Positions 1-64,000 of a DNA stretch of 64,000 bases are shown one piece after another. The notes beneath the pieces are model-generated. The model did not search any database. It was not told the DNA's origin and worked only from the letters and a program-made list of their open reading frames with translations. Numbering within the stretch: the stretch's first letter is position 1; each line of letters opens with the position of its first letter. The position numbers and the translations under genes were made by a program. Origin of the DNA: Candidatus Limnocylindrales bacterium (GTDB lineage Bacteria > Moduliflexota > Moduliflexia > Moduliflexales > JAUQPW01); contig DATMBG010000051.1 in the NCBI GenBank assembly GCA_035559535.1, positions 1 to 64,000 on the forward strand. Direction: 5' to 3'.

Positions 1-1
1 G

Positions 2-775
2 ACAGGCTATGAGGCCAGGAAGCTGGGTTATAAGGGGTTGGTAGCTGGGAAGACGGGGACGACCAGTGATTTCAAGGATGGGTGGTTTATGGGGTACACT
101 CCCGAGTATTTGACCCTGGTATGGGTAGGATATGATCAGGGAGAGTCTATCGGACTAACCGGTTCCCAGGCCGCTTTACCTATTTGGGTAGAATTTATGA
201 GTCAAGTCGATACAAAAAAAGACTCCAAAACCTTCAAAACTCCTTCCAGGAAGACACCCCTTGTCGCAAGTACCCAGACTATTCCCCAGTCAGGTTGTAC
301 TTCCTCTTCCGAGTGCGTTGAGGAAAATTCTTCTGTTAATTCTGATAACTCTGAAAGCAAAGATTTAGTCTCACCTCCTGAAACTAAGAACTTAATCTCA
401 ACCGCAGAAGCCAGCTATTTATCGACTCCTGAGGTTACTACGCAAAGTTCCGATATAGTCTTACAAAATTTTCTGATTTGTGGGGGGGTTCAAAATCGTG
501 AGCCGGTAACTTGCGGAGACAAATTCTCCAAAGAGCAGGGGAAGGTCTACGCCTGGATGAAAGTCTCTGTGGCCAATCCTCCCACCACCCTAAAGCATAT
601 TTATTATCACAATGGCCACAAAGATAGAGAGATCAGTTTACCCATACAATATGCCAGTACCCGGACCTGGAGTTCAAAGGATATTGCCTCAGGAGGGAGT
701 GTCGGTGAATGGACGGTAACCGTAACAAACGAAGCCGGAGAAGTACTGGCAACGAAAACCTTTATTGTTGAATAA
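2..775 (+). CDS. Penicillin-binding protein 1A-type transpeptidase, C-terminal part, with DUF2914 tail (5' truncated)
   Basis: This is the end of a class A penicillin-binding protein; the gene begins before the window. The reading frame is open from base 2. The visible part starts just before the KTGTT motif (bases 50-64), the third active-site motif of penicillin-binding transpeptidases, followed by the usual DGWFMGYTPEYLTLVWVGYD segment. Peptidoglycan cross-linking in the periplasm is the family role. After the transpeptidase comes a Ser/Thr/Pro-rich linker and then about 95 residues that match the DUF2914 pattern: a Cys-containing start (ICGGVQNREPVTCG), a VYAWMKV strand, HIYYHNGHK, RTWSSKDI and GEWTVTV. 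DUF2914 on a PBP is uncommon; its function is unknown. The PBP call is firm and the DUF2914 call good. Confidence 0.9.
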   Translation, partial: TGYEARKLGYKGLVAGKTGTTSDFKDGWFMGYTPEYLTLVWVGYDQGESIGLTGSQAALPIWVEFMSQVDTKKDSKTFKTPSRKTPLVASTQTIPQSGCTSSSECVEENSSVNSDNSESKDLVSPPETKNLISTAEASYLSTPEVTTQSSDIVLQNFLICGGVQNREPVTCGDKFSKEQGKVYAWMKVSVANPPTTLKHIYYHNGHKDREISLPIQYASTRTWSSKDIASGGSVGEWTVTVTNEAGEVLATKTFIVE

Positions 776-780
776 TCCTT

Positions 781-838
781 CTTGTTTAGCCCGGAAAGGG
801 TAAGTGAGCGAATTCCGGACTTTTCCGGGCTAAACAAG
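781..838. terminator. Bidirectional terminator-like hairpin
   Basis: A perfect 17-base inverted repeat (CTTGTTTAGCCCGGAAA at 781-797, its complement at 822-838) encloses a 24-base loop. It lies between the ends of two convergent genes, so it can serve both. There is no long T-tract, so Rho-independent action is likely but not certain. Confidence 0.6.
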
Positions 839-858
839 AGTAGAACCGAAGAAACGTC

Positions 859-1791
859 CTATCGGGTCTTAGTACCGTCTGCCGGGATATACTGTAATCC
901 TTTGATTAATTTGGTAAGGGCATCGTTATAAGGAGCTGATAAGCCTAATTTTTCACTTTCTCGAACAATATAGCCGTTGAGGGAGTCGATTTCAGTTAAG
1001 CGGCCTCGTTCCAGGTGTTGAACCATGGAGACTTTATGAAACTTTTTAGCACAATACTCTTTAATGGTTCCCAGAGGATCTTTTTCTGGAAGGGTAATCC
1101 CTTTAGCCTTCACAAGGGCCAGGGCTTCCTGGATAATCTGGGTTTGAAACTCGTCCACTTCAGGAACTTCCCGGATATGACCAGGTCGAAGTCCGGTAAT
1201 CGCACAAACAGCATTGATCCCACAGTTATGGACAAACTTACTCCACATGGTAGCTATAATATCCTCGACCAATACCGGCTCCATACATGCCCGGCTCATA
1301 AGCTCATTGAGGACCATGAGGCGGGGGGAGCGGGACCTGTCTAACTCACCGAGGTAAGTAGGTCCATGATTGGTGTGCAGGACTTTACCGGGTTCCAGGA
1401 GTTCTGCACTGTGAAAAGTAAGTCCAGCCATAACGCGCTCCTTACCCAGTACTTCGGTTAAAATTTCAACATTTCCCAGTCCATTTTGTAAAGTCACCGC
1501 ATATCCGGAATCTTTCAGTAAAATCCTGGCCGCGTCGGCGGCATCCCTTGTAGAATATCCATTCACGCAAATAAAGGCAATATCCGCTTTGGGTACAGAG
1601 GCAGGATCAGTAGTGGCCTGAACAGGGGCTATAAACTTTCCATGCAGACCGTCCATCTCCAAACCCTTGGCCTGCATCTGTTTGACGTGCTCCTCCCAAA
1701 TATCCACCATGGTAACCTGCTCTCCAACCCGTGCAAAGTTACTTCCGTAAAGACATCCCATGTTTCCTGCACCGATTACAGCAATTTGCAT
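859..1791 (-). CDS. 2-dehydropantoate 2-reductase family protein (ApbA/PanE)
   Basis: A 310-residue protein with an N-terminal Rossmann fold (MQIAVIGAGNMGCLYGSNF; GxGxMG at residues 7-12) and the C-terminal helical ApbA/PanE domain, including the SKFVHNCGINAVCAITG stretch. The length is typical of the family. PanE reduces ketopantoate to pantoate with NADPH in coenzyme A synthesis. Many paralogues act on other 2-keto acids, and no other pantothenate gene is nearby, so the exact substrate is open. An AAAGGA ribosome site sits about ten bases before the ATG. The gene is convergent with the penicillin-binding protein gene. Confidence 0.85.
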   Translation of the reverse strand: MQIAVIGAGNMGCLYGSNFARVGEQVTMVDIWEEHVKQMQAKGLEMDGLHGKFIAPVQATTDPASVPKADIAFICVNGYSTRDAADAARILLKDSGYAVTLQNGLGNVEILTEVLGKERVMAGLTFHSAELLEPGKVLHTNHGPTYLGELDRSRSPRLMVLNELMSRACMEPVLVEDIIATMWSKFVHNCGINAVCAITGLRPGHIREVPEVDEFQTQIIQEALALVKAKGITLPEKDPLGTIKEYCAKKFHKVSMVQHLERGRLTEIDSLNGYIVRESEKLGLSAPYNDALTKLIKGLQYIPADGTKTR

Positions 1792-1906
1792 AGAGATCCA
1801 TCCTTTTATTCCAAAGGCACAAAGATCCCCTATCTTTAGAGAGGGTCTGAAATCCTTGTACCTGAGTATGTTAAGGGCTAACCGATATTTTTATATCTTT
1901 TCTTTC

Positions 1907-4090
1907 TCAAAGAAGGGTAGATACGTACCATCTTCCTCTTTCGGTTAATTCGTATCTCCGTTTTGAAGTTTCAGGTGTCTGAACCACTTGTATGAGTTTC
2001 TGTTTTTCACCCATTTCCTTCAAAAGACGGTCCAAAGAGATCTTCAAATCTGAACAAGTTTCAGTAAGTTCCTTTTGAAACTCGGCTTCAGATCCTATTT
2101 TTACCCGATTGAGCAGACCGAGAAGAACACGTTCGGCTTTGGCGTAGGCGTGGTTAGGATCCTTCATGGTCTGGAAAAGATATTGCAAAGCCATTTCACC
2201 GATCTGGGAGAGCTTTTTGGCATCTTCAAGGGGGCCTCGAACGCTAACCCCCGTTTTATCCTCAGTTCCAGAATTTCGACAAAAAACCCCGGCGATTTGA
2301 ACACCCTTCCGGTAAGCAGCCAGGTAAAGCGTATCTGGTTCTTCGGGAAGGGTTTTCGGTTGAATTGTTATTTCTTCTCCGTATTGGGCCTGATAACCTC
2401 GTCGGATAACCTCTGTAAGTTCCTTCCATACCTTTGTTCCCCGGGTTAATTGGGACTTATCGGTATAATACACATAGAAGGTTTTCTTAAATCCAGGACT
2501 GAAGGGATGGGACAGGGCTTCCAAATAAGCCTGTATAGAATAGAAATTGGATGGATAGAGAGATCGAAGGGCTACCAGGGTATTCATCGCACTTTTGAGA
2601 CCATTACCGGCAAATACAGGGATCTGCTCTCCGGTTTTTATGCGTAAGTAACCCGGCGTTACCTGATGACCACTTTCCTCGCTTCCAATGGCAAATTTGA
2701 GCCGACCGGGTGTTAGCAACCTGGCCATAATTTCCTTGTGGAGGTCTTTAACCCCTTCACTTCCCTGACCGATCTGCTGAATGGCCGTGGCCAGCCGGCT
2801 TATAGCTTCTCCATCGACCTCTCCGGGCTTCAGTAATTGATCCAATTGAGCCTGAAAGGGAGCTACTTCCCGTTGGGGGAATCTTTTAGAAAGTAAATCC
2901 AGGTAAGCTTGAAGCCAGGTGAGTACGGCCTGAAGCAGAATCCATTTATCTCCAACTCCTGTTAGATGGGGATGGAAGCCCAATTTGCCAGCGAAAAGGG
3001 CTGCATTCAGATCACTTTCTATGGTATTTACAAACAGGGAATCCCGATAAGCTTCAGGATGCCGGGTTATCAAATATTTAGCCTGATGAAAGGCTATTTC
3101 ATCTCCCGATAAAACGAGAACAGAATCTTCGATAGGGTTATATTCCAGATAGTAAAACCGATCTCCGTCTCCATCGAATACAGCCCCCGAAACCTGAGCC
3201 TTTCGGTTTAGAATATCTTGTCGTTTCCGGCGACCTGTTTCAAAAATCTTTTCAATGGCTTCGTAACAAGCAAATCTCGCAAACGGACCCTCAACCATGT
3301 CCGGGGTAATCCGAGATATCCCCTCTAAATCAACAACTCCACTGTTTACGTTAACATTCCCGTTCAATTGATGGTTGGTTTCAATGACTTCAGGAATTCC
3401 TACTCTTTTAAAGGCAGTTGCTGCAATCCCCACATAGGAACCATGAGCAGGATCGACGATGAGGGTTAATCCGTTGAAAAGAGAAGGTTCATTTTCTATC
3501 CACGTGTTGAGGGGATCGCATATAAAATCCAGAAAAACTTCCACCGCCTCTTTATGGGCATCCTCACGTTCACCGACTTCCTCTAATTTAGACAGATCTT
3601 CTTGACTTGCCTGGTAGACAGCTTCCGTTAGCCTGAGATCATCGGCAGGAAAAAGTTTAAGTCCCTGGCCGGCAAGAAAGATTTTGATTCCATTTTGATC
3701 CCTGGGATTATGGGAAGCCGTCACCACAATCCCTCCGTGGGCCTGACGGTAAAGCATATAAACGGGAACAGCCGGAGTTGGTACAATTCCCATCACCACG
3801 GCTTTACCCCGGGCTTTACGTATACCCCGAATCGCTGCCTCCGTGAAAAGTCCCTCGGGATCCCGAGGGTCCCAGCCAATCACGATTTCATCTCCTGGCT
3901 TCATGGCAGCGGTCTGGATAAGCCTTCGAACGTGGACGTAGGTATAAAGTTCCATGAACTCTTCGGTGAGAAGATTTTTTTCAAGGAAAGCTTCCAAAGG
4001 AGAGAGACCTTTTACACGGGGATCTCTTGAAAAGATAACTTCTTTTCGAATTCCATCTGTTCCCTGGAGTCTTTTTAATCTGTTTCTCAT
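1907..4090 (-). CDS. Alpha-D-phosphohexomutase family protein, long form with C-terminal winged-helix-like tail
   Basis: All four phosphohexomutase signatures are present: the phosphoserine loop TASHNP (S126), the metal loop DGDGDR (306-311), the sugar loop GSEESGH (469-475) and the phosphate loop CRNSGTEDK (604-612). The enzyme therefore probably interconverts sugar 1- and 6-phosphates, such as mannose, glucose or glucosamine, in the cytoplasm. At 727 residues it is much longer than the usual 450-580. About 80 extra residues lie between the metal and sugar loops (around 385-460). The last 80 residues (about 648-727) look like a winged helix, ending in RRYELTERGRWYVSTLL. Substrate specificity cannot be read from the sequence. 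Confidence 0.85.
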   Translation of the reverse strand: MRNRLKRLQGTDGIRKEVIFSRDPRVKGLSPLEAFLEKNLLTEEFMELYTYVHVRRLIQTAAMKPGDEIVIGWDPRDPEGLFTEAAIRGIRKARGKAVVMGIVPTPAVPVYMLYRQAHGGIVVTASHNPRDQNGIKIFLAGQGLKLFPADDLRLTEAVYQASQEDLSKLEEVGEREDAHKEAVEVFLDFICDPLNTWIENEPSLFNGLTLIVDPAHGSYVGIAATAFKRVGIPEVIETNHQLNGNVNVNSGVVDLEGISRITPDMVEGPFARFACYEAIEKIFETGRRKRQDILNRKAQVSGAVFDGDGDRFYYLEYNPIEDSVLVLSGDEIAFHQAKYLITRHPEAYRDSLFVNTIESDLNAALFAGKLGFHPHLTGVGDKWILLQAVLTWLQAYLDLLSKRFPQREVAPFQAQLDQLLKPGEVDGEAISRLATAIQQIGQGSEGVKDLHKEIMARLLTPGRLKFAIGSEESGHQVTPGYLRIKTGEQIPVFAGNGLKSAMNTLVALRSLYPSNFYSIQAYLEALSHPFSPGFKKTFYVYYTDKSQLTRGTKVWKELTEVIRRGYQAQYGEEITIQPKTLPEEPDTLYLAAYRKGVQIAGVFCRNSGTEDKTGVSVRGPLEDAKKLSQIGEMALQYLFQTMKDPNHAYAKAERVLLGLLNRVKIGSEAEFQKELTETCSDLKISLDRLLKEMGEKQKLIQVVQTPETSKRRYELTERGRWYVSTLL

Positions 4091-4490
4091 AACAATTTCT
4101 CCGACAAGCTTTAGGTACCTTTTTACGATCTAGCTTAGGCCCTGAGATCCCTGGTTGTCAAATTAAATTTAAATTGGAAGCAAACAAAGCTCTAAAACCC
4201 ATGCTATATTCCCCTTGACCTTTTCTCATAAAAGTGTAGTTTCTGGAATCAGATATATTCAATCTGCCTGCAGGGGAAAGGCAGGGATATAAATAAACCC
4301 TATTCTCTTCCCTGAAGGGATTAAGAGGGAATAACATTAGGAAGTTTATCAGACTTACGGTGTAACTTATCTGTCAGGCATTTTAATACTTCATCTGGGA
4401 TGTCCAGGGCGTTAAGAACAAGATACAAAGATAGAGGGGTATGTATCTTAAAATGTGGCGTTCCCGACATCTCGGTGGTTTTCTTATAAC
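4091..4490. other. 400-base divergent spacer between phosphohexomutase and SDR genes
   Basis: No gene is seen. It should contain the promoters of both flanking genes. On the minus strand a perfect TTGACA (complement of 4156-4161) is followed after 18 bases by TAAGCT. On the plus strand TTGACC at 4215-4220 is followed after 16 bases by TAGTTT. Small hairpins occur near 4264-4284 and 4301-4333. None of these is more than a candidate. Confidence 0.4.
4215..4242 (+). promoter_or_regulatory. Candidate sigma-70 promoter upstream of the SDR gene
   Basis: TTGACC (4215-4220), a 16-base spacer and TAGTTT (4237-4242). The -35 match is good and the -10 weak. It is about 250 bases from the chosen ATG, so a long leader would follow. 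Confidence 0.3.
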
Positions 4491-5249
4491 ATGGATATCA
4501 GAAACGAGGTAGCTATCATCACAGGAGCATCCCGAGGTATTGGTCGAGCAACTGCCATAGCACTTTCTGAAGCCGGCTTTAAAATCGTAGCGAACTATCG
4601 GAGTCGAGATCAAGAAGCCAACGAGTTGGTTAAGAAAATCTCCTCCCGGGGGGGAGAAATAAAACTTTTTAAGGCTCCTATGGGTTCTTCTGACGAAGCC
4701 AGAAGACTTGTTCAATTTACCCTGGAGACCTTCGGACAGGTTGATGTTTTGATCAACAATGCCGGAATCACAGCTACCGGGATTCCTCTGGGGGAATTTT
4801 CAGAGGATGGTTGGGAAGAAATGCTTCGAGTGAATTTAAGTGCTCCCTTTTATCTCATCAAGGCAGTTCTACCTCACATGCGAGAACGAAAGAAAGGGAA
4901 TATCATCAATCTTTCTTCCAATGTAACCCAGCGATTTCCTGCAGGCTATGGTCCTTATACCGTTTCTAAAGTTGGTTTGGATGCTCTTACCCGAATCCTA
5001 TCTAAAGAGGAAGGGCCCAACGGAATTCGTGTAAATTCCATTGCTCCTGGGCCCATCGATACGGAGATGTTACAGGAATCTTTCAGAATCCTGGGACCTG
5101 AGCGAGCGGCCGCACTTATTAATGCAGTTCCACTGCGACGGAAAGGTCGCCCCGAGGAGATAGCCTCGGTTATACGCTTTTTGGTTTCTGAGGCCGCAAG
5201 CTACATCACCGGCCAGGTTATCTATGTAAATGGAGGCGGACCAACGTAG
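4491..5249 (+). CDS. SDR family oxidoreductase (FabG-like)
   Basis: A 252-residue classical short-chain dehydrogenase/reductase. It shows the cofactor motif TGASRGIG (11-18), NNAG (89-92), the catalytic Ser near 142-143 and the YxxxK pair (Y156, K160), and ends with the usual GQVIYVNGG. Classical SDRs of this kind reduce 3-oxoacyl groups or other ketones with NAD(P)H in the cytoplasm; the substrate is not apparent. The ATG at 4491 gives the normal SDR N terminus. A GTG at 4455 would add twelve residues without family support. The gene stands alone, with no fatty-acid genes nearby. Confidence 0.9.
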   Translation: MDIRNEVAIITGASRGIGRATAIALSEAGFKIVANYRSRDQEANELVKKISSRGGEIKLFKAPMGSSDEARRLVQFTLETFGQVDVLINNAGITATGIPLGEFSEDGWEEMLRVNLSAPFYLIKAVLPHMRERKKGNIINLSSNVTQRFPAGYGPYTVSKVGLDALTRILSKEEGPNGIRVNSIAPGPIDTEMLQESFRILGPERAAALINAVPLRRKGRPEEIASVIRFLVSEAASYITGQVIYVNGGGPT

Positions 5250-5333
5250 AGAAAAACAGATTTACTAACGAAGGTAAAAGGGTTAAAGGGATGACTTCCC
5301 ACGTAGGTGGATTTGGATCCTACCTTCCTTTTC

Positions 5334-5385
5334 GTTATCTAACGCTCAGTCAGAGATTCTGACTTTTAGACGTTAGACTTTGGAC
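5334..5385. repeat. Heptad-repeat hairpin H1, just before udgB start
   Basis: The right half reads in 7-base steps (TCTGACT, TTTAGAC, GTTAGAC, TTTGGAC), and the left half (CTAACG...GTCAGA) pairs with it. It ends four bases before the ATG of the uracil-DNA glycosylase gene and so takes up the ribosome-site region; only a weak GGACAGAG is left. Confidence 0.65.
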
Positions 5386-5389
5386 AGAG

Positions 5390-6070
5390 ATGCTTACAAC
5401 TTTAGAAAAACTTCAAGAGGAGATTATTACCTGCCAGAAATGTCCACGGTTGGTCCTGCACCGGGAGCGTATTGCCAGGGAAAAAAAGCCTCAGTACCGG
5501 GATTGGAAGTACTGGGGAAAGCCCATACCGAGTTTTGGAGATCCTGATGCCCGGGTTTTGGTTGTGGGTCTGGCCCCAGCCGCTCATGGAGGAAATCGAA
5601 CCGGACGGATGTTTACCGGGGATAGGAGTGGTGATTTTCTCTATCAAACCCTTTATCGGTTTGGTTTCTCCAATCAACCCACCTCAACCCATGGGGAAGA
5701 CGGCTTAACCCTTTCTGACCTCTATATTACGGCGGTAGTTCGTTGTGCTCCTCCAAATAATAAACCCTTCAGGGAAGAGCTGACAAACTGTCATCCTTAC
5801 TTTCTTCAAGAACTTGAACTGCTTAAGAACGTTCAAGTCGTAGTCGCACTGGGGAGAATTGCCTTTGATGCTTGCCTGAAGGCTTTCCAAAAAAGAGGAA
5901 TTGTCCTCCCTCGTCCCAGGCCTGTGTTTGGGCATGGTTACGTTTATACTTTGGCCCACTCCTTTACTCTGATTGCTTCTTATCATCCCAGCCGTCAGAA
6001 TACTCAAACCGGTCGTTTAACCCAGGAAATGTTCCATGCTATTTTTGAAGAGGTTCGAAGGTGTATTTAA
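5390..6070 (+). CDS. udgB: Type-5 uracil-DNA glycosylase (UdgB)
   Basis: A 226-residue family 5 UDG. It has the type-5 motif GLAPAAHGG (60-68) followed by NRTGRMFTGDRSGDFLY, and the C-terminal motif HPSRQNT (199-205). Cysteines C15, C18, C119 and C134 are placed as the [4Fe-4S] ligands of UDG families 4 and 5. Family 5 enzymes lack the polar catalytic residue of other UDGs and remove uracil, hypoxanthine and other deaminated bases from DNA. A Nudix hydrolase gene lies convergent just downstream. The start codon directly follows hairpin H1 and lacks a clear Shine-Dalgarno site. Confidence 0.92.
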   Translation: MLTTLEKLQEEIITCQKCPRLVLHRERIAREKKPQYRDWKYWGKPIPSFGDPDARVLVVGLAPAAHGGNRTGRMFTGDRSGDFLYQTLYRFGFSNQPTSTHGEDGLTLSDLYITAVVRCAPPNNKPFREELTNCHPYFLQELELLKNVQVVVALGRIAFDACLKAFQKRGIVLPRPRPVFGHGYVYTLAHSFTLIASYHPSRQNTQTGRLTQEMFHAIFEEVRRCI

Positions 6071-6186
6071 AGATTTTTACCGTATTGGCCAATATGGGGT
6101 TAATTTCAAGATTCTTTGCTGGAATTACTTTGAATCCGGGTAACCGGATCGGCTGGTTTACAGGACTCTATCAGAGAACCCGGTAT

Positions 6187-6666
6187 TTAAGTCCTGGTCA
6201 AAAACCCGGCCCAGGTCTGGATAGATTTTTTATACCCTTCCGGCATCTTCAGGTTTTTGACCTCCTCTAGAGTAAAACATCCGACTTCTGTATGTTCTGG
6301 ACTCAGGACGATTTTAGAGAAGGGTCTGGGATAACATCCATAAGTGACAATGAGCACATCAACCCCTTCGTAGATATGATAGACCCAGCTATCCAGGATA
6401 GGTCCTGGGTCTACCACAAGTCCCAGTTCTTCTTCAATTTCCCTCTTAACGCAATCCTGAGGGGTTTCACCGGATTCTAACTTCCCTCCTGGCAGTTCCC
6501 ATTCGTCACGGTCATTCTTTAAGAGAATGACCTGAGGACCCCGAAAAATAACACCTTTTACAGATACCGGGAACCGGTAAGCTTGATTGTCTTGAGGAAT
6601 AGACAAAATTTTTATAAGAGAAGTCGGCAGGCGAGTACGCCTCCGCTTCCAGGTAATAAAGTTCAA
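6187..6666 (-). CDS. Nudix hydrolase
   Basis: A 159-residue single-domain protein with a full Nudix box at residues 61-83: G, then E67, then REIEEELGL. It should hydrolyse a nucleoside-diphosphate-linked compound with Mg2+; the substrate cannot be told. The frame has no upstream ATG. The start given is a TTG at 6666, and no strong ribosome site decides it, so the N-terminal 30 residues are uncertain. It is convergent with udgB, leaving about 115 bases in which I see nothing. Confidence 0.85.
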   Translation of the reverse strand: MNFITWKRRRTRLPTSLIKILSIPQDNQAYRFPVSVKGVIFRGPQVILLKNDRDEWELPGGKLESGETPQDCVKREIEEELGLVVDPGPILDSWVYHIYEGVDVLIVTYGCYPRPFSKIVLSPEHTEVGCFTLEEVKNLKMPEGYKKSIQTWAGFLTRT

Positions 6667-6713
6667 TTTAAATTTTCCCAGCCAGAATAGAAGTAACAGG
6701 GGAGGACCCTATC

Positions 6714-8276
6714 TTATAACATCGCTCCGTAAATCCAGGGGCAGAACTCATCTTCTCCAACCCCTTGCATTTCACTTTTTGTTTGCTTACCGGAGGCAAC
6801 CGCGATGATCTCTTCCAGGATCATAAGGCCTACTTCTCGGACCGAAAGCCCTTCGTAAACCAAGCCGGCATTGATATCCATATCGTCCTTCATGTGGTGG
6901 TAGAGTGGGGAATTGGTGGCTACTTTAATGGAGGGTGCGAGTTTGAATCCAAATACAGATCCGCGGCCTGTGGTAAACACAACGACATTGGCTCCTCCGG
7001 CGACCATACCGGTAACCGTTACGGGATCATAACCTGGTGTATCCATGAGCACGAATCCCTTTTCGGTGATTCTCTCCCCGTAAAGGTAAACGGCATTGAC
7101 CGGAGTGGAACCTCCTTTAGCGATGGCTCCCAGGGATTTTTCGAAAATGGTGGTAAGTCCTCCTCGCTTGTTACCGGGCGCAGGATTATTATCAATTTCT
7201 GCACCCCATTTCCTTGTATATTCTTCCCACCAATGAATTCGCTCTTCCAATTTTTTCGCTACTTCAACACTGCGGGCCCGTTTCATCAGCAGGTGTTCTG
7301 CTCCATACATTTCCGGTGTTTCTGCCAAGATACCGGTTCCTCCATAACGGACAATCTCATCCAGTGCAACTCCCAGTGCCGGATTGGCCGTAATTCCAGA
7401 GTTGGCGTCGCTGCCCCCGCATTTCGTTCCGAGTACAATGTGGGATACCGGTTGCTTCGTTCGTTTATATTCATTGACCCTCGGTAACAGTTCGGCTACT
7501 GCCTTCACACCCGCCTCAATGGTTTTCTGAATTCCACCTTCCTCTTGAATACTCAAAACCTTGGGTAGAGTACTTTCTCCGTTAAGTCCAATCTGAATGA
7601 GTCCCTGATTTTCAATAAGAGCCAGGGGTTGATTAACTTCACAGCCCAACCCGATAAGGATATAGGCTCCTACATTGGGATGCCGGGCCGCATTGGCCAG
7701 GGTCCTTTGAAAGATGTGATATCCCTCCCCGTTGAGGGTAGAACCACAACCACCCTGATGGGTTAAGGCAATCACACCGTCCACATTGGGATAATCCCGG
7801 GAAATATCCTGAAATCTATGAGCAATGGCTTTCGTTGTAAAAGCCGAACAATTTACGCTGGAGACCAGAGCAATATAATTTCGTGTTCCTACTCGTCCGT
7901 CGGCCCGTTTATATCCCATAAAATAACGCATTTCACTCTCGGGATAGTACTCTACGGGTTTTACCTCTGTGGCATATTCATACTGTTTTGCAAGATACTT
8001 CACACCCAGATTATGTACATGAACATGATCTCCCATTTCGATATGGGTCGTAGCATAACCAATGATCTGTCCGTATTTTCTCACGGCATCGTCTTTTTTT
8101 ATAGCCCTTAAAGCTACTTTATGTCCACGGGGGATATCCTGTCTTAATCGGATGGCTTTCCCTTCGTATTCCAGAATCGTTCCGGCAGGTAAAGCTTCCA
8201 TCAGAACTGCCACATCGTCAGCTTCAGGTTTCAGAATAATGGCTTTTTGCTTTAAAAGATATGTATTTGTGCTCAT
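6714..8276 (-). CDS. UxaA family hydrolase (altronate/galactarate dehydratase type), full length
   Basis: A 520-residue protein combining the N-terminal SAF domain (about 1-95, ending around MGDHVHVHNLG) and the catalytic UxaA domain. Family landmarks are GGCGSTLNGEGY, GTKCGGSDANSG and a conserved C-terminal stretch GFKLAPSIKVATNSPLYHHM. Altronate dehydratases (UxaA) and galactarate dehydratases (GarD) remove water from sugar acids to give 2-keto-3-deoxy acids and need Fe2+. No uronate isomerase, oxidoreductase or KDG kinase gene is close, so the substrate is inferred only from the family. The ATG is at 8276, about 30 bases from the hairpin at 8307-8358. Confidence 0.9.
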   Translation of the reverse strand: MSTNTYLLKQKAIILKPEADDVAVLMEALPAGTILEYEGKAIRLRQDIPRGHKVALRAIKKDDAVRKYGQIIGYATTHIEMGDHVHVHNLGVKYLAKQYEYATEVKPVEYYPESEMRYFMGYKRADGRVGTRNYIALVSSVNCSAFTTKAIAHRFQDISRDYPNVDGVIALTHQGGCGSTLNGEGYHIFQRTLANAARHPNVGAYILIGLGCEVNQPLALIENQGLIQIGLNGESTLPKVLSIQEEGGIQKTIEAGVKAVAELLPRVNEYKRTKQPVSHIVLGTKCGGSDANSGITANPALGVALDEIVRYGGTGILAETPEMYGAEHLLMKRARSVEVAKKLEERIHWWEEYTRKWGAEIDNNPAPGNKRGGLTTIFEKSLGAIAKGGSTPVNAVYLYGERITEKGFVLMDTPGYDPVTVTGMVAGGANVVVFTTGRGSVFGFKLAPSIKVATNSPLYHHMKDDMDINAGLVYEGLSVREVGLMILEEIIAVASGKQTKSEMQGVGEDEFCPWIYGAML

Positions 8277-8306
8277 AGTCGAGTTTTTACTTGATGAAGA
8301 TATTAG

Positions 8307-8358
8307 AACGTCTTTAGTCGGTCTGGTTCGGCATTATCCGAAAAGAGACTAAAGCGTT
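8307..8358. repeat. Hairpin in the leader of the uxaA-like gene
   Basis: AACGTCTTTAGTC (8307-8319) pairs with GACTAAAGCGTT (8347-8358) apart from one bulge, and an inner TTCGG/CCGAA pair extends the stem. It lies between the end of the GT87 gene and the start of the uxaA-like gene on the same strand. It could end transcription of the first or control the second; there is no T-tract. Confidence 0.4.
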
Positions 8359-8417
8359 ACTTTTCAAAATATAGGCCATGATAAACAAACTACTCTAAAG
8401 ATATTCTAAGGGGGTAT

Positions 8418-9704
8418 TTAGACAACCTCTTTTTTAAAGATTTCTTGGGTATGCCTGTAAACCAGATATCCATATAGAAATATAACAGGTAAAGGTTTAG
8501 CCAGGTGGTATAGAAAGTCTTCCAGCCGGGTCCAGTACATACTGGGATCATAGACACTTTCCGTGCCAGGTCTATTGAAAAAATAAAACGGTGTCGGTAA
8601 GGCCAGTAAAAGATAAACGGCTAAAACAAATAGCGAACGAGGAGGTTGATCTTTAATTTCTTTGGTTTGAAGGTACAATAAGACCAGGACGGGTAGCAGC
8701 ATCACGTAATGGTGCTCCCAGACATGCTTATAAATCAGAAAATAGGTACTCATCCATAGAGCCAGATTTTCGATGACGTTCCACTTCTTTGGAAGGAAGG
8801 TCAGGATCAGAGAGGTGCCCAGGATTAAAAAAATCAGAGGCAGGGTAACGGGATAGAGGATTTGAACAGAATCGGATCCGGATAGATTTCTATAGCGGAA
8901 GAGGGTGTTATAGAGAAGGGATTGGAATCCGTGATTTCCTGAGTGAAAATTCTCTCCAAAGGTTCCTGAGAACTTAAAATTATCCAGAAATATGGGAAGA
9001 TCCGATGGAAATTTGAGGAAGTAAACTGCCGAGGAGAGAACGGCGATGAGAAAAACCCCGACGATGGGGAGAATTTTCTTCATTCTCAGCAGGAGAGGTC
9101 CGAGCAGTAGGGTATTAAGTTTTAGCAAGGCACTGGCCATCCAGGCCATATCGAAAAGAGAGGATATGCCTATCCAATAGGCATATCCCATGAGGAAAAT
9201 AAAAGTACCCATCAGAAAAGAGAACTGACCCATATAAAGTTCAAGGTAGTAGGGAGAAAAGGCCAACCAAAGAGTTGTGGCGAGGATGGCCGTGTTTCGA
9301 TCGGGGCTTATTTTCCAGGTCAGGAGAATATTTAAACCCAATAACATCTCGTAGAAAACAATCCACAGATAATAGGCAGGGAAGGGCTTCAATAACGTCA
9401 ATACCATGCCCAGAGTGTAGGCTGTAAGGGGGAGATATCGGAATGGATAAAAGTACGGAACGACCAGATCTCCCTGTTTGATTTCGACTTCCATTTTATC
9501 GTAAAGGCTGGTTCCGTTCCGGGCATTGTGTCCGGCCTGATAGAGGGCAAAAAAGTCTGCTCCAGGTCCATAGGTATGGTTGGGATCATGGAAGAAGGGA
9601 TTCCAGAAGCCCCATTTCAGAGAGAGCAAGAACGAAAGGTGAAGGAATAACGCTCCATAGAGGATCAGGGATTGGGAGGAAAGCCAGATTTTTTTTTCTT
9701 TCAT
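8418..9704 (-). CDS. GT87 family membrane glycosyltransferase (DUF2029)
   Basis: A 428-residue polytopic membrane protein with about ten hydrophobic segments. It has the N-terminal GT87 signature: an acidic site in the first periplasmic loop (GPGADFFALYQAGHNARNG, then SLYD) and PYFYPFRYLPLTAY further on. GT87 enzymes are GT-C fold transferases using polyprenyl-phosphate sugars, such as the mycobacterial mannosyltransferases. Here the acceptor is unknown. An AAGGAAA ribosome site precedes the ATG. The gene is alone among metabolic genes. Confidence 0.8.
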   Translation of the reverse strand: MKEKKIWLSSQSLILYGALFLHLSFLLSLKWGFWNPFFHDPNHTYGPGADFFALYQAGHNARNGTSLYDKMEVEIKQGDLVVPYFYPFRYLPLTAYTLGMVLTLLKPFPAYYLWIVFYEMLLGLNILLTWKISPDRNTAILATTLWLAFSPYYLELYMGQFSFLMGTFIFLMGYAYWIGISSLFDMAWMASALLKLNTLLLGPLLLRMKKILPIVGVFLIAVLSSAVYFLKFPSDLPIFLDNFKFSGTFGENFHSGNHGFQSLLYNTLFRYRNLSGSDSVQILYPVTLPLIFLILGTSLILTFLPKKWNVIENLALWMSTYFLIYKHVWEHHYVMLLPVLVLLYLQTKEIKDQPPRSLFVLAVYLLLALPTPFYFFNRPGTESVYDPSMYWTRLEDFLYHLAKPLPVIFLYGYLVYRHTQEIFKKEVV

Positions 9705-9712
9705 TTTCCTTC

Positions 9713-9869
9713 GTTCTCAGATAGAACCCTTATAGAATTGATCTAAAGAACCCCCCCTGGAACCTTTCTCTGGAGTGGATGAGAAAGTTCAACTGGGAGC
9801 CCCTGTCTTCCTGGAAACTTTCCTTCAACTCCCTCGAAGCAAGATTTCCATGGGGTTCTATCCAAGAAC
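9713..9869. repeat. 157-bp element with 17-base terminal inverted repeats
   Basis: GTTCTCAGATAGAACCC (9713-9729) and the complement of 9853-9869 agree at 15 of 17 bases. Inside, AACCTTTCTC pairs with GAGAAAGTT. The element fills nearly the whole spacer between two minus-strand genes. It resembles a small non-autonomous palindromic element; no target duplication was recognised. Confidence 0.45.
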
Positions 9870-9887
9870 GAATTTATTTTGATAGCT

Positions 9888-10091
9888 CTATAGACCCTTA
9901 ATAATTAACGGAACGTTATTTTGACCGGGTTTATTCCTTTTTGTGCCCAGAGAGCTTGCGCACTGGGCGCACAAATATTCAAAGAGTTCACCATCGGGCA
10001 AAACAAGAAGGAGTTTCTCCCTTACCGGCATCGCTCTCCGACACTTGGGACAGTAAAGTGCTGAAGCTTGAAAGTTTTGAAAACTCTCCAT
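9888..10091 (-). CDS. Small zinc-ribbon protein, conserved hypothetical
   Basis: A 67-residue protein with two CxxC pairs (CPKC at 14-17, CAQC at 39-42) around the segment AMPVREKLLLVLPDGELFEY. I recall similar small proteins in environmental bacteria annotated only as cytoplasmic protein; the function is unknown. The two CxxC pairs 25 residues apart suggest a bound zinc ion. No Shine-Dalgarno site precedes the ATG at 10091, where hairpin H2 begins six bases upstream. Confidence 0.7.
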   Translation of the reverse strand: MESFQNFQASALYCPKCRRAMPVREKLLLVLPDGELFEYLCAQCASSLGTKRNKPGQNNVPLIIKGL

Positions 10092-10096
10092 TTCTT

Positions 10097-10149
10097 TTAT
10101 CCGTTGTCCGTTGTAAAAATACCTATACCCAAAACAACGGATAACGGAC
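10097..10149. repeat. Heptad-repeat hairpin H2, just before the zinc-ribbon gene
   Basis: The near arm reads TTATCCG TTGTCCG TTGT and the far arm (10134-10149) contains ACAACGGATAACGGAC, so the arms pair. The 7-base word TTGTCCG also builds hairpin H4 at 23107-23166, 13 kb away. It begins six bases upstream of the start codon on the minus strand. Confidence 0.75.
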
Positions 10150-10173
10150 CCTTGACTACCAGGACCAGTTAGA

Positions 10174-11463
10174 CTAAAAACCGGGTATCAAATTTCCTTC
10201 TGAATCAAAGGCGAGTTCTCCCAACTCTTTGACAAGCATCAAGTCACTTCGAGATTCGAGTTCTTTCCGATAAGCCTCAGAGACAATAACTTCTCCCAGG
10301 ACCAGGGTATTTTTGATCCAGATTATCTTGGCGTTTTCAGGTTCTATCAAACCGATGGTATTGAGAGCCACATCAATGGCTTCTCGATCTGTATCAAAGG
10401 TCATGGGGAAGCGGGCCACTTCAGGAGCTATTCCAGTAATGCAGTTAATATAGGTTGCTCTGGGATCTATTTTATTGATCAAACGGCGCGTGGTAAAATC
10501 GGCAAAGCCTATTCCAGTTGCATTGCCGTGGGTATCTTCGGTAAGGTCCCGGACGAAGATGCGTTTGATTTTAGGTTTTTCGTGGGGTTTTTCGGTCAGA
10601 TTCATAATGCGTCCATGGACATTGGGATCCATACCCGCCCCGCTAATATCCTTTCCCATTTCGTCCACAATGAGTATATCGACCACATCAAAAGGAAGGT
10701 GGGCCAGGTATTTGCTGGCCTGCCGCTCAAGTTCCAATTCGGTTTCTACGAGATTCTCCGGAAGGACTGCAACGATATTGGCGGTTTCATCATAGCTGTT
10801 CTCTACAATGCCGACTCCAAAGAGAATTTTGCCTGTCTCCAGGACCTTTTGGGCCACTTTTTTAATTACGTTGGCATAACCAAAGCTGACAAAGGCTTTA
10901 TGATAAAGGAGAGCGCCGACGTGCTTTCCCAGGCCAATATTCATCATTTTCTGTAATCCACTTCCCAAATCTCCAGTAAAATCTGTGTGGGGTTTTATCC
11001 GATTAATAACTACCACATGATCGGCTTCATAGGCGTATTTATCCATGTAGACCGGAATCCTGGGTCCCAGTTCGGTCATTTCACTCACCTGAACCACTTC
11101 CATGGTGGCACGAATAGGTACTCCCATAGTCTCTTCGGTGATTCCGTATCGTGCGAGAACCTCTTTTTGGCCCTCCGGGGTTGCTCCCCCATGGCTTCCC
11201 ATAGCCGGAATAATAAAAGGTTTAGCCCCCATCTGTTTGAGTTCAGAAACAGTTGCACGTACCACTTTGGCAATATCCCTAATTCCTCGACTTCCGGCTG
11301 CAACGGCCACACTGGCACCGGGTTTTATCCTTGACCTTACGTTAATTCGGGCTATTTCCTCTGCAACTCGACCCGGAACATCCTCCACCTTCGGAACCTC
11401 AAATTTTTGAAAAATCTTCAGCATTTTGGGATACTTAATATCAGGATAATGAATTAGAGCCAT
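10174..11463 (-). CDS. LarA-like nickel-dependent racemase family protein (DUF2088)
   Basis: A 429-residue protein with a DUF2088/LarA-type N-terminal domain: VAVAAGSRGIRDIAKVVRA (about residues 53-71), IPAMGSHGGATPEGQ and INRIKPHTDFTGDLGSGLQKM. LarA is the lactate racemase that carries a nickel-pincer cofactor, and related proteins racemise other 2-hydroxy acids; the substrate here is unknown. The start is set by a strong GGAGGAAAC site directly before the ATG at 11463. The frame runs further upstream but without a ribosome site. No larB, larC or larE gene is in the window. Confidence 0.75.
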   Translation of the reverse strand: MALIHYPDIKYPKMLKIFQKFEVPKVEDVPGRVAEEIARINVRSRIKPGASVAVAAGSRGIRDIAKVVRATVSELKQMGAKPFIIPAMGSHGGATPEGQKEVLARYGITEETMGVPIRATMEVVQVSEMTELGPRIPVYMDKYAYEADHVVVINRIKPHTDFTGDLGSGLQKMMNIGLGKHVGALLYHKAFVSFGYANVIKKVAQKVLETGKILFGVGIVENSYDETANIVAVLPENLVETELELERQASKYLAHLPFDVVDILIVDEMGKDISGAGMDPNVHGRIMNLTEKPHEKPKIKRIFVRDLTEDTHGNATGIGFADFTTRRLINKIDPRATYINCITGIAPEVARFPMTFDTDREAIDVALNTIGLIEPENAKIIWIKNTLVLGEVIVSEAYRKELESRSDLMLVKELGELAFDSEGNLIPGF

Positions 11464-11673
11464 TTTAGTTTCCTCCCCATGTATAAAGTTAAAAAAGTTT
11501 TTATCGTATTCTACCCTATTCCCCACTATAGTCTCTGTTGAACAGAGTGTCAACAGCCAAAGTAAGAACATCCAAATTTCGATATAAGTCAGGAGATACC
11601 GCTTCGGGGGTCTTTTAGCCCCAACGGGGCGACTTGTTTATAGAAGTTATCTTTCCTCTCTCAGGCCACTCCT

Positions 11674-11702
11674 GTAGGGGTAGGTTTTAAACCTGCCCCT
11701 AC
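11674..11702. repeat. GTAGGGG-type palindrome P1
   Basis: A 29-base near-perfect palindrome with ends GTAGGGG and CCCCTAC and the inner part TAGGTTTTAAACCTG. It belongs to the dispersed family also seen at 18310, 31303, 49433, 49505 and 61782. A separate small hairpin (GCCCC AAC GGGGC) lies at about 11618-11630. Confidence 0.8.
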
Positions 11703-11763
11703 TTAAGTTTCAGTTTTGAGATGGTTCTTAGTTCCCCGGGTAAAAACAATCCATCAGTTACCT

Positions 11764-12690
11764 CTACTCTGGTAACCCAATTCCCTCAGCTCCTGGCTTT
11801 GACATAGTGGCCTGGGGATAATACCGCTGGATCATATCAAATCCAATCTTCGCCCTTCGGACCCGTTCTTTGCCTAAATTAATCGACGTAGCTTCCAGGT
11901 GCGTTCCACTTGGATAAATATCCGGAGAATTCCTCAGACCAAATTTAACATAAATCGGAGCTGCAATTCGGATCAATTCGGCGATTTCATAATACCGGAT
12001 AAATCCTCCAAAATTATCCGGAACTTCCACATATACATCCACCGGAATATTAATGGCTTGGCGAATAGCGGCGATCATAGGCAAAGTCAAATCGGTAGGA
12101 ATATTGTAAGTATCTGCACCGGCCTGTTCCATCATCCGAATGGAAATAGGATTGGATTGCCCCATTTGAACAGAAACTTTTACAACCAGATTGGCCGGAA
12201 GTTCTCCCCGTTTTTTCAATTCATTCACAATCCATAAAAGTCCTTCATCGGCTACTAAAATACCTCGGATTCCCAGAGCACAGGCCCGTTTAATGTCTTC
12301 AATGGCATAAACAATCTGATCCATCCCTCGAAGCCGTTGGGCAATTGCTTTGCCTGCCGGGGTAAAGGGAAGAGCTCCGATATCAAATCCAGCCCGAGGA
12401 CCTACAAAAAGGCTGACTTCAACCTGATATTCTTTTCCAAGTTGAACCATCTCCTTAATTTCGTCGTCGGTGAGTAACATAATACCACTTCCTTGACTGA
12501 TCCGATGAACAGGCACCTTAAGGGTTTGGGCAGTTTCGAGTACAGCCTTCATGGTTTTAGGTCCCTCAACGCTGGGTATTTCAATACGATATTGAGCTCC
12601 ATCTGGAAATCGCTTTTTGGAATCGGGTAAATCATAGAGATCTCCCGAGGGAAGCCCTAGCTGTTTTAGAAAAGCGCGGGTTTTATCCAT
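11764..12690 (-). CDS. TIM-barrel protein, U32 peptidase-like
   Basis: A 308-residue protein that reads as a beta/alpha barrel: IRGILVADEGLLWIVNEL, VVKVSVQMGQSNPISIRMM, QAGADTYNIPTDLTLPMI, PVDVYVEVPDNFGGFI and APIYVKFGLRNSPDIYPSG. I recall such proteins labelled U32 family peptidase, which fits the barrel and the length, but I see no diagnostic U32 motif, so this is a tentative family call. It lies on the same strand as the LarA-like and uxaA-like genes. The start at 12690 lacks a Shine-Dalgarno site and follows the half-repeat H12. Confidence 0.55.
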   Translation of the reverse strand: MDKTRAFLKQLGLPSGDLYDLPDSKKRFPDGAQYRIEIPSVEGPKTMKAVLETAQTLKVPVHRISQGSGIMLLTDDEIKEMVQLGKEYQVEVSLFVGPRAGFDIGALPFTPAGKAIAQRLRGMDQIVYAIEDIKRACALGIRGILVADEGLLWIVNELKKRGELPANLVVKVSVQMGQSNPISIRMMEQAGADTYNIPTDLTLPMIAAIRQAINIPVDVYVEVPDNFGGFIRYYEIAELIRIAAPIYVKFGLRNSPDIYPSGTHLEATSINLGKERVRRAKIGFDMIQRYYPQATMSKPGAEGIGLPE

Positions 12691-12694
12691 GATT

Positions 12695-12725
12695 TAATGG
12701 AGCCAGAATTCAGAAGCTAAAAACT
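12695..12725. repeat. Heptad-repeat half-site H12
   Basis: Read on the minus strand the bases before the ATG at 12690 fall into 7-base words (TTTTTAG, CTTCTGA, ATTCTGG, CTCCATT). They resemble the arms of H6 and H7. I could not find a convincing pairing arm, so this may be a decayed copy. Confidence 0.35.
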
Positions 12726-12925
12726 AGTCCCTTGTAAAATCAGCTTTAACTTACTCAAAGGGTCGTTACAAAGAATGCTTCAACTGGACTCAGGATAAAC
12801 CCCTATGACAAAGCAATCTTTGGATTTCAAGGGATTGCTTTGCTTCCCTCGTTCAGTAATCCAACATGAACTTGAAAGAACACTGGAAACGGGAATTCTA
12901 ATTCCAGGCTCCTGAATGCCGGCTC

Positions 12926-13057
12926 TTGATTTACTTCAACTTAATCTTCCTTGGAATTGTCTTCCAATCAATCCTTTTCTCAGCCTGTGGATTGAGTCCT
13001 AAAGATGATTCTCCCTGGAGTAAATCACTTTTAGAGAATCTTTCAACCAATTTTTGA
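12926..13057 (+). CDS. Possible tiny lipoprotein (43 aa)
   Basis: A short frame from a TTG encodes a hydrophobic segment followed by a lipobox-like LFSAC (C21) and a short polar tail (GLSPKDDSPWSKSLLENLS). This is the pattern of very small lipoproteins. Against it: a TTG start, no ribosome site, and no positive charge before the hydrophobic stretch. It lies in a roughly 400-base spacer (12691-13089) that otherwise holds H12 and a 10-bp hairpin (12809-12818 with 12833-12842). Confidence 0.25.
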   Translation: MIYFNLIFLGIVFQSILFSACGLSPKDDSPWSKSLLENLSTNF

Positions 13058-13089
13058 TTTTACAATTCCAACATTCTATCTCCGTAGAT

Positions 13090-14400
13090 TTAACCCTCAC
13101 CTCCTACTTTAAGCTGAATCGTTAATTTTTCAAACTCTTTTTTCATCTCTAGATTTTCAAAAACCCGAAGCTCGGGTATTTGCAAATTTTTAAGGGTGTC
13201 AAATAAATTCTGACTGGACTTCATCATGGCTATAAGCTCGCTGGATACTTTAACGGTCTCATAAGTGTTTTTTGCTACAGAGATATCCGGATTCAATTTT
13301 TGCCTGGCCACCTTCATATTGGTGCGCTGCATTTCCAGGTAACCCTTGTATAATTTCGCCGCTTCCAGAGTTAATTTCTGGGCCTCGAGGTTAGCGGTTA
13401 AAATCTCTTTATTTCGGTCGGAAGACTCTTTCTTTAAAAGGTCTTCGGTTTGTTTTAATAAAACCTCTGTCCTGGGAATGATGCCCTTAATCTCTTTTCC
13501 ATCCTTTCCTTTTCCTCCCTGGATTTGAGGAAGATATTTTTGATCAATATCCTGAATAAGCTGCTGGTACATATGATCCAGGATTTCCAATAAAACGACA
13601 TACATGCCATAATATCGCCGGGCAATGTTAACATTTTCTCCACTTTTAACCATGATCTGTTCGAGCTGTTGGGTAACGGTTTTGATGTTGTTGAAGGTGA
13701 CGTTTATTTGAATAATGTTATCTCCCACAAGGGTGGAGAGGAGAAAATCGAGCTGTTCAGGGGTAAGCATTAATCCCATGTTTTGAAGCTCGTTTTGGAG
13801 AGATTCCTTTGTTTTCTTTATTTCATCTTGATTTCGGGCAATCCTTTCTTTGAGTTCTTCAATTTTTTGACTATACTCTTCATCTGTTGTTTCCCAGGGT
13901 TTCCATAGGGGCTTTTTTCTCGGCGCAGATACCCGCTTTTCTTCATACTCTATTATTTTTCTATTTGCCTCCCGGATATCTCCTTCCAGATCTTGAATCT
14001 GTTTACGATAAGCCTGGGTAGGGGAAATGACGAGAATGTTAACGGCTTCGTCTAATAATTCATTAATATTCTGTTGGTTCGAGACTTTATCTGCGGACAG
14101 TAAGGCAGAATCGGGGAGGGTTTCGTGCCTATCCTCTAAGTTTAAAACGGATTCTAACTTAGGTAGGAGCTTTTCCCACAATTCCTCCGACTTACCCTTT
14201 TCCTCTCTACCTAATAAACTCCTGGCCTCCTCCAGAGTCTCCTGGGTTAGTTCTTTGGCTTTCTTTACGGTATCTTGGGTTAACTCCTTTGTTCTATTCC
14301 ATAAGTCAGCCTCCTTTTCTTCGAAAGGGTAAGTATAAGGAATGGGATGAATAAGGAAAGATAAAACTATTAAAACTATAAATGGTAAGAATTGGGACAT
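13090..14400 (-). CDS. Exported coiled-coil protein of unknown function
   Basis: A 436-residue protein I do not recognise. The first 25 residues are a signal-peptide-like hydrophobic stretch (FLPFIVLIVLSFLIHPIPY). The rest is rich in Glu, Lys, Gln and Leu and looks mostly helical, with coiled-coil stretches around 40-75 (imperfect repeat KELTQDTVKKAKELTQETLE) and 135-210. It ends in MKKEFEKLTIQLKVGGEG. It is probably periplasmic or anchored in the membrane. An AGAGGT ribosome site supports the ATG. No neighbour hints at a role. Confidence 0.75.
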   Translation of the reverse strand: MSQFLPFIVLIVLSFLIHPIPYTYPFEEKEADLWNRTKELTQDTVKKAKELTQETLEEARSLLGREEKGKSEELWEKLLPKLESVLNLEDRHETLPDSALLSADKVSNQQNINELLDEAVNILVISPTQAYRKQIQDLEGDIREANRKIIEYEEKRVSAPRKKPLWKPWETTDEEYSQKIEELKERIARNQDEIKKTKESLQNELQNMGLMLTPEQLDFLLSTLVGDNIIQINVTFNNIKTVTQQLEQIMVKSGENVNIARRYYGMYVVLLEILDHMYQQLIQDIDQKYLPQIQGGKGKDGKEIKGIIPRTEVLLKQTEDLLKKESSDRNKEILTANLEAQKLTLEAAKLYKGYLEMQRTNMKVARQKLNPDISVAKNTYETVKVSSELIAMMKSSQNLFDTLKNLQIPELRVFENLEMKKEFEKLTIQLKVGGEG

Positions 14401-14610
14401 GGCTTATACCTCTTTTTGAAGTAACAACTTCAAGGTTTGTTACTCAACAAAATATTTGCAATCTGAAAGATAAGATCTTGTTTATAACCCTCCAGGTCGT
14501 GTGTTTCAAAATTCGTAGGAGCGACCAACCGGACGCCTTTACAAGGGGTTATACGACCTGTTCAAGGGGAGTTGGTACTATTTATGAAAGTTTTTATACC
14601 GATAACAAAG

Positions 14611-14641
14611 AAAGCCGGGGTCATATAACAACCCCGGCTTT
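14611..14641 (-). terminator. Terminator of the PhyH gene
   Basis: An 11-bp stem (AAAGCCGGGGT at 14611-14621, complement at 14631-14641) with a 9-base loop lies 45 bases beyond the stop codon of the minus-strand PhyH gene. On that strand it is followed by CTTTCTTTG, a broken T-tract. No other gene reads into it. Confidence 0.7.
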
Positions 14642-14685
14642 AGAGGAGCCACGGATAGAATCAGCTTCATCAATTTTACTAAAAG

Positions 14686-15522
14686 CTAACCATTATAGTT
14701 AGCCTGTAGATCGTAAATATTCGTTCCAATTGGATAATTGGGAATAATATAGGTAATTTCTTCTAAACGAACCGTTGTAGGTTTTACACCCCGAAGAATA
14801 CGTCCCATGTAATTATTGGGGGTACCATATAATTGCATGGAATCAGATGCCCGATATTCATAAATAAGCACACGACGACCGGCCTCAGAGGTATTAGGGG
14901 CTGAGCTGTGGAGCGTCAGGCAGTGAAGCAGGACCATTCCACCAGCCTCGAGAGGTAAGTTGACTGCTTTGTCCATATCGACTTTTTTCAAATCATCGGT
15001 AACCATCCCTATAAAGGTACCATCTTTAGATCTATGGTCCAGGGGACCCAGTTTATGGCTTCCGGGTATCACTCTTAAACAGCCGTTTTCCAGAGTTGAA
15101 TCGTTTAAATGGATCAAACAGGCAACCAAATCTGTGTTGGTATGTGGGAAAAAGGGGAGGTCTTGATGCCACTTGACAGGACTTCCGGCACGAGCCGGTT
15201 TCATATTTAGCTTGCTGTGATGAATCTGAATATTGGGTCCTATAAGGTCTTCCACAGCATCCAAGATCACCTTATGGCTGGCTAATTCTTCAAAACATCT
15301 GGCCTGCTCAAAGGGATTAAAGATCCTTCGAACAATCTTCCGGCTCCCTTCGCTAACAGGTTCAAAATCACACAAATTATTGGGAACCCCCAAACTTTGG
15401 GCTTTTTCGACCAATTCATCGATTGTTTCATGTAAGAGTTTTAATTCTGCCTGGGAAAGAACCCCTTCTACTACCAGATAACCATTTTCTTTATAAAATG
15501 CCTTTTGTTCTTGTGTCAGCAT
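14686..15522 (-). CDS. Phytanoyl-CoA dioxygenase (PhyH) family protein
   Basis: A 278-residue Fe(II)/2-oxoglutarate oxygenase of the PhyH family. The metal site is visible: WHQDLPF (H119, D121) and the distal His in LTLHSSAPN (H205), with an Arg at about 216-217 placed to bind 2-oxoglutarate. The family hydroxylates many small molecules and lipids, and the substrate is unknown. An AAGGAGT site supports the ATG. The gene lies next to bolA on the same strand, with a 50-base gap. Confidence 0.9.
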   Translation of the reverse strand: MLTQEQKAFYKENGYLVVEGVLSQAELKLLHETIDELVEKAQSLGVPNNLCDFEPVSEGSRKIVRRIFNPFEQARCFEELASHKVILDAVEDLIGPNIQIHHSKLNMKPARAGSPVKWHQDLPFFPHTNTDLVACLIHLNDSTLENGCLRVIPGSHKLGPLDHRSKDGTFIGMVTDDLKKVDMDKAVNLPLEAGGMVLLHCLTLHSSAPNTSEAGRRVLIYEYRASDSMQLYGTPNNYMGRILRGVKPTTVRLEEITYIIPNYPIGTNIYDLQANYNG

Positions 15523-15572
15523 AGTTCATACTCCTTGTGTTGGGTTATTTAGTAAATATTAGTAAATAGAGG

Positions 15573-15854
15573 TTAAGATATCTTCCATTGGTTTGGGGAA
15601 AAAGTTTTCAAAGACAGGGCGTGAATCTCCTTTTCCAGGTCCGGACCAAGGGCTTCATAAACTAAACGGTGTTGTTCCAAAAGTCCTTTACCTTCAAAAA
15701 TCGGGGAAACCACCATTATATTAAAATGACCCCCACCCGAGGCCATCATCCCGGGATGGCCCGCATGAAGATAGCTTTCATCTTCTACCTTTACAAAAAA
15801 AGCTCTGAGCTTTTCTCTCAAAGCAATTTCAATTTTCTCCTTTGTAGTCAACAT
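15573..15854 (-). CDS. bolA: BolA family protein
   Basis: A 93-residue BolA/IbaG-like protein. It has the family core: ESYLHAGHPG, GGGHFNIMVVSPIFEGKGLLEQHRLVYEALG, and HALSLKTFSP. The His in GGGHF and the C-terminal His are the positions that, with monothiol glutaredoxin, bind a [2Fe-2S] cluster in BolA proteins. The family acts in iron-sulfur cluster handling and stress-related cell-shape control. A GGAGGAG site directly precedes the ATG. No glutaredoxin gene is adjacent. Confidence 0.9.
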   Translation of the reverse strand: MLTTKEKIEIALREKLRAFFVKVEDESYLHAGHPGMMASGGGHFNIMVVSPIFEGKGLLEQHRLVYEALGPDLEKEIHALSLKTFSPNQWKIS

Positions 15855-16586
15855 CTCCTCCTGATGGGATGGGTTTATTACCTGGATTTAGGTAAAGTCA
15901 AAGCCTTAAATCTGAGGTACAAAATCTGTACCCTTACACTGCCAAATTAAATAAATAGGGGCTTCATGTCAATAAGAAAAAAGATTTGATCCAGGAGCGG
16001 CTTAAAGGAATGCCTCCTGAGTCCCTCCTCCAGGGGAAAATAGGAAGCATACCCCCTTCATCGGTTCCCCTGGAGAAGGGTCGAAGGGGGTGTTAGAAAG
16101 GATAAGCTACCCGGGTCAATAGCACTTATCTTTACCCACATTTTTCGATTTGGGAGGATGGGTTCAAAACGGTTAGTAGGTCAACCGTCCCGGTTGACCC
16201 ACCTTGCAAAAAGAGGGAGCTTGCCCTCACGAAGGAGATTCAATGCACTTCGCTACTCAACCAGTAAGATAGCTAAACCAGTTATTAATCCCCTGAAATG
16301 AAAAAATGTGGGTAATGGTTAGGTCAATAGCAAGGGAGGCAACCTGGGAGTAAAGGTCCGATTATGCAAAGGTATAGAACGAAGGATGAGTGAAATATTT
16401 CCTATTTTCACAGGCTCCTTTCAACAAGGACTTCCGAATGGATAAAATGTTTAAAACTATATCCCGATTCGTTTAAATTTTTTTTTCATTTTCCATAAAA
16501 AATTGCTTGCAATTCATTTTGAGAGATGATACCTCTTTCTTACGTTTTCGGATAAAGGTGTTCTAAAATGAGGTTAGGGGAGGTAT
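15855..16586. other. 732-base spacer with several inverted repeats
   Basis: I find no gene here. It contains an 11-bp hairpin (CTCCAGGGGAA at 16028-16038 with 16065-16075), the TIR-bounded element at 16132-16315 and, inside that, a palindrome GGTCAACCG/CGGTTGACC at 16179-16199. The AT-rich end (16470-16560) must hold the promoter of the mltD-like gene, but no clear pair of boxes stands out. Confidence 0.5.
16132..16315. repeat. 184-bp element with terminal inverted repeats and flanking direct repeats
   Basis: TTACCCACATTTTTC (16132-16146) is matched in inverse form at 16300-16315 with one extra A. Outside, GGTCAATAGCA occurs as a direct repeat (about 16115-16125 and 16322-16332). Inside lies palindrome P9 with ends GTAGG and CCCAC. 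The arrangement is like a small non-autonomous mobile element. Confidence 0.4.
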
Positions 16587-18272
16587 ATGAAACCAGACTT
16601 TCGTAAGGTACTATCGGAGTTTTTAACCAGATTAAGAACTTTCTTCACCCTTCAAAGGATAGTAGTAAGGTCTCTAATTCATCAAAGGATAGTAGCAAGG
16701 TCTCTAACTCGATTAAGACCCTTATGGGTTCTATGGGTTTCCCATATAGATCCCTTTTTAAGATCCAGACTCATTCCCTTCTGCAAATCTATCAACTCTC
16801 TTCCTATTACCGATGACCGAATTAAAATAAAATGGAGTAAATACGGTCTTACCTTCATCCCCCCTATTTTAGCCATTTTACTTTCCAGCTCTGAAATCAA
16901 TGATGTGAAATACACGTTGGGGCCCTATATTTCCTTGATGGAAGGGACTCTGACTCGGAAAACCGAAATCGGACCGTTTCCTTATCCAGATGAGCTTCGT
17001 CCTCAAGTAGAATTTTGGAAGAAGATTTTCTCTACATACACCACTAAGCAGGCCGTCATTCATGATAATTGGTATCTAGATATCATTTACACGGTGGTGG
17101 ATCTGGATGGGGATGATCTCCGATCTGAGGCTGATAAGCGAAAGGCCATAGATAAGGCTATTGAGAAGTATAAGGGGATTCTGACGGAATTAGAAAAAAA
17201 GGGAGATAATGTCGATGCCATGACCGAGGAAGAAAAGAAAATTTATGCCATGTTTAAAAAGGTCAGTGAAAACGGGGTGGATAAGGAAGCGAAAGACCGA
17301 ATCCGGGGACAGATTGGACAAAGAGACAGGATGATAAAAGGCATTGCGACCTCAGGTCGTTATATAGCGGAGATGGAGCGAATTTTTAAAGAGGCCAATT
17401 TACCGGTGGAGCTGACCCGTCTCCCCTTCGTAGAATCCGCTTTTAACACTTATGCTTATTCCTTTGTAGGTGCCGCCGGATTATGGCAGTTTATGAAGTA
17501 TACGGGAAAGATGTACATGCGAATCGACAATGTAGTGGATGAGCGACGTGATCCAATCAAATCCACTATAGCGGCTGCAAAGCTACTGGCAGCTAATTAT
17601 AAGTTGCTCAACTCCTGGCCTCTGGCTATCACAGCTTACAACCACGGGGCTGGAGGGATACAGAAAGCGATAGCACAGCTTAAATCCAGGGATATTGTCG
17701 ATATTATCCAAAAGTATAACGGAGAGAATTTCGGATTTGCTTCTCGTAATTTCTACCCCGAATTCCTGGCGGCTCTTGAGGTCATGTCCGATATCAAAAC
17801 TTATTTTGGAGATGTGGCGATGGATCCGCCTCTTCAGTATGATGAGGTGGTCATCAAGGACTATGTAAAAATGTCGGATATTATTAAGTATTGCTCTCTT
17901 TTAGAGGAAGATCTTCGTGAGTTGAATCCGGCTTTGCGGGAAGGGGTTTTCTCTTCCCGATATATGATTCCCAAGAATTATGTTTTAAAAATACCGGTGG
18001 GAAGTAAAGCAGATTTTGAAACTAAATATGCCATGATTCCCTCTTCCCAGAAATTTGCCAGCCTGAACTTCGATAAAACCCACAAAGTTAAGCAGGGACA
18101 AAGTCTCTCGGCTATTGCTAAACTTTATAAAACCTCTGTTAAAGCCCTTATGTCTGCAAACTCTTTGAAAAAACCCAACATGATTAAACCGGGTCAGGTT
18201 CTTAAAATCCCGGGTAAATTGTCACCGGCTTCTGCCGCCGATGAAGATAAAGAGGAGAAAAAAGAAGGCTGA
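16587..18272 (+). CDS. MltD-type lytic murein transglycosylase with LysM
   Basis: A 561-residue protein with a soluble lytic transglycosylase domain: catalytic Glu in LPFVESAFN (E283), then AAGLWQFMKYTGKMY and AITAYNHGAGGIQKAI. A single LysM module lies near 498-543 (KVKQGQSLSAIAKLYKTS...MIKPGQVLKIPG). It cleaves peptidoglycan glycan strands in the periplasm. A hydrophobic anchor lies at 86-101 (YGLTFIPPILAILLSS), so about 80 basic residues stand before it, which is unusual. The GGGGAGG site before the ATG at 16587 supports this long start. The N-terminal extension includes the product of a 30-base tandem duplication. Confidence 0.88.
   Translation: MKPDFRKVLSEFLTRLRTFFTLQRIVVRSLIHQRIVARSLTRLRPLWVLWVSHIDPFLRSRLIPFCKSINSLPITDDRIKIKWSKYGLTFIPPILAILLSSSEINDVKYTLGPYISLMEGTLTRKTEIGPFPYPDELRPQVEFWKKIFSTYTTKQAVIHDNWYLDIIYTVVDLDGDDLRSEADKRKAIDKAIEKYKGILTELEKKGDNVDAMTEEEKKIYAMFKKVSENGVDKEAKDRIRGQIGQRDRMIKGIATSGRYIAEMERIFKEANLPVELTRLPFVESAFNTYAYSFVGAAGLWQFMKYTGKMYMRIDNVVDERRDPIKSTIAAAKLLAANYKLLNSWPLAITAYNHGAGGIQKAIAQLKSRDIVDIIQKYNGENFGFASRNFYPEFLAALEVMSDIKTYFGDVAMDPPLQYDEVVIKDYVKMSDIIKYCSLLEEDLRELNPALREGVFSSRYMIPKNYVLKIPVGSKADFETKYAMIPSSQKFASLNFDKTHKVKQGQSLSAIAKLYKTSVKALMSANSLKKPNMIKPGQVLKIPGKLSPASAADEDKEEKKEG
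16651..16710 (+). repeat. Tandem duplication of 30 bases inside the mltD-like gene
   Basis: Units 16651-16680 and 16681-16710 differ at three positions. They encode FTLQRIVVRSLI and HQRIVARSLT-like copies of ten residues each in the N-terminal extension, keeping the frame. Confidence 0.85.
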
Positions 18273-18309
18273 GGAGATCTAACCATTTCTCCGTGGAGAC
18301 GTCTTATAG

Positions 18310-18339
18310 GTAGGGGCGGCCATAAGGGATTGCCCCTAC
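18310..18339. repeat. GTAGGGGC-type palindrome P2
   Basis: Ends GTAGGGGC and GCCCCTAC enclose a less symmetric centre. It lies 38 bases after the mltD-like gene in the 325-base spacer before glyS. I see nothing else in that spacer apart from the glyS ribosome site. Confidence 0.65.
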
Positions 18340-18597
18340 GTAAATCAGGTGTTATCTTCCTGGCGAATAGTACGAAAATTACGTTATGATTTTCACACTT
18401 TGAAGTAATCTGGAAGGTCATGAACCTCCTGGTATTGTACCTTCGTGACTTCGGAAACCTCTCAGTGAATTTCCTGAACCCTCCAACCATTTTTTTCTTG
18501 CTTACCATTCAGAGCGGTTTTATCCTATTTTAAAAATGAAACCAGTTGAAGTTAAAGAAGAAATTCCCCTCGATAACGTTGAAAAGAAGGAGATAAA

Positions 18598-20664
18598 ATG
18601 CCCAAAGAATTGCTACTAGAAATTGGAACTGAAGAAATACCGAGTAGCTTTGTCCTGATGGCTCTCAAGGACATAGAACAAAACGCGAGAAAACTATTTG
18701 AGACTTATCGGATTGGTTTTTCTGAGATAAAAGCCCTGGGAACCCCTCGTCGTTTAACTCTGTACATGGGTCAGGTTGAGGAGAGACAACAGGATTTTGT
18801 TACAGAAGTTCTGGGTCCTGCAAAACGTGTGGCTTATGATGAAAAGGGGAATCCTACAAAGGCTGCATGGGGGTTTGCCCGGGGGCAGGGAGTAACGGTT
18901 GAAGAACTCCAGATTAAGGTGACCGACCGAGGAGAGTATGTCTGTGTTATTAAGCGGGAGAAAGGCGGCGAGACAGATACGCTACTTCGTAAAATTCTAC
19001 CGGAACTCATAACTTCTTTATCGTTTCCTAAATCCATGCGATGGGGAGAAAGCCGTTTAAGATTTGCCAGACCGATTCACTGGATTCTTGCCCTTTTTGG
19101 AGGGGAAGTGGTAGATTTTCAACTTGAAGAACTCCGAAGTGGTTCCTTGACCTATGGTCATCGATTTCTCAAACCGCAAGCCATCCCAATCCAGGATTTT
19201 TCCACTTATCTTCAAGCCCTTAGGGAAGCTTATGTGATTGTAGATCCCGATGAACGACGGGAATCTATCCAGAAACAACTTGTAGAAGTCGCCTCTCAGC
19301 AAGGGGGTAAACCTCTGGAAGATGAAGCACTTCTGGATACTGTTACCTTCCTGGTCGAATATCCCAGGGTTATTTGGGGTCAATTTGATCCGGGCTATTT
19401 AAAATTACCCCGGGAACTTCTGATTACAACCCTGCGTGAACATCAAAAGTACTTTTCTGTAGTGGATTCCAGGGGTCAACTGCTTCCTTACTTTCTCGTT
19501 GTCAGCAACATGGTGGCCAGGGATATGAGTATTATTCGGCAGGGAAATGAGCGGGTTCTGAAAGCCCGTTTAGCCGACGCCGAATTTTTCTTCCATGAAG
19601 ATCAGAAACGTCCTTTAGAAACTCGATTAGAGGATTTAAAGCAGGTTATTTTCCAGGAAAAATTAGGAACTTCCTATGAAAAGGTTCAAAGATTTACTCA
19701 ATTAGCTTTATATCTAGCCTCGATGGTAGATGAATCCTCAAAACCCCTGGTAGCTCGGACAGCACAGCTCTGTAAAGCAGATCTGGTTACGGAGATGGTC
19801 AAAGAATTTCCCAACTTACAGGGAATCATGGGAAGCGAATATGCCCGGTTATCCGGAGAACCCGAAGAGGTCGTGAAGGGAATCCTGGAACACTATCGCC
19901 CCCGGTTCGCAGGAGATGCGATCCCAGAGTCAACCTCCGGAGCGCTGGTCAGTCTGGCAGATAAATTAGACACCATTGTGGGTTGTTTTGGGATTAACCT
20001 GATTCCCACCGGTTCTGAGGATCCCTATGCACTTCGACGACAGGCCCTGGGAATTATCCATATCATCCTGGGGAAAGAATATTCCCTGTCGCTGAATGCT
20101 CTGATTTCCCAATCCTTACAATTACTTCAAGGAAAACTTCTTCGACCTCCTGAAGAGGTGAAAAAAGAAGTTCTGGAATTCTTTAAAGTTCGATTTATAA
20201 ATCTCCTGACCGGTCAGGGAATCCGCCAGGATACCATAGAAGCCGTACTTTCTGTGGAGTTTGATGATCTGGTTGATAGTTATAAGCGCATCTTAGCCCT
20301 TGCCGAATTTAGAAATGATCCGGGCTTTGAATCGCTTCTGATTGCCTTTAAGCGGGTCATCAATATTATCCCCAAGGGCTTCTCGGGTAAGGTAAATCCG
20401 AATCTTTTCGAGCGTGACGAAGAAAAGGATCTGTACCAGGCCGTACTTAAAATAAAAGATCTGGTTGCTTCAGCCTTTGCGCAGAAGGAATACAGAAAAG
20501 CTTTGACCGAGATTTCAACCCTTCGATCTCCGGTCGATAGGTTTTTTACCGGCGTAATGGTGATGGTTGAAGATCCGGAAATTCGCGCTAATCGTCTGGC
20601 CCTGCTGGATACTATTGCAGATCTCTTTAGAGGATTTGCAGATTTCTCCAAGCTGGTGGTCTAA
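18598..20664 (+). CDS. glyS: Glycyl-tRNA synthetase beta subunit
   Basis: A 688-residue protein, normal length for the bacterial beta chain. It shows the family opening LLLEIGTEEIPSSF, the segments LGTPRRLTL and GFARGQGV, MRWG...FARPIHWILALFGG, the HD-like middle part and the C-terminal anticodon-binding region ending in the typical short helices. The alpha-2/beta-2 enzyme charges tRNA-Gly; the beta chain binds the tRNA. An AAGGAGAT site precedes the ATG. The alpha gene glyQ, usually directly upstream, is not in the window; the upstream neighbour is the mltD-like gene. The next gene starts three bases after the stop. Confidence 0.96.
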   Translation: MPKELLLEIGTEEIPSSFVLMALKDIEQNARKLFETYRIGFSEIKALGTPRRLTLYMGQVEERQQDFVTEVLGPAKRVAYDEKGNPTKAAWGFARGQGVTVEELQIKVTDRGEYVCVIKREKGGETDTLLRKILPELITSLSFPKSMRWGESRLRFARPIHWILALFGGEVVDFQLEELRSGSLTYGHRFLKPQAIPIQDFSTYLQALREAYVIVDPDERRESIQKQLVEVASQQGGKPLEDEALLDTVTFLVEYPRVIWGQFDPGYLKLPRELLITTLREHQKYFSVVDSRGQLLPYFLVVSNMVARDMSIIRQGNERVLKARLADAEFFFHEDQKRPLETRLEDLKQVIFQEKLGTSYEKVQRFTQLALYLASMVDESSKPLVARTAQLCKADLVTEMVKEFPNLQGIMGSEYARLSGEPEEVVKGILEHYRPRFAGDAIPESTSGALVSLADKLDTIVGCFGINLIPTGSEDPYALRRQALGIIHIILGKEYSLSLNALISQSLQLLQGKLLRPPEEVKKEVLEFFKVRFINLLTGQGIRQDTIEAVLSVEFDDLVDSYKRILALAEFRNDPGFESLLIAFKRVINIIPKGFSGKVNPNLFERDEEKDLYQAVLKIKDLVASAFAQKEYRKALTEISTLRSPVDRFFTGVMVMVEDPEIRANRLALLDTIADLFRGFADFSKLVV

Positions 20665-20666
20665 AA

Positions 20667-22265
20667 ATGGCCCCTCAGAAAAATGATATCCAGGTGGTAC
20701 TTAACCGATATCAACTGGCAGATTCTCTTAACCTGTCAGAATGTGTAAAAACCTACCCTTTAAAAACGCTCCGAAGGGATCAGGTCCTACTTAAGAAGGC
20801 TCTCCTATCGGCCGATCCAGAACTGGCGCCCTTCTTGAAAAAAACCCTTCAACGGGTTAAAAAGGCCATCCAGGAAAGAAATGAAACAGGTCAGGCGCTA
20901 ATAGAGAATCTCCTTCAAGTACCTCCTGAGATTTTCACCCTAAACCAACCTCTAGATAAATTACTCCAGTATTGGAATCTCTTGGAAGATATCCAGATCT
21001 CCTGGGAATCTGATCCGGAAACTCAAAAGCGTTTGACCCAGGCCACCGCGAATCTCCTTGAAGCCCTTAATATTAAGTTTCAACTGGATTTTTTTAATGG
21101 GTCTCCCGAATTAATAGCCTTTAAATACTCGGAAACCCAATTACAGGATTATAAGTTCCTATTAAAGCGCATCCTCTCTACGGTGGATAAAACCTCGGAT
21201 CTCTATAAGATTTATCAGGTGGTTTTAGCGAATCTCCATCAAGGGCTCATCCTGTTTCTAAAAAAGATAAAACCGATCAAACAATTACATACTTTCCTCG
21301 AGGGGGTTCCCGAGCAAATTCTCATCCATGACATCCAGCAATATCCGACGAAAAAGCTGGAGGATTATAAAACATTTCTCAAAACGACTCTTGAAGATTT
21401 AGAGACCCTTCAGATTAAAAATTCTCACCTGGAAGTTTTTAAAGAACAATGTCAAACTCTGTTAGTAAGAATCTTAATCCCTCTTAAAGTACGTAAAGCT
21501 TACCTGGTTCAGGCGATCCGGGTTTTGAGACTCTGCGACCATATCATGCTTATTGATGAGAAAAGTATCGCTAAAAATTTAGCCAGAACTTTGATAAACT
21601 GCAGAGGGCTACTCAGGCAGACTTATGGATTTTTTAAGAAACATCCTTACCACATGGATGAGGCTGTAGATTTAGAAGTTATTGAGAAGGCCGAAGAAAA
21701 GATAGTACAGTCCCTTAAATTGCGGGGAGGAATGATCCAGGCTATTTGTCGGAATCTGGATGGTTTATCGATCCATCAACTGGCTCAATTTCCTCCTGTC
21801 ATTCTCAGAAATACGTTGGATCTTTTAAAGGAAACGGAATCTATTCTAAGTGAATATATAGGCCTGCGAATGCCTGTAGCCCAATCGGTTGAAAGGGTTT
21901 TGGAGTTGGTCCAGCGAAACGCTGAAAAAGTGGAAAAGGTCTTTAACTTAAAGAAATCCTCGGTATCCCCACCCAACCTTTCTAAGAATTCTCACCTGTC
22001 CCTTCCCTCCATTTATGAGATTGCCAGGTATCCAACCGAGCAACTTTATAAAGGCCGCCTGGCCCATCTTGTTTTTGACTCCATCGCAGTCCTGGAACAG
22101 GCAGTCAAAGACCTGCCTGTACCAATCTCTCTGGTAAAACCCCTTGAAATCAGGATAGAAGAACTCGAGGAATATATCCTTTTCCTCTCTCAGGAATATG
22201 CAGAGGAAGAAATGAACCAGGAGACCGAGAGGGAAGTTTTGAAAATGACGGAAACGCGAGAGTAA
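20667..22265 (+). CDS. Helical protein built of about six degenerate repeats, unknown function
   Basis: A 532-residue protein I do not recognise. It looks entirely helical and soluble, without a signal peptide. A repeat of 45-50 residues can be seen about six times, each around the pattern [YF]P-x3-L-x5-L-x2-hydrophobic: near residues 23-66 (TYPLKTL), 90-133 (NQPLDKL), 148-192 (KYSETQL), 221-266 (YPTKKLEDYKTFL), 368-416 (FPPVIL) and 448-500 (YPTEQL). Between repeats 4 and 5 a stretch of about 90 residues does not fit. The ATG follows the glyS stop by two bases, so it is likely translated together with glyS. An origin by duplication of a helical hairpin is inferred. Confidence 0.75.
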   Translation: MAPQKNDIQVVLNRYQLADSLNLSECVKTYPLKTLRRDQVLLKKALLSADPELAPFLKKTLQRVKKAIQERNETGQALIENLLQVPPEIFTLNQPLDKLLQYWNLLEDIQISWESDPETQKRLTQATANLLEALNIKFQLDFFNGSPELIAFKYSETQLQDYKFLLKRILSTVDKTSDLYKIYQVVLANLHQGLILFLKKIKPIKQLHTFLEGVPEQILIHDIQQYPTKKLEDYKTFLKTTLEDLETLQIKNSHLEVFKEQCQTLLVRILIPLKVRKAYLVQAIRVLRLCDHIMLIDEKSIAKNLARTLINCRGLLRQTYGFFKKHPYHMDEAVDLEVIEKAEEKIVQSLKLRGGMIQAICRNLDGLSIHQLAQFPPVILRNTLDLLKETESILSEYIGLRMPVAQSVERVLELVQRNAEKVEKVFNLKKSSVSPPNLSKNSHLSLPSIYEIARYPTEQLYKGRLAHLVFDSIAVLEQAVKDLPVPISLVKPLEIRIEELEEYILFLSQEYAEEEMNQETEREVLKMTETRE

Positions 22266-22274
22266 GGAAGTGTG

Positions 22275-22385
22275 GAAGTATGGGGGTGTGGGAGTATGGG
22301 GATGGGGAAGTATAAGTACTTATTTTCGTATGCCCTCCATACCCCTACACTCCTATACCCCCACACTCCCACACCCCCATACTTC
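22275..22385. repeat. Heptad-repeat hairpin H3 between convergent genes
   Basis: Left arm 22275-22301 and right arm 22359-22385 match at 26 of 27 bases. The left arm and its continuation are made of G-rich words with a step near seven (AGTATGG, GGGTGTG, GGAGTAT, GGGGATG). It lies between the ends of the helical-repeat gene and scpA and may act as a terminator for both. Confidence 0.75.
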
Positions 22386-22388
22386 TAT

Positions 22389-23105
22389 TTATTCCCCTTC
22401 CTGCCTGCGATGGATCCAGATCTCTCCACAAAATTCCGATTGGCTGAGAAAGATCTGACCCAATTTTGCCAGTTCTAAGATTCCGAGAAATAGCACGATG
22501 AGTTCGACCTTATGAAGCGTGTTTTTAAGCAGGGTGGTAAAAGAAAGGGAAGGAGTGGTTTCAAGGATCTCCAACAACTCAATCATTTTTTGTTGAATAT
22601 CAATTCGTTCTACTTCCACCCGATAAGGGGTCTGAGCTTCTAGAGACTTCAAAGCCTTATGAAAGGCCGAAATCAAGTCAAATAAACTGACTTCAAACTC
22701 ATACTCGATTTCTACATCGGGTCGCTCTTCTGGAAGAGGTTCTCTGACATAGAGTTGACTTTGATAGGTATCTAATTCCTCCAGTTTCAGAGCCAGTTCT
22801 CGAAATTTCTGATACTCTACGAGCTTCTGAACCAATTCCGTTCTGGGATCTTCCTCTTCCGGATTTTCTGCTTGAACCTGGGGTAACAGCATCCGTGACT
22901 TAATATGGAGGAGTGTAGCCGCCATAACCAGGAACTCTCCGGCTATTTCCAGGTTTAACTCTTTCATGGCCTCTAAATACTCCAGATATTGATGGGTTAT
23001 AAGGGCGATGGGAATATCGGAGATATCGATTTTGTTCTTTTTGATGAGATGTAAGAGCAGATCCAGGGGACCTTCGTAAATGGGTAATTTGATATTATAA
23101 GGCAT
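22389..23105 (-). CDS. scpA: Segregation and condensation protein A
   Basis: A 238-residue kleisin. It has the ScpA opening YNIKLPIYEGPLDLLLHLI and KNKIDISDIPIALITHQYLEY, followed by AGEFLVMAATLLHIKSRMLLP. The C-terminal winged helix (SFTTLLKNTLHKVELIVLFLGILELAKLGQI) binds the SMC head. ScpA with ScpB and SMC forms the bacterial condensin for chromosome segregation. scpB, often next door, is not in the window. The start MPYNIKLP at 23105 fits the family. The frame extends upstream only through hairpin H4, and no Shine-Dalgarno site is present. Confidence 0.95.
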   Translation of the reverse strand: MPYNIKLPIYEGPLDLLLHLIKKNKIDISDIPIALITHQYLEYLEAMKELNLEIAGEFLVMAATLLHIKSRMLLPQVQAENPEEEDPRTELVQKLVEYQKFRELALKLEELDTYQSQLYVREPLPEERPDVEIEYEFEVSLFDLISAFHKALKSLEAQTPYRVEVERIDIQQKMIELLEILETTPSLSFTTLLKNTLHKVELIVLFLGILELAKLGQIFLSQSEFCGEIWIHRRQEGE

Positions 23106-23106
23106 G

Positions 23107-23166
23107 GTCTTGTCCGTTGTCCGTTGTCCATTGCCAATCATAATGGGCAACAAACAACGGACAATC
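23107..23166. repeat. Heptad-repeat hairpin H4, just before scpA
   Basis: The near arm reads GTCTTGT CCGTTGT CCGTTGT CCATTGC, an exact 7-base period. The far arm (23145-23166) has GGGCAACAAACAACGGACAA and pairs with it. It begins two bases upstream of the scpA start codon and shares its word with H2. Confidence 0.85.
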
Positions 23167-23246
23167 TTTTACTTTAGTTTAGAAGCTTTGTCAAGGCTTT
23201 TTGGAAATCTATTGACAGATTCAAAAAGTTAAACTAGCATGTGTAT

Positions 23247-23807
23247 ATGCAGCCGCATTCCCATGATCCACACCATCGACCTCACCCTTCCCATTCTGAG
23301 AAGGAGAAAATTAAGTTTTGTTATCGTTGTGGAGGTTCTCTCATTGAAAAGTTCCTGACAGAGGAAAACAAACCCAGACTTATATGTAGTCGGTGTGAAC
23401 TGATCGTATATCTGGATCCCAAGGTTGCAACCGGAACCATTCCTCAGAAGGAGGGAAAGATTGTTTTATTGAAGAGAAACATCGAACCTGCACGGGGTAA
23501 GTGGACCTTTCCAGGCGGTTATATGGATCGTGGTGAAGTTGCATCGGAAGCCGCCATCCGTGAAACCAAAGAGGAAATCGGTCTGGATGTCAAAGTAACC
23601 TCGCTTCTAAATGTTTACTCTTACCCGGGTGTGGACGTGATCGTTATAGTTTATCTGGCTGAAATCCTTGGAGGTGAACTTAGTCCAGGTCTGGAAGCTC
23701 AGGAAGTCCGATTCTTCTCTCCAGATGAAATTCCCTGGGAAGAACTGGCTTTTCAAAGTACCCGAGATGCTTTACGAGAGTTATTAAACCGTAACAAGAG
23801 GTATTAA
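23247..23807 (+). CDS. Nudix hydrolase with N-terminal zinc ribbon
   Basis: A protein of about 186 residues. A His-rich tail (HSHDPHHRPHPSH) leads into a zinc ribbon (C25, C28, C47, C50), then a Nudix domain with the box GGYMDRGEVASEAAIRETKE and EEIGL. The ribbon-Nudix layout resembles NADH pyrophosphatase (NudC) and relatives, but the protein is shorter and its substrate is not known. An in-frame GTG at 23241 could add two residues, and no ribosome site separates the choices. The stop lies inside hairpin H5. Confidence 0.88.
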   Translation: MQPHSHDPHHRPHPSHSEKEKIKFCYRCGGSLIEKFLTEENKPRLICSRCELIVYLDPKVATGTIPQKEGKIVLLKRNIEPARGKWTFPGGYMDRGEVASEAAIRETKEEIGLDVKVTSLLNVYSYPGVDVIVIVYLAEILGGELSPGLEAQEVRFFSPDEIPWEELAFQSTRDALRELLNRNKRY

Positions 23808-23876
23808 ACCGTAAAATGTAAAGCGTAAAACCCACACGAAGATCCTACCTTACGGGTTACGTATTACGGTTTAATG
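23802..23876. repeat. Heptad-repeat hairpin H5 between Nudix and GST genes
   Basis: The left arm has the words CGTAAAA TGTAAAG CGTAAAA, and the right arm CGGGTTA CGTATTA CGGTTTA, both with a 7-base period. TTAAACCGTAA pairs with TTACGGTTTAA. It contains the stop of the Nudix gene and ends four bases before the GST ATG. Confidence 0.8.
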
Positions 23877-23880
23877 GTAT

Positions 23881-24474
23881 ATGGCAAGGAAATTATATCA
23901 ATTTGAAAACTCCCCGTTCTGTCATAAAGTAAAAATCGTAATGGCCGAAAAAAACCTGACCTATGAAACTATAGAAGTTCCAAGAACGGATAAACGGGAA
24001 CTCATACAGGTATCCGGCCAGGAAGCTGTGCCCGTCCTCGTGGATGATGGGAAAGTTATTGTAGATTCGACCTTTATCTCCGAGTATTTAGAAGCAACCT
24101 ATCCGGAACCCCGGATTTACCCCCAAAAGGAAGAAGACCTGGGTCTGGCTCTTATGATTGAAGATTGGGCCGACGAGGTATTTTGTGCCACACGACGTCA
24201 GGCTTTCTTCGAATCCCTCAAACCGGCCGGGGAAATTAACCAGAAAGTTCTAGAGGAAGCTCTACGAATGTTGCAGATTCACTTCTCCGTACTCGATAAA
24301 TTCCTGACCGGGAAAAAGTTTCTGGTAGCCGATGAATACAGCATCGCGGACATTTCGGTCTATGTTCAAATCCATCGATTTAAAAACTCTATGAAAATGG
24401 AAATACCGGCTGAATATAAAAAGGTTCAGGCCTGGTTTGACCGGGTTGAGCAGAGGAATAAGATAAGGGTTTAG
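23881..24474 (+). CDS. Glutathione S-transferase family protein
   Basis: A 197-residue protein with the GST N-terminal thioredoxin-like fold: LYQFENSPFCHKVKIVMAEK (a single Cys in SPFC), then EAVPVLVDDGKVIVDSTFISEYLEATYP, the cis-Pro and glutathione-binding region. The helical C-terminal domain includes FLVADEYSIADISVYVQIHRF, the conserved GST N-capping box. It may be a reductase or a conjugating enzyme; the substrate is unknown. It has no Shine-Dalgarno site and directly follows H5. The next gene starts six bases downstream. Confidence 0.88.
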   Translation: MARKLYQFENSPFCHKVKIVMAEKNLTYETIEVPRTDKRELIQVSGQEAVPVLVDDGKVIVDSTFISEYLEATYPEPRIYPQKEEDLGLALMIEDWADEVFCATRRQAFFESLKPAGEINQKVLEEALRMLQIHFSVLDKFLTGKKFLVADEYSIADISVYVQIHRFKNSMKMEIPAEYKKVQAWFDRVEQRNKIRV

Positions 24475-24479
24475 GGGTT

Positions 24480-24893
24480 ATGAAGATCGTGATTTGTGGA
24501 AGTATGTCTTTCGCCAGAGAAATGCTGGAAGCTCAAAGGATCCTGGAAGCTCAAGGGCATCAGGTGGTTATTCCCAAGTTTACGGAAGAGCATGCCAAAC
24601 AACGACTACCTAAAAATGAAGATGCCAATCGAAAACGGGAATATGATTTGATCCGGGATTATTACCGGAAGATTTTAGAAAGTGATGCCATCTTGGTTTT
24701 AAATTATGACGCTCATGGGATCCAGGGGTATATCGGAGGAAATTCTTTTTTAGAGATGGGCTTTGCCCATGTTTTGGGTAAATCTATTTATCTGCTTTAT
24801 CCTATCCCTAACATGAATTATGCCGATGAAATGCAGGCCATGGATCCTATTATTTTATATGGGAACTTATCCAGATTAAGCGTAAAACAATGA
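24480..24893 (+). CDS. Nucleoside 2-deoxyribosyltransferase-like Rossmann protein
   Basis: A 137-residue protein with a Rossmann-like start KIVICGSMSFAREMLEAQRIL, an aspartate-rich middle (SDAILVLNYD) and the segment GYIGGNSFLEMGFAHVLGKSIYLL. The last resembles the glutamate-containing nucleophile region of the 2-deoxyribosyltransferase/DUF4406 group. The catalytic Glu could be that of NSFLEMGFA. These proteins exchange bases on deoxyribosides or hydrolyse nucleotides. The call is at the level of the fold. It has an AGGGG site before the ATG and probably forms an operon with the GST gene. The 210 bases after it hold no feature I can name. Confidence 0.65.
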   Translation: MKIVICGSMSFAREMLEAQRILEAQGHQVVIPKFTEEHAKQRLPKNEDANRKREYDLIRDYYRKILESDAILVLNYDAHGIQGYIGGNSFLEMGFAHVLGKSIYLLYPIPNMNYADEMQAMDPIILYGNLSRLSVKQ

Positions 24894-25104
24894 CAACCCG
24901 TATATTTTGTAAAATTAATTTTGATCTATGAAGGTTATCCTTGTGAGTTCCAGGGTACTTCAGGATAGACTCCCTAAAGCAGTCCTCTGGGGTCTGGAGG
25001 TTACTTCGCTCTGGACTTTGGCTCCTGCTGCCTTAGCAAGGTACCGGTCGTTTTTACTTTGAAGCCTAGGGGGAGTTAACGATTAACGTTATGATGACCT
25101 TTTT

Positions 25105-25707
25105 ATGAAAGAGAGTCTGAAAGAGCTTCTTGCCAGGTTAGATCCGGAGTCTTCTTACCAGTTATGTTTTCAATGCCATAGCTGTCAGGTTCGGGTAGTG
25201 GTAGAGGCCGGGAAAGAACTTTATACCTGCAATTTATGCGGTTATAAAGGGGGGCGGCAGATTTTGGTAACCCCCGATTTACGCTATGACTTTACCCCCG
25301 AAGGGCTATGGCGGCACTTTTCCGTAGGAGGAGTTATTGAACGGAACGGTCGTTATCTCCTGTTTAATCGCCGAAAATATCCTTTTCAATATACTCTTCC
25401 AGCTGGACATTGGAACTGGCAGGAAGCAGATCCCCAAGATGCCCTCATTCGAGAAGTTTATGAGGAAACCGGATTGCGGGTTATAACGGCAAAACTCCTG
25501 TATCAGGAGGATGTGTTGGGAGATACCTGTCGTAGAGGTTCTGATATCCATCATTGGCATCTTTATCGCTGTATTTGTGAAGGAGAACCCCGAACAGATG
25601 AGGATGAAGGTGATTTTATCAGTTGGTATACGCCCGAGCAAATTCAGCAATTGGAGTTAACCACGCCAACCCGATATTTTCTCACGAAACTCAGAATTCT
25701 GACATGA
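25105..25707 (+). CDS. Nudix hydrolase with N-terminal zinc ribbon, coupled to nfi
   Basis: A 200-residue protein with a zinc ribbon (C24, C27, C42, C45; C21 nearby) and a Nudix domain whose box runs from GHWNWQEAD to REVYEETGL. The box is complete. After it comes a DIHHWHLYRC strand and a C-terminal helix. The substrate is unknown. Its stop overlaps the start of the endonuclease V gene by four bases (ATGA at 25704-25707), so the two are almost certainly translated together. That suggests a shared task in removing damaged nucleotides. Confidence 0.88.
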   Translation: MKESLKELLARLDPESSYQLCFQCHSCQVRVVVEAGKELYTCNLCGYKGGRQILVTPDLRYDFTPEGLWRHFSVGGVIERNGRYLLFNRRKYPFQYTLPAGHWNWQEADPQDALIREVYEETGLRVITAKLLYQEDVLGDTCRRGSDIHHWHLYRCICEGEPRTDEDEGDFISWYTPEQIQQLELTTPTRYFLTKLRILT

Positions 25708-26432
25708 ACTATAAAAACTTACATCCTTGGGATGTCGATCCCAATCAAGCGATCCAAATCCAGAAGCAGTTGAGAGATCAGCTTATTCTGCAAAAGACCC
25801 AGGAAATTTACCGGCGGATTGCCGGAGCCGATGTCTCCTATGATAAGGGCTCAGATATTTTGTATGCCGCCGTGGTCGTTTTAGAATTACCGAATCTTCA
25901 GATAATAGAAGAAGCCTCGGCAGTGGGTCGATCTACCTTTCCTTATATTCCAGGGTTACTGGTTTTTCGAGAAGCCCCCATCCTGCTCAAAGCCTTTGAA
26001 AAAATCCATCAAGAACCCGATGTCATTATGTTTGATGGTCAGGGTATTGCCCATCCTCGTGGGATTGGAATTGCCTCCCAAATGGGCTTGTGGCTGGATA
26101 AACCTTGTATCGGATGTGCCAAAAGCAAGTTGTTCGGAGACTACCGGGAAGCCGATCTGGGCCCCAAGGCCGGTTCTTATACGCCTTTGACCTACCGGGG
26201 TAAGATTATCGGCGCAGTTCTTCGAACCCGGGATAATGTCAGTCCGGTATTTGTCTCTGCCGGACACAAAATCGATCTGGCCACTTCCATCGAACTGGTA
26301 TTAAAGTCCTGCCAGGGTTATCGCATTCCAGAACCTACCCGTCAGGCTCATAACCTGGTAAATAAAATTCGGGTTGAAGGGAACCGGTCACCCAAAGCTC
26401 CTGGAGGGGCACAGATGGATTTGTTTGGTTAA
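25704..26432 (+). CDS. nfi: Endonuclease V
   Basis: A 242-residue endonuclease V. Family motifs are RRIAGADVSYDKGSDILYAAV (first metal Asp), FPYIPGLLVFREAPILL (PYxPxxLxFRE), MFDGQGIAHPRGIGIASQMG (second Asp in DGQG and the conserved His) and the Lys-containing CAKSKLFGD. It nicks DNA one base 3' of hypoxanthine and other deaminated bases. The ATG at 25704 lies in the ATGA overlap with the Nudix gene. At its 3' end the gene overlaps the convergent DUF790 gene by four bases. Confidence 0.95.
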   Translation: MNYKNLHPWDVDPNQAIQIQKQLRDQLILQKTQEIYRRIAGADVSYDKGSDILYAAVVVLELPNLQIIEEASAVGRSTFPYIPGLLVFREAPILLKAFEKIHQEPDVIMFDGQGIAHPRGIGIASQMGLWLDKPCIGCAKSKLFGDYREADLGPKAGSYTPLTYRGKIIGAVLRTRDNVSPVFVSAGHKIDLATSIELVLKSCQGYRIPEPTRQAHNLVNKIRVEGNRSPKAPGGAQMDLFG

Positions 26433-27673
26433 AAGAAGCCAGTTTGAGGTTTACAGGCCACCTGCTCCAATCGGATGAGAACTTCCTTTGGATCGATGGC
26501 TGTCTTGAAGAAGAAGACAGAACCCGGAACTTCTTTGAAAGCGGATTCACTTACCTTGAGGTCCTGGGATACGGCAATGATTAAATTTTGAAGTCCGGCC
26601 CTACGGAGTTTGGTCAGTTTCCGTTCAATATAGTCTGTCCGCCAAAATCCCACAATTTCCAAGAGTCCGACGCGTCCATCTCGCCTATGACGAAAAGCGA
26701 AATCCGGAATGAAAACGGTATCTTTGAGGTTTACGATCTCGGTCTCTCGCTCTAGAATCCAATCACCGTTTAGTTTTTCAAATCGTTCTGCAAATTTCTC
26801 TTCCAGGAGGGAGTCATAGGGGGTTGCATCCTTATAGTGGGATTCAAGCTTATGGGTTTCACTATCCAGAACAAAGTAACGCTTATCTTGATCCGAGGAA
26901 ACAATCTCCGCCTCCATCTTCCATTTGGTACAGAGTAAAAGAGCCGGCAGAAAAGTAGCCATACGAATTCCATATTTTTTAGAGAGACGGAACAAGCTCA
27001 TGGGCCCATCGAGAAGGATTTCATAGCCACTGTCCAGGTCCCCCGTAACACTATGCAGAAGCTGGTAGAATTTGATAAATTTAAAGAGTTGTTTGTATCG
27101 AGCCGGAATATTACGATAGGCAATTAAACGCATGCGTACGCAATTGTAGAGAATTCCCTGAGCCAGAGCCAGGTTATAACGATGGATCAACCACTCTGGA
27201 GTTGGGGGTTCGAAGGTGGCCAGGAGGTGATTCTGAGGTAAATCGGCATACATATCTGAAAGGACTGCTTCCGGTGGGATCTGGAGCTCCGAGGCAACCC
27301 CCCGGATAATATCCTCCCGGGTAACGGGATGGAGAATATCCGGATTTAAGACGATGGGACGATTTTCCTCTGCCAGTTGAAAAAGTTTCTTCCTTAAGGC
27401 AGCCGGTCCCACTCCACCGGCTACGACGACATGAAACTCGCACATATCCATGAGAAGTTTGGAAAATCCGCGATGAATCAGATAATCAGGACTATCTGCC
27501 AGATGAAGTCGAAGGGCTTCTTGAATCTCCCCTCGGGTTTTTCCTTTGTGGGCGTTAATCAGGTTGATAAGGTCTGTAGCCAGCTTGAGGTACTCCTCCT
27601 GATCCAACCGGATATATTTGGGACCGATATAGGGTCCTTTCTTCCATGTACGAAGTAAATCTGCCGTTAACAT
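26429..27673 (-). CDS. DUF790 family protein (Bax1-like nuclease)
   Basis: A 414-residue DUF790 protein. It opens MLTADLLRTWKKGPYIGPKYI, has an NPDILHPVTREDIIRGVASEL middle part, and a C-terminal nuclease-like domain with ETEIVNLKDTVFIPDFAFRHRRDGRVGLLEIVGFW. The D...EIVGFW pattern, with a Lys in RKLTKLRR, fits a PD-(D/E)XK fold. The archaeal relative Bax1 is the nuclease partner of the XPB helicase in nucleotide excision repair. In many bacteria DUF790 sits beside an XPB-like gene; here there is none in the window. It faces nfi, with a 4-base overlap of the coding ends. Confidence 0.85.
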   Translation of the reverse strand: MLTADLLRTWKKGPYIGPKYIRLDQEEYLKLATDLINLINAHKGKTRGEIQEALRLHLADSPDYLIHRGFSKLLMDMCEFHVVVAGGVGPAALRKKLFQLAEENRPIVLNPDILHPVTREDIIRGVASELQIPPEAVLSDMYADLPQNHLLATFEPPTPEWLIHRYNLALAQGILYNCVRMRLIAYRNIPARYKQLFKFIKFYQLLHSVTGDLDSGYEILLDGPMSLFRLSKKYGIRMATFLPALLLCTKWKMEAEIVSSDQDKRYFVLDSETHKLESHYKDATPYDSLLEEKFAERFEKLNGDWILERETEIVNLKDTVFIPDFAFRHRRDGRVGLLEIVGFWRTDYIERKLTKLRRAGLQNLIIAVSQDLKVSESAFKEVPGSVFFFKTAIDPKEVLIRLEQVACKPQTGFF

Positions 27674-27794
27674 AAAATCACCATTGAGAAGTCAGAAACA
27701 GGCATTCTTTTTATTGGCATATACAGGTTTCCGGTTATTTTGGCAAGAAAAAAGTTGCTTCTCTAACCTATCAGGTGCTAACAATATATAGTGT

Positions 27795-28745
27795 ATGGCA
27801 AGATTTCCTCCTCTTGAAGAAACTGCAAAATTCTTGAGTGATCCACATCTTCAAGGTCGATCTCCTGGTACTGAAGGTCATGAGACGGCTAAGGTCTATT
27901 TGATAGAAGCTCTAAAAAATCTCAGCTTTTCCCCTGCCGTTCAAGGTTCTTGGGTGCAACCCGTTTTTCAGGATCATTGGGAAATCGGCCAAAATATTGT
28001 TGGGGTAAAGTTTGGGAGTGGAGAAAGCTGGATTCTGGTGGGTGCTCACTACGACCACCTGTATGGTATCCCGGGGGCCGATGATAACGCGGCGGCCCTT
28101 TCAATTCTATTAGAAACCTCCAAATTTTTAGACGGATGGAAGGGCTATTCCAATTTGGTCTTTGTATTTTTTGATCTCGAAGAACCTCCCTACTTTTTAA
28201 CCCCTTTTATGGGAAGTGTCCAGTTCGTAGAAAGATGTCCATTTCCTCTTAACCAACTTAAGTGCGCAGTTATTCTGGATCTTTGCGGTCATGATGTACC
28301 TATTTCGGGCCACGAAAATGCTTTGTTCGTACTGGGAGCCGAATATGCAACCGGCTTAGTTCAGGCTGTTCGTAGCTCGGATATGGGAGATGGTCTATCT
28401 ATTTACATGAGCCGCAATGTGCGTATTGGGGATCAATCCGATTATCACGCCTTTCGTCTCAGAGGTAAACCATTCTTGTTTCTTACTTGTGGTTGGTGGG
28501 CCCATTATCACCGTCCAACAGATACTTTCGAGCGTCTCAACCTTATTAAAATGAAATCTATTTCTCAATTTCTAGTCAGACTTATCAGAACCTTGGATGA
28601 AAGCATCATAGATACTCGCCAACGCCCGGATTTTGTAGATGTGGAAGCTGAGGCCCTCAGTCGACTTCTAGGCATTCCGATTCCTAAAAATCCAGATGCT
28701 GTGGATGCAGCCGCATGGAGGGTTATTGAGAAACTCTTGCCGTGA
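27795..28745 (+). CDS. M28 family zinc peptidase
   Basis: A 316-residue M28 aminopeptidase-like protein without a signal peptide. The metal ligands are visible: HYDH (H85, D87), GADDNAA (D96 or D97), FDLEEPP (catalytic E129 and metal E130), ILDLCGHD (D162) and a last His in YHRPTDTFE. It should remove N-terminal residues from peptides in the cytoplasm, or act as a glutaminyl cyclase-like enzyme. The ATG has no strong ribosome site. Confidence 0.88.
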   Translation: MARFPPLEETAKFLSDPHLQGRSPGTEGHETAKVYLIEALKNLSFSPAVQGSWVQPVFQDHWEIGQNIVGVKFGSGESWILVGAHYDHLYGIPGADDNAAALSILLETSKFLDGWKGYSNLVFVFFDLEEPPYFLTPFMGSVQFVERCPFPLNQLKCAVILDLCGHDVPISGHENALFVLGAEYATGLVQAVRSSDMGDGLSIYMSRNVRIGDQSDYHAFRLRGKPFLFLTCGWWAHYHRPTDTFERLNLIKMKSISQFLVRLIRTLDESIIDTRQRPDFVDVEAEALSRLLGIPIPKNPDAVDAAAWRVIEKLLP

Positions 28746-28925
28746 AGATTATCGGACTTTATTTGGGCTCCTGAATTCACAAAACAGATACACATTTTAT
28801 CTTAGACCTCTTTCCTGGGGCCATACTAAAAAACTGTGTAGATCTAACTGAAAATCCCACTGTGTTCGAAATTTCCAAATTCAAGATACGGTTTTTTGGT
28901 AGGGTCCCGCTTACTTAACCGGTAA

Positions 28926-30266
28926 ATGGATTTACAAACGAGTGCACTCTTAACCGACCTCTATGAGCTTACCATGCTTCAGGGGTATTTTGACCGGGGG
29001 ATGGAAGAGATAGCCGTCTTCGAGTTCTTTGTCCGTAAGTTGCCCCCTACACGAGGTTTTCTGATAGCAGCGGGTCTGGAGCAAGTTCTGAACTATCTAG
29101 AAAACCTCCATTTTACTTCCGAAGAACTGGAGTGGCTAGCAGGTAGTGGCCGTTTTAGTAAGGATTTTGTGGATTATCTGGGACGATTGAGATTTACAGG
29201 GGATGTTCATGCCATGCCGGAGGGGACTATCTTCTTTTCAGATGAACCCATCTTACGGATCACGGCACCCTTGCCCCAGGCCCAGTTGGTAGAGTCTCGA
29301 TTGATTAACCTGCTTCACTTCCAGATCCTTATTGCTTCTAAGGCTGCACGAATGGTTCTGGTTGCACCGGGAAAGCTATTGGTGGATTTTGGTTTGCGCC
29401 GTGCTCACGGTGCCGAAGCCGGTTTACTGGCAGCGCGGGCCAGTTATCTGGCCGGATTTTCCGGTTCGGCTACGGTGTTAGCCGCTCCTCTTTTTGGGGT
29501 GCCGATATACGGTACTATGGCCCATTCCTTTGTTCAGGCCCATGAGGATGAAGTAGCCGCCTTTGAGAACTTTGCCCATGCACAACCGGATAATGTGGTT
29601 CTCTTAATCGATACTTACGATACTGAAGCAGCCGCCAGAAAAGTGGTAGCTCTGGCCCCACGCTTAAAGAAAGAAGGTATTACCATCAAATCGGTCCGCC
29701 TGGATAGTGGAGATCTGGCCGACCACGCTCGAAAGGTACGTCGTATTCTGGATGAAGGGGGGCTCAAGGAGGTTCGAATCTTTGCCAGTGGCAGTTTGGA
29801 TGAATATGTATTGCGGGATTTGATAGCTACCAACGCTCCTATTGATGGCTTTGGCATTGGTAGTCGTTTAGATACTTCCTCTGATGTTCCTTATCTGGAT
29901 TGCGCCTATAAACTCCAGGAATACGCCGGACGTGCACGACGTAAGCGCTCTGAAGGTAAGGCTACTTGGCCGGGGCGTAAGCAGGTTTATCGTTATTACG
30001 GACCGGACGGTCGCATGGCCTATGACGTCGTAACACTTGAAGAGGACACCCAGGAGAATGGAAAAGCCCTCGTTCAACCCTTCATGAAAGCCGGTCGACG
30101 TCTGGCCCCTCCGGAACCACTTTCAGATTTACGTAAGCGGGTTGCAGAAGAGTTGGCCCGCCTGCCTGAACATTTGCAAAAACTCCAGGAAGAACCTCCT
30201 TACCCCGTGAAAATATCCCAGGCCCTGCTCGATCTGGCTCAAGCCGTAGATGTACGTTATAGGTGA
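28926..30266 (+). CDS. pncB: Nicotinate phosphoribosyltransferase
   Basis: A 446-residue NAPRTase. It begins with the family stretch ALLTDLYELTMLQGYFDRGM, has FVRKLPPTRGFLIAAGLEQVL, DFGLRRAHGAEAGLLAARASYLAGFSGSA-like active-site region (DFGLRRAHG), GTMAHSFVQAHEDE, LIDTYDTEAA and VRLDSGDL, and a GIGSRLDTSSD phosphate loop. It turns nicotinate and PRPP into nicotinate mononucleotide in NAD salvage. The gene stands alone and is convergent with the HAD gene. Confidence 0.95.
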   Translation: MDLQTSALLTDLYELTMLQGYFDRGMEEIAVFEFFVRKLPPTRGFLIAAGLEQVLNYLENLHFTSEELEWLAGSGRFSKDFVDYLGRLRFTGDVHAMPEGTIFFSDEPILRITAPLPQAQLVESRLINLLHFQILIASKAARMVLVAPGKLLVDFGLRRAHGAEAGLLAARASYLAGFSGSATVLAAPLFGVPIYGTMAHSFVQAHEDEVAAFENFAHAQPDNVVLLIDTYDTEAAARKVVALAPRLKKEGITIKSVRLDSGDLADHARKVRRILDEGGLKEVRIFASGSLDEYVLRDLIATNAPIDGFGIGSRLDTSSDVPYLDCAYKLQEYAGRARRKRSEGKATWPGRKQVYRYYGPDGRMAYDVVTLEEDTQENGKALVQPFMKAGRRLAPPEPLSDLRKRVAEELARLPEHLQKLQEEPPYPVKISQALLDLAQAVDVRYR

Positions 30267-30325
30267 GAACCAAATTTTAAGAATCAAATGCTCGTAGTAT
30301 TTTTCCCATTAATACCTAAATTATA

Positions 30326-30349
30326 AGGACAGCTTCCTGAGACTGTCCT
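30326..30349. terminator. Small hairpin between pncB and HAD genes
   Basis: AGGACAG (30326-30332) and CTGTCCT (30343-30349) form a 7-bp stem between convergent gene ends. It lacks a T-tract, so termination is only possible. Confidence 0.4.
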
Positions 30350-30355
30350 CACCTT

Positions 30356-31108
30356 CTAAAACCAGGATGACCGGATTCCAACCTCATCCAGGTGGCGCAA
30401 CAGGTCCGCAGGATCTTGATAAACCCGATAAGCCCCTGCACGTTCCAGTTCCTCCTGACCGTAACCTCCTGAAAGTAAGCCAACCCCCAAAGCCCTGGCA
30501 CGGCGAGCGGCCAGGAGGTCCCAGACACTATCCCCTACTACAATCGAGTCACTTAGGGATACTCCCAGACGTTCGGCAGCAGCCAAAAATAAGTCCGGAT
30601 CCGGCTTGGCATGCTGAACCAGGTCCCGGGTGATGACGGGTACTTCAGGACCTATTCCAAGAATTTCCAGTGTAGGGCCTGCGCTCTCCCACCGCCCACT
30701 GGTCGCAATAGCCCACGGTACTCCAATTTGTGAGAGATAGCTTAAGAGCTTTCTGGCACCGGGAAGCGGACGAACCTGTTTTATTTTTTGAGCATAGGCT
30801 TTTGCGTGTAACTGCTGGAGTCGTGCCGCTTCTTCCGCAGTCACCTGACGACCGGTTTCCCGTAGAAGCGCATTCAACAACAACCCTCCGCTCATTCCAA
30901 TCCGACGATGGATACGCCACACAGATAGTTCGATACCGGCTTCCTCCAAGGCTTCCCGCCATGCCAAAACATGCTGATAAACACTATCTACCAAAGTCCC
31001 ATCTAGGTCGAATAAAAAAGCCATTTTACCTCTCAGGGTTGTTGCTTCGTTGGTTTGGTTTTCCATTCCCGGGTGTTGCCCGGAGCTATCTGAAACTGGT
31101 TGATGCAT
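30356..31108 (-). CDS. HAD family hydrolase (phosphoglycolate phosphatase-like)
   Basis: A 250-residue HAD phosphatase with motif I FLFDLDGTLVDS (D34, D36), a helical cap (GMSGGLLLNALLRE), motif II AIATSG, motif III Lys in HAKPDPDLFLAAAERLG, and motif IV IVVGDSVWDLLAARRA. It resembles phosphoglycolate or beta-phosphoglucomutase-type HADs; the substrate is not known. The start is fixed by AAGGAGGAAC before the ATG at 31108, which leaves a polar tail of about 28 residues before the HAD core. Confidence 0.88.
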   Translation of the reverse strand: MHQPVSDSSGQHPGMENQTNEATTLRGKMAFLFDLDGTLVDSVYQHVLAWREALEEAGIELSVWRIHRRIGMSGGLLLNALLRETGRQVTAEEAARLQQLHAKAYAQKIKQVRPLPGARKLLSYLSQIGVPWAIATSGRWESAGPTLEILGIGPEVPVITRDLVQHAKPDPDLFLAAAERLGVSLSDSIVVGDSVWDLLAARRARALGVGLLSGGYGQEELERAGAYRVYQDPADLLRHLDEVGIRSSWF

Positions 31109-31244
31109 AAGGTTCCTCCTTGTCTTTCTCTTGGGTTTTATAATGGAATATCAGTTATAAAATCTACCCTAAAGGGTGAGTCCCCTGCCAAAGAAATTTC
31201 CGGTTCCTACAAAATTACTAAAAGTATAACAAAGGTAGTACCTT

Positions 31245-31405
31245 GTTTATTTAGTTTTACTTGACTTTTAAGTAGCCCTCACCCCCTGTCCCCCTCTCCT
31301 GTGTAGGGGCGGGAGGCCTCCCGCCCCTACGGAGAGGGGGAACTGGGGGGCTAGGGGGGGGATGGGGGTGAGGGTCGCTTAAAAGTTAAGCAAAACTAAG
31401 TAAAC
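31245..31405. repeat. 161-bp nested palindromic element with 28-base terminal inverted repeats
   Basis: The ends 31245-31272 and 31378-31405 are inverted repeats matching at 25 of 28 bases. Inside lies CCCTCACCCCC paired with GGGGGTGAGGG, then CCCCCTCTCC paired with GGAGAGGGGG, and at the centre the perfect palindrome P3. The whole element can fold into one long stem. No open reading frame of note and no clear target duplication were seen. Confidence 0.75.
31303..31330. repeat. GTAGGGGC-type palindrome P3 (perfect, 28 bp)
   Basis: Ends GTAGGGGC and GCCCCTAC with inner GGGAGGCCTCCC; every base pairs. It sits at the centre of the 161-bp element. Confidence 0.9.
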
Positions 31406-31559
31406 CAATTAACAGAAACGATCTGGTAGGATAAAGTTTCAATAAAACCCGAGGTGGAAGAAAAATAAAGGATGGAAAAGAACCGTTTTTAACCTTAAAA
31501 TTAACCCATGAGGGTGTGAAGTAGAATAAAGCTTAATTTAAAAGGAGGTTTTAGAAATT

Positions 31560-32003
31560 ATGAAAATTCAAGAGCTTGGACATGTGGTTCTTTACGTAAG
31601 TAACCTGGAGCGATCCCGGCATTTTTATCGAGATATCCTTGGCTTCAGAGAAATCGCTTCCCGGGGAAATATGGCCGTATTTTCATCTGGACGGACCCAT
31701 CATGAGCTTCTCCTTATTGAGGTAGGAGCAAATGCAACTCCCATTCCTTCAGGACGCCGTTTAGGTATGTATCATTTTGGTTTAAAAATTGGCAATAACG
31801 ATGAGGATTTGAGAAGTGCTTTAAAAGAACTCAAAGCAGCCGGTGTCTCTATTATCGGTGCAAGCGATCACACGGTCACCCATAGCCTTTATATCGAAGA
31901 CCCGGATGGGAACGAGATTGAACTTTATATCGATGTACAGCCTGAGATCTGGCGCGAGAATCCCCAGGCCATCCTGGCCGAAATAAAACCACTTAAATTA
32001 TAA
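31560..32003 (+). CDS. VOC family protein (glyoxalase/extradiol dioxygenase-like)
   Basis: A 147-residue two-module VOC protein. The first module starts LGHVVLYVSNLERSRHFYRDILGF, and the second contains MYHFGLKI and ends DPDGNEIELYIDVQP. Metal-ligand candidates are H8, H64-type residues in the second module and the Glu in NEIELY. The pattern is close to catechol-2,3-dioxygenase-type VOC proteins. The reaction cannot be named. AAGGAGG about ten bases before the ATG supports the start. Confidence 0.85.
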   Translation: MKIQELGHVVLYVSNLERSRHFYRDILGFREIASRGNMAVFSSGRTHHELLLIEVGANATPIPSGRRLGMYHFGLKIGNNDEDLRSALKELKAAGVSIIGASDHTVTHSLYIEDPDGNEIELYIDVQPEIWRENPQAILAEIKPLKL

Positions 32004-32153
32004 TACATCCCACCAAGTCCCACACTTTGACCTATAAAGGCCTGGATGAGCCGGGGCAAGATAAATTTTCGGTTTGTAAATTATATTTCCCTCACAGAAG
32101 TCAGTAAGGAAAATTGCAACCCTTGAAAATAAACAAGATTTTAGAGCTTATAA

Positions 32154-32181
32154 TTGACATTTTAAATGAAGTTTATAAATT
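32154..32181 (+). promoter_or_regulatory. Candidate promoter of the PA2779-like operon
   Basis: A perfect TTGACA (32154-32159) is followed after 16 bases by TAAATT. It lies about 130 bases before the ATG at 32313, in a 309-base spacer that also holds short hairpins (CTCCCTT/AAGGGAG near 32200 and CATTCC/GGAATG at 32262-32276). Confidence 0.4.
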
Positions 32182-32312
32182 AAAAGCGAAGGTAATTCTC
32201 CCTTGCCTTCTAAACTAAAGGGAGGTAGGGTATTCTGGGAAAATATCGCTGTAGATTTAGACATTCCATGGGAATGCCTGGTCTGCTTTATCCTTATGAG
32301 AGGAGTGGAATT

Positions 32313-32735
32313 ATGAAATTTGAGGTTATCCGGTATGCGATGATTCAAAAACTCGGAATGATTTCAATGCTTATCGGCTTCATTCTTATCCTTTCTCTTC
32401 CATCTTCCGCTGCGCCCATCCCCTCAAACCTGTCAAGTACAACTCCTGTATCTCCGGATAAAAATGACCTGGAAACCATTCGCCAGTTTCTGGAAAATAA
32501 GATGGTACTTGAGAAATTAAAGGCCTTAGGGCTTGATGAAGCTCAAGCTAAAGAGAAACTGGGTAAATTAAATAAAGAGCAGATCCACACCCTGGCTATA
32601 CAGATTGACAAACTTGTTGCGGGAGGCAAACAAGACTTTACAAAGAATTCTGCCATTACCATAAGTGATAAAGCTCTCCTTTATCTTTTAATCGCAGCCG
32701 TCTTCATTATTCTTATCCTTGCCCTGGCTAAATAA
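32313..32735 (+). CDS. PA2779 family protein
   Basis: A 140-residue exported protein. It has a signal-like N terminus (LGMISMLIGFILILSLPSSAA), then the PA2779 core with VLEKLKALGLDEAQAKEKLGKLNKEQIHTLAIQIDKLVAGG, and a C-terminal membrane segment (LLYLLIAAVFIILILAL). The LGL..A..KL.L....I..LA..ID..PAGG pattern is typical of the family, which is linked to a C39-like peptidase (PA2778). The start is the ATG after GAGAGGAGTGG. The next two genes complete the set. The role is not established; involvement in processing or envelope transport is inferred from the partner. Confidence 0.85.
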   Translation: MKFEVIRYAMIQKLGMISMLIGFILILSLPSSAAPIPSNLSSTTPVSPDKNDLETIRQFLENKMVLEKLKALGLDEAQAKEKLGKLNKEQIHTLAIQIDKLVAGGKQDFTKNSAITISDKALLYLLIAAVFIILILALAK

Positions 32736-32789
32736 TACTACGATAGTTCTGATTTTAAGGCGGCTTAACCCAGTTGATAAGGGAAGCTC

Positions 32790-33338
32790 ATGGTGAGAAG
32801 ATATCTTTTCCCTTTTCTCGTTGTGGGGTTGTTGAACTCTTGTAATTCCAAACTCCCGGATACGCTTTTTTCCTTTTATAATTCTGTTGAAGCTTATCAT
32901 CTCGACGTACCCTTTGTTCCTCAAGAAAAGGAGGGTTATTGTGGACCTGCCGCGTTGACCAGCGTGTTAAATTACTGGAAAGATAAGGTGGATCAACGTC
33001 AGATTGCGGAAGCTACCTACTTACCGTCCATAGGAGGTACGCTTTCCTTTGATCTTGCCCATTATGCAAAAACCCGGGGATTCCATGTGGAGCTCTATTC
33101 GGGAAGTTTTCAAGATTTAAAAGATAAAATACTCTCCGGATACCCCCTTGTGGTGGTGGGAGGATATCAGAGAGATGCCCTGGGTCATTATATAGTTGTA
33201 ACTGGTTACAATAATCGTAAACGGCAAATAATTGTCCATGATGGAAAGTCAGCCAATGTAACCATTCCCTACAAGAGGTTTTTTTCACTGTGGAATAACA
33301 TGGATAGATTAACCATTTTCATAATCCCCCAGAAATAG
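32790..33338 (+). CDS. C39-like cysteine peptidase lipoprotein (PA2778-type peptidase part)
   Basis: A 182-residue lipoprotein: signal peptide with lipobox LLNSC (C18) and a papain-like C39 domain with catalytic C51 in EGYCGPAALTSVL, H133 in ALGHYIVVTGY and D151 in IVHDGK. In Pseudomonas PA2778 the same domain is fused to a TPR region. Here the protein ends after the peptidase, and a TPR lipoprotein starts five bases later. It should act at the outer membrane or in the periplasm. Its substrate is unknown; the gene is likely one operon with its neighbours. Confidence 0.87.
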   Translation: MVRRYLFPFLVVGLLNSCNSKLPDTLFSFYNSVEAYHLDVPFVPQEKEGYCGPAALTSVLNYWKDKVDQRQIAEATYLPSIGGTLSFDLAHYAKTRGFHVELYSGSFQDLKDKILSGYPLVVVGGYQRDALGHYIVVTGYNNRKRQIIVHDGKSANVTIPYKRFFSLWNNMDRLTIFIIPQK

Positions 33339-33343
33339 AAATT

Positions 33344-34027
33344 ATGCGAAAATATCCTTGGGTCCTCATCTGGAGCTGTATTTTTTTTGTTTCTCAAGGG
33401 TGTGGGGTCCTAAAGTACAGACCTCAGAAACCCCTTCTCACGCCGGGAGAATATAACGATCTGGGAGTTACTTACGAAAACCAGGCACAGTATGAACTTG
33501 CCATCAAAGCCTATAAAAAGGCCCTTGAGATTCAAAAAAATTATCTTACCGCCTGGATTAACCTTGGAAACGTTTATAGCAGAATGAAAGATTATCCTAA
33601 GGCAGAAAAAGCTTACCGACAAGCATTACGTATCGATCGATCTTCCTGGATCGCAAGAAATAATCTGGCCTGGATATATGTGGAACAGAAGAAAAACTTG
33701 GAAACTGCCTTAACTCTCGTTGAGAATTGTACCGATATGACTTCTGAGTACCGGTCTTACTGTCTGGATACCCTGGGAATGATCCACTATTATAACGGGA
33801 ACTCGAATAAAGCTCTGGCACTGATTACAGAAGCAATTCAATCCACCTCCCCTGAGCAATCTACTTTACGGAGCCAGCAGTATTTCCACCTGGGTATGAT
33901 TTACCTCTCCCAACAAGAGAAAGACAAAGCTATACAGTGTTTCAGGCGATCCATTGAATCTGAACCTGGAAGTGGGTGGGCTGAAAAAGCCAGGGAACAG
34001 CTCAGGTTCTTGCAAGTTACCGATTAG
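33344..34027 (+). CDS. TPR lipoprotein (PA2778-type TPR part)
   Basis: A 227-residue lipoprotein with lipobox VSQGC (C20) and about four tetratricopeptide repeats: YNDLGVTYENQAQYELAIKA, AWINLGNVYSRMKDYPKAEK, ARNNLAWIYVEQKKNLETAL and a last one YFHLGMIYLSQQEKDKAIQC. It follows the C39-like peptidase by five bases. The pair seems to be the two halves of a PA2778 protein on separate genes, each with its own lipid anchor. Confidence 0.87.
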   Translation: MRKYPWVLIWSCIFFVSQGCGVLKYRPQKPLLTPGEYNDLGVTYENQAQYELAIKAYKKALEIQKNYLTAWINLGNVYSRMKDYPKAEKAYRQALRIDRSSWIARNNLAWIYVEQKKNLETALTLVENCTDMTSEYRSYCLDTLGMIHYYNGNSNKALALITEAIQSTSPEQSTLRSQQYFHLGMIYLSQQEKDKAIQCFRRSIESEPGSGWAEKAREQLRFLQVTD

Positions 34028-34081
34028 CTCCAAACCTGTCATACATTTCAGAAACAATTCTCAATTTCAGGTCAATTTTTT

Positions 34082-34110
34082 TTGACATCCTATAAGATTT
34101 TAAATATAGT
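34082..34110 (+). promoter_or_regulatory. Sigma-70-type promoter of the hybrid kinase gene
   Basis: TTGACA (34082-34087), a 17-base spacer and TATAGT (34105-34110). Spacing and boxes are near consensus. It lies about 110 bases before the GTG start. Confidence 0.6.
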
Positions 34111-34221
34111 AATCGACAAGACTAGTGAAGAATTATTCACAGACCCATTTGCCAGGGCAGCTTTTCTTAGATTATTTGTTTTCCCATAGACCATGGTTGT
34201 ATATCCTGTTAGGGTATTTTC

Positions 34222-36990
34222 GTGTTAAAAAAATCTTTACCGCTTATAAAAATTTTCATAGGATTCCTGTTGGTTTTGACAGGGATATCCGACCTGATGG
34301 CTGCAGAGCCTATTATACTCGAAGGACAATTGAACGGATATTCCCTGGGAACCCACAGCGACATCTTAGAAGATAAAACAAAGGTATGGACCTTGGAAGA
34401 TATCCATTCAGATAAAATCTCCGCTTTATTCTCACCTTCTCAAGAAGAATTCCCGGCCTTTGGATTTACTTCATCGGTTTACTGGATCCGCTTCACGGTC
34501 ATCAATCCACTGGATAAAGAAGTACCCTGGTTTCTTGAGGTTGCTTATCCTCTCTTGGATGATATCGACTTATATATTCCCCAACCCGATGGTCAGTACC
34601 GCCTGAAAAGAACCGGCGATCATCTCCCTTTCGATACCAGAGAGGTTAATTATAGAAACTTCGTTTTCAGACTTCAAGAGAGTCCTGGGGGTCCCCATAC
34701 TTACTATATTCGGTTTGAAACCGAAGGGGTCATGAATCTCCCCCTCAAGATGTGGTCCTCTATACCTTTAGCCGAGAAGATGGCTCAGGAACAGATCTTA
34801 TTGGGAATATACTATGGAGCCATACTGGTTATGTTGGTCTATAATCTCCTTATTTTTACCTCTGTGAGGGACAAAAGCTATCTGTATTACGTACTGTTTA
34901 ATACGAGCTGGCTGTTAGCTTTATTTATACTTAATGGTTTAGCATTCCAGTATCTCTGGCCCCATAAACCCTCATGGGCCAATATAAGCCTTCCATTTTT
35001 CTTTTGTCTGACCTATGTATGGGGGTTACAGTTTAGTCGGTCTTTTCTGAATACACCGGACTTAACACCCGGTTTCGATAAAATTCTACGTGTTTTATTG
35101 ATCCTGGCCGGGGTAGGAATCTTATCTTCCCCTTTTATACAGTTTGCCGTTCGACTGGCTAATCTATTGGCTGCCTCTTCGGTATTTGTATGGATAACCG
35201 GCTTTATCTGCCTGATGCGGGGATGTCGCCAGGCTTATTATTATGTTATGGCCTGGTCTGCTTTACTTTTTGGAGTTTCAGTATTCGCAATGGGAAACTT
35301 TGGGATTTTACCTCATAATTTTCTTACCGATTGGGGTCTTCAAATCGGCTCAGCCTTGGAAGTTGTATTGTTCTCCCTGGCACTGGCGGATCGAATTAAT
35401 ACCTTGAGAAAAGAACTTACGGCCCAGCAAAGGTTCTTGGGGGAAGTACTGAATCAAATCCCGGCCGGTATCATCATCGCCGAAGCTCCTTCCGGGAAGT
35501 TTATCCTTAGTAATAACCAAATGAAGCATATTTTAAGCCATCCTTTTCTCCCATTTTCTAACATCAGAGAATACTGCGAGAACAAAGGTTTTCATGCTGA
35601 TGGCCGACCCTATACACCTGAAGAATGGCCGATAGCAAGGTCCATCCAGAGAGGTGAAGAGGTGATGGGAGAAGAAATTGACTTTCTTCGGAGTGACAAT
35701 ACCTTAGGTACTCTGCGGATTAGTTCTGCTCCAATCCGTGACCGTGATGGACAAATCATAGCCGGTGTGATGACTTTCTACGATATCACCGAGCGAAAAC
35801 GATTAGAAAATGAGCTTCGGGAACAAGCTAAAGCCTTAATAGAGGCTGATCGACGTAAGGATGAATTCTTAACTATGCTGGCCCATGAATTACGAAATCC
35901 CCTGGCTTCTATTTCTAATACTCTGGAACTGATTCATCAACATAGCGAGGATCCTGGGTATCTTTCTCGGGCTCTGGATATTTTAGTGCGACAAACCCGG
36001 TCTTTAACCCGGCTGGTCGATGACCTGTTAGATATCTCCCGGATCACCCGGGGTAAGATTACGCTCCGGAAAGAACTCCTGGAGCTCTCTATAGTAATAT
36101 CCAGAGCTGTTGAAACCGCCCGGTTCTCCATCGAGTCCCGCAAACACCACTTGCTGGTATCCTTGCCCGAAGAACCTTTATGGCTCATTGCAGATCCTGT
36201 TCGAATGGAACAGATCCTTGTTAATCTGTTAAACAACGCGGCAAAATATACAGATCCCGGGGGACGTATCTGGTTAACAGCCTATCTTGAAGGTAAGGAG
36301 ATCGTACTTCGGGTACGGGATACAGGAGTTGGTATCCCGGCCGAACTCTTACCGCGTATTTTTGATCTTTATGTTCAGGTTGATCGCTCTCTGGATCGTT
36401 CCGAGGGAGGCCTGGGAATTGGACTCACACTCGTTCAGTATCTGGTACAACTGCATGGAGGGAGTGTTGCTGCCTATAGCGAAGGTGTTGGTCGGGGAAG
36501 TGAATTTGTAGTACGTCTCCCGGCCCACTTGGGCTTTGCATCTAAAGTGGAAGGGTCTGCCCTGGAAAGTCTAATTCCGCTAACTCAAGGTAAAAGAAGA
36601 AAAATCCTCGTGGTGGAGGATGATAGTGCTGCCTTGGAAACCCTCAGCGAACTCTTGAAACAATGGGGTCACGAGGTAAAGGTTGCTCAAACTGGCTCTT
36701 CGGCACTGGAAACGGTTATCCACCACCAACCCGAGGTGGTCATATTGGATATCGGTCTTCCGGATATGGAGGGTTATGAAGTAGCAAAGCAGATCAGGCA
36801 AGGAGACCGGGGACAGGAAATTTTACTTGTGGCCTTAACCGGATATGGAGAAGAAACCCGGCGCCGATCTCAGGAAGCGGGATTTGATTATCATTTTACA
36901 AAACCTATAGACCTTGCCGCTTTGAAGGAAGTATTAAAAGTCAAAAAGATACTTCCCAGAGATACTGGGTTAACTCCAGAGTTTCAGTAG
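34222..36990 (+). CDS. Hybrid sensor histidine kinase, 7TMR-DISM type
   Basis: A 922-residue protein. Order of parts: signal segment (1-28), periplasmic 7TMR-DISMED2 domain (about 40-165), seven membrane helices of the 7TMR-DISM type (about 180-390), PAS-like domain (about 405-525), HisKA with H555 in MLAHELRNPL, HATPase with NLLNNAAKYTDPGG and DTGVGIP and GGLGIGLTLV (about 660-770), and a receiver with ILVVEDD and phospho-acceptor D843 in VVILDIGLPD, then K in FTKPID. The external domain likely binds a carbohydrate or similar ligand. The start is a GTG. No partner regulator is adjacent, so the output partner is unknown. Confidence 0.93.
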   Translation: MLKKSLPLIKIFIGFLLVLTGISDLMAAEPIILEGQLNGYSLGTHSDILEDKTKVWTLEDIHSDKISALFSPSQEEFPAFGFTSSVYWIRFTVINPLDKEVPWFLEVAYPLLDDIDLYIPQPDGQYRLKRTGDHLPFDTREVNYRNFVFRLQESPGGPHTYYIRFETEGVMNLPLKMWSSIPLAEKMAQEQILLGIYYGAILVMLVYNLLIFTSVRDKSYLYYVLFNTSWLLALFILNGLAFQYLWPHKPSWANISLPFFFCLTYVWGLQFSRSFLNTPDLTPGFDKILRVLLILAGVGILSSPFIQFAVRLANLLAASSVFVWITGFICLMRGCRQAYYYVMAWSALLFGVSVFAMGNFGILPHNFLTDWGLQIGSALEVVLFSLALADRINTLRKELTAQQRFLGEVLNQIPAGIIIAEAPSGKFILSNNQMKHILSHPFLPFSNIREYCENKGFHADGRPYTPEEWPIARSIQRGEEVMGEEIDFLRSDNTLGTLRISSAPIRDRDGQIIAGVMTFYDITERKRLENELREQAKALIEADRRKDEFLTMLAHELRNPLASISNTLELIHQHSEDPGYLSRALDILVRQTRSLTRLVDDLLDISRITRGKITLRKELLELSIVISRAVETARFSIESRKHHLLVSLPEEPLWLIADPVRMEQILVNLLNNAAKYTDPGGRIWLTAYLEGKEIVLRVRDTGVGIPAELLPRIFDLYVQVDRSLDRSEGGLGIGLTLVQYLVQLHGGSVAAYSEGVGRGSEFVVRLPAHLGFASKVEGSALESLIPLTQGKRRKILVVEDDSAALETLSELLKQWGHEVKVAQTGSSALETVIHHQPEVVILDIGLPDMEGYEVAKQIRQGDRGQEILLVALTGYGEETRRRSQEAGFDYHFTKPIDLAALKEVLKVKKILPRDTGLTPEFQ

Positions 36991-37256
36991 TTAGAATCCT
37001 TAATCTTTCCCGCTATCTTCCAGATTCCACCAACTAAGCCCGCTATGATAAACCAAATGCCGAAATACAGTATATCCTTAAAATCTTCCCAAACGGCACC
37101 TGCTCCAGGTTCCTTTATTTGTTGATAGCTCCATTCTGCTTCTTCCCATTTCTCCTTGAGATCTTTCCGTTTGCCTGTTTGCTCTATCTCTCTATCCCGG
37201 TCAGCTAGGCCGACCTTCGCTTTTAACTCCTGAATTTTTGTACTCTCCTTTTTCAT
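36984..37256 (-). CDS. Small membrane-anchored protein, hypothetical
   Basis: A 90-residue protein with a highly charged, helix-forming first part (residues 1-50) and one C-terminal membrane segment (about 63-83, ILYFGIWFIIAGLVGGIW). I do not recognise it. The ribosome site is weak. It overlaps the end of the convergent kinase gene by seven bases. The charged-helix-plus-anchor pattern makes it more likely real than a chance frame, but it is not certain. Confidence 0.5.
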   Translation of the reverse strand: MKKESTKIQELKAKVGLADRDREIEQTGKRKDLKEKWEEAEWSYQQIKEPGAGAVWEDFKDILYFGIWFIIAGLVGGIWKIAGKIKDSNY

Positions 37257-37634
37257 CTTTTTGGTGAGTTTGCTTTTTAGATATATTTTTCTATTTTTAC
37301 TTATTTTAGAATTTAAATAGAAAATAAAAGATATTCAATGATATTTTATACTAAAATATATCAAGAAAACTGCCCAAAATTCATACTGTCAGTTTTTGTT
37401 TAGCCCAGAGGGGGGAAGAGTGGCCTGGATCGGGAGTATCGGTTATCCTATAGGCATCAGGCTAAAAAGAGGAAAAACCTTATCAGAACCTATCGTGAAC
37501 GGGAGGGGGTAAAAGCTATAAAAATTAACGAGGTAGTAGATTTTTGCTTGACCTTATTATTTTTTTTTGTATGATAAGTCTCCCAGATTTTAAGGAATTT
37601 ATGAGTTACTTTTTTTACACTTCTAAAGAGTCCT
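37257..37634. other. 378-base AT-rich spacer
   Basis: The first part (37260-37380) is very AT-rich. I see no gene. The only clear signal is the promoter at 37548-37575. Confidence 0.5.
37548..37575 (+). promoter_or_regulatory. Sigma-70-type promoter of the DUF1989 gene
   Basis: TTGACC (37548-37553), a 16-base T-rich spacer and TATGAT (37570-37575), 60 bases before the ATG. Confidence 0.55.
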
Positions 37635-38459
37635 ATGCCCGGTCCACTTTATGAACCTAAATCCGGTTCACCCCTTCAGGTGGATCAAACCTTTTATGGT
37701 CGTCTGGGGAGTGAAGTTGAACGGCGTACCCTGGTTAATAAATTTACGGTACCGATCCGTTCCGGTAAAGCGTGGCCCATGGAAGCAGGTCAAATCTGTC
37801 GAATTGTGGCCATCGAAGGGCCTCAAGTTGTGGATTTTAACGCCTGGAACTTACACAATCCCCGCGAGCGTTTCTGGGCAGCGCGTACCAAGCAACTGCA
37901 TAGTGCCCACATGAAAGTATTTGATCGATTCTGGTCGTGTCTGCCTTATTTGCGCCCTATGGCGACGGTTATCGGCGATAGCATTAATTATGGTATTGAT
38001 GAAGATGGGGCAGGGTGTCATGATTTGCTGGGAACACGTTGCGATCCTTATGTGCATAAGATGTTAACCGGCGAAGAGTTGGATGTTTGTTGTCATTCAA
38101 ATCTTGTGCGGGCCGTGATCCCTTATCGTCTCCATGAAGGGGATATACACGATGTACTTAACATCTTTCAGGTTACCGGGCTGACCCGGGACGGTCATCA
38201 ATATTTTGTTAAGCCTTGTCCGGCTAAAAAGGGAGATTACTTTGAGCTTTTTGCCGAAATTGATTTACTTTGTGCCGTTTCAACCTGCCCCCATGGGGAC
38301 ATGTCCGTTCCTATTTGGGGGCCCCATGCTGCAGATCCCCTCACCGTTTGTCGGCCTGTGGAAGTAGAAGTATATCGGGTAGATCCGGAATTGTTGAAGG
38401 GCTGGAATTCTCCCCCGGTTTCGGACTACCGGGGGATACACGGAATACGTTTGGAGTAA
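37635..38459 (+). CDS. DUF1989 / urea carboxylase-associated family protein
   Basis: A 274-residue protein with the DUF1989 fingerprint: QICRIVAIEGPQVVDFNAW, GAGCHDLLGTRCDPY, VCCHSNLVRA and a C-terminal FELFAEIDLLCAVSTCPHGD. The Cys and His residues in CHD, CCH and CPHGD likely bind a metal. Relatives are found with urea carboxylase and allophanate hydrolase, and one subgroup is guanidine-related; none of those genes is here. It has its own promoter. The reaction is unknown. Confidence 0.85.
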   Translation: MPGPLYEPKSGSPLQVDQTFYGRLGSEVERRTLVNKFTVPIRSGKAWPMEAGQICRIVAIEGPQVVDFNAWNLHNPRERFWAARTKQLHSAHMKVFDRFWSCLPYLRPMATVIGDSINYGIDEDGAGCHDLLGTRCDPYVHKMLTGEELDVCCHSNLVRAVIPYRLHEGDIHDVLNIFQVTGLTRDGHQYFVKPCPAKKGDYFELFAEIDLLCAVSTCPHGDMSVPIWGPHAADPLTVCRPVEVEVYRVDPELLKGWNSPPVSDYRGIHGIRLE

Positions 38460-38514
38460 AATCCGAGTCAGGACTTCAGAAGGTAAACCGCCAGCTAATA
38501 AGTAAAAAGAGTCT

Positions 38515-39651
38515 TTATCCTTCCAGAATGCGCTTAATCTCCAGAAAACGGAGGAGGCCATTTTTCGTGATCATGCCGACCATCTTTTGATTTGACTGTA
38601 TGACTAAAAGGCGGCCAATGCCTTCGCGGATCATCTTCTGTAAGGCTTCTGTCAAAGGAGTTTCTGGGGGAATCGTAATTTTATCGCTGAGGGGTGTCAT
38701 GACTTCTGCCACGGTTCGGGTTTGCTGCTCTGTTTCAGGAATATCCTTCACATTAGAAAGGGAGACCACTCCCAGTACAGCTCCTTCCTGAATTACGGGA
38801 AATCCTCGGTATCCATATCGGAAGAAATAGTCCTTAATCAGGCGATCTAAGGGGAGATTAGGTTGCACACTGACGACTTCTGGAATCATCACTTCCCGGA
38901 CCTGGACCCCTTCCAGAGACTGTTTCATAATCATTTCCTGATAACCGCTTTCGGCAACTCCCCGGAGGAACATGCCGATAAAAATGAACCATAAACCTCC
39001 GATCAAAGATCCGGTAAAAATTTGAAGCCCCCCCAAAACCATAAGGGCTAAAGCAAACCCCTTTCCCATATCTGAAGCCACTTTGGTAGCCTGTCTCAGG
39101 GAGCCGGTCTTCCACCACCACAGAGCCCGTAAAACACGACCTCCATCCAGTGGAAACCCGGGAATGAGGTTAAAGATACCAAGGGCTATGTTAATCCAGG
39201 ACAAGTAATCGAAAATAGCCACGAACAGGGAGGGCTGCTTTTCCTCCAAGGTTAGCTTAATCCCCAGGAAAAGTAAGGCCAGAGCAAAACTACTCAAAGG
39301 TCCGGCCAGGGCAACTTTTAATTCAGTTTTAGGATCCTCTGCTTCTTCAGAAAGTCGAGAAACACCCCCAAAAATAAAGAGGGTAATTTCCGGAATCTTA
39401 ATCCCAGAACGGATGGCTACCAGGGAATGGGAAAGTTCATGGGCCAGAATCGAAAAAAAGAAGAGAATCGCAGCAATAAATCCGGCAATCCAATAGGTTA
39501 GTATATCCTGACCCGGATAATGATGGGGGAAGTAGCCCGAGGAAAGACTCCACAAAACCAATACAAAAATAATAAGCCAGGAATAATCCAGAGTGATCTG
39601 AATTCCGGCTATTTTAAAAAGTTTTAATCCACCTCTGTTTTCTTTTTCCAT
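38515..39651 (-). CDS. Site-2 protease family (M50) membrane peptidase with CBS pair
   Basis: A 378-residue protein. Six or so membrane segments fill the first 230 residues, with the zinc site HELSH (H71, E72, H75) and the second motif NLIPGFPLDGGR. Two CBS domains follow (about 245-300 and 315-372; VMIPEVVSVQPNLPLDRL and VMTPLSDKITIPPETPL). The family cuts substrates inside the membrane, and CBS pairs usually sense adenine nucleotides. The substrate is unknown. It follows the terminator of the upstream lipoprotein gene, so it needs its own promoter or read-through. Confidence 0.9.
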   Translation of the reverse strand: MEKENRGGLKLFKIAGIQITLDYSWLIIFVLVLWSLSSGYFPHHYPGQDILTYWIAGFIAAILFFFSILAHELSHSLVAIRSGIKIPEITLFIFGGVSRLSEEAEDPKTELKVALAGPLSSFALALLFLGIKLTLEEKQPSLFVAIFDYLSWINIALGIFNLIPGFPLDGGRVLRALWWWKTGSLRQATKVASDMGKGFALALMVLGGLQIFTGSLIGGLWFIFIGMFLRGVAESGYQEMIMKQSLEGVQVREVMIPEVVSVQPNLPLDRLIKDYFFRYGYRGFPVIQEGAVLGVVSLSNVKDIPETEQQTRTVAEVMTPLSDKITIPPETPLTEALQKMIREGIGRLLVIQSNQKMVGMITKNGLLRFLEIKRILEG

Positions 39652-39662
39652 AATCTTTAAAA

Positions 39663-39704
39663 AAAGCTAAAACTCCCTTCCGAGAGGAAGGGAGTTTTAG
39701 CTTT
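39663..39704 (-). terminator. Strong intrinsic terminator of the glycine-zipper gene
   Basis: A perfect 19-bp stem (39663-39681 with 39686-39704), a 4-base loop and, on the minus strand, a run of T residues after the stem. It begins within the stop codon of the lipoprotein gene. Confidence 0.9.
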
Positions 39705-40089
39705 ACCGTCCGGGATTCCCTGCGGGTACCCATACTTGATGCTCTGGAACCCATTGCCCATTGACCCACTGCCCGGGAATGGTTACCCAACGACCGTAGC
39801 CTGGAGTATAAGCAGAATAACCCAGATCAGGACCGGCCGGCGGGGGACTGTAACGATAGCCGTATCTTTGAGCATCATAGGTATCCATGGCATTTCCTAT
39901 TACAGCCCCGGTTAATCCACCTAACGCCGTACCGATTAAGGTGCTCTCAGTAGTATGTCCAATGGCTTGACCGGCTAAGGCTCCAGCTCCAGCACCTATG
40001 GCGGCTCCAGTTTGGGTACGGTATCCAGCACAACCCACCACCCAGAGTAAAACACCCATAATTAACAAAATTAAATTGGATCTTCTCAT
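39703..40089 (-). CDS. Glycine-zipper lipoprotein
   Basis: A 128-residue lipoprotein with lipobox VVGC (C20), a glycine-zipper segment (TGAAIGAGAGALAGQAIG and LIGTALGGLTGAVIGNAM) and a Tyr/Pro-rich tail ending in WVNGQWVPEHQVWVPAG. Such outer-membrane proteins (compare YMGG-like families) are small stress or envelope proteins. AGGAGGC supports the ATG. It ends in a very strong terminator, suggesting high expression. Confidence 0.85.
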   Translation of the reverse strand: MRRSNLILLIMGVLLWVVGCAGYRTQTGAAIGAGAGALAGQAIGHTTESTLIGTALGGLTGAVIGNAMDTYDAQRYGYRYSPPPAGPDLGYSAYTPGYGRWVTIPGQWVNGQWVPEHQVWVPAGNPGR

Positions 40090-40641
40090 CGTGTTGCCTC
40101 CTGTGTACCAAAGAAGGAGAGGCCCTGCGGTTCCAGTTTATGCTCTTTATTCCTTCTCAGGCTTCTCCTATCCCATTGATAGGATTTATCTGTCACGCTG
40201 AGCCAGGATAGTAATAAAGTAATCTGCTTTTTCCATCCTTCCCTCCAATTTAAAGAATTACTACCCGACCTCTAGAAGAATCTACCAATAGTATCTCTAG
40301 AAGAATCTACCAATAGTATATAGTACAAAAGTCTTAGTTGGCAATAAAGAGATCATTAAATGAATGTTTGAGATCCTTTACCCATTAATTGTGAAATTAT
40401 CCTACCTTTCTATAAAGAAGCATCCAAAACTTCGAAGGATCCAAAAGAGGGTAGTATTTTTCCATTCATCCTGAAAAATTGCCTGAATAGATACCGTAAT
40501 TAATTTTATTGAATTTACAGTGAAAATATTGTTATCTTACTGCTAGCCAGATTGTTTAATAAACAAGTCGCTACTACCTCTTTAGGAGGAATAGCTCCTA
40601 CATAAGGAAAATTCTACATAATTAGGAAGGAATATCCATAG
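40090..40641. other. 552-base spacer upstream of the LigD-polymerase gene
   Basis: No gene is seen. Contents: a tandem 25-base duplication (40270-40319) and a hairpin of the GTAGG family (TAGGAGG...GCTCCTA, 40583-40600). A segment near 40190-40230 (GTCACGCTGAGCC, then TAATCTGCTTTTT) recurs in similar form at about 41660-41685. The rest is AT-rich. Confidence 0.5.
40270..40319. repeat. Perfect tandem duplication, 2 x 25 bases
   Basis: CTCTAGAAGAATCTACCAAT plus AGTAT occurs at 40270-40294 and again at 40295-40319 with no change. Two exact copies imply a recent event. There is no array beyond two units. Confidence 0.9.
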
Positions 40642-41535
40642 ATGAGTGAAATCTCTTCTACATGGCAAATAGAAGGACAGGCGGTACCTGTATCCCATTT
40701 GGACAAACCTTTCTGGCCCGAAGAGGGTCTAACTAAAGGGGATATGTTGCAGTATTATCTGGACGTAGCCCCTGTAATGCTTCCTTATTTCAAGAATAGA
40801 CCCGTTACGTTGCGGGTCTTTCCCGATGGTATCCACGGGTTCTCTTATTACCAACGAGACTTGCCTGAAAAGGCTCCAGAGTGGTTTCGTAGCATAAAGT
40901 ATCGCCCTAAAACAGCTAAGCACGTCATCCAACTACCCCTGGTAGATAATACAGCAGGATTGATTTGGTTGGCCAATTTGGGTAGTATTGAGTTCCACTT
41001 ATGGGGATCCCGAGGGCCTGACCTTGCACAACCGGATATGGTGATTTTGGATTTGGATCCCGGAGAAGAGGCCAGTTTTGCAGACGTTTTGCAGGCAGCC
41101 CTGCGGCTCCGAGATACTTTAGACCGAATGGGATTAAAGAGCTATCCCAAAACCAGTGGAGGAAGAGGTCTCCATGTCTACCTCCCTTTAGCCTCTGGGT
41201 ATTCCTTTGAAGCCGTACGTAGCTGGGTAAAAAAACTCGCCAGGCAGCTTGCTACTGCGTATCCGGATCTTATCACCATAGCCCATGGAGCTACTCATCA
41301 GGGTCGACAGGTTACTATTGATTATGCCCAGAATAGTATAGGCCGTAATACGGCTGCGCCTTATACCTTGAGGGCCCATCCGGGTGCACCTGTTTCCACA
41401 CCCTTAACCTGGAAAGAGGTAGAAGAGGGCCGGTTAGCCCCCTCAGATTTCACCTTGAAAAGTATCCCTCGGCGCTTGCAAAGGGTTCAGGATCTATTCG
41501 CACCGGTACTATGTGGAGGCCAATTCCTTCCCTGA
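40642..41535 (+). CDS. Stand-alone LigD polymerase domain (archaeo-eukaryotic primase type)
   Basis: A 297-residue protein that corresponds to the polymerase domain of bacterial NHEJ ligase LigD. It has PVTLRVFPDGIHGFSYYQRD, the catalytic ILDLDPG (D137, D139), SGGRGLHVYLPL (nucleotide-binding His) and IDYAQNSIGRNTAAPYTLRA. It adds nucleotides, preferably ribonucleotides, at DNA ends. The ligase and nuclease domains are absent, and no ku gene is in the window. GGAAGGAA lies about 11 bases before the ATG. Confidence 0.93.
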   Translation: MSEISSTWQIEGQAVPVSHLDKPFWPEEGLTKGDMLQYYLDVAPVMLPYFKNRPVTLRVFPDGIHGFSYYQRDLPEKAPEWFRSIKYRPKTAKHVIQLPLVDNTAGLIWLANLGSIEFHLWGSRGPDLAQPDMVILDLDPGEEASFADVLQAALRLRDTLDRMGLKSYPKTSGGRGLHVYLPLASGYSFEAVRSWVKKLARQLATAYPDLITIAHGATHQGRQVTIDYAQNSIGRNTAAPYTLRAHPGAPVSTPLTWKEVEEGRLAPSDFTLKSIPRRLQRVQDLFAPVLCGGQFLP

Positions 41536-41754
41536 AGGGAACTCTAGCCCTTTAGGAAGGCGCTTCAGTTAAAAAACTATCTCTAATCTGGATCGAAGTT
41601 GGGAAGGAGAGTATCCCTGCGAGTAGCAATACGAGCCGGGATCCAGAACCAAGCAGTAGAAGTGATGCAATCTGCTTTTTATGCTTCTATTTTAGCTTGG
41701 CGAATGGGTATAAGACGACAAGCCCATGACTTTTAGTTTCAAAGGGGTGAGACC

Positions 41755-42423
41755 ATGTTATTCCAAAATCGAGAACAGGCTGCCCGCTTGCTGGCAGAGA
41801 AACTGATTAAGTACAAAGGGCAAAACCCTCTAGTACTGGCCATTCCGAGAGGTGCTGTGCCAATGGGTAAGATTATTGCGGACGCCCTGGATGGTGAACT
41901 CGATGTGGTATTGGTGCGAAAGCTAAGGGCCCCAAACCAGCCCGAGTTGGCCATCGGTTCCATAGATGAGACAGGCCATGTCTATCTGGGAGAATATGCT
42001 CGCGTTCTCAGGATTCCTGAGGAATATCTGGAGGCAGAAAAACAAAAACAACTGGAAACTCTACGTAAGCGCCGTAGTCTGTATACGCCTGTACATCCAC
42101 CCATTGATCCGGCTCATCGTATTGTGATCGTGGTAGATGATGGCATTGCCACCGGATCTACCGTAATCGCTGCATTACGTGCTCTACGGGCTAAAAATCC
42201 TGCCAAACTCATTGTTGCCACCGCAGTAGCTCCTCCTGAAACGCTGCAACGAATCGAAGTAGAGGCCGACGAGGTTGTTTGTTTGCAAGCTCCAACCTTT
42301 TTTTATGCCATCGGGGAATTTTTCCAGGACTTCTCACAAGTCTCCGATGAAGAGGTCATAGCTATCCTAAAGCAAAGTAGAGCCAGATTCGAATCGGGAG
42401 AATCCCCAGGGACAGGGAAATAA
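41755..42423 (+). CDS. Phosphoribosyltransferase family protein
   Basis: A 222-residue type I phosphoribosyltransferase with the PRPP loop VIVVDDGIATGST (residues 124-136) and an N-terminal half starting with FQNREQAARLLAEKL and ending in VVLVRKLRAPNQPELAIGSI. This subgroup (often next to dienelactone hydrolase-like or repair genes) has no known substrate. GGGGTGAG precedes the ATG. It follows the LigD-type gene by 219 bases of spacer in which I see only weak hairpins. Confidence 0.85.
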   Translation: MLFQNREQAARLLAEKLIKYKGQNPLVLAIPRGAVPMGKIIADALDGELDVVLVRKLRAPNQPELAIGSIDETGHVYLGEYARVLRIPEEYLEAEKQKQLETLRKRRSLYTPVHPPIDPAHRIVIVVDDGIATGSTVIAALRALRAKNPAKLIVATAVAPPETLQRIEVEADEVVCLQAPTFFYAIGEFFQDFSQVSDEEVIAILKQSRARFESGESPGTGK

Positions 42424-42528
42424 TAAATAAAAGGATTACACCAGGAAGGATTTGCTAAAGGGTCTTCTTTAAGAAATTTTTTTAATCCCTTGACTTTCCC
42501 CAGGGGATGTATTATAACGATCCCCAAT

Positions 42529-43227
42529 ATGGAAGCCAGTCTGGAAATTCAAAACCGTCTAGCTAAAGCAGAAAATTATAACACCTGGATTTATGAAAAC
42601 ATCGCCCCTTTCTTGGGGAACAGAATCCTGGAAGTAGGCTGTGCAATCGGTAATTTAACCCAATTTTTTTTAGATCGGGAGTGGGTCACCAGCCTGGATA
42701 TTTCAGAAAAGTATTGTGATTATGTTCAAAGAAAGTTCGGAGATCGCAAGAACTTTGAAGTAATCTGCTGTGATGGGGCCAGCGAAGAAATGTTAAACTT
42801 ACGCCCTCGCCATTTTGATACGGTGGTTTGTTTGAATGTGCTCGAGCATATAGAAGCAGATCAGAAAGCCCTCCGAAATATGTTTGAGGTCTTAATTCCA
42901 GGGGGAAAGCTTGTTCTATTAGTTCCAGCGTTTCAAGCCCTATACGGAAGCATGGATGCAGCCGATCATCACTTTAGGCGATATGGAAAGAAAGAACTTT
43001 GTCATAAACTTCAGCAAGCCGGTTTTCGGATTCAAAAAATCTTTTATATGAACGCCCCTGGGATCTTAGGCTGGTATATCAACGGGAAAATCTTGAAACG
43101 ACAGATAATTCCGGAAAAACAACTCCTTTCTTATAATAAAATCATTCCGGTCATCAAAAAAATTGAAAGAATTTTTCCTCCACCCTTGGGACAATCTCTC
43201 ATCGCTATTGCGGAGAAACTTCAATGA
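42529..43227 (+). CDS. Class I SAM-dependent methyltransferase
   Basis: A 232-residue methyltransferase with motif I LEVGCAIGNLT (34-44), SLDISEKYCDYV, and FDTVVCLNVLEHIE. Its layout fits small-molecule or glycan-lipid methyltransferases. A substrate cannot be named. It begins a plus-strand run with three large membrane proteins of the glycosyltransferase-C type, so a role in surface glycans is plausible. The ATG at 42529 gives the usual N terminus; a TTG at 42490 is a weaker choice. Confidence 0.87.
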   Translation: MEASLEIQNRLAKAENYNTWIYENIAPFLGNRILEVGCAIGNLTQFFLDREWVTSLDISEKYCDYVQRKFGDRKNFEVICCDGASEEMLNLRPRHFDTVVCLNVLEHIEADQKALRNMFEVLIPGGKLVLLVPAFQALYGSMDAADHHFRRYGKKELCHKLQQAGFRIQKIFYMNAPGILGWYINGKILKRQIIPEKQLLSYNKIIPVIKKIERIFPPPLGQSLIAIAEKLQ

Positions 43228-43233
43228 AAAGCC

Positions 43234-43308
43234 CAGGTGTCAGAAATCGGGAATTCAGAGGCTAGAGACCCTGGGGTCTCTAATTTCTGGCTTTCGGCTT
43301 CTGACTTC
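43234..43308. repeat. Heptad-repeat hairpin H6 at the start of the YfhO-like gene
   Basis: The right arm has the words TCTCTAA TTTCTGG CTTTCGG CTTCTGA CTT. The left arm holds GTCAGAA...CAGAGGC, and AGAGACCC pairs with GGGTCTCT in the middle. It starts seven bases after the methyltransferase stop. The reading frame of the next gene stays open through it. Confidence 0.75.
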
Positions 43309-43324
43309 CAAAGATATCCTCGTC

Positions 43325-45679
43325 TTGTTAATCCTTGGAGGGATCGTCCTCGGATTCTTCCATTCCCTGATCTTTTTAGATCAACTCCCCAGTTTCCGGG
43401 ATATGTATATGTTTGCTTATCCCATGAAAGTTTTCGCATCCTACTCCATCCAAAAGGGACTCATTCCTTTATGGGACCCCTATAGTGGGGTAGGAACTCC
43501 CTTTTATGCTAACCTGCAATCGGAGATATTCTACCCACCGAATTTTCTATTTTATCTCTTTCCGACTCAAACGGCCCTAAAGTTCTTTATTGTCCTGCAT
43601 TTTTTCTTTGGGGGGGTGTTTACCTATCTTTTTTCCCGCGAACTGGGTTTATCTCGGTTCCCGGCTCTCTTTTCGGCTATTGGTTTCAGCTTAAGTGGAA
43701 GCCTGATCTCTATCATCGATACCACTTCGGCCCTTTGTGCCACGATCTGGTTACCCCTGGTCCTTTTCTTGAGCCACCGCCTGTTAAAATCTCTTGAACT
43801 GAAGTGGATGCTTCTTACAGGTTTTACCCTTGCCCTCCAATTCCTGGCCGGATTTCCTGAAGTTTTTATTCTAACTTTACTTTCCATGGGAATGATGATC
43901 CTCCTTCTGAAGAAAGGGAAAAAAGGGGAGAGGGGATTGGCGGGCGTCGTTTGTTTTTTATCTATTATCCTTGCTCTAAGCCTGGTCATGGGTCAGCTTC
44001 TTCCATTTTTGGAATTCATAGGATTATCCACCCGGAGTAAAGGGCTTACATACGATGCAGCGGTCCAGGGAGCCCTCCATCCGGGTCATTTGATTAAACT
44101 TTTTATTCCTGACTTTTACGGAAACCCTATGGAGATCAGGCCCACGCCGATCCCGGAAGGCTGGCTTAAAGGTATCTACTTCGGATTAATGCCCCTTATC
44201 CTGGCAATTTTAGCTACTTTTCGTTTAAACCGTGAAAAAACCCTGCTGATCCTTTTAAGTGGGATGGCCATCCTTTTTTCTCTGGGAGATCACTTTTTCC
44301 TTTATCGCTTTCTTTTTCCCTTAGGGTTAAGGATTGTTCGATTTCCTTCCAAGTTCTTTATCCTGGTTACCTTTACCTTGCCTATTTTATCAGGATATGG
44401 CCTCGAGGAAATTCAGACCCTTGTAAATAACCGAAGAAACCCGAATCACTCTGAAAAGGAGCGTCGTCGGATGACTTTATTCTTAACTATTCTCATGGTA
44501 ACCGGAACCCTGGGTGTACTTGTCTGGATAAAGCTGGGTCTGACCTGGATTCCCAAACTCTATGCCTGGAACAACTCCTTCAGGCCGGAGTGGGCTCAAA
44601 CTTTTTTCTCAAACTCCCTTCTCCCATCCTTTCGATCTCTGACGATTCTTCTCACAAGTTGTGGAATTCTTTTGCTGGTTCTCTACCAGAAATTACCCCC
44701 GGCCTTTTTTAAAGGGCTGGTTCTGATTCTGGTGGTATCGGATCTTTTTGTTCATAACTTCAAGCTTATGCCTGTAGTCAGCAGCCATGCCTTTGAATTT
44801 CCAACCCGAACGGTTAGCTTTTTAAAAGCAGAATTAAATTCAGAAGGATGTAGTGATGAACTTTCTGGATGTGTTTCCCCCTTCCGGGTTTATTCAACTC
44901 CTCTTACCCAACAAGGAGCACAATTTTTGCTTGCATCCCATAGGTATGATGAACAGACGATCCTGACCGCTACCGATTTATTAATTCCCAACATCGGTTT
45001 GATTTTTCAGATTCCCAATGCTCTGACTAAAGGTTCTGTGGAGTTAGCTTCTTATGAACGCTATCATAACAAATTGGAATCCCTTTGGAGATCCGGGTAC
45101 CAAAAGGATACCTCTCCTTCGAAGGAAGCAACTTATGAAGCCCTTCTGGATAGACTCAATGTTAAATATGTTGTTTCGGTTATTCCCTTAGGTCCGCAGG
45201 AATTTGACCTGGTCCAGGAAGGTCCTGTTAAGATTTTTCAGAATAAAACCTTTCTTCCGCGAGCTTATAGGATACCGGATAAAGATTTGTTCAAGGCTCC
45301 AGAAATCCCCGCTGATCAGGTAGTCCCGGTAAAAATTGAACAGACAACGCCCCATGATATAAAGATTGAACTCTCGGAAGAAGGAGGTTCATGGTTGGTG
45401 CTGGCCAACCAGTATTATCCAGGATGGAAGGCTTATGGAGATGGCAGGGAAATGATGATCCAGGCAGTGGATGATCTGTTTATGGGACTTGAATTACCTC
45501 CCGGTATCCGGCACATCGAGTTTAAATATCAACCCAGTTCTTTTAAGATCGGATTATTTGTAAGCTTGTGGACTTCCCTGGTTATTCTGTCCGTAGTCTG
45601 TCATGGATTGTTCGTAGTAATCCGCAACCTTCAACCGGTAATGAACAATAAATGTCAGACAACGTATAATGGGTCATAA
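43325..45679 (+). CDS. YfhO family membrane protein
   Basis: A large membrane protein (about 784 residues from the start used) with around twelve membrane segments. YfhO marks are FRDMYMFAYPMKVFASYSIQ, GLIPLWDPYSGVGTPFYANL, QSEIFYPPNFLFYLFP and a C-terminal periplasmic beta domain with WLVLANQYYPGWKAYGDG. YfhO proteins are GT-C-like and have been tied to glycosylation of lipoteichoic acid in Firmicutes; here the acceptor is unknown. The start is uncertain: no ATG or GTG exists between hairpin H6 and residue 40. I use a TTG at 43325, just before the first membrane helix. Confidence 0.85.
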   Translation: MLILGGIVLGFFHSLIFLDQLPSFRDMYMFAYPMKVFASYSIQKGLIPLWDPYSGVGTPFYANLQSEIFYPPNFLFYLFPTQTALKFFIVLHFFFGGVFTYLFSRELGLSRFPALFSAIGFSLSGSLISIIDTTSALCATIWLPLVLFLSHRLLKSLELKWMLLTGFTLALQFLAGFPEVFILTLLSMGMMILLLKKGKKGERGLAGVVCFLSIILALSLVMGQLLPFLEFIGLSTRSKGLTYDAAVQGALHPGHLIKLFIPDFYGNPMEIRPTPIPEGWLKGIYFGLMPLILAILATFRLNREKTLLILLSGMAILFSLGDHFFLYRFLFPLGLRIVRFPSKFFILVTFTLPILSGYGLEEIQTLVNNRRNPNHSEKERRRMTLFLTILMVTGTLGVLVWIKLGLTWIPKLYAWNNSFRPEWAQTFFSNSLLPSFRSLTILLTSCGILLLVLYQKLPPAFFKGLVLILVVSDLFVHNFKLMPVVSSHAFEFPTRTVSFLKAELNSEGCSDELSGCVSPFRVYSTPLTQQGAQFLLASHRYDEQTILTATDLLIPNIGLIFQIPNALTKGSVELASYERYHNKLESLWRSGYQKDTSPSKEATYEALLDRLNVKYVVSVIPLGPQEFDLVQEGPVKIFQNKTFLPRAYRIPDKDLFKAPEIPADQVVPVKIEQTTPHDIKIELSEEGGSWLVLANQYYPGWKAYGDGREMMIQAVDDLFMGLELPPGIRHIEFKYQPSSFKIGLFVSLWTSLVILSVVCHGLFVVIRNLQPVMNNKCQTTYNGS

Positions 45680-47576
45680 ACAGTTGATAATAAACCAAGA
45701 ATCCCAAGAATCACAAACTCTTACCACCCCCTTTATTTTAGGTTTTTATTTGGGATTGACCCTCCTTTTGACCTATCCCTTGATAAGGTATTTTTCAACG
45801 GCTTTCCCCGGCGACCAACCCGATCTCTATAAACATGTCTGGAATTTATGGTGGATAAAGAAAGCTTTACTGGAGCTTCAGACCCATCCGTTTTTTTCCA
45901 ATTATATCTTCTATCCCCTGGGAGCTCCCCGGGTATTCGATACTTCTCCCTTGGTGTCCTCTCTACTTTCAATCCCCCTTCAGCTTGTTTTTGGCCTGGT
46001 TATAACCTATAATCTCCTCCTTACCCTCTCCTTTATCCTTTCTGCCTATGGAACCTATCTTTTGATCCATTATCTTACTTCTAATTCCTACGCAGCCTTG
46101 GTAGGCGGAATGATATTTGCTTTTTGCCCTTATCGGCTTGCTCATCTTAGAGGACATTTTGACTTGATGTTTACAGAAGGAATCCCCTTCTATGTACTTT
46201 ATCTCTTCAAAACGGTTGATGCAACTTCCGAGAAATCCAGCCCTACAAGTTCAAAACCCGGCTCAGACGTATCCGGAGAACGCTCTGCTTTTTTGGCCGG
46301 ACTTTTTTTTCTACTGACGGCCCTCCAATCCGGTTATTACGCAGTTTATCTTGGAATTTTTACTTTGACTTACCTTGTCTTTTTACTTTTTCAAAATAAA
46401 AAGAAACTCTTCACAAACCCGAATCAAAATGCCTTATCCACTTCCTGGACCAGAGCTTCCCCTCTACCCTGGAAAAGTTTGGGAATCATCCTTCTCATCT
46501 TAGGGATAGGACTTTCTCCCAAGTTATATATAATCTTTAAAGCGGTTTGGACGGGTCAGGTGGTTTTAACAAAGGGATGGGGAGATATCTTTAATAAATC
46601 TGCCGACCTTATGAGCTTTTTCTATCCCAGTCCCCATCATTGGTTATGGCGAGAATCTGAAAGATATGTTTATCTCATTACCGAAATGTTTCGAGGAAGT
46701 GATCTGGAAGCAGATGTGTTTATCGGCTATACCGTTTTAATTCTCGCCGGCTATGCTATTTTCAGCCAGTATAAAATTAATCCCGGGGTTAAATTTTGGA
46801 CACTCGTAGCACTTATTAATTTTAGCCTCGCCCTAGGACCTTTCTTACAAATCCATGGATATCTGTTCCGAAAGGTTTATGGCTATCCCCTTTTGTACCT
46901 TCCTTATAACTTAATTCACCAGATTCCTATCCTGGGAGAAACCAGATATCCTGCCCGATTTGCCGTTATGGTCATGTTAGCCATGGCAGTTCTGGCGGCC
47001 TATACCTGTGTCCACATTTTTTCTAGACTCCCCACCCGGAAGGCCATTCTGGTCCAAACCTTCGTCCTGGTACTCTTGATCCTTTTGGAGTATGCGTCTA
47101 TTCCCTTTCCCCTTACCAGCAGCCGGGTTCCTCCCGTGTATGAGGAGTTACGTAAGGACCCCGAAGATTTTACAGTTATGGAAATTCCTTTTAGCTGGAG
47201 TGATGAGCGGACCCGTTGGGGTTCTTCGAAAAAGGATTTTCAATACTTTCAGACAATCCATGAGAAAAAGATTCTGAACGGGCATGCAACCTGGGTTTCT
47301 TCTGGCTTCCTGGATTTTTATGAGAGCTTGCCGGTCCTGTCGACCCTCTTTAAACTTCAAACGGGTAAAGTCCAGGACCTCGAGGAAGCCGATCTTCTCC
47401 AGGATCGTGAGAAAGCCCAGAAGGTTATGGATTCCCTTCACATCAAATATATTCTTCTTCATCGCTCCACCCAGGCCTTTGAACCGATCCAGAATTATCT
47501 GATGAAGGTTCTAAAGTTTAAGAAGATAGATATAAAAGACGAGATGGTGATTTATACCCTTAACCATGAAAAGTAA
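45669..47576 (+). CDS. Polytopic GT-C-like membrane protein
   Basis: A 635-residue membrane protein with about eleven hydrophobic segments. The first periplasmic loop carries GDQPDLYKHVWNLWW, an acidic site as in GT-C enzymes, and NYIFYPLGAP follows. The C-terminal soluble part (about 520-635) has VMEIPFSW and a beta-rich domain. It overlaps the YfhO-like gene by 11 bases, so translation is coupled. A lipid-linked sugar transfer role is inferred. I cannot name a closer family. Confidence 0.8.
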   Translation: MGHKQLIINQESQESQTLTTPFILGFYLGLTLLLTYPLIRYFSTAFPGDQPDLYKHVWNLWWIKKALLELQTHPFFSNYIFYPLGAPRVFDTSPLVSSLLSIPLQLVFGLVITYNLLLTLSFILSAYGTYLLIHYLTSNSYAALVGGMIFAFCPYRLAHLRGHFDLMFTEGIPFYVLYLFKTVDATSEKSSPTSSKPGSDVSGERSAFLAGLFFLLTALQSGYYAVYLGIFTLTYLVFLLFQNKKKLFTNPNQNALSTSWTRASPLPWKSLGIILLILGIGLSPKLYIIFKAVWTGQVVLTKGWGDIFNKSADLMSFFYPSPHHWLWRESERYVYLITEMFRGSDLEADVFIGYTVLILAGYAIFSQYKINPGVKFWTLVALINFSLALGPFLQIHGYLFRKVYGYPLLYLPYNLIHQIPILGETRYPARFAVMVMLAMAVLAAYTCVHIFSRLPTRKAILVQTFVLVLLILLEYASIPFPLTSSRVPPVYEELRKDPEDFTVMEIPFSWSDERTRWGSSKKDFQYFQTIHEKKILNGHATWVSSGFLDFYESLPVLSTLFKLQTGKVQDLEEADLLQDREKAQKVMDSLHIKYILLHRSTQAFEPIQNYLMKVLKFKKIDIKDEMVIYTLNHEK

Positions 47577-49236
47577 AAGCCTTCTAATTCTTCTGCTTCT
47601 GTATTCTTATTTACTCTTTTTCCAGATCCATCCCAGTCTGGTTAATCCCGATGGAATCGGCTATTATGCCTATGTCCGGTCTTTGTTCTTAGATAGAGAC
47701 TTAAATTTTTTAAACGAGTTTAAAGCGCTGGATATACTCCCTCCCTTCGTATATCGAACCTCAACCGGTTTAGTTGGCAACCAGTATCCCATTGGCTCTT
47801 CGATCCTGTGGGCTCCCTTTTTTTTAATAGGTCATTTATATACCCGACTCAGTCCTTATCTTTATCCTTCCTCTCCAAACGCAGATGGTTATTCGGTTTT
47901 TTATTTTATTTTTATCGCCGTAGGGACGAGCTTTTACGGCATTTTAGGTCTTTTCTTAGTGTATGAAATAGGAAAACATCTGTTCTCTCCCAAAGCGGTG
48001 CTATCGGCTATTTTACTCATTACTTTTGGAACCCCCTTTTTTTATTACCTGGTTATTCAGCCAACGTTAGCCCATATTAACTCTTTTTTTACCCTTTCCC
48101 TTTTCCTCTACATTTGGTTTTTCACCCGAAATCAAAGAACTTTAGGGCAGTGGATGCTTTTAGGATTGCTAGCCGGACTCATGGGTCTCGTTCGAACTCA
48201 AAACCTTCTTTTTATCCTCTTACCGGTTCTTGAGTTGGCAGTATATTCCCCAGCTCTTCCATCTTTATGTCTCCAGGTTACCGTTTTCCTGAGTTCTCTG
48301 TTATTTGCCCTGGTTCCCCAGATGCTTGCCTGGAAGATACTCTACGGAACCCTGTTTTCTCCTATCCATGGTACAATGAATGTAAGTTTTCAAGACTGGC
48401 ATTTATGGGAACTTCTCTTTTCCTCTTTCCACGGTCTCTTTTTTTATTCTCCCCTCCTTTTGAGCACTCTACCCGGTTTTTACCTTTTAACTAAGAGGGA
48501 TTTTTTACTGGGTACGGCTTCGGGGGCTTTCCTCTTACTTCAAACCTTTTTGAATAGCTGGGCTTTGTACTGGTGGGGTGGATATGCTTTTGGTTCTCGT
48601 TTTTTCGTGGATTATACTTTTCTTTTTGTCTTATCTCTGGCGGGAGTTATTCACCAACTTGAGGGAAAAAGTAACAGGCCAATCCTTGCAGATAAGGAGT
48701 TGCAGACAGAGAGTTCCAGACAACGACCCATGGGCTATCTTTTGGCGACTACTTACTGCTTGCTGATCCTGCTCGGTCTCTGGAATTTCCTCCTTTTGAT
48801 CCAAACTTTGTTACAAAGACAGGATTTAAATCATTACATCCCCCTTCCGGTTTTACTTCAAGGACAACTCTGGGCCTTAAAGAATTTTATTCCGTCCCTT
48901 ATCCAGATCCTCTTTTTACCGAAATTACGGGGGTATGTATTGTTGCGCCTTGCCCCGGTATTTCTGATGGTTACTTTTATTCTTGGAACAATCGGCTGGC
49001 TACTGAGACGTGTTTATCAACACCCACCCATGGCCCAGGGTGAACAACGAACCAGGGTTATAAATATTTTTCTGATCTGCTATTTGTTAAGCTTCATCAT
49101 CGTATTGTCTTTCGCCTCTGTGAATCCGAATCTGCCGACAAGTAAAACCGAAATAAGTGAGACCGTAGAGGATTTTAAAGCTTTTTTACGACTCCAATCC
49201 AAAACAATCTATGAAGAGTATCTACGAAACAGATAA
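47566..49236 (+). CDS. Polytopic GT-C-like membrane protein (GT39/PMT-like)
   Basis: A 556-residue membrane protein with about twelve hydrophobic segments. The first loop, NPDGIGYYAYVRSLFLDRDL, holds the Asp pair expected of a GT-C active site, and GNQYPIGSSILWAPF and TFGTPFFYYLVIQPTLAHI follow. It overlaps the gene before it by 11 bases (as that gene does with YfhO), forming a tight three-gene unit. Function in surface glycan assembly is inferred. Confidence 0.8.
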   Translation: MKSKSLLILLLLYSYLLFFQIHPSLVNPDGIGYYAYVRSLFLDRDLNFLNEFKALDILPPFVYRTSTGLVGNQYPIGSSILWAPFFLIGHLYTRLSPYLYPSSPNADGYSVFYFIFIAVGTSFYGILGLFLVYEIGKHLFSPKAVLSAILLITFGTPFFYYLVIQPTLAHINSFFTLSLFLYIWFFTRNQRTLGQWMLLGLLAGLMGLVRTQNLLFILLPVLELAVYSPALPSLCLQVTVFLSSLLFALVPQMLAWKILYGTLFSPIHGTMNVSFQDWHLWELLFSSFHGLFFYSPLLLSTLPGFYLLTKRDFLLGTASGAFLLLQTFLNSWALYWWGGYAFGSRFFVDYTFLFVLSLAGVIHQLEGKSNRPILADKELQTESSRQRPMGYLLATTYCLLILLGLWNFLLLIQTLLQRQDLNHYIPLPVLLQGQLWALKNFIPSLIQILFLPKLRGYVLLRLAPVFLMVTFILGTIGWLLRRVYQHPPMAQGEQRTRVINIFLICYLLSFIIVLSFASVNPNLPTSKTEISETVEDFKAFLRLQSKTIYEEYLRNR

Positions 49237-49432
49237 ATCTCTCAAGCCCTTATCCCTTTCCCTCTGCCGGGGTTTCGAGGGAAGGATAAGAAGAGAAGAC
49301 TTTAATATCCTGTTCTCTCCTTTACAGGGGTAAGTTTTTTGTGATATATTGAGCGGAGGTTCCTCACCCTTTGTTCTGAGTTTATCCAATGCGATCCTTT
49401 GCCGGGGGAGAAAAGATGATCCTTAGAATTAT

Positions 49433-49460
49433 GTAGGGGCATACAGCCGTATGCCCCTAC
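49433..49460. repeat. GTAGGGGC-type palindrome P4
   Basis: Ends GTAGGGGC and GCCCCTAC, inner ATACAGCCGTAT, with one mismatch at the centre. The inner part is one base different from P5, 44 bases away. Confidence 0.88.
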
Positions 49461-49504
49461 ATAACCCCAAGGGTTCAAGACGAGCGAAGTACGGTTCCTT
49501 ACAA

Positions 49505-49532
49505 GTAGGGGCATACGGCCGTATGCCCCTAC
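49505..49532. repeat. GTAGGGGC-type palindrome P5 (perfect, 28 bp)
   Basis: Ends GTAGGGGC and GCCCCTAC, inner ATACGGCCGTAT, fully self-complementary. Confidence 0.9.
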
Positions 49533-49585
49533 TCCTCCGGCGTGGGGGAGGGGTTAGGGGTAAGGGAAGGCGCGTAATCTACTTT

Positions 49586-50500
49586 TCAGGTTTTAAAAAA
49601 GGCAACGGTCTGGGCCAGCCCCTCATCTAAGTTCACCCGGGGGGCCCATCCCAGAACCTCTTTAGCTTTCCTGGCATCCAGAACACTTCGTTTCTGCTCT
49701 CCTTCCTTGGCTGGGCCGTGAATTTTTTTTACCTTCGCCTGGGTCAGCTCAACCAGACGATCAAATAACTGGTTAACAGAAACTTCCCGACCGGTTCCGA
49801 TATTGTAGCATCCAATGATATCTTTGGAGAGGGCCAGCAAATTGGCTTGGGCTACATCTTTTACAAAAACAAAATCCCTGGTTTGTTCACCGTCCCCATT
49901 GATAATGGGTTGTTCATTCCTTAACATTTTCTGGGTAAAGATTGCAACGACCCCTGCTTCCCCATGGGGATCCTGGCGGGGACCGTAAACATTGGCATAT
50001 CGCAGGGATACATATTTGAGTCCGTAGGTGGTGTAATAAAAATAAAGGTATTTTTCTCCACCCAGCTTTCCAATTCCATAGGGGGAGAGAGGGTTTGTTG
50101 GGTGATCTTCAGGGGCCGGAAACTTTTCCTGTTCTCCGTAAATGGCCCCTCCCGTGGAGGCAAAGATTATTTTTTGAACCCCCGATTTGACGGCTGCCTG
50201 CAGGACATTAAGGGTTCCCAAAATATTAACCTCCGCATCATAGATCGGATTACTGACCGATTTTCGCACATCCATCTGAGCGGCATGATGATCCACTACG
50301 GCCGGTTGCTCATCCTGGAAGATTTTATAGAGCTCATCACTCCGGATATCTATTTGATAAAATTTTGCCTGGGGATTAAGGTTTTGGCGTTTTCCGGTAA
50401 CCAGGTTGTCCACGACTACCACTTCATGTCCTGCCGACAAAAAGGTATCTACAACATGGGAGCCGATAAACCCGGCTCCGCCGGTGACCAGGATTTTCAT
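49586..50500 (-). CDS. NAD-dependent epimerase/dehydratase (UDP-glucose 4-epimerase-like)
   Basis: A 304-residue extended SDR. It has TGGAGFIGSH (6-15), STGGAIYGE, the catalytic Y in SPYGIGKLGGEKYL, and LRYANVYGPRQDP. The protein is most like GalE-type sugar-nucleotide 4-epimerases. It may act on the UDP-xylose, UDP-glucuronate or UDP-glucose made by its operon neighbours. The start MKILVTGG fits the family. No Shine-Dalgarno site is present; H7 starts three bases before the ATG. It is the last gene of the minus-strand polysaccharide run. Confidence 0.9.
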   Translation of the reverse strand: MKILVTGGAGFIGSHVVDTFLSAGHEVVVVDNLVTGKRQNLNPQAKFYQIDIRSDELYKIFQDEQPAVVDHHAAQMDVRKSVSNPIYDAEVNILGTLNVLQAAVKSGVQKIIFASTGGAIYGEQEKFPAPEDHPTNPLSPYGIGKLGGEKYLYFYYTTYGLKYVSLRYANVYGPRQDPHGEAGVVAIFTQKMLRNEQPIINGDGEQTRDFVFVKDVAQANLLALSKDIIGCYNIGTGREVSVNQLFDRLVELTQAKVKKIHGPAKEGEQKRSVLDARKAKEVLGWAPRVNLDEGLAQTVAFFKT

Positions 50501-50503
50501 AAT

Positions 50504-50568
50504 GACAGAAGTCACAAGTCAGAGGCCAAAAGCTGAACGGTTTTCTGATTCCTGACTTCTGACCTCTG
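50504..50568. repeat. Heptad-repeat hairpin H7, just before the epimerase
   Basis: Plus-strand words ACAGAAG TCACAAG TCAGAGG on the left and, complemented, CAGAGGT CAGAAGT CAGGAAT on the right. The left arm ends three bases from the minus-strand start codon. Confidence 0.8.
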
Positions 50569-50644
50569 TTTAAATGTTTTTCAACATATTGAAATAATCA
50601 GCAAAGGGCAAGGGATATTCACCCGGATATCAAACCTCTTGCTG

Positions 50645-51589
50645 TTAACGTCTGGCAGTCTCCAGTTTCTGCTTCATCCACTCCAGGGTATTTATCAATC
50701 CCTGTTCCAGGCTAACCTTGGGTTCCCAGCCGAGGATGCGTCGAGCTTTACTGATATCTGGCTGACGGACTCTGGGGTCATCCTTGGGAAGAGGTTTAAA
50801 AACTATTCGACTTTTACTTTTTGTAAGGGAGAGGATTTTCTCGGCAAACTGGAGGATGGACATCTCTTGAGGATTTCCTATATTTACAGGTTCAACTTCT
50901 CGAGATAGCATCAGGCGGTAAATCCCTTCTATTAAGTCGCTGACATAACAAAAGGATCGAGTCTGAGAGCCATCTCCGAAAACCGTGAGATCTTCACCCA
51001 ACAGAGCCTGACGCATAAAGGTCGGTACGACCCTTCCATCGTAAATGCGCATTCGAGGACCAAAACAATTAAAGATACGGGCAATGCGGGTTTCTACTCC
51101 ATGATAGCGATGGTAGGCCATGGTAATGGCCTCTGCAAACCGTTTAGCCTCATCATAAACACCTCGAGGACCGATGGGATTTACATTTCCCCAATAGTCT
51201 TCACTTTGAGGATGGATCAAAGGATCTCCATACACTTCCGAGGTAGATGCCAGGAGGAAGGTGGCCTTTTTTTCCTTGGCCAATCCCAAAGCTTTGTGGG
51301 TTCCCAGGGATCCTACTTTGAGGGTTTGAATGGGTAACTCCATATAATCCACGGGACTGGCCGGACTTGCAAAATGTAGAATATAATCCAGAGGTCCTTC
51401 CAGATAGATATAATTGGTGACATCGTGTTTGATAAATAGAAATTTCTCACTCCGAATATGGGCAATATTAGAAATATCCCCCGTCAGGAGATTATCCATG
51501 CAAACCACTTCGAATCCCTTTTCTAGAAGAAAATCGCAGAGATGGGAGCCTAAAAATCCGGCCCCCCCTGTTATAAGTACTCGTGGCAT
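50645..51589 (-). CDS. UDP-glucuronate decarboxylase (UDP-xylose synthase) family
   Basis: A 314-residue extended SDR of the UXS group: [17 protein letters not shown], the [11 protein letters not shown] segment, [12 protein letters not shown], the catalytic Tyr in [15 protein letters not shown] and [15 protein letters not shown] turns UDP-glucuronate into UDP-xylose. The UDP-glucose dehydrogenase that supplies the substrate is the next gene upstream, which supports the call. The start is MPRVLITGG at 51589, with no ribosome site and H8 two bases upstream. Confidence 0.92.
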
Positions 51590-51590
51590 C

Positions 51591-51663
51591 GAACAGCAAA
51601 CAATGAACACTAAACAATCAACACGGAATCCCCGCTAATTGTTCAGGATTGCTCATTGTTAAG
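51591..51663. repeat. Heptad-repeat hairpin H8, just before the UXS gene
   Basis: Left arm in words of seven: AACAGCA AACAATG AACACTA AACAATC AACACGG. The right arm (51636-51663) contains TAATTGTTCAGGATTGCTCA and pairs loosely with it. It starts two bases upstream of the start codon and ends six bases before the stop of ugd. Confidence 0.85.
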
Positions 51664-51669
51664 GAAGGG

Positions 51670-52971
51670 TTACCTTCCAATTCCATAGTACTCAAAGCCC
51701 ATTTTTCGCGTAATCTTGGGGTCATAGATATTACGTCCGTCGAAGATAATGGGTCTTTGCATGGAGTTTCTGATTTTCTCATCGGTATTAAGATACCTAA
51801 ACTCGTTCCACTCTGTGACCAGCGTCAAGGCATCGGCCCCTTTGGCTACTTCGTAAGCATTTTCACAGTAGGTAATATGGGGAAAGATCTTTCGTGCATT
51901 TTCCATGGCAACCGGATCATAGGCTTTGACTTTAGCCCCTTCTGCTAATAACTTTGAAATAATCTCCACCGATTTGGCTTCTCGCATATCATCTGTATTG
52001 GGTTTGAAGGCCAATCCCAGGACCCCTATGACTTTACCTTGAAGGCTCCCCAATACCCGCTTCATCATGTTAATAAAATGGGTGGTCCGTTCCATGTTGA
52101 TTTCATTGACGGCTTTCAGGAGCTTAAAGTCATATCCGTATCGGGCCGAGGTATGGATAAGCGATTGTACATCTTTGGGAAAACAAGATCCTCCATATCC
52201 CAATCCCGCATTTAGAAAAGCGCGACCAATTCTGGAATCAAATCCCATTCCTTTCGTGACCTGGGTTACATCTGCTCCCACTTTCTCACAGATATTGGCA
52301 ATAGCGTTGATAAAGGAAATTTTGGTTGCCAGAAAGGCATTGGAAGCATATTTAATCATCTCCGCACTGTGAACATCGGTAATCAGCATGGGGCTTTCCA
52401 GAGGGGCATACAATTCCAGCAGGATCATGGCTACATTCTGATTTGGGGCTCCGATAACAATACGCTCCGGATAAAGTGTATCGTTGATGGCCGATCCTTC
52501 CCGCAGAAATTCCGGGTTTGAGACCACGTCAAAGTCTACATTACGCCGCTTGTTCGTCTCTATAATCTGCCGGACCAGGTCTCCGGTACCCGGTGGAACA
52601 GTGCTTTTATTCACAATAACTTTATATCTATCAATAGCCCGTGCAATTCCCCTGGCCACTTCTTCCACCTGACTGAGGTCCGTCTCCCCGTTTTCCTTGG
52701 GAGGGGTTCCAACGGCAATAAAAATAACCTCGGATTTTCTTACGGCCATATCCAGGTCACAAGTAAAAAATAACCGTCGCTCCTTGGTATCATCGGTATT
52801 TCGGGCAACCATTTCCTTCAGGCCCGGCTCGTAGATGGGCATAATGCCTTTTTTAAGCTTTTCTATCTTTTCTTCATCTTTATCTACACAAATTACTTCA
52901 TTCCCTAAATCGGCAAATACGGCTCCGGTAACTAAACCTACATAACCCGTGCCAATAACTGAAACGTTCAT
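51670..52971 (-). CDS. ugd: UDP-glucose 6-dehydrogenase
   Basis: A 433-residue UDP-glucose/GDP-mannose dehydrogenase. It has VIGTGYVGLVTGAVFADLG (N-terminal NAD site), AVGTPPKENGETDLS, FLREGSAINDTLYPERIVIG, the catalytic Cys in GLGYGGSCFPKDV and LAFKPNTDDMREAKS. It oxidises UDP-glucose to UDP-glucuronate. With the UXS gene downstream it gives UDP-xylose. The start MNVSVIGTG at 52971 is chosen from the family; H9 begins four bases upstream and there is no adjacent ribosome site. Confidence 0.94.
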   Translation of the reverse strand: MNVSVIGTGYVGLVTGAVFADLGNEVICVDKDEEKIEKLKKGIMPIYEPGLKEMVARNTDDTKERRLFFTCDLDMAVRKSEVIFIAVGTPPKENGETDLSQVEEVARGIARAIDRYKVIVNKSTVPPGTGDLVRQIIETNKRRNVDFDVVSNPEFLREGSAINDTLYPERIVIGAPNQNVAMILLELYAPLESPMLITDVHSAEMIKYASNAFLATKISFINAIANICEKVGADVTQVTKGMGFDSRIGRAFLNAGLGYGGSCFPKDVQSLIHTSARYGYDFKLLKAVNEINMERTTHFINMMKRVLGSLQGKVIGVLGLAFKPNTDDMREAKSVEIISKLLAEGAKVKAYDPVAMENARKIFPHITYCENAYEVAKGADALTLVTEWNEFRYLNTDEKIRNSMQRPIIFDGRNIYDPKITRKMGFEYYGIGR

Positions 52972-52975
52972 TCTT

Positions 52976-53038
52976 AAAAAGTGAAAGGTAGAAGGCAAAA
53001 AGGTAAAATCACCCTGTGCCTTGCTCCTTTCACCTTGC
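52976..53038. repeat. Heptad-repeat hairpin H9, just before ugd
   Basis: The right arm, read as complement, gives AAGGTGA AAGGAGC AAGGCAC AGGG, a 7-base period. The left arm GTGAAAGGTAGAAGGCAAAA pairs with its complement. Only three bases separate it from the end of the gene upstream. Confidence 0.8.
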
Positions 53039-53041
53039 GAG

Positions 53042-55390
53042 CTAATACGCACCTTTTCCCCGTAAAGCCACAGGGATTGTCCTCAAAATGATCTTTAGGT
53101 CATTGGAAAGGGACCAGTTTCGTATATAGTATAAATCTAGTTTGACCATCTCGTTAAAACTTAATCCACTCCGTCCACTTACTTGCCAAAGCCCTGTGAT
53201 ACCCGGTTTAACCCATAACCGCCGGTATTGCCACTCCTGGTACCGGGCTACTTCATCGGGTAAAGGTGGTCGAGGTCCGACCAGACTCATCTCGCCTTTA
53301 ATTACGTTAATCAACTGAGGTAACTCGTCCAGACTAAACCGCCTGAGAATTTTTCCGACCTTCGTTAATCTGGGATCCTCCCGGATCTTGAATAAAGGCC
53401 CATCTGCCTCGTTGAGATGCTCAAGAAATTCCCTTTGTTCTTCTGCTTCTTTATACATGGACCGAAATTTGTACATCAAAAATCGCCGCCGGTTTTGACC
53501 AACCCTTTCTTGCCGAAACAAAACAGGCCCCGGAGACTCCCACTTGATCAAGATTCCTATAGCGAGAAGTAGTGGGGACAAAAGAACAAGCCCGGTTAAG
53601 GAGAGGATCAAATCTAAAGCCCGTTTAAGAAAAAGATTAATCCCATGAAGGGGATCTGCTTCAAAGGTAATGGTGGGAATACCAGCCAGTTCCTCGATAG
53701 TAGCCCGGGGGGTTAAAATTTCACTCACATCTGTTACAACGCGAACATGGAGGGTTTCTGTACCATTCTTAGCTATCAGGTTAAAAATCTCGTCTTGCAA
53801 AGGATCTAACTCTGTTACGATCACCTCGTTGATTTTCTGATCTGTAACCAGATGAGGAAGATCTTTGAGGGTACCCAATATGGGAAGGGTTGACAGAGGA
53901 GTCGCTGAGAATCTGGACCCGGGGGAGATCTGGTATTTTTCCTCCTTACCTCCATTCTTAGTTTCTTTGCCTTCAGGCTTTCCGGGCATGGCCACAAATC
54001 CTACCACGTCATACCCCAATTCCCGATGTTTATCCAGTTCTTTTTTCAAACTGGAAGCTTCTAAACCGGTTCCTAAAATAAGAACTCGTTTTAAATCGAA
54101 ACCTTGCTTCCGTAAAAATCTGAAAACACCCACCAGGGTCCAGCGAAACAAAAAGGCAAAACCGCTTCCAAGGATTCCAAAAATAAGGGTGATGGACCGG
54201 GAAAACTCATAACCCTGGGTCAAATAAGTACCTGCCATAATCATAAGGCAACTGATTCCCATGGCTTTAAGGACCCGGAAGAGTTCATCAACCCAAAGAA
54301 GTCCCCTCGGAAATTTATATAAGTGAAGAAAATGAAAAACCGTTAGAGTCGTGACATTAATAAAAATCAAAAAGTCTCTATAAATCCAGAAGGGAAGATC
54401 CGGTTTTTCTAAAAAAAGTCCTATTCCGTCGGATAGACCCAGGGCGAGACTTTTTCTCAGTTGATAAGCCCCATAAAAAGAAAGATTAACCACAAGTATA
54501 TCCGAGATGACAAATACCGTATGGGTCAGGAGGCTGTTATATTTGCGAAGAAAATACATGAGATCGCTCCATTTATCGAAAAAATGAAGCATACTTCGAA
54601 GATGAGAGAAAAAGGTTCGATGGGTCGGTCCTCGGGCACTCTCCCGCCGGTGCTGATGGATCATCTCAGCATGGGGAAAATAGCAAACCTTCCAACCCCC
54701 TTTTTTCATCCGGTAACACCAGTCTACATCCTCAAAGTAAAGAAAGAATCGCTCATCCATACTCCCCACATCTTCCAGCGCCTTCCGTCGTACCAACATG
54801 CAGGCCCCTAAAACCCAATCCACTTCCCGAACAGAGGCATGATCCCAATCCATCATCAAATGATTTCGTACGATCTTACTATCGGGAAACAGTCTGCGAA
54901 GAGGAGTTCTTCTCAAAAGGAGCGTCCTGAAAGTATAAAAAGTTCGACAGGAGTACTGTAACGTACCATCCGGATTGAGAAGCTTTCCTCCTACGATACC
55001 TACCTGCTGGTTTTCATCCATAAACTGAACCATCCGCTCAATGGCGCCAGGTTTTACCTGAACATCAGGATTCATCAGCAGGAGATATTCCCCCTCGGCT
55101 ATCCGGATACCCTGGTTGATCGCACGGGCATAACCTACGTTGGTTTCGTTGATCAGTAGCTGTACCTCCGGAAATTTTCCACGAACCATTTCTACCGATC
55201 CATCCTCAGAATGGTTATCGATAACGATAATCTGTCGGTTGGCCGTTGTTCCCGGTCCATAGTTCATGGTTTGTGAAGTAACCGCAACTTCCTCGTCCGG
55301 ATCCTCAGGACGATCGGCCAGAATCGAGTTTAAACAAAGCTCCAGCAAATCCTTTGTTTTATAATTGACGATAATAATAGAGAGCTTCAT
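53042..55390 (-). CDS. Fusion: GT2 glycosyltransferase + polyprenyl glycosylphosphotransferase
   Basis: A 782-residue two-enzyme protein. Residues 1-270 are a GT2 transferase: SIIIVNYKTKDLLELCL, IVIDNHSEDGS, the nucleotide-sugar site LLLMNPDVQV and LYFEDVDWCYRM. Residues 290-435 are four to five membrane helices, 440-570 a Rossmann-like domain, and 590-782 the phosphoglycosyltransferase (WbaP/ExoY type): FLKRALDLILSLTGLVLLSP, MYKFRSM, RFSLDELPQLINVIKGEMS and VGPRPPLPDEV. The C-terminal enzyme should load the first sugar phosphate onto undecaprenyl phosphate, and the N-terminal enzyme could add a later sugar. Fusion of the two is unusual. Confidence 0.9.
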   Translation of the reverse strand: MKLSIIIVNYKTKDLLELCLNSILADRPEDPDEEVAVTSQTMNYGPGTTANRQIIVIDNHSEDGSVEMVRGKFPEVQLLINETNVGYARAINQGIRIAEGEYLLLMNPDVQVKPGAIERMVQFMDENQQVGIVGGKLLNPDGTLQYSCRTFYTFRTLLLRRTPLRRLFPDSKIVRNHLMMDWDHASVREVDWVLGACMLVRRKALEDVGSMDERFFLYFEDVDWCYRMKKGGWKVCYFPHAEMIHQHRRESARGPTHRTFFSHLRSMLHFFDKWSDLMYFLRKYNSLLTHTVFVISDILVVNLSFYGAYQLRKSLALGLSDGIGLFLEKPDLPFWIYRDFLIFINVTTLTVFHFLHLYKFPRGLLWVDELFRVLKAMGISCLMIMAGTYLTQGYEFSRSITLIFGILGSGFAFLFRWTLVGVFRFLRKQGFDLKRVLILGTGLEASSLKKELDKHRELGYDVVGFVAMPGKPEGKETKNGGKEEKYQISPGSRFSATPLSTLPILGTLKDLPHLVTDQKINEVIVTELDPLQDEIFNLIAKNGTETLHVRVVTDVSEILTPRATIEELAGIPTITFEADPLHGINLFLKRALDLILSLTGLVLLSPLLLAIGILIKWESPGPVLFRQERVGQNRRRFLMYKFRSMYKEAEEQREFLEHLNEADGPLFKIREDPRLTKVGKILRRFSLDELPQLINVIKGEMSLVGPRPPLPDEVARYQEWQYRRLWVKPGITGLWQVSGRSGLSFNEMVKLDLYYIRNWSLSNDLKIILRTIPVALRGKGAY

Positions 55391-55419
55391 TAATTAGTCC
55401 CTATTCGATGGTTTTTATA

Positions 55420-56733
55420 TTAGATAATAAGCTCCGGACAACGGCTGAAGATAGCCGATCCCACCTTTTTATATCCATTATATCTGAGAACGTTATACAG
55501 GACCCGGAGGTAAAAGCTTATCAATCTACCTGTTTTAGGAAAGAAAGCCGATGAATGAGTCTGTTTCGGGTTTAAACAGAATATTTCTAAGGGTTGAAGG
55601 ACCGAAGGCCAGGAGAACTTATCGGCAATTCGACGTACATTGGCTCGACATTGCTCAACCTTTTCGGGATGGTCTGCCAATTCCAATATAGCCGCCTTCA
55701 TTTGATCTACAGATTCCGGGTCGACCGTGATGCCTAAACCCTCTTTTTCGATCAAATCACCCCAGAAATCTCCTCTGGTAGCGATAACAGGTAGCCCACA
55801 CCACAGGTAATCTAAAATGCGAGTCCTCCCTGCCAGACGAGACTCGAAGCTTGCAAAATGGGTACTGATCCCTATATCGGCTTCTAGAAGATAGTTCTGC
55901 CGCTCTTGATAAGGAATCCACTGCTCGGTGAAGAACACATACCGATCATATAATCCTAACTCCTGGCTGAGTTTAAGAATCTCTTTATGGGACTGGGGAA
56001 CGGGATCCTCTATCTTACCTAAAAAAACCAGTTTAATATCTGAACGTATCCGATGAATCTCATGAACTGCCCTTATAACTATGCAAGGATCAAACCAACT
56101 CCAGAGCCCCCCACCCCATAAAATCACCTTATCTGAGGCTGAGATTCCTTTCCTTACCCCCTTGAGAACCTGCTGGGTATGGACCGGTTTTTCAGCCGGT
56201 AATCCAAAGGGAACCGGTTGAATCAATTTTTTCAACTCCGGATCTTCTCGATAAAGTTCATGGGTGATTCTTCCCCAGGCGGCCAGCATCCCGATCCAAA
56301 AATCCCGTTGTCGCTCATGACTACAAATAAAAAAATCCCCTCGATTTAAGAGCAATTGAACCCGAGCTAAATAATAGGCCAGGGATAACCGGGCTTCCGA
56401 TAGGGAAGAACTCCTGTGATGCTCCAGGAGTTCTATAGGCAAAGGAGCATAGAGATCTACGACTAGAGGCTTTTGAGAAAGAAAAATCAAATCTAGAGGG
56501 AATTTGTACCCTGTTGTCACAATGACATCCGCCCAGCCTAACCACCGCTTCAAGTTCTTCCGGGTCGTCTTAAAAATTTGAAATTTAGCAGAGATGAGAT
56601 CCGTCTCACCTGGAACCAACAGAACCACGGCGTGTTTTTCGGCAAGGTAAGTGGCCATTTCCCAGTATCGTATTCCAGGCCCGGTCATCCGTTGATTCAC
56701 CGGGTTTGAACTGATCAGCAGAACGGAACTCAT
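55420..56733 (-). CDS. GT-B glycosyltransferase (GT4-like)
   Basis: A 437-residue GT-B protein. N-terminal domain: VLLISSNPVNQRMTGPGIRYWEMA; C-terminal domain: VILWGGGLWSWFDPCIVIRA, the FLGKIEDPVP segment, IGISTHFASFESRLAGRTRILDYLWCGLPVI and TRGDFWGDLIEKEGLGITV. The ...FESRLAGRTRILDYLWCGLPV region is where GT4 enzymes bind the donor. The sugar is unknown. Its ATG overlaps the stop of the upstream peptidase gene (ATGA), and H10 precedes it. Confidence 0.87.
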   Translation of the reverse strand: MSSVLLISSNPVNQRMTGPGIRYWEMATYLAEKHAVVLLVPGETDLISAKFQIFKTTRKNLKRWLGWADVIVTTGYKFPLDLIFLSQKPLVVDLYAPLPIELLEHHRSSSLSEARLSLAYYLARVQLLLNRGDFFICSHERQRDFWIGMLAAWGRITHELYREDPELKKLIQPVPFGLPAEKPVHTQQVLKGVRKGISASDKVILWGGGLWSWFDPCIVIRAVHEIHRIRSDIKLVFLGKIEDPVPQSHKEILKLSQELGLYDRYVFFTEQWIPYQERQNYLLEADIGISTHFASFESRLAGRTRILDYLWCGLPVIATRGDFWGDLIEKEGLGITVDPESVDQMKAAILELADHPEKVEQCRANVRRIADKFSWPSVLQPLEIFCLNPKQTHSSAFFPKTGRLISFYLRVLYNVLRYNGYKKVGSAIFSRCPELII

Positions 56734-57737
56734 GACATATGGGAACGGGGAGGTAGGGAGGGGTATGGGTGCGGGGTTACAGGAATTTCATCTCTACCTC
56801 CATACTCTTCTACTTTCCTATCCTCTTCTTCCCAGGTCTTTTCTATTTCTCTCATCTTTCGTTTCTTAAAAAGATAAGCCCCGAAGAAAATGAGTGTAAT
56901 AAGACCCCAGAGCACGGTTATACTGGTTACAACGGGAATCCAGGAATGCTTCTCCCTGAGGTTTCGCTGCCAGTCTTGTTCCAATGTGTTCAAATCTACA
57001 CCTGTCGCTCTCCGCAGAGCCGTTTCCGGACTTACTCCCTCTCCCAGGTTCTTGATAAGCCGATGAAGTGCATCTTTCCCGTAGGTATTCAGAATATAGG
57101 TCACCAGACTCAGGCTCTGGGCGTAGGCAATTCGAGCTTGTGCTGCATCGGACGGGAAAGAAAGGGTGAGCTCAGAGAGAGGGATAAAATTCTCTAAAAG
57201 TGCCACTTCCTGAAGGGTCATCTCCTCCGGAACTCCCCATTCTTTGGCTTCATACATGGCAAATCCTTCTGAAAGCCATCGGGGTGCTCCACCTATAGAT
57301 TCTAAAGCCTGTTCGAGGGCAATATGGGCAAACTCATGTTTAAAAAGTTGAAGGGGATCCAGAACCTGACCGTTAATAACCAGAGAAGATCGCATGACAA
57401 TCCGATTTAAGGATGGATAAGCTACCCCCACGGCCCAATGTGGAACATCCTGAGAATAGGGTTGTTTCTCCTTAAAACAGGTCTCAGTAGGGCAGAGATA
57501 AACCGAGATTTTTGCCTTGGGTCTATACCCCAGATCCTCGGTTACCTCCTCGTAAATTTTATCTACCTTAAGACTCAAGAACTCCACCAACTTCTGGTTC
57601 TCTCCAAGATAATGGAGGTAAAAATGCCGGGTAGACCGGGTCTTCCATTCCTCCGCAAAGGCCGGAAGTGTTCCTATACCCCCTAGAAAAAATAGGATTA
57701 AAAGAATCTCTATCCGGCTATTTCCTTTAAGTTTCAT
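56730..57737 (-). CDS. Gluzincin-type metallopeptidase (Peptidase_MA-like), membrane-anchored
   Basis: A 335-residue protein. Signal peptide (1-28, ending AFA), zinc site HEFAH (H134, E135, H138) and third ligand Glu in WLSEGFAMYEA (E157) as in gluzincins with HExxH...E. A membrane segment follows at about 269-290 (VVTSITVLWGLITLIFFGAYL), and a charged cytoplasmic tail. The tail (about 305-335), with VEEYGGRDEIPVTPHPYPSL, is encoded by repeat H10 and probably is not an old part of the protein. The start ATG overlaps the thioesterase stop by 11 bases. Its target is unknown. Confidence 0.85.
   Translation of the reverse strand: MKLKGNSRIEILLILFFLGGIGTLPAFAEEWKTRSTRHFYLHYLGENQKLVEFLSLKVDKIYEEVTEDLGYRPKAKISVYLCPTETCFKEKQPYSQDVPHWAVGVAYPSLNRIVMRSSLVINGQVLDPLQLFKHEFAHIALEQALESIGGAPRWLSEGFAMYEAKEWGVPEEMTLQEVALLENFIPLSELTLSFPSDAAQARIAYAQSLSLVTYILNTYGKDALHRLIKNLGEGVSPETALRRATGVDLNTLEQDWQRNLREKHSWIPVVTSITVLWGLITLIFFGAYLFKKRKMREIEKTWEEEDRKVEEYGGRDEIPVTPHPYPSLPPRSHMS
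56738..56838. repeat. Heptad-repeat hairpin H10, inside the end of the peptidase gene
   Basis: A G-rich arm (TATGGGA ACGGGGA GGTAGGG AGGGGTA TGGGTGC) at 56738-56776 and a pyrimidine-rich arm (CTACCTC CATACTC TTCTACT TTCCTAT, from 56794). Both have a step of about seven. It ends five bases before the start of the glycosyltransferase gene, yet it is translated as the tail of the peptidase protein. Confidence 0.65.
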
Positions 57738-58152
57738 TTTTAATCTGTTTGGATACAATCCCTCGAAATCTCTCCGACCAGGGGGTAGATTTCTGGGTCT
57801 TAGGGTCAATCTGAACATGCACTTGGGTAGCCTCCAAAATCTCCTCTTTAGTTTTATCATTAATAATTCGGAAGCGCAAATGAAGGCTTGAATTCCCAAG
57901 CTTGATGACCTCGACAAAAATCCTTAAAAGATCGAAAAATCGAGCCGGTCTAAAATATCGAATGTGCATCTCTACAGTGACTACTGTATCCTCAATACGT
58001 ATGGTCTCTTCTTCAGAAAATCCCAAACTCTGCCAGAATTCGTCCCTTGCTCGATCTAAATAAGGGAAGAACCTTCCATAATAAACGCGACCCTGCGCAT
58101 CGGTATCGGCATAGGCCACCCGCAAACAATAGGAAAAGGTTTCAGTTGAAAT
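57727..58152 (-). CDS. YbgC/4-hydroxybenzoyl-CoA-like acyl-CoA thioesterase, probable ATT start
   Basis: A hotdog-fold thioesterase of 141 residues. The motif RVAYADTDAQGRVYYGRFFPYLDRARDEF holds the catalytic Asp of YbgC-type enzymes (YADTD...GRVYYGRF). It hydrolyses acyl-CoA; the exact acyl group is unknown. There is no ATG in a suitable place. An ATT at 58150-58152 gives the start STETFSYCLRVAYADTD, which is the normal family N terminus, and a GGGAGG site lies exactly seven bases before it. A TTG at 58123-58125 would cut off the first beta strand. It heads the seven-gene minus-strand run. Confidence 0.82.
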   Translation of the reverse strand: MSTETFSYCLRVAYADTDAQGRVYYGRFFPYLDRARDEFWQSLGFSEEETIRIEDTVVTVEMHIRYFRPARFFDLLRIFVEVIKLGNSSLHLRFRIINDKTKEEILEATQVHVQIDPKTQKSTPWSERFRGIVSKQIKNET

Positions 58153-58695
58153 AATTATACCTCCCGTTTTTTAGACCTAAAAATCTCTTACCCTTTATAA
58201 TGACAAAAGCCGATCCTGTCAAATAAAATCTCTCAGGTGAGCGAAAGCCCAGGCAGGAACCTTCGATCCGCAGCCTGGCAAAAGAACTTCTTTGCTTAGT
58301 ATAAGCCCTGGGTCTTCCGGAGGTCCTACCACTAAACTTACCTTCCCTCTGAAGCAGAGGCAGGAAGATCTCCAGGTACTTTCCCAAGTAGTTGGAATAG
58401 AGCTTTTAAATCTGGAAGAGGTAAGAACAAACCATTGGCAACCGTGATTCTAAAGCCTGACCATCAATGCCAGAGCCCAGCCATGGGGGATATTCTAGGG
58501 GGATTGAGATCTTTTCACAATTATCTTTAAGGTTTGTTATCTTGATAGATTAGATCCAGGTGACTAATTTATAAAATAACAAAATTTTCATTGGAGCAGG
58601 ATAAAAGATTTGTTTTTATAATTAACCAAAACCCCTAATAAAGTATAGACGGATTAAGCTTTCCCCTATACTTGCCGATCCTTAAGGAGCCTGTA
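58153..58695. other. 543-base divergent spacer
   Basis: It separates the minus-strand polysaccharide run from the plus-strand molybdoenzyme gene and must hold both promoters. The part 58200-58440 has a less AT-rich, gene-like composition but no intact frame I can support. From 58510 on it is AT-rich, with no convincing promoter boxes. Confidence 0.4.
58160..58165 (-). promoter_or_regulatory. Ribosome-binding site that points to an ATT start codon
   Basis: GGGAGG on the minus strand, with a 7-base spacer (TATAATT) to the ATT at 58152. It is the only strong ribosome site near the thioesterase gene and it fits no ATG, GTG or TTG in the right frame. Confidence 0.6.
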
Positions 58696-60774
58696 ATGGA
58701 ACCAGTTACTACCCATGAGATTAAAACGACGGCATGTCCCCACGATTGTCCCGATACTTGTGCTTTGGAGGTCCATGTACAAGATGGAAAACTCGTCAAA
58801 GTAACCGGAGATCCTCATCACGTAACAACCCGGGGATTTATTTGTGCAAAGGTTCGGTACTATCCCGAGCGGGTCTACGGTCCAGATCGTATTTTGACGC
58901 CGTTACGCCGGGTGGGTAAAAAAGGAGAAGGAAAGTTTGAGCCTATTACCTGGAATGAAGCCCTTCGACATATCGCGGATCGATTTAAGGAGATCATAGC
59001 AGTCTATGGAGGAGAAGCTATTTTGCCTTATAGTTATGCAGGAACCGAAGGGGTTCTGAATAATGCCAGCATGGATAGGCGGTTTTTTCACAAGTTGGGA
59101 GCCTGTTTACTGGCCCGGACCATTTGTTCTGCCGCGGGAAAAATGGGATATGCTTATACCACCGGGGCTACCTATGGTTCAGATCCGGAGAATATTCCCT
59201 ACGCTCGCTTGATTATCGGTTGGGGAACCAATAGCTCCTCGCAGAACATTCATATTTTACCCCTTATTAAAGAAGCACGGGCTAAAGGAGCTATCTACAT
59301 TCATATCAATCCCCATCGGAGTGATGTGGCCGAAAAAGCCGATTATTTCCTCCAGATTCGGCCAGGGACCGATGCGGCGCTGGCCCTGGGTATGATGCAT
59401 GTCATTGTAAAGGAAGGTCTTTACGATGCCGATTATGTAGCCCGATTTACCTATGGGTTTGACAAATTGAAGGAGCGACTGGAGGCCTATCCTCCGGAAA
59501 GGGTTTCGGAAATTACAGGTATTTCCGTGCAGGAGATACAAAACGTTGCCCGTCTGTATGCCAGGATAAAACCTTCTTTCCTTCGGGTGGGCTGGGGATT
59601 TCAGCGCCATTCCAACGGTGGTATGACCATGCGAACCGTTTCCTGTCTTCCAGGTCTGGTAGGAGCCTGGGGGCAACTGGGGGGTGGATTTTTATATAGT
59701 AATGGAGGCTTATTCCCTTTAAATACACAAGCTTTGGAACGACCGGATCTTATGACCAGAACCCCTCGGACTCTCAACATGGTGGAGCTGGCAAAGATTC
59801 TTACAGAATTGGACAATCCACCTATTAAAGCCCTATATGTGTACAACTGTAACCCGGCTGCTGTGGCACCTAATCAGAATAAGGTTATCCAGGGACTCCT
59901 GCGTGAAGATCTCTTCACGGTGGTCCATGAACAGGTTTTTACAGATACCGTCGATTACGCCGATATTGTCCTTCCTGCGACAACCAGCTTTGAACATCTG
60001 GATCTTTATCGATCCTACTGGCATCTCTATCTCCAGCTTGGAGAACCGGTAATTCCTCCGGTTGGAGAAAGCAAATCCAACGTAGAAGTTTTTCGACTTC
60101 TGGCTCAGGCCATGGGATTTGAAGATCCCTGCTTCCGGGATACCGAAGAAGATCTGATTCGACAAGCCTTGGATAGCCCACATCCCTTCCTGAAAGGAAT
60201 TACCCTGGAGCGGTTACGACAAGAAAAGCGGGTTCGCCTGAATACACCTACCTATCCCTTCATCGCCTTTGCAGATGGGAAATTCCCAACCCCCTCAGGT
60301 AAAATCGAGTTCTACTCTGAACGGATGAAACAGGCAGGATTTGACCCTCTTCCCGCCTATATTCCTGAAACTGAAAGTGCAGAAGGGTCTCCGGAACTCC
60401 ATGGAAGATATTCCATTTCCCTTATCAATGCCGGTGCAAAATACTTCGTCAATTCCTCCTTTGGAAATCTTAAGTCCATGCTGGCCAAAGAGAAAAGGCC
60501 GGTAATCGAATTACACTATGAAGATGCCAAGGCAAGGGGAATCTCAGAGGGAGACCGGGTTCGGGTTTACAATGATCGAGGAGAATGTTTCCTTTATGCC
60601 AGGGTGGGAGAGACGGTTCCAAAAGGCTCGGCCATTTCTTTCAAGAGCTGGTGGAACAAAAAAACCGGTTTCAACGGAAACCTGAATCGGATTACTTCCC
60701 ACGAATTAGAACCTCTGGGAGGAGGTGCCGTGTTTTACACAAATCTGGTCGAGGTGGAAAAAGTAGGCAATTGA
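58696..60774 (+). CDS. Molybdopterin oxidoreductase (formate dehydrogenase alpha/DMSO reductase family)
   Basis: A 692-residue enzyme. It starts with the [4Fe-4S] motif ACPHDCPDTCALE...FICAK (C14, C18, C22, C50), followed by the molybdopterin domains and the C-terminal molydopterin-binding domain (about 575-690, with EPLGGGAVFYTNLVEV at the end). A Cys (C144 in ARTICSAAGK) is near the place of the molybdenum ligand, but I cannot be sure it is the ligand. No Tat signal is visible, so it is probably cytoplasmic. The substrate is not known. AAGGAG six bases before the ATG at 58696 fixes the start. No electron-transfer or membrane subunit is next to it. Confidence 0.9.
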   Translation: MEPVTTHEIKTTACPHDCPDTCALEVHVQDGKLVKVTGDPHHVTTRGFICAKVRYYPERVYGPDRILTPLRRVGKKGEGKFEPITWNEALRHIADRFKEIIAVYGGEAILPYSYAGTEGVLNNASMDRRFFHKLGACLLARTICSAAGKMGYAYTTGATYGSDPENIPYARLIIGWGTNSSSQNIHILPLIKEARAKGAIYIHINPHRSDVAEKADYFLQIRPGTDAALALGMMHVIVKEGLYDADYVARFTYGFDKLKERLEAYPPERVSEITGISVQEIQNVARLYARIKPSFLRVGWGFQRHSNGGMTMRTVSCLPGLVGAWGQLGGGFLYSNGGLFPLNTQALERPDLMTRTPRTLNMVELAKILTELDNPPIKALYVYNCNPAAVAPNQNKVIQGLLREDLFTVVHEQVFTDTVDYADIVLPATTSFEHLDLYRSYWHLYLQLGEPVIPPVGESKSNVEVFRLLAQAMGFEDPCFRDTEEDLIRQALDSPHPFLKGITLERLRQEKRVRLNTPTYPFIAFADGKFPTPSGKIEFYSERMKQAGFDPLPAYIPETESAEGSPELHGRYSISLINAGAKYFVNSSFGNLKSMLAKEKRPVIELHYEDAKARGISEGDRVRVYNDRGECFLYARVGETVPKGSAISFKSWWNKKTGFNGNLNRITSHELEPLGGGAVFYTNLVEVEKVGN

Positions 60775-60797
60775 AACCATAGTAGGTCAAACGTCTT

Positions 60798-60822
60798 GTA
60801 GGTCAAACGTCTCGTTTGATAG
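60798..60822. repeat. GTAGG-type imperfect palindrome with a tandem half-copy
   Basis: GTAGGTCAAACGTCT occurs at 60782-60796 and again at 60798-60812. The second copy is followed by CGTTTGATAGT, giving a hairpin. Similar in kind to the palindrome at 16179-16199. Confidence 0.65.
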
Positions 60823-60847
60823 TAAGGAGTAACCCCTCGTTGCCCCT

Positions 60848-60877
60848 GGTACGGGCGAATGGTCATTCGCTCGTACC
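60848..60877. repeat. Palindrome P7 overlapping the transporter start codon
   Basis: GGTACGGGCGAATG (60848-60861) pairs with CATTCGCTCGTACC (60864-60877) with one mismatch. The ATG at 60859 lies in the loop side of the stem, so its RNA form would close the start region. Confidence 0.8.
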
Positions 60878-61518
60878 GCTATCCCTTGTCTGTTATGGCA
60901 ATATTTCTGATCGGTATTTACGTAGCCTGTGAATTGATCGCAAATGTTACGGCAAGTAAGCCGGTAACCCTACATGGTATAGTCGTGCCGGCTGCAGTTT
61001 TCATCTATGCGCTTACCTTTACCCTGGTTGATCTCATCAATGAGGAATTAGGAAAGAAAGGGGCTCAACGGGTTGTCTATACGGCCTTCCTTGCCAATGT
61101 TCTTCTTGCACTTTACGTCCAGTTAACCATTGCGCTTCCACCGGCCGTGTTCTACAAAAATCAGGAAGCTTTTGAAAGTACCCTGGGCTCCACTCCCCGA
61201 ATTGTCATTGCCAGCCTGATAGCTTACCTGGTCAGTTCTCTGATTGACACAGAAGTTTTTGCCTGGTGGCGAGAACGGATCGGGAAATGGAAATGGGCTC
61301 GGGTTTTACTGAGTAATGGGGTATCTACCCTTGTGGATAGTATCACGTTCATCACGTTAGCCTTTGCGGGAACCGGACTTCCCCTGCTTGCCCTCATTCA
61401 AGGGCAATATATCGTAAAAATGACCATTACGGTCATCAGCATTCCTTTGATTTATCTGGTTAAAAGCAGAAGATGGGGGTCTGAGACAAAAGATTATGCT
61501 ACCGAATACCTGAGATAA
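60859..61518 (+). CDS. Queuosine precursor transporter family (YhhQ/VUT)
   Basis: A 219-residue membrane protein with six hydrophobic segments. YhhQ/VUT marks: CELIANVTASKPVTL, AAVFIYALTFTLVDLINEELGK, SLIDTEVFAWWRERIG and SNGVSTLVDSITFI. The E. coli member imports preQ0/preQ1 for queuosine. The precise ligand here is inferred from the family. The first ATG (60859) lies in palindrome P7 with no ribosome site; the ATG at 60895 (MAIFLIG) is an alternative that would shorten the protein by 12 residues. Confidence 0.88.
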   Translation: MVIRSYRYPLSVMAIFLIGIYVACELIANVTASKPVTLHGIVVPAAVFIYALTFTLVDLINEELGKKGAQRVVYTAFLANVLLALYVQLTIALPPAVFYKNQEAFESTLGSTPRIVIASLIAYLVSSLIDTEVFAWWRERIGKWKWARVLLSNGVSTLVDSITFITLAFAGTGLPLLALIQGQYIVKMTITVISIPLIYLVKSRRWGSETKDYATEYLR

Positions 61519-61540
61519 TCGTACCAACGTTATACCCGAT

Positions 61541-61593
61541 AAGGAATTGGGGATTAGGAGTCGGGGATTTAAAATTCCCTAATTCCCAATTAC
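61541..61593. repeat. Heptad-repeat hairpin H11 after the transporter gene
   Basis: Left arm in 7-base words: GGAATTG GGGATTA GGAGTCG GGGATTT. The right arm (AATTCCC TAATTCC CAATTAC) is its counterpart. These words closely resemble the heptamer repeats (STRR) described in filamentous cyanobacteria. Confidence 0.85.
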
Positions 61594-61596
61594 ACT

Positions 61597-61808
61597 GAGG
61601 AGCGGCCTGTGAAACAGGTCGCCCCGCCGGGGGTTAACCTTCTTATCCTGGCGCGTATGCCGCCGACCTCTCTCCTGCAGCGTAGGCAAGGGGAGCCAGC
61701 AAATCTCCACATCAACTCCCCAAGTGCCCCCTCTCCCGAAGTTTCGGGAGAGGGGCTGGGGGGGAGGGGAAAGGTAGTAAATACGGGCGGAAGGCCTTCC
61801 GCCCCTAC
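61597..61808. repeat. Cluster of palindromes
   Basis: Three structures in 212 bases: GGAGCGGCCTGT/ACAGGTCGCCCC (61599-61625), CCCTCTCCCGAA/TTCGGGAGAGGG (61729-61754) and P6 with core GGGCGGAAGG/CCTTCCGCCC (61785-61804) and right end GCCCCTAC (61801-61808). Together with H11 they fill most of the 524-base spacer (61519-62042). The remaining 230 bases are AT-rich and hold no visible gene. Confidence 0.75.
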
Positions 61809-62042
61809 TGTAGGATGATGAACTTCAATTTAAAGGTTAAAGTAATTTGATCGGCCAAAAAATGTAAAACTCTAGAATTTGAAAAGAAGTCTTAAAACCT
61901 CGATATGGCGTAAGTTCATAGATTTCCTACCGTTTTTATCCTTGACAGATTTCCTCCAGTTGAAGTAACCTAATTTTAAAGGTTATCATAACCTAAAACT
62001 GACCGAGTATACCCATAAGATGGCCTTAGTTTTATTTAATAA

Positions 62043-64000
62043 ATGAACCCACGCATTATCACAGACCCAAACCTTTTTAACGGAAAGCCTTTTATTAAAG
62101 GAGCGGGTGTCCCCATTCATACCATTTTAGATCTCCTATCAACAGGTTCTTCTTTCAATGACATTATTGCCAAATACCCCAAACTGACGGAAGATGATAT
62201 CAGTGCAGCGGTGGAGTATGCCCTTTTAAAAACCCGGGACGAATTATTGAAACCTCCTGAACCTTCCGAACCCAAACCCTCTCCCTCCCCTCAACCCATA
62301 GGTCGCGGATTTCCTCGTATTCCTACCAGGCTGACACAACCCAAGGAACCGGCTGGGGGACAGGCATCGGAATCCCAGGTACCTCCCCATCGACCCATAA
62401 AATTCACGGACTCCCGACTTTCCGGACCACCAGAACCCAAACATCCCCCCCGACGACTGGTAGAACCCAGGCCTCCATCAAATCCGCCCCCGGGATCTGG
62501 ACCCATTTCGGCCTCTCCCAGAGGACCCGAGTTGAAAAGGCCTTCGGAGTTCGATTTTAGGGTCGATAGATCAGAAGATGAATGGGAACTTTCCTTTTGG
62601 GATAAATTCACCCGAACCCTGGATCGAATCAAAACCTTTCTGGTTCTGACCACCAAAATTATTCTAGCCGTTCTGATTTTAACTTTGTTTGGCTTTTTCG
62701 TTTACTATCTGGTTAATGGGGAGCCAAGTATAACGGTTTTACCTTTTGAGAGCGGTATGGGATTTGAGACCTCGGAAGCCATGGGTGAAAGCCTGGCCAA
62801 TCAACTGGTCGGTGAATTGGTGCGAATTCAAGATCTTCAAAAGTTCTCTAAGGAAGAAGAACACCCCCTGATACGGACTCTCTTAGAAGAGAAGCCAATT
62901 CTTCTACCTCCTGCTACAGAACCCCTTCGGGTTACCTTTAAAAAGGCCGAGTCTATTCGACTGGGTTCCTTCAAAATACCCCTTTATCCTGCCCTTTTAG
63001 AGGCTAAAAAGCTGTTGAATCAGGAAGATAAATTCCTCTCAGGAAGTATCCAGAAATTTGGATCCTCCTACTCCATTGTGGCGTCCTTAGGCAAGAAAAA
63101 ATTTTTTAATGTATCCGAAACAGATCTGGAAGTCTATCCCCCTGCGCCTGAAACCGAACGTCCTGATGAGAAGATTCAGAAGCTTATCCGAATTTTAGCC
63201 TATAAATTGGCCTCTGCCCACGTAAGTACTATACTCCCCTCTTCTACCGATGAGGGATGGAGAAGTTATTTTTACTTTTCAGAGGGCTTAGAAGCCTACC
63301 AAAAATTTCTTTCAAATCCCAAAACCCATGGAAAAGATTGGGAATTGGCCCTGGATAACTTTCAAAAGGCTCTGGCTTTCCACTATGCAAATCCTAAGAC
63401 CCACTTTAATCTGGGATTGGCCCATGAGATCGCTGTAGATCAGGAGATTTCAGAATCCAAATCTAAAACCGAGCATTTGAACAAAGCGGCTGAAGCTTAT
63501 CGAGAAGCTATTAAACTGAAACCCGACTTTCCGGAAGCTTATTACCAGCTTTCAACCCTTTACAGGGTCCAGAAGGATTATCCCCGGGCCATATGGAATC
63601 TTAATAAAGCCATTGAAATTAAAACGGCGATCCGGGATCAAAATCTGAATTCCTCGACAGGTAGCTCTGAATTTTCAGATAAGTTTTTATTCCCCCTTCT
63701 CCATTTAAAATTAGGAGAACTTTACCTTTTAACAGGCAAATACGGGGAGGCCAAAAATGTCTATCAAAGTCTGTTGTCTCTAGGAGAAAAGGTGTCAGAA
63801 CCCGGAAAATATGATCCCACGCAGAAGGAAGTGGAAACCCTGGCTCATTACGGGCTGGCGAAAGTTTACCAGGCCTCTGGGGATTTTAACGCTGCAGTCC
63901 GAGAATATAACGAGGTTTTAAAATCGGATCTTCAACCCTCTTTAAAGACCCTGGCCCATCGAAGTATCGGACAACTTTATACCGAGCAGGGTAAATATTC
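62043..64000 (+). CDS. DUF433-TM-TPR fusion protein (3' end beyond the window)
   Basis: An open frame of 652 codons from the ATG at 62043 to the window end. Residues 1-62 are a DUF433 domain (ITDPNLFNGKPFIKGAGVPI, then LLSTGSSFNDIIAKYPKLTE and DDISAAVEYAL), a winged-helix-like fold known from antitoxins. Residues 75-170 are Pro-rich and disordered. One membrane segment lies at about 198-224. Beyond it a domain starts with SITVLPFESGMGFETSEAMG, like the N-terminal part found with adenylate-cyclase/TolB-like proteins, then at least four tetratricopeptide repeats (for example AAEAYREAIKLKPDFPEAYY). The DUF433 part is predicted in the cytoplasm and the TPR part outside. Confidence 0.85.
   Translation, partial: MNPRIITDPNLFNGKPFIKGAGVPIHTILDLLSTGSSFNDIIAKYPKLTEDDISAAVEYALLKTRDELLKPPEPSEPKPSPSPQPIGRGFPRIPTRLTQPKEPAGGQASESQVPPHRPIKFTDSRLSGPPEPKHPPRRLVEPRPPSNPPPGSGPISASPRGPELKRPSEFDFRVDRSEDEWELSFWDKFTRTLDRIKTFLVLTTKIILAVLILTLFGFFVYYLVNGEPSITVLPFESGMGFETSEAMGESLANQLVGELVRIQDLQKFSKEEEHPLIRTLLEEKPILLPPATEPLRVTFKKAESIRLGSFKIPLYPALLEAKKLLNQEDKFLSGSIQKFGSSYSIVASLGKKKFFNVSETDLEVYPPAPETERPDEKIQKLIRILAYKLASAHVSTILPSSTDEGWRSYFYFSEGLEAYQKFLSNPKTHGKDWELALDNFQKALAFHYANPKTHFNLGLAHEIAVDQEISESKSKTEHLNKAAEAYREAIKLKPDFPEAYYQLSTLYRVQKDYPRAIWNLNKAIEIKTAIRDQNLNSSTGSSEFSDKFLFPLLHLKLGELYLLTGKYGEAKNVYQSLLSLGEKVSEPGKYDPTQKEVETLAHYGLAKVYQASGDFNAAVREYNEVLKSDLQPSLKTLAHRSIGQLYTEQGKY

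What the first reader, a model, noticed from the sequence alone, without database searches (positions are those of the whole stretch)
5334..56838. Heptad hairpins sit in place of the Shine-Dalgarno site
Nine of the twelve sites lie within about six bases upstream of a start codon: udgB (4), zinc-ribbon gene (5), scpA (1), GST (4), epimerase (3), UXS (1), ugd (4), GT-B (4) and the U32-like gene (about 4). None of these starts has a usable Shine-Dalgarno sequence, while genes without a hairpin often have strong ones (GGAGGAAAC at 11463, AAGGAGGAAC at 31108, AGGAGGC at 40089). Either the element inserts into this spot, or the hairpin arm itself helps start translation or regulates it. I know of no described element with this placement.
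Basis: partly seen in the sequence, partly recalled or inferred. Interest (0 to 1): 0.85.

Follow-up and report, generated by a model that had tools for sequence, protein, structure and literature searches.

The report
Seven-base repeat hairpins filling gene gaps
This bacterium carries many palindromes built of seven-base repeats that fill the short gap between the stop codon of one gene and the start codon of the next, so they do sit where a ribosome-binding site would be, but they hug the stop codon just as closely and resemble repeats already described in cyanobacteria and other bacteria.

Summary
The hairpins are real and close to start codons, but 'at the start codon' is half the picture. 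A 1.26-Mb sample (22%) of the genome gave 44 heptad hairpins. Of 39 analysed, 32 lie between co-oriented genes, 29 are within 15 nt of a start, 27 within 15 nt of a stop, 20 both; random insertion predicts 2.7, 2.6 and 0.2. In tandem gaps 20 of 32 are closer to the stop: they fill the intercistronic gap. Shine-Dalgarno (SD) 4-mers precede 2 of 27 downstream genes against 57 of 187 controls (p=0.011), but a stricter 5-mer measure shows no significant difference (3/27 vs 41/187, p=0.31). Arm mismatches are strand-blind (G.T 34, A.C 33), unlike other tandem-gap hairpins (91:55), so an RNA-level regulator is not supported. In a sister species 35 of 38 aligned true heptad sites keep a hairpin. The GTCAGAA unit recurs between genes in cyanobacterial plasmids. 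Similar heptamers at starts and stops are published (PMC4692102, PMC4679880). Best reading: old, handed heptad palindromes tolerated in operon gaps; scarce SD is a by-product.

The parts
5338..5377 (.). heptad hairpin (GTCAGAG/TTCTGAC, TCTAACG/CGTTAGA) 5' of udgB ATG 5390; partly decayed in sister
   Evidence: sister alignment
10100..10148 (.). heptad hairpin, TTGTCCG unit, 5' of 67-aa zinc-ribbon-like ORF (ATG 10091, - strand; no Pfam hit)
22266..22370 (.). octad hairpin (GTATGGGA/GTGTGGGA unit) between convergent genes, not near a start; length and order changed in sister
23110..23164 (.). heptad hairpin, TTGTCCG unit, 4-5 nt 5' of scpA ATG 23105 (- strand)
23803..23875 (.). heptad hairpin, CGTAAAA unit, overlapping stop codon of upstream gene and ending 5 nt before GST ATG 23881
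43239..43305 (.). heptad hairpin, GTCAGAA unit, in the gap before a YfhO-like gene (start uncertain)
50505..50569 (.). heptad hairpin, GTCAGAA unit, ending about 5 nt from epimerase ATG 50500 (- strand); lag-7 score 18
51599..51660 (.). heptad hairpin, AACAATC-type unit, 9 nt from UXS ATG 51589 (- strand), filling most of the gap to stop 51670
52978..53036 (.). heptad hairpin, AAAGGTG unit, filling the gap between stop 53042 and ugd ATG 52971 (- strand)
56737..56811 (.). weak octad-like palindrome before GT-B ATG 56733 (- strand); also codes for the C-terminal tail of the upstream peptidase-like ORF
   Evidence: z only -1.4

Best explanation
The elements are handed palindromes of tandem heptamers (and sister octamers), members of the broad class of bacterial heptameric repeats. 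They occupy, and largely fill, the gap between the stop codon of one gene and the start codon of the next co-oriented gene, leaving a median of 13 nt of other sequence. Shown: the gap filling, fixed handedness in the four unit families tested, strand-blind mismatches, and persistence at most of the same sites in a sister species; shown by one of two measures: fewer SD sequences downstream. Inferred: they arose by repeat slippage and fold-back or by dispersal of ready-made arms, and persist where an insert damages neither a coding sequence nor a promoter. Also inferred: because they fold out in the mRNA they bring stop and start back to normal operon spacing, so the downstream gene can be started by reinitiating ribosomes without its own SD. 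The missing SD is then a consequence of gap filling rather than evidence of a dedicated regulator.
For: Gap filling against random insertion: near start 29/39 (expected 2.7), near stop 27/39 (2.6), both 20/39 (0.2), tandem 32/39 (22.0). Median residual spacer 13 nt over 27 tandem gaps under 130 nt; stop side 8 nt or less in 20 of 27, start side 5-13 nt in 16 of 27. Periods 7 and 8 stand out. G.T:A.C mismatches 34:33 (heptads), 78:76 (octads), against 91:55 in other tandem-gap hairpins, p=0.004; pooled repeats differ from the others, p=0.03. Handedness 20:0 over the four unit families tested. Purine-rich 5' arm in 33/42 heptad and 33/36 octad hairpins. Sister genome: 41 of 42 heptad-class loci aligned; 35 still give a hairpin with 7-nt periodicity by relaxed thresholds; three of the six failures are GC-rich palindromes mis-scored as heptads.
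Against: Arms diverge less than loops between sister species (6.7% vs 16.0%; intergenic 12.1%, third codon positions 14.1%), which could mean selection on the structure; other hairpins show the same contrast (7.4% vs 19.4%). Choosing hairpins by their pairing in one genome hides changes on that lineage (73 WC-to-mismatch against 22 the other way), and I estimate a corrected arm rate near 9%, so weak selection remains possible. New breaks lean to G.T (27:14, p=0.06). The SD difference vanishes with a 5-base criterion (p=0.31). The fold-out reinitiation step has no direct evidence. Starts come from my own gene finder for most of the 39 loci; in 9 of the 29 near-start cases the called start lies inside or beyond the hairpin, and 8 of the 27 near-stop cases overlap the called gene end.
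Confidence: 0.65

Rival explanations
1. RNA-level translational regulator: the hairpin or its 3' arm is recognised by the ribosome, S1 or another RNA-binding protein and replaces or controls the Shine-Dalgarno site of the downstream gene.
For: SD 4-mers 2/27 vs 57/187; start side 5-13 nt in 16 of 27 tandem gaps; pyrimidine-rich 3' arm in most; a similar proposal exists for TAACTGA repeats (PMC4679880 section 25); new breaks lean G.T 27:14.
Against: Standing mismatches show no mRNA-strand bias (34:33; octads 78:76) while other tandem-gap hairpins do; stop codon proximity equally strong; only 2 compensatory double changes among 825 pairs; 33 different commonest units among 42 hairpins, some of them variants of each other; the octad site 22266-22370 lies between convergent genes with no start nearby; SD difference not significant with a 5-base criterion.
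Confidence: 0.15
2. Post-stop element acting on the upstream gene: hairpin within about 15 nt of the stop codon slows the terminating ribosome or protects the upstream 3' end from exonucleases, as proposed for REP sequences near stop codons (recalled, not read here).
For: 27 of 39 within 15 nt of a stop, 20 of 32 tandem sites closer to the stop than to the start.
Against: Same strand-blindness; start proximity equally enriched; not tested by any expression data.
Confidence: 0.12
3. Mobile palindrome (REP/MITE-like) with insertion preference for the gap next to a start codon.
For: Dispersed copies per unit family, e.g. the TTGTCCG array with up to one mismatch at about 24 places (37 overlapping hits); at C51:451501 the sister has a 42-base-shorter, unrelated stretch with no hairpin, a possible unoccupied or decayed site; the GTAGGGGC palindromes of the same genome do show unoccupied sites in the sister.
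Against: 35 of 38 aligned true heptad sites keep a hairpin in the sister; no Y1/RAYT transposase match in G000 or G001; arms are mosaics of varying units. Target-site duplications were not looked for.
Confidence: 0.08

Closest known systems
GGGAATC / GGGGA(T/C)T heptameric repeats of Xanthomonas and Nostoc (Rehm et al. 2015, PMC4692102; outline with abstract, sections 10, 11, 13, 14, 16 and passages read)
   Same: 7-nt units; mostly between aligned ORFs, rare between divergent ones; within 50 bp of the start on the antisense strand and of the stop on the sense strand (our purine 5' arm, pyrimidine 3' arm); 70 and 75 facing pairs in two Xanthomonas genomes; [quoted passage not shown]
   Different: One G-rich, quadruplex-forming unit there; here many units, most without G-tracts, as hairpins that often fill the whole gap; octads as well
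TAACTGA direct repeats of Beggiatoaceae (MacGregor 2015, PMC4679880; outline with abstract, sections 3, 7, 9, 11, 13, 24, 25 read)
   [quoted passage not shown] SD rare there; also present in Cyanobacteria
   Different: One unit, direct repeats mostly in one orientation, no predicted hairpin; no start-stop gap filling reported in the sections read
Heptad arrays of heterocystous Cyanobacteria (STRR and tRNA-Leu intron heptads are recalled, not read; arrays seen here in plasmid records)
   Same: Identical GTCAGAA unit; facing TTCTGAC arm downstream in five of eight gaps printed; array fills a 38- to 41-nt gap in Nostoc and Trichormus plasmids
   Different: Different phylum; three of the eight gaps hold direct arrays only; the gap-filling examples look like one homologous gene pair
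REP / RAYT palindromes
   Same: Dispersed intergenic palindromes close to stop codons
   Different: No RAYT match in the genome; tandem heptads in the arms; most sites shared with the sister species

Membership tests
Bacterial heptameric simple-sequence repeats | tandem 7-nt unit, over-represented against other unit lengths | tested here: met
   45 arrays of period 7 and 71 of period 8 vs 2-6 for periods 5, 6, 9, 10, 11
Bacterial heptameric simple-sequence repeats | intergenic, mainly between aligned ORFs | tested here: met
   41 of 44 intergenic; 32 of 39 between co-oriented genes
Xanthomonas/Nostoc GGGNATC repeats | purine-rich strand sense near stop, antisense near start | tested here: met
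   5' arm purine-rich in 33/42 and 33/36; the TTGTCCG family is an exception
Xanthomonas/Nostoc GGGNATC repeats | G-tracts able to form quadruplexes | tested here: not met
   26 of 33 commonest-unit classes hold no GGG or CCC; G4 formation itself not tested
TAACTGA repeats | unit TAACTGA as direct repeats | tested here: not met
   TAACTGA is not among the 33 commonest units of 42 heptad hairpins; direct TAACTGA arrays were not searched for genome-wide
TAACTGA repeats | array ends a few nt upstream of a start, SD rare | tested here: inconclusive
   start proximity met; SD rarer by 4-mers (p=0.011), not by 5-mers (p=0.31)
REP / RAYT | cognate Y1 (RAYT) transposase in the genome | tested here: not met
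   PF01797: 0 matches in G000 (95.8% complete) and G001, 12 in same-order G003
Known riboswitch or structured RNA family | match to an Rfam 15 model at the gathering score | tested here: not met
   0 matches in the window
Translational regulatory RNA hairpin | mRNA-strand G.U preference / compensatory pairs | tested here: inconclusive
   34:33 standing, 27:14 new breaks (p=0.06), 2 compensatory pairs of 825

The most novel reading that the evidence does not exclude
Handed heptad palindromes are a cross-phylum class of fold-out intercistronic linkers: the folded hairpin joins stop and start so that terminating ribosomes restart on a downstream gene that has lost its Shine-Dalgarno site, and the same units have spread between Cyanobacteria and this deep-branching lineage.
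Probability: 0.17. Interest if true: 0.8.

Novelty: new member of a known kind. Interest (0 to 1): 0.45.

Why it matters
It joins two published but separate observations (heptamers replacing SD at starts; heptamers hugging stops in the opposite strand sense) into one structure, a palindrome spanning the stop-to-start gap. It adds a distant lineage that shares a unit with Cyanobacteria. It also gives a cheap strand test (G.T versus A.C mismatches) that separates RNA-level hairpins from DNA-level palindromes and can be run on any genome. If the fold-out linker idea held, it would be a structure-based route to SD-free translation inside operons.

Tried and rejected
Rejected: placement specific to start codons (stop proximity equal). 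Rejected: one single repeat family (33 commonest units among 42 hairpins). Rejected: RAYT/REP origin. Rejected: known Rfam RNA. Rejected: merging the GTAGGGGC palindromes with the heptads; they are a different, apparently more mobile family. Considered and tempered: purifying selection on arms. The raw rate (6.7% vs 16% loops, 12.1% intergenic) looks strong, but picking hairpins by pairing in one genome hides changes on that lineage (73 vs 22). A test within the same gaps (random slot for each hairpin) gave fewer hairpins within 10 nt of a start than random (14 vs 21.6) because they fill the gap, so I used a random-insertion null instead. SD depletion: significant with 4-mers, not with 5-mers.

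Rows dropped before counts: three GC-rich palindromes mis-scored as heptads (C51:428303, C21:180475, C40:17670) left out of the 39 and of the 38 sister alignments; one heptad hairpin inside a called gene and one re-classed with the GTAGGGGC group are also outside the 39. The sister counts use 36 loci and also leave out C51:451501 and C12:80111 (altered in the sister); C40:112372 aligned only partly. The rates use all heptad-class hairpins that the sister alignment covers. The purine count (42 hairpins) and the unit list include the three GC-rich ones; the tandem-gap counts do not, since all three lie outside tandem gaps.

Led nowhere: literature search for the repeat strings themselves (0 papers); two Anabaena plasmid accessions not held; TTGTCCG array found only in two Streptomyces plasmids; G002 sample without heptad hairpins (0 in 240 kb) and G003 with 6 in 315 kb; by the same hairpin criteria two cyanobacterial plasmid pieces of 94 kb together gave only two AT-rich period-7 and two period-8 hairpins; one search crashed on a script error and was rerun.
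Full report
WHAT IS THERE. The window is the start of a 520,766-base contig of a 5.6-Mb draft genome. In the window I confirm eight hairpins whose arms are tandem 7-mers and two whose arms are 8-mers, one of these weak. The units differ from site to site: TTGTCCG at 10100 and 23110, GTCAGAA at 5338, 43239 and 50505, CGTAAAA at 23803, AAAGGTG at 52978, AACAATC-like at 51599. RNA folding of nine of ten sites is 3.7 to 8.5 s.d. below mononucleotide shuffles; the GT-B site is only 1.4 below.

STARTS CHECKED. Several ScpA relatives align from residues 1-5 of the protein starting at 23105. With these starts the last base pair of the hairpin is 5-6 nt from the start at four genes (scpA, GST, epimerase, ugd), 8-12 nt at four (zinc ribbon, UXS, GT-B, udgB), and 19 nt at the YfhO-like gene, whose TTG start is uncertain.

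GENOME SAMPLE. I took 1.26 Mb of the 5.6 Mb, window included, called genes with a hexamer-based finder that uses neither SD nor hairpins to choose starts, and detected hairpins with a gapped extension that counts only Watson-Crick pairs. Of 350 hairpins, 44 passed as heptads, 41 of them intergenic, although intergenic DNA is 16% of the sample. Among tandem arrays scored without regard to hairpins, period 7 gives 45 and period 8 gives 71, other periods from 5 to 11 give 2-6 each. Of the 36 intergenic period-7 arrays 17 lie in a detected hairpin and 19 do not; some of the 19 look like arms of hairpins with longer loops, but I did not test that.

PLACEMENT. In 32 tandem cases the heptad hairpin is closer to the start in 12 and closer to the stop in 20. 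For 27 tandem gaps under 130 nt, the median non-hairpin remainder is 13 nt. Under random insertion into all gaps, 39 elements would give 2.7 near a start (15 nt or less), 2.6 near a stop and 0.2 near both; observed are 29, 27 and 20. Of these, 9 near-start and 8 near-stop cases have the called gene end inside or beyond the hairpin. Octads are also enriched, less sharply: 14, 14 and 5 of 36.

SHINE-DALGARNO. Using AGGA, GGAG, GAGG or AGGT at -17 to -4, 37% of 973 genes score. Downstream of heptad hairpins in short tandem gaps it is 2 of 27, against 57 of 187 hairpin-free gaps of 41-130 nt (p=0.011). With runs of at least 5 bases of the anti-SD complement it is 3 of 27 against 41 of 187, p=0.31. 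The direction agrees with the observation; the strength depends on the definition. It is explained by lack of room and by the pyrimidine-rich 3' arm (5' arm purine-rich in 33 of 42 heptads and 33 of 36 octads).

RNA OR DNA LEVEL. A transition in a stem gives G.T on one strand and A.C on the other, so selection on an mRNA hairpin should favour G.T on the mRNA strand. Over tandem gaps: heptads 34:33, octads 78:76, GTAGGGGC group 4:10, other hairpins 91:55 (p=0.004); the pooled repeats differ from the others with p=0.03. New breaks in the sister lean to G.T, 27:14, p=0.06. Compensatory double changes are 2 among 825 compared pairs. I read this as no support for a conserved mRNA structure, not as proof of its absence.

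SISTER SPECIES. Anchors for all 37 heptad-class loci outside the window were found in G001. Of 42 loci, 41 aligned. Searching the sister sequence itself with relaxed thresholds, 35 of 41 still hold a hairpin with 7-nt periodicity; the six that do not are the three GC-rich palindromes, C51:74575 and C37:110246 (related sequence present but below the threshold), and C51:451501, where the sister has a 42-base-shorter unrelated stretch without any hairpin, possibly an unoccupied site. Two GTAGGGGC palindromes of the window (49433, 49505) are missing in the sister while the flanks align. Arms differ by 6.7%, loops by 16.0%, other intergenic DNA by 12.1%, third codon positions by 14.1%; arms and loops of other hairpins by 7.4% and 19.4%. 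Because loci were chosen for pairing in one genome, changes on that lineage are under-counted (73 against 22), and I would not claim strong selection from this; a corrected arm rate near 9% is my own rough estimate.

HANDEDNESS. A palindrome reads the same on both strands, so each unit has an absolute hand: it lies in the 5' arm or its complement does. TTGTCCG 6:0, GTCAGAA 5:0, GTAAAAC 4:0, AAAGGCA 5:0, the four families I tested. This is hard to get from independent random origins and suggests shared descent of arms or a constraint on which arm faces the start codon.

OTHER LINEAGES. A four-unit GTCAGAA array finds 36 plasmid records at E up to 1; the ten genera listed are Cyanobacteria, one more is not named in the output. 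In Nostoc sp. ATCC 53789 the array lies in a 38-nt gap between two tandem genes, in Trichormus variabilis plasmid C in a 41-nt gap, in Nostoc sp. C052 in a 38-nt gap. In all three the downstream gene is a 'four helix bundle protein', so these are probably one homologous gene pair, not independent cases. Of 13 small loci fetched I printed eight gaps; by eye five show a facing TTCTGAC arm downstream of the GTCAGAA arm and three are direct arrays only. Across 289 genomes of a relatives-plus-domain sample, nine (the window's own included, the sister not) have GTCAGAAGTCAGAAGTC; the backward control pattern occurs in four. In the same order, a sample of G003 has 6 heptad hairpins in 315 kb and G002 none in 240 kb.

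LITERATURE. [quoted passage not shown] PMC4679880 reports TAACTGA heptamers that end a few nt upstream of starts and overlap the RBS, with SD rare. PMC2408588 (passages only) lists repeats and possible hairpins in the intergenic regions of the Nostoc hyp operon, among them ttgtcagttgtcagttgtca. None of the eight literature searches listed a paper that I recognised as describing this lineage or gap-filling heptad palindromes as such; the library holds open-licence papers only, and I read only parts of the three papers named.

JUDGEMENT. The finding is real, but its framing is narrowed: a known kind of heptameric repeat, here in hairpin form and in many units, fills operon gaps and thereby takes the place of the SD. 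A dedicated translational role is not shown. The fold-out linker, in which the hairpin keeps stop and start at operon distance, is my preferred mechanism for how such inserts are tolerated, and it is inference.

Noticed in passing
window 49433-49460, 49505-49532, 31303-31330, 18310-18339: GTAGGGGC...GCCCCTAC palindromes, 43 places genome-wide, absent from the sister at 49433 and 49505 while the flanks align; a separate, apparently more mobile family with no RAYT (PF01797) match in the genome.
   Followed up: partly
window 22266-22370; 43 in 1.26 Mb of the genome: Octad hairpins (GTATGGGA type) as common as the heptads, purine 5' arm in 33 of 36, changed in length and order between sister species at 22266.
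   Followed up: partly
G000:C51:451501-451590 (L045): The one true heptad locus where the sister has a 42-base-shorter unrelated stretch without a hairpin: candidate unoccupied or decayed site.
   Followed up: partly
window 56730-56811: The octad-like palindrome also encodes the C-terminal tail of the upstream peptidase-like ORF, which overlaps the GT-B start.
   Followed up: no
window 23777-23814: A 20-bp direct duplication at the end of the gene before GST, missing in the sister.
   Followed up: no
Streptomyces sp. NBC_01456 and NBC_01454 plasmids (NZ_CP109456.1, NZ_CP109462.1): Four-unit TTGTCCG arrays, four places in each plasmid, no annotated feature under the best match.
   Followed up: no
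   Followed up: no

Follow-up and report, generated by a model that had tools for sequence, protein, structure and literature searches.

Antitoxins of the DUF433 (COG2442) kind, for example VapB10 and the DUF433 portion of Rv2018, are soluble and come paired with a PIN/DUF5615 toxin. VapB10 of Synechocystis activates transcription from its own promoter, in which it binds an inverted repeat, and it also binds its toxin VapC10 (PMC3834315). In ToxR/CadC receptors, a cytoplasmic DNA-binding-type domain is followed by a disordered linker, one transmembrane (TM) helix and a periplasmic sensor. ToxR-like receptors are defined by the OmpR-type winged helix, and in CadC the disordered linker is needed for signalling (PMC5430869). 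A cytoplasmic N-terminal effector, one TM helix, a VLPF domain and TPRs make up the Ser/Thr kinase-TM-VLPF-TPR proteins (e.g. G000:C2, L146), and the same layout is seen with adenylate cyclase (e.g. Rhizobium WP_072641992.1).

The window analysed here is a stretch of 64,000 nucleotides (contig DATMBG010000051.1, positions 1 to 64,000). At its end lies a gene whose product carries, in this order, a DUF433 domain, a Pro-rich linker, a TM helix, a divergent VLPF domain and about 15 TPRs that continue to the C terminus. The reading frame ends beyond the window, at contig position 65120 (L005:7044-10121), and encodes 1025 amino acids. The features are as follows.

62043..64000, + strand: gene of the DUF433-TM-VLPF-TPR protein (residues 1-652 of 1025), running on to contig position 65120
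62055..62222, + strand: DUF433 domain (residues 5-60; AlphaFold2 pLDDT 86; best PDB match 2GA1, TM-score 0.81)
62247..62588, + strand: Pro-rich linker, probably disordered (residues 69-182)
62643..62711, + strand: single transmembrane helix (~residues 201-223), N terminus predicted inside by the positive-inside rule
62721..63272, + strand: divergent VLPF (FlgO/TolB-N-like) domain, predicted extracytoplasmic (~residues 227-410)
63273..64000, + strand: TPR array (residues 411 onward), extending to residue 1025 outside the window

The initial annotation had placed a DUF433 domain at the N terminus, and the profile search accepted it. Residues 5-60 match PF04255 with E=3e-16 and 59 bits (64 bits in a second search), well above the curated cut-off of 23.6, and the match spans positions 1-56 of the 56-position profile, i.e. 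the whole domain. No other Pfam domain was found in the N-terminal part, and an OmpR-type winged helix is absent. The structure of the domain was modelled with AlphaFold2 from a 6-sequence alignment; good fold matches were confined to 2GA1 and to Rv2018 in its DUF433 part (5AF3). Of 36 free DUF433 domains sampled, 35 (97%) have Arg in the GTR motif and the remaining one has Lys, whereas both orthologs of the fusion have G22 at this position. Rv2018 carries GSG there, and loss of the Arg is thus compatible with the DUF433 fold. Free members end in a short C-terminal tail after the domain, the place of which is taken by the linker in the fusion.

The linker (114 residues, 26% Pro) and the one membrane helix were likewise borne out. 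A hydropathy scan of the whole 1025-residue protein gave a single hydrophobic segment, at about residues 201-223, which is preceded by 6 K/R in 30 residues and followed by none in the next 30. Since the K/R lie solely on the N-terminal side, the N terminus is predicted to be cytoplasmic. Five Omp85 matches in the same genome lead us to expect an outer membrane and a periplasm. The protein has no cysteine. The VLPF domain and TPRs noticed earlier are matched by a purpose-built VLPF profile and by Pfam TPR models, the latter strongly from about residue 430 through the C terminus; their position outside the membrane is a prediction. The layout predicted for the fusion, with a single TM helix, a cytoplasmic N terminus and a periplasmic sensor, is that of ToxR/CadC; the DNA-binding-type domain differs, being DUF433 instead of an OmpR-type winged helix. 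The AlphaFold2 model of the N-terminal half was usable for DUF433, the TM helix and the start of the TPRs, but not for the VLPF part.

The VLPF segment is matched by the custom profile, but neither by the Pfam FlgO model nor by any other Pfam or NCBIfam model. The custom profile was built from the VLPF domains of another 18 proteins, among which are many clear kinases or cyclases. Residues 224-410 aligned to it with an hhalign score of 38.0, while 200 shuffles reached 22.7 at most (P=2e-5). When the first TPR was included, a collinear alignment of 178 columns was obtained with a probability of 94.6%, part of which is owed to TPR similarity, as TPR pieces alone give it as well. Direct sequence searches for the VLPF domain returned only noise outside the genus. 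A tblastn search of plasmids gave Rhizobium records only (24, with weak E-values), most of them annotated as adenylate/guanylate cyclase; the one record checked has cyclase, VLPF and TPR. A kinase-TM-VLPF-TPR protein is also encoded in the window's own genome, and in the fusion, too, VLPF lies directly after the TM helix and is followed by TPRs. In its TM-VLPF-TPR part, the fusion matches a signalling scaffold that is widespread and as a rule bears an N-terminal protein kinase or nucleotide cyclase. DUF433 thus occupies the effector slot of a known scaffold. The fusion differs from the kinase and cyclase proteins in its effector and in its divergent VLPF domain, which has an insert. A search of a defence-system library gave TPR matches only.

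The initial annotation knew of no described case, and we found no published description of a DUF433-TM-VLPF-TPR fusion. The sample comprised about 670 genomes (385 diverse ones and 291 of a DUF433-rich phylum). Among the matches listed from these, the same architecture appeared in no other lineage, and DUF433 frames outside the genus were at most 276 amino acids long; since similarity to the family or the fusion's domain decided the ranking of the listed matches, a fusion that has diverged far could have escaped notice. When 84,980 species were scanned with the first 459 residues, the same-genus MAG alone was found. Among the genomes sampled, the fusion thus appears so far confined to one little-known genus. 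Several candidates were rejected: the longer DUF433 frames of G153, G266, G289 and G307 are merely extended upstream, that of G227 has an HTH-like region N-terminal to DUF433, and a viral match (L037) was spurious and based on the linker. In the unrelated genome G097, the candidate proved to be a 214-residue DUF433-RNase H fusion (C35, L090:321-962, - strand; RVT_3, E=5e-25).

Two promoter-region features were noted before the gene.

61980..61994, strand not assigned: dyad AGGTTATCATAACCT, a weak candidate operator, 48 nt upstream of the ATG
61960..61989, + strand: promoter-like TTGAAG-18-TATCAT, overlapping the dyad; a consensus match only, no better than shuffles

Over ~190 bp ahead of the ATG, the two genomes of the genus share 88% identity. 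In the relative the dyad reads AAGTTATCATAACTT; both arms have changed symmetrically and the dyad is kept. Dyads with 7-bp arms turn up in 10-22% of shuffles, so that the dyad alone is unremarkable, and a genome-wide search gave near-matches mostly within genes and no visible regulon. We treat it as a lead, a weak candidate for an operator.

The surroundings of the gene differ from those of a VapB-type antitoxin. No PIN or DUF5615 toxin gene lies beside the fusion, either in the window's flanks or at the ortholog locus. Upstream, the transporter gene stops more than 500 bp short of the fusion gene, and on the downstream side the neighbouring gene is convergent, so that the neighbours are not in an operon with the fusion. 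Elsewhere in the genome, each of two complete free DUF433 genes is directly followed by a DUF5615-like toxin gene (assigned by eye). These pairs and the nearby sugar transferase genes are listed here.

Contig 12, L001:1079-1758: free DUF433 gene and DUF5615-like toxin gene
Contig 34, L002:1094-1683: free DUF433 gene and DUF5615-like toxin gene
53042-55390: exopolysaccharide sugar transferase
Contig 65133-66086: polyprenyl-phosphate sugar transferase

L004 on contig 22 gives a third DUF433 match in this genome, a fragment of 31 positions with no clear gene. After the convergent glycosyltransferase on the downstream side of the fusion comes a gene for a 105-residue TPR protein (L005:11197-11514; contig 66196-66513, - strand). 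In the relative, two additional ORFs (L036:8192-9738), one of which has FG-GAP repeats, lie between the queuosine-precursor transporter and fusion genes; the window has neither.

The fusion is real, conserved and unusual. Its ortholog in the sole other genome of the genus (G001; JAUQPW010000064.1, MAG isolate JZ-2.bins.100.201901) also has 1025 amino acids, is 94% identical without gaps, and lies between the same flanking genes. A chance in-frame fusion, a misassembly or a wrong start codon could be imagined, as two genomes only carry the protein, but the identical, gap-free length and the retained flanking genes in both genomes speak against chance or misassembly. Purifying selection acts on the whole protein, with a dN/dS of 0.11 (single pair), which also counts against an artefact; we regard this explanation as refuted by the ortholog. 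By segment, the single-pair estimates are 0.044 for DUF433, 0.07 for the TPRs, 0.085 for VLPF and 0.27 for the linker. DUF433 is thus the most constrained segment on this single pair, which argues that the domain is not a vestige.

DUF433 may be a protein-binding module instead of a DNA-binding one and capture, in trans, a PIN/DUF5615-type toxin or some different partner in the cytoplasm, such that a periplasmic signal would control toxin or RNase activity. Free DUF433 antitoxins do bind toxins, as in VapB10-VapC10 (PMC3834315), the genome has DUF5615-like toxins paired with its other DUF433 genes, and the GTR Arg is lost while the remaining domain is strongly conserved. This role nevertheless seems rather unlikely, since neither genome has a toxin gene beside the fusion and the free members' C-terminal tail is replaced by the linker. 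The nearby exopolysaccharide and polyprenyl-phosphate sugar transferase genes, and the scores of the TPR array against assembly TPR families of the PrsT/MamA/PilW type, would fit a TPR scaffold that works mainly in the periplasm, in the assembly of the envelope or of exopolysaccharide, with DUF433 only a cytoplasmic peg or oligomerisation domain. However, the neighbours lie outside any operon with the fusion gene, the TPR matches are unspecific, PrsT falling below its cut-off, and the lowest dN/dS of all segments is unlike that of a passive peg. We judge such a scaffold to be quite unlikely.

It is probable that the protein relays external signals to genes. The one-component transmembrane regulator of the initial annotation remains the best fit, given the known signalling scaffold and the DNA-binding activator VapB10 (PMC3834315); the lost GTR Arg and the lack of a regulon in our searches weaken it. 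In the form of a single-pass CadC/ToxR-like regulator with DUF433 as its putative DNA-binding part, we give it about an even chance. Since the OmpR-type domain is absent, the fusion would work like a ToxR/CadC receptor without being a member of that class. The cytoplasmic DUF433, winged-helix-like and DNA-binding in its free relative, would be tethered to the TM helix by the long flexible linker, and DNA binding by the fused domain is plausible by this analogy. VLPF and the TPRs would bind a protein or peptide ligand in the periplasm, upon which the receptor may dimerise and bring two DUF433 domains together on the dyad, much as happens in CadC with its own winged helix and disordered linker (PMC5430869). 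The bound pair could then alter transcription of target genes, perhaps of its own. Counted for the regulator were the real DUF433 with its 2GA1/Rv2018 fold and lowest dN/dS, the scaffold match, the kinase version, the conserved dyad and Omp85, together with promoter binding and activation by VapB10 (PMC3834315) and the CadC linker (PMC5430869); G22 for Arg, the frequency of such dyads in shuffles and the absence of a visible regulon were counted against it.

A modular effector-TM-VLPF-TPR signalling scaffold is known; new is DUF433 in the effector place. That an antitoxin-derived DUF433 was recruited as the DNA-binding output of a receptor scaffold, forming a toxin-independent regulator class outside the OmpR/ToxR type, is a tentative proposal with slightly less than an even chance. 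With the fusion, the question whether DUF433 alone is a DNA-binding or a protein-binding module can be put to a simple experiment. If true, the proposal would show how a domain of toxin-antitoxin pairs can part from its toxin to serve a membrane sensor as its output, and would add one more effector to those accepted by the common VLPF-TPR sensor scaffold.
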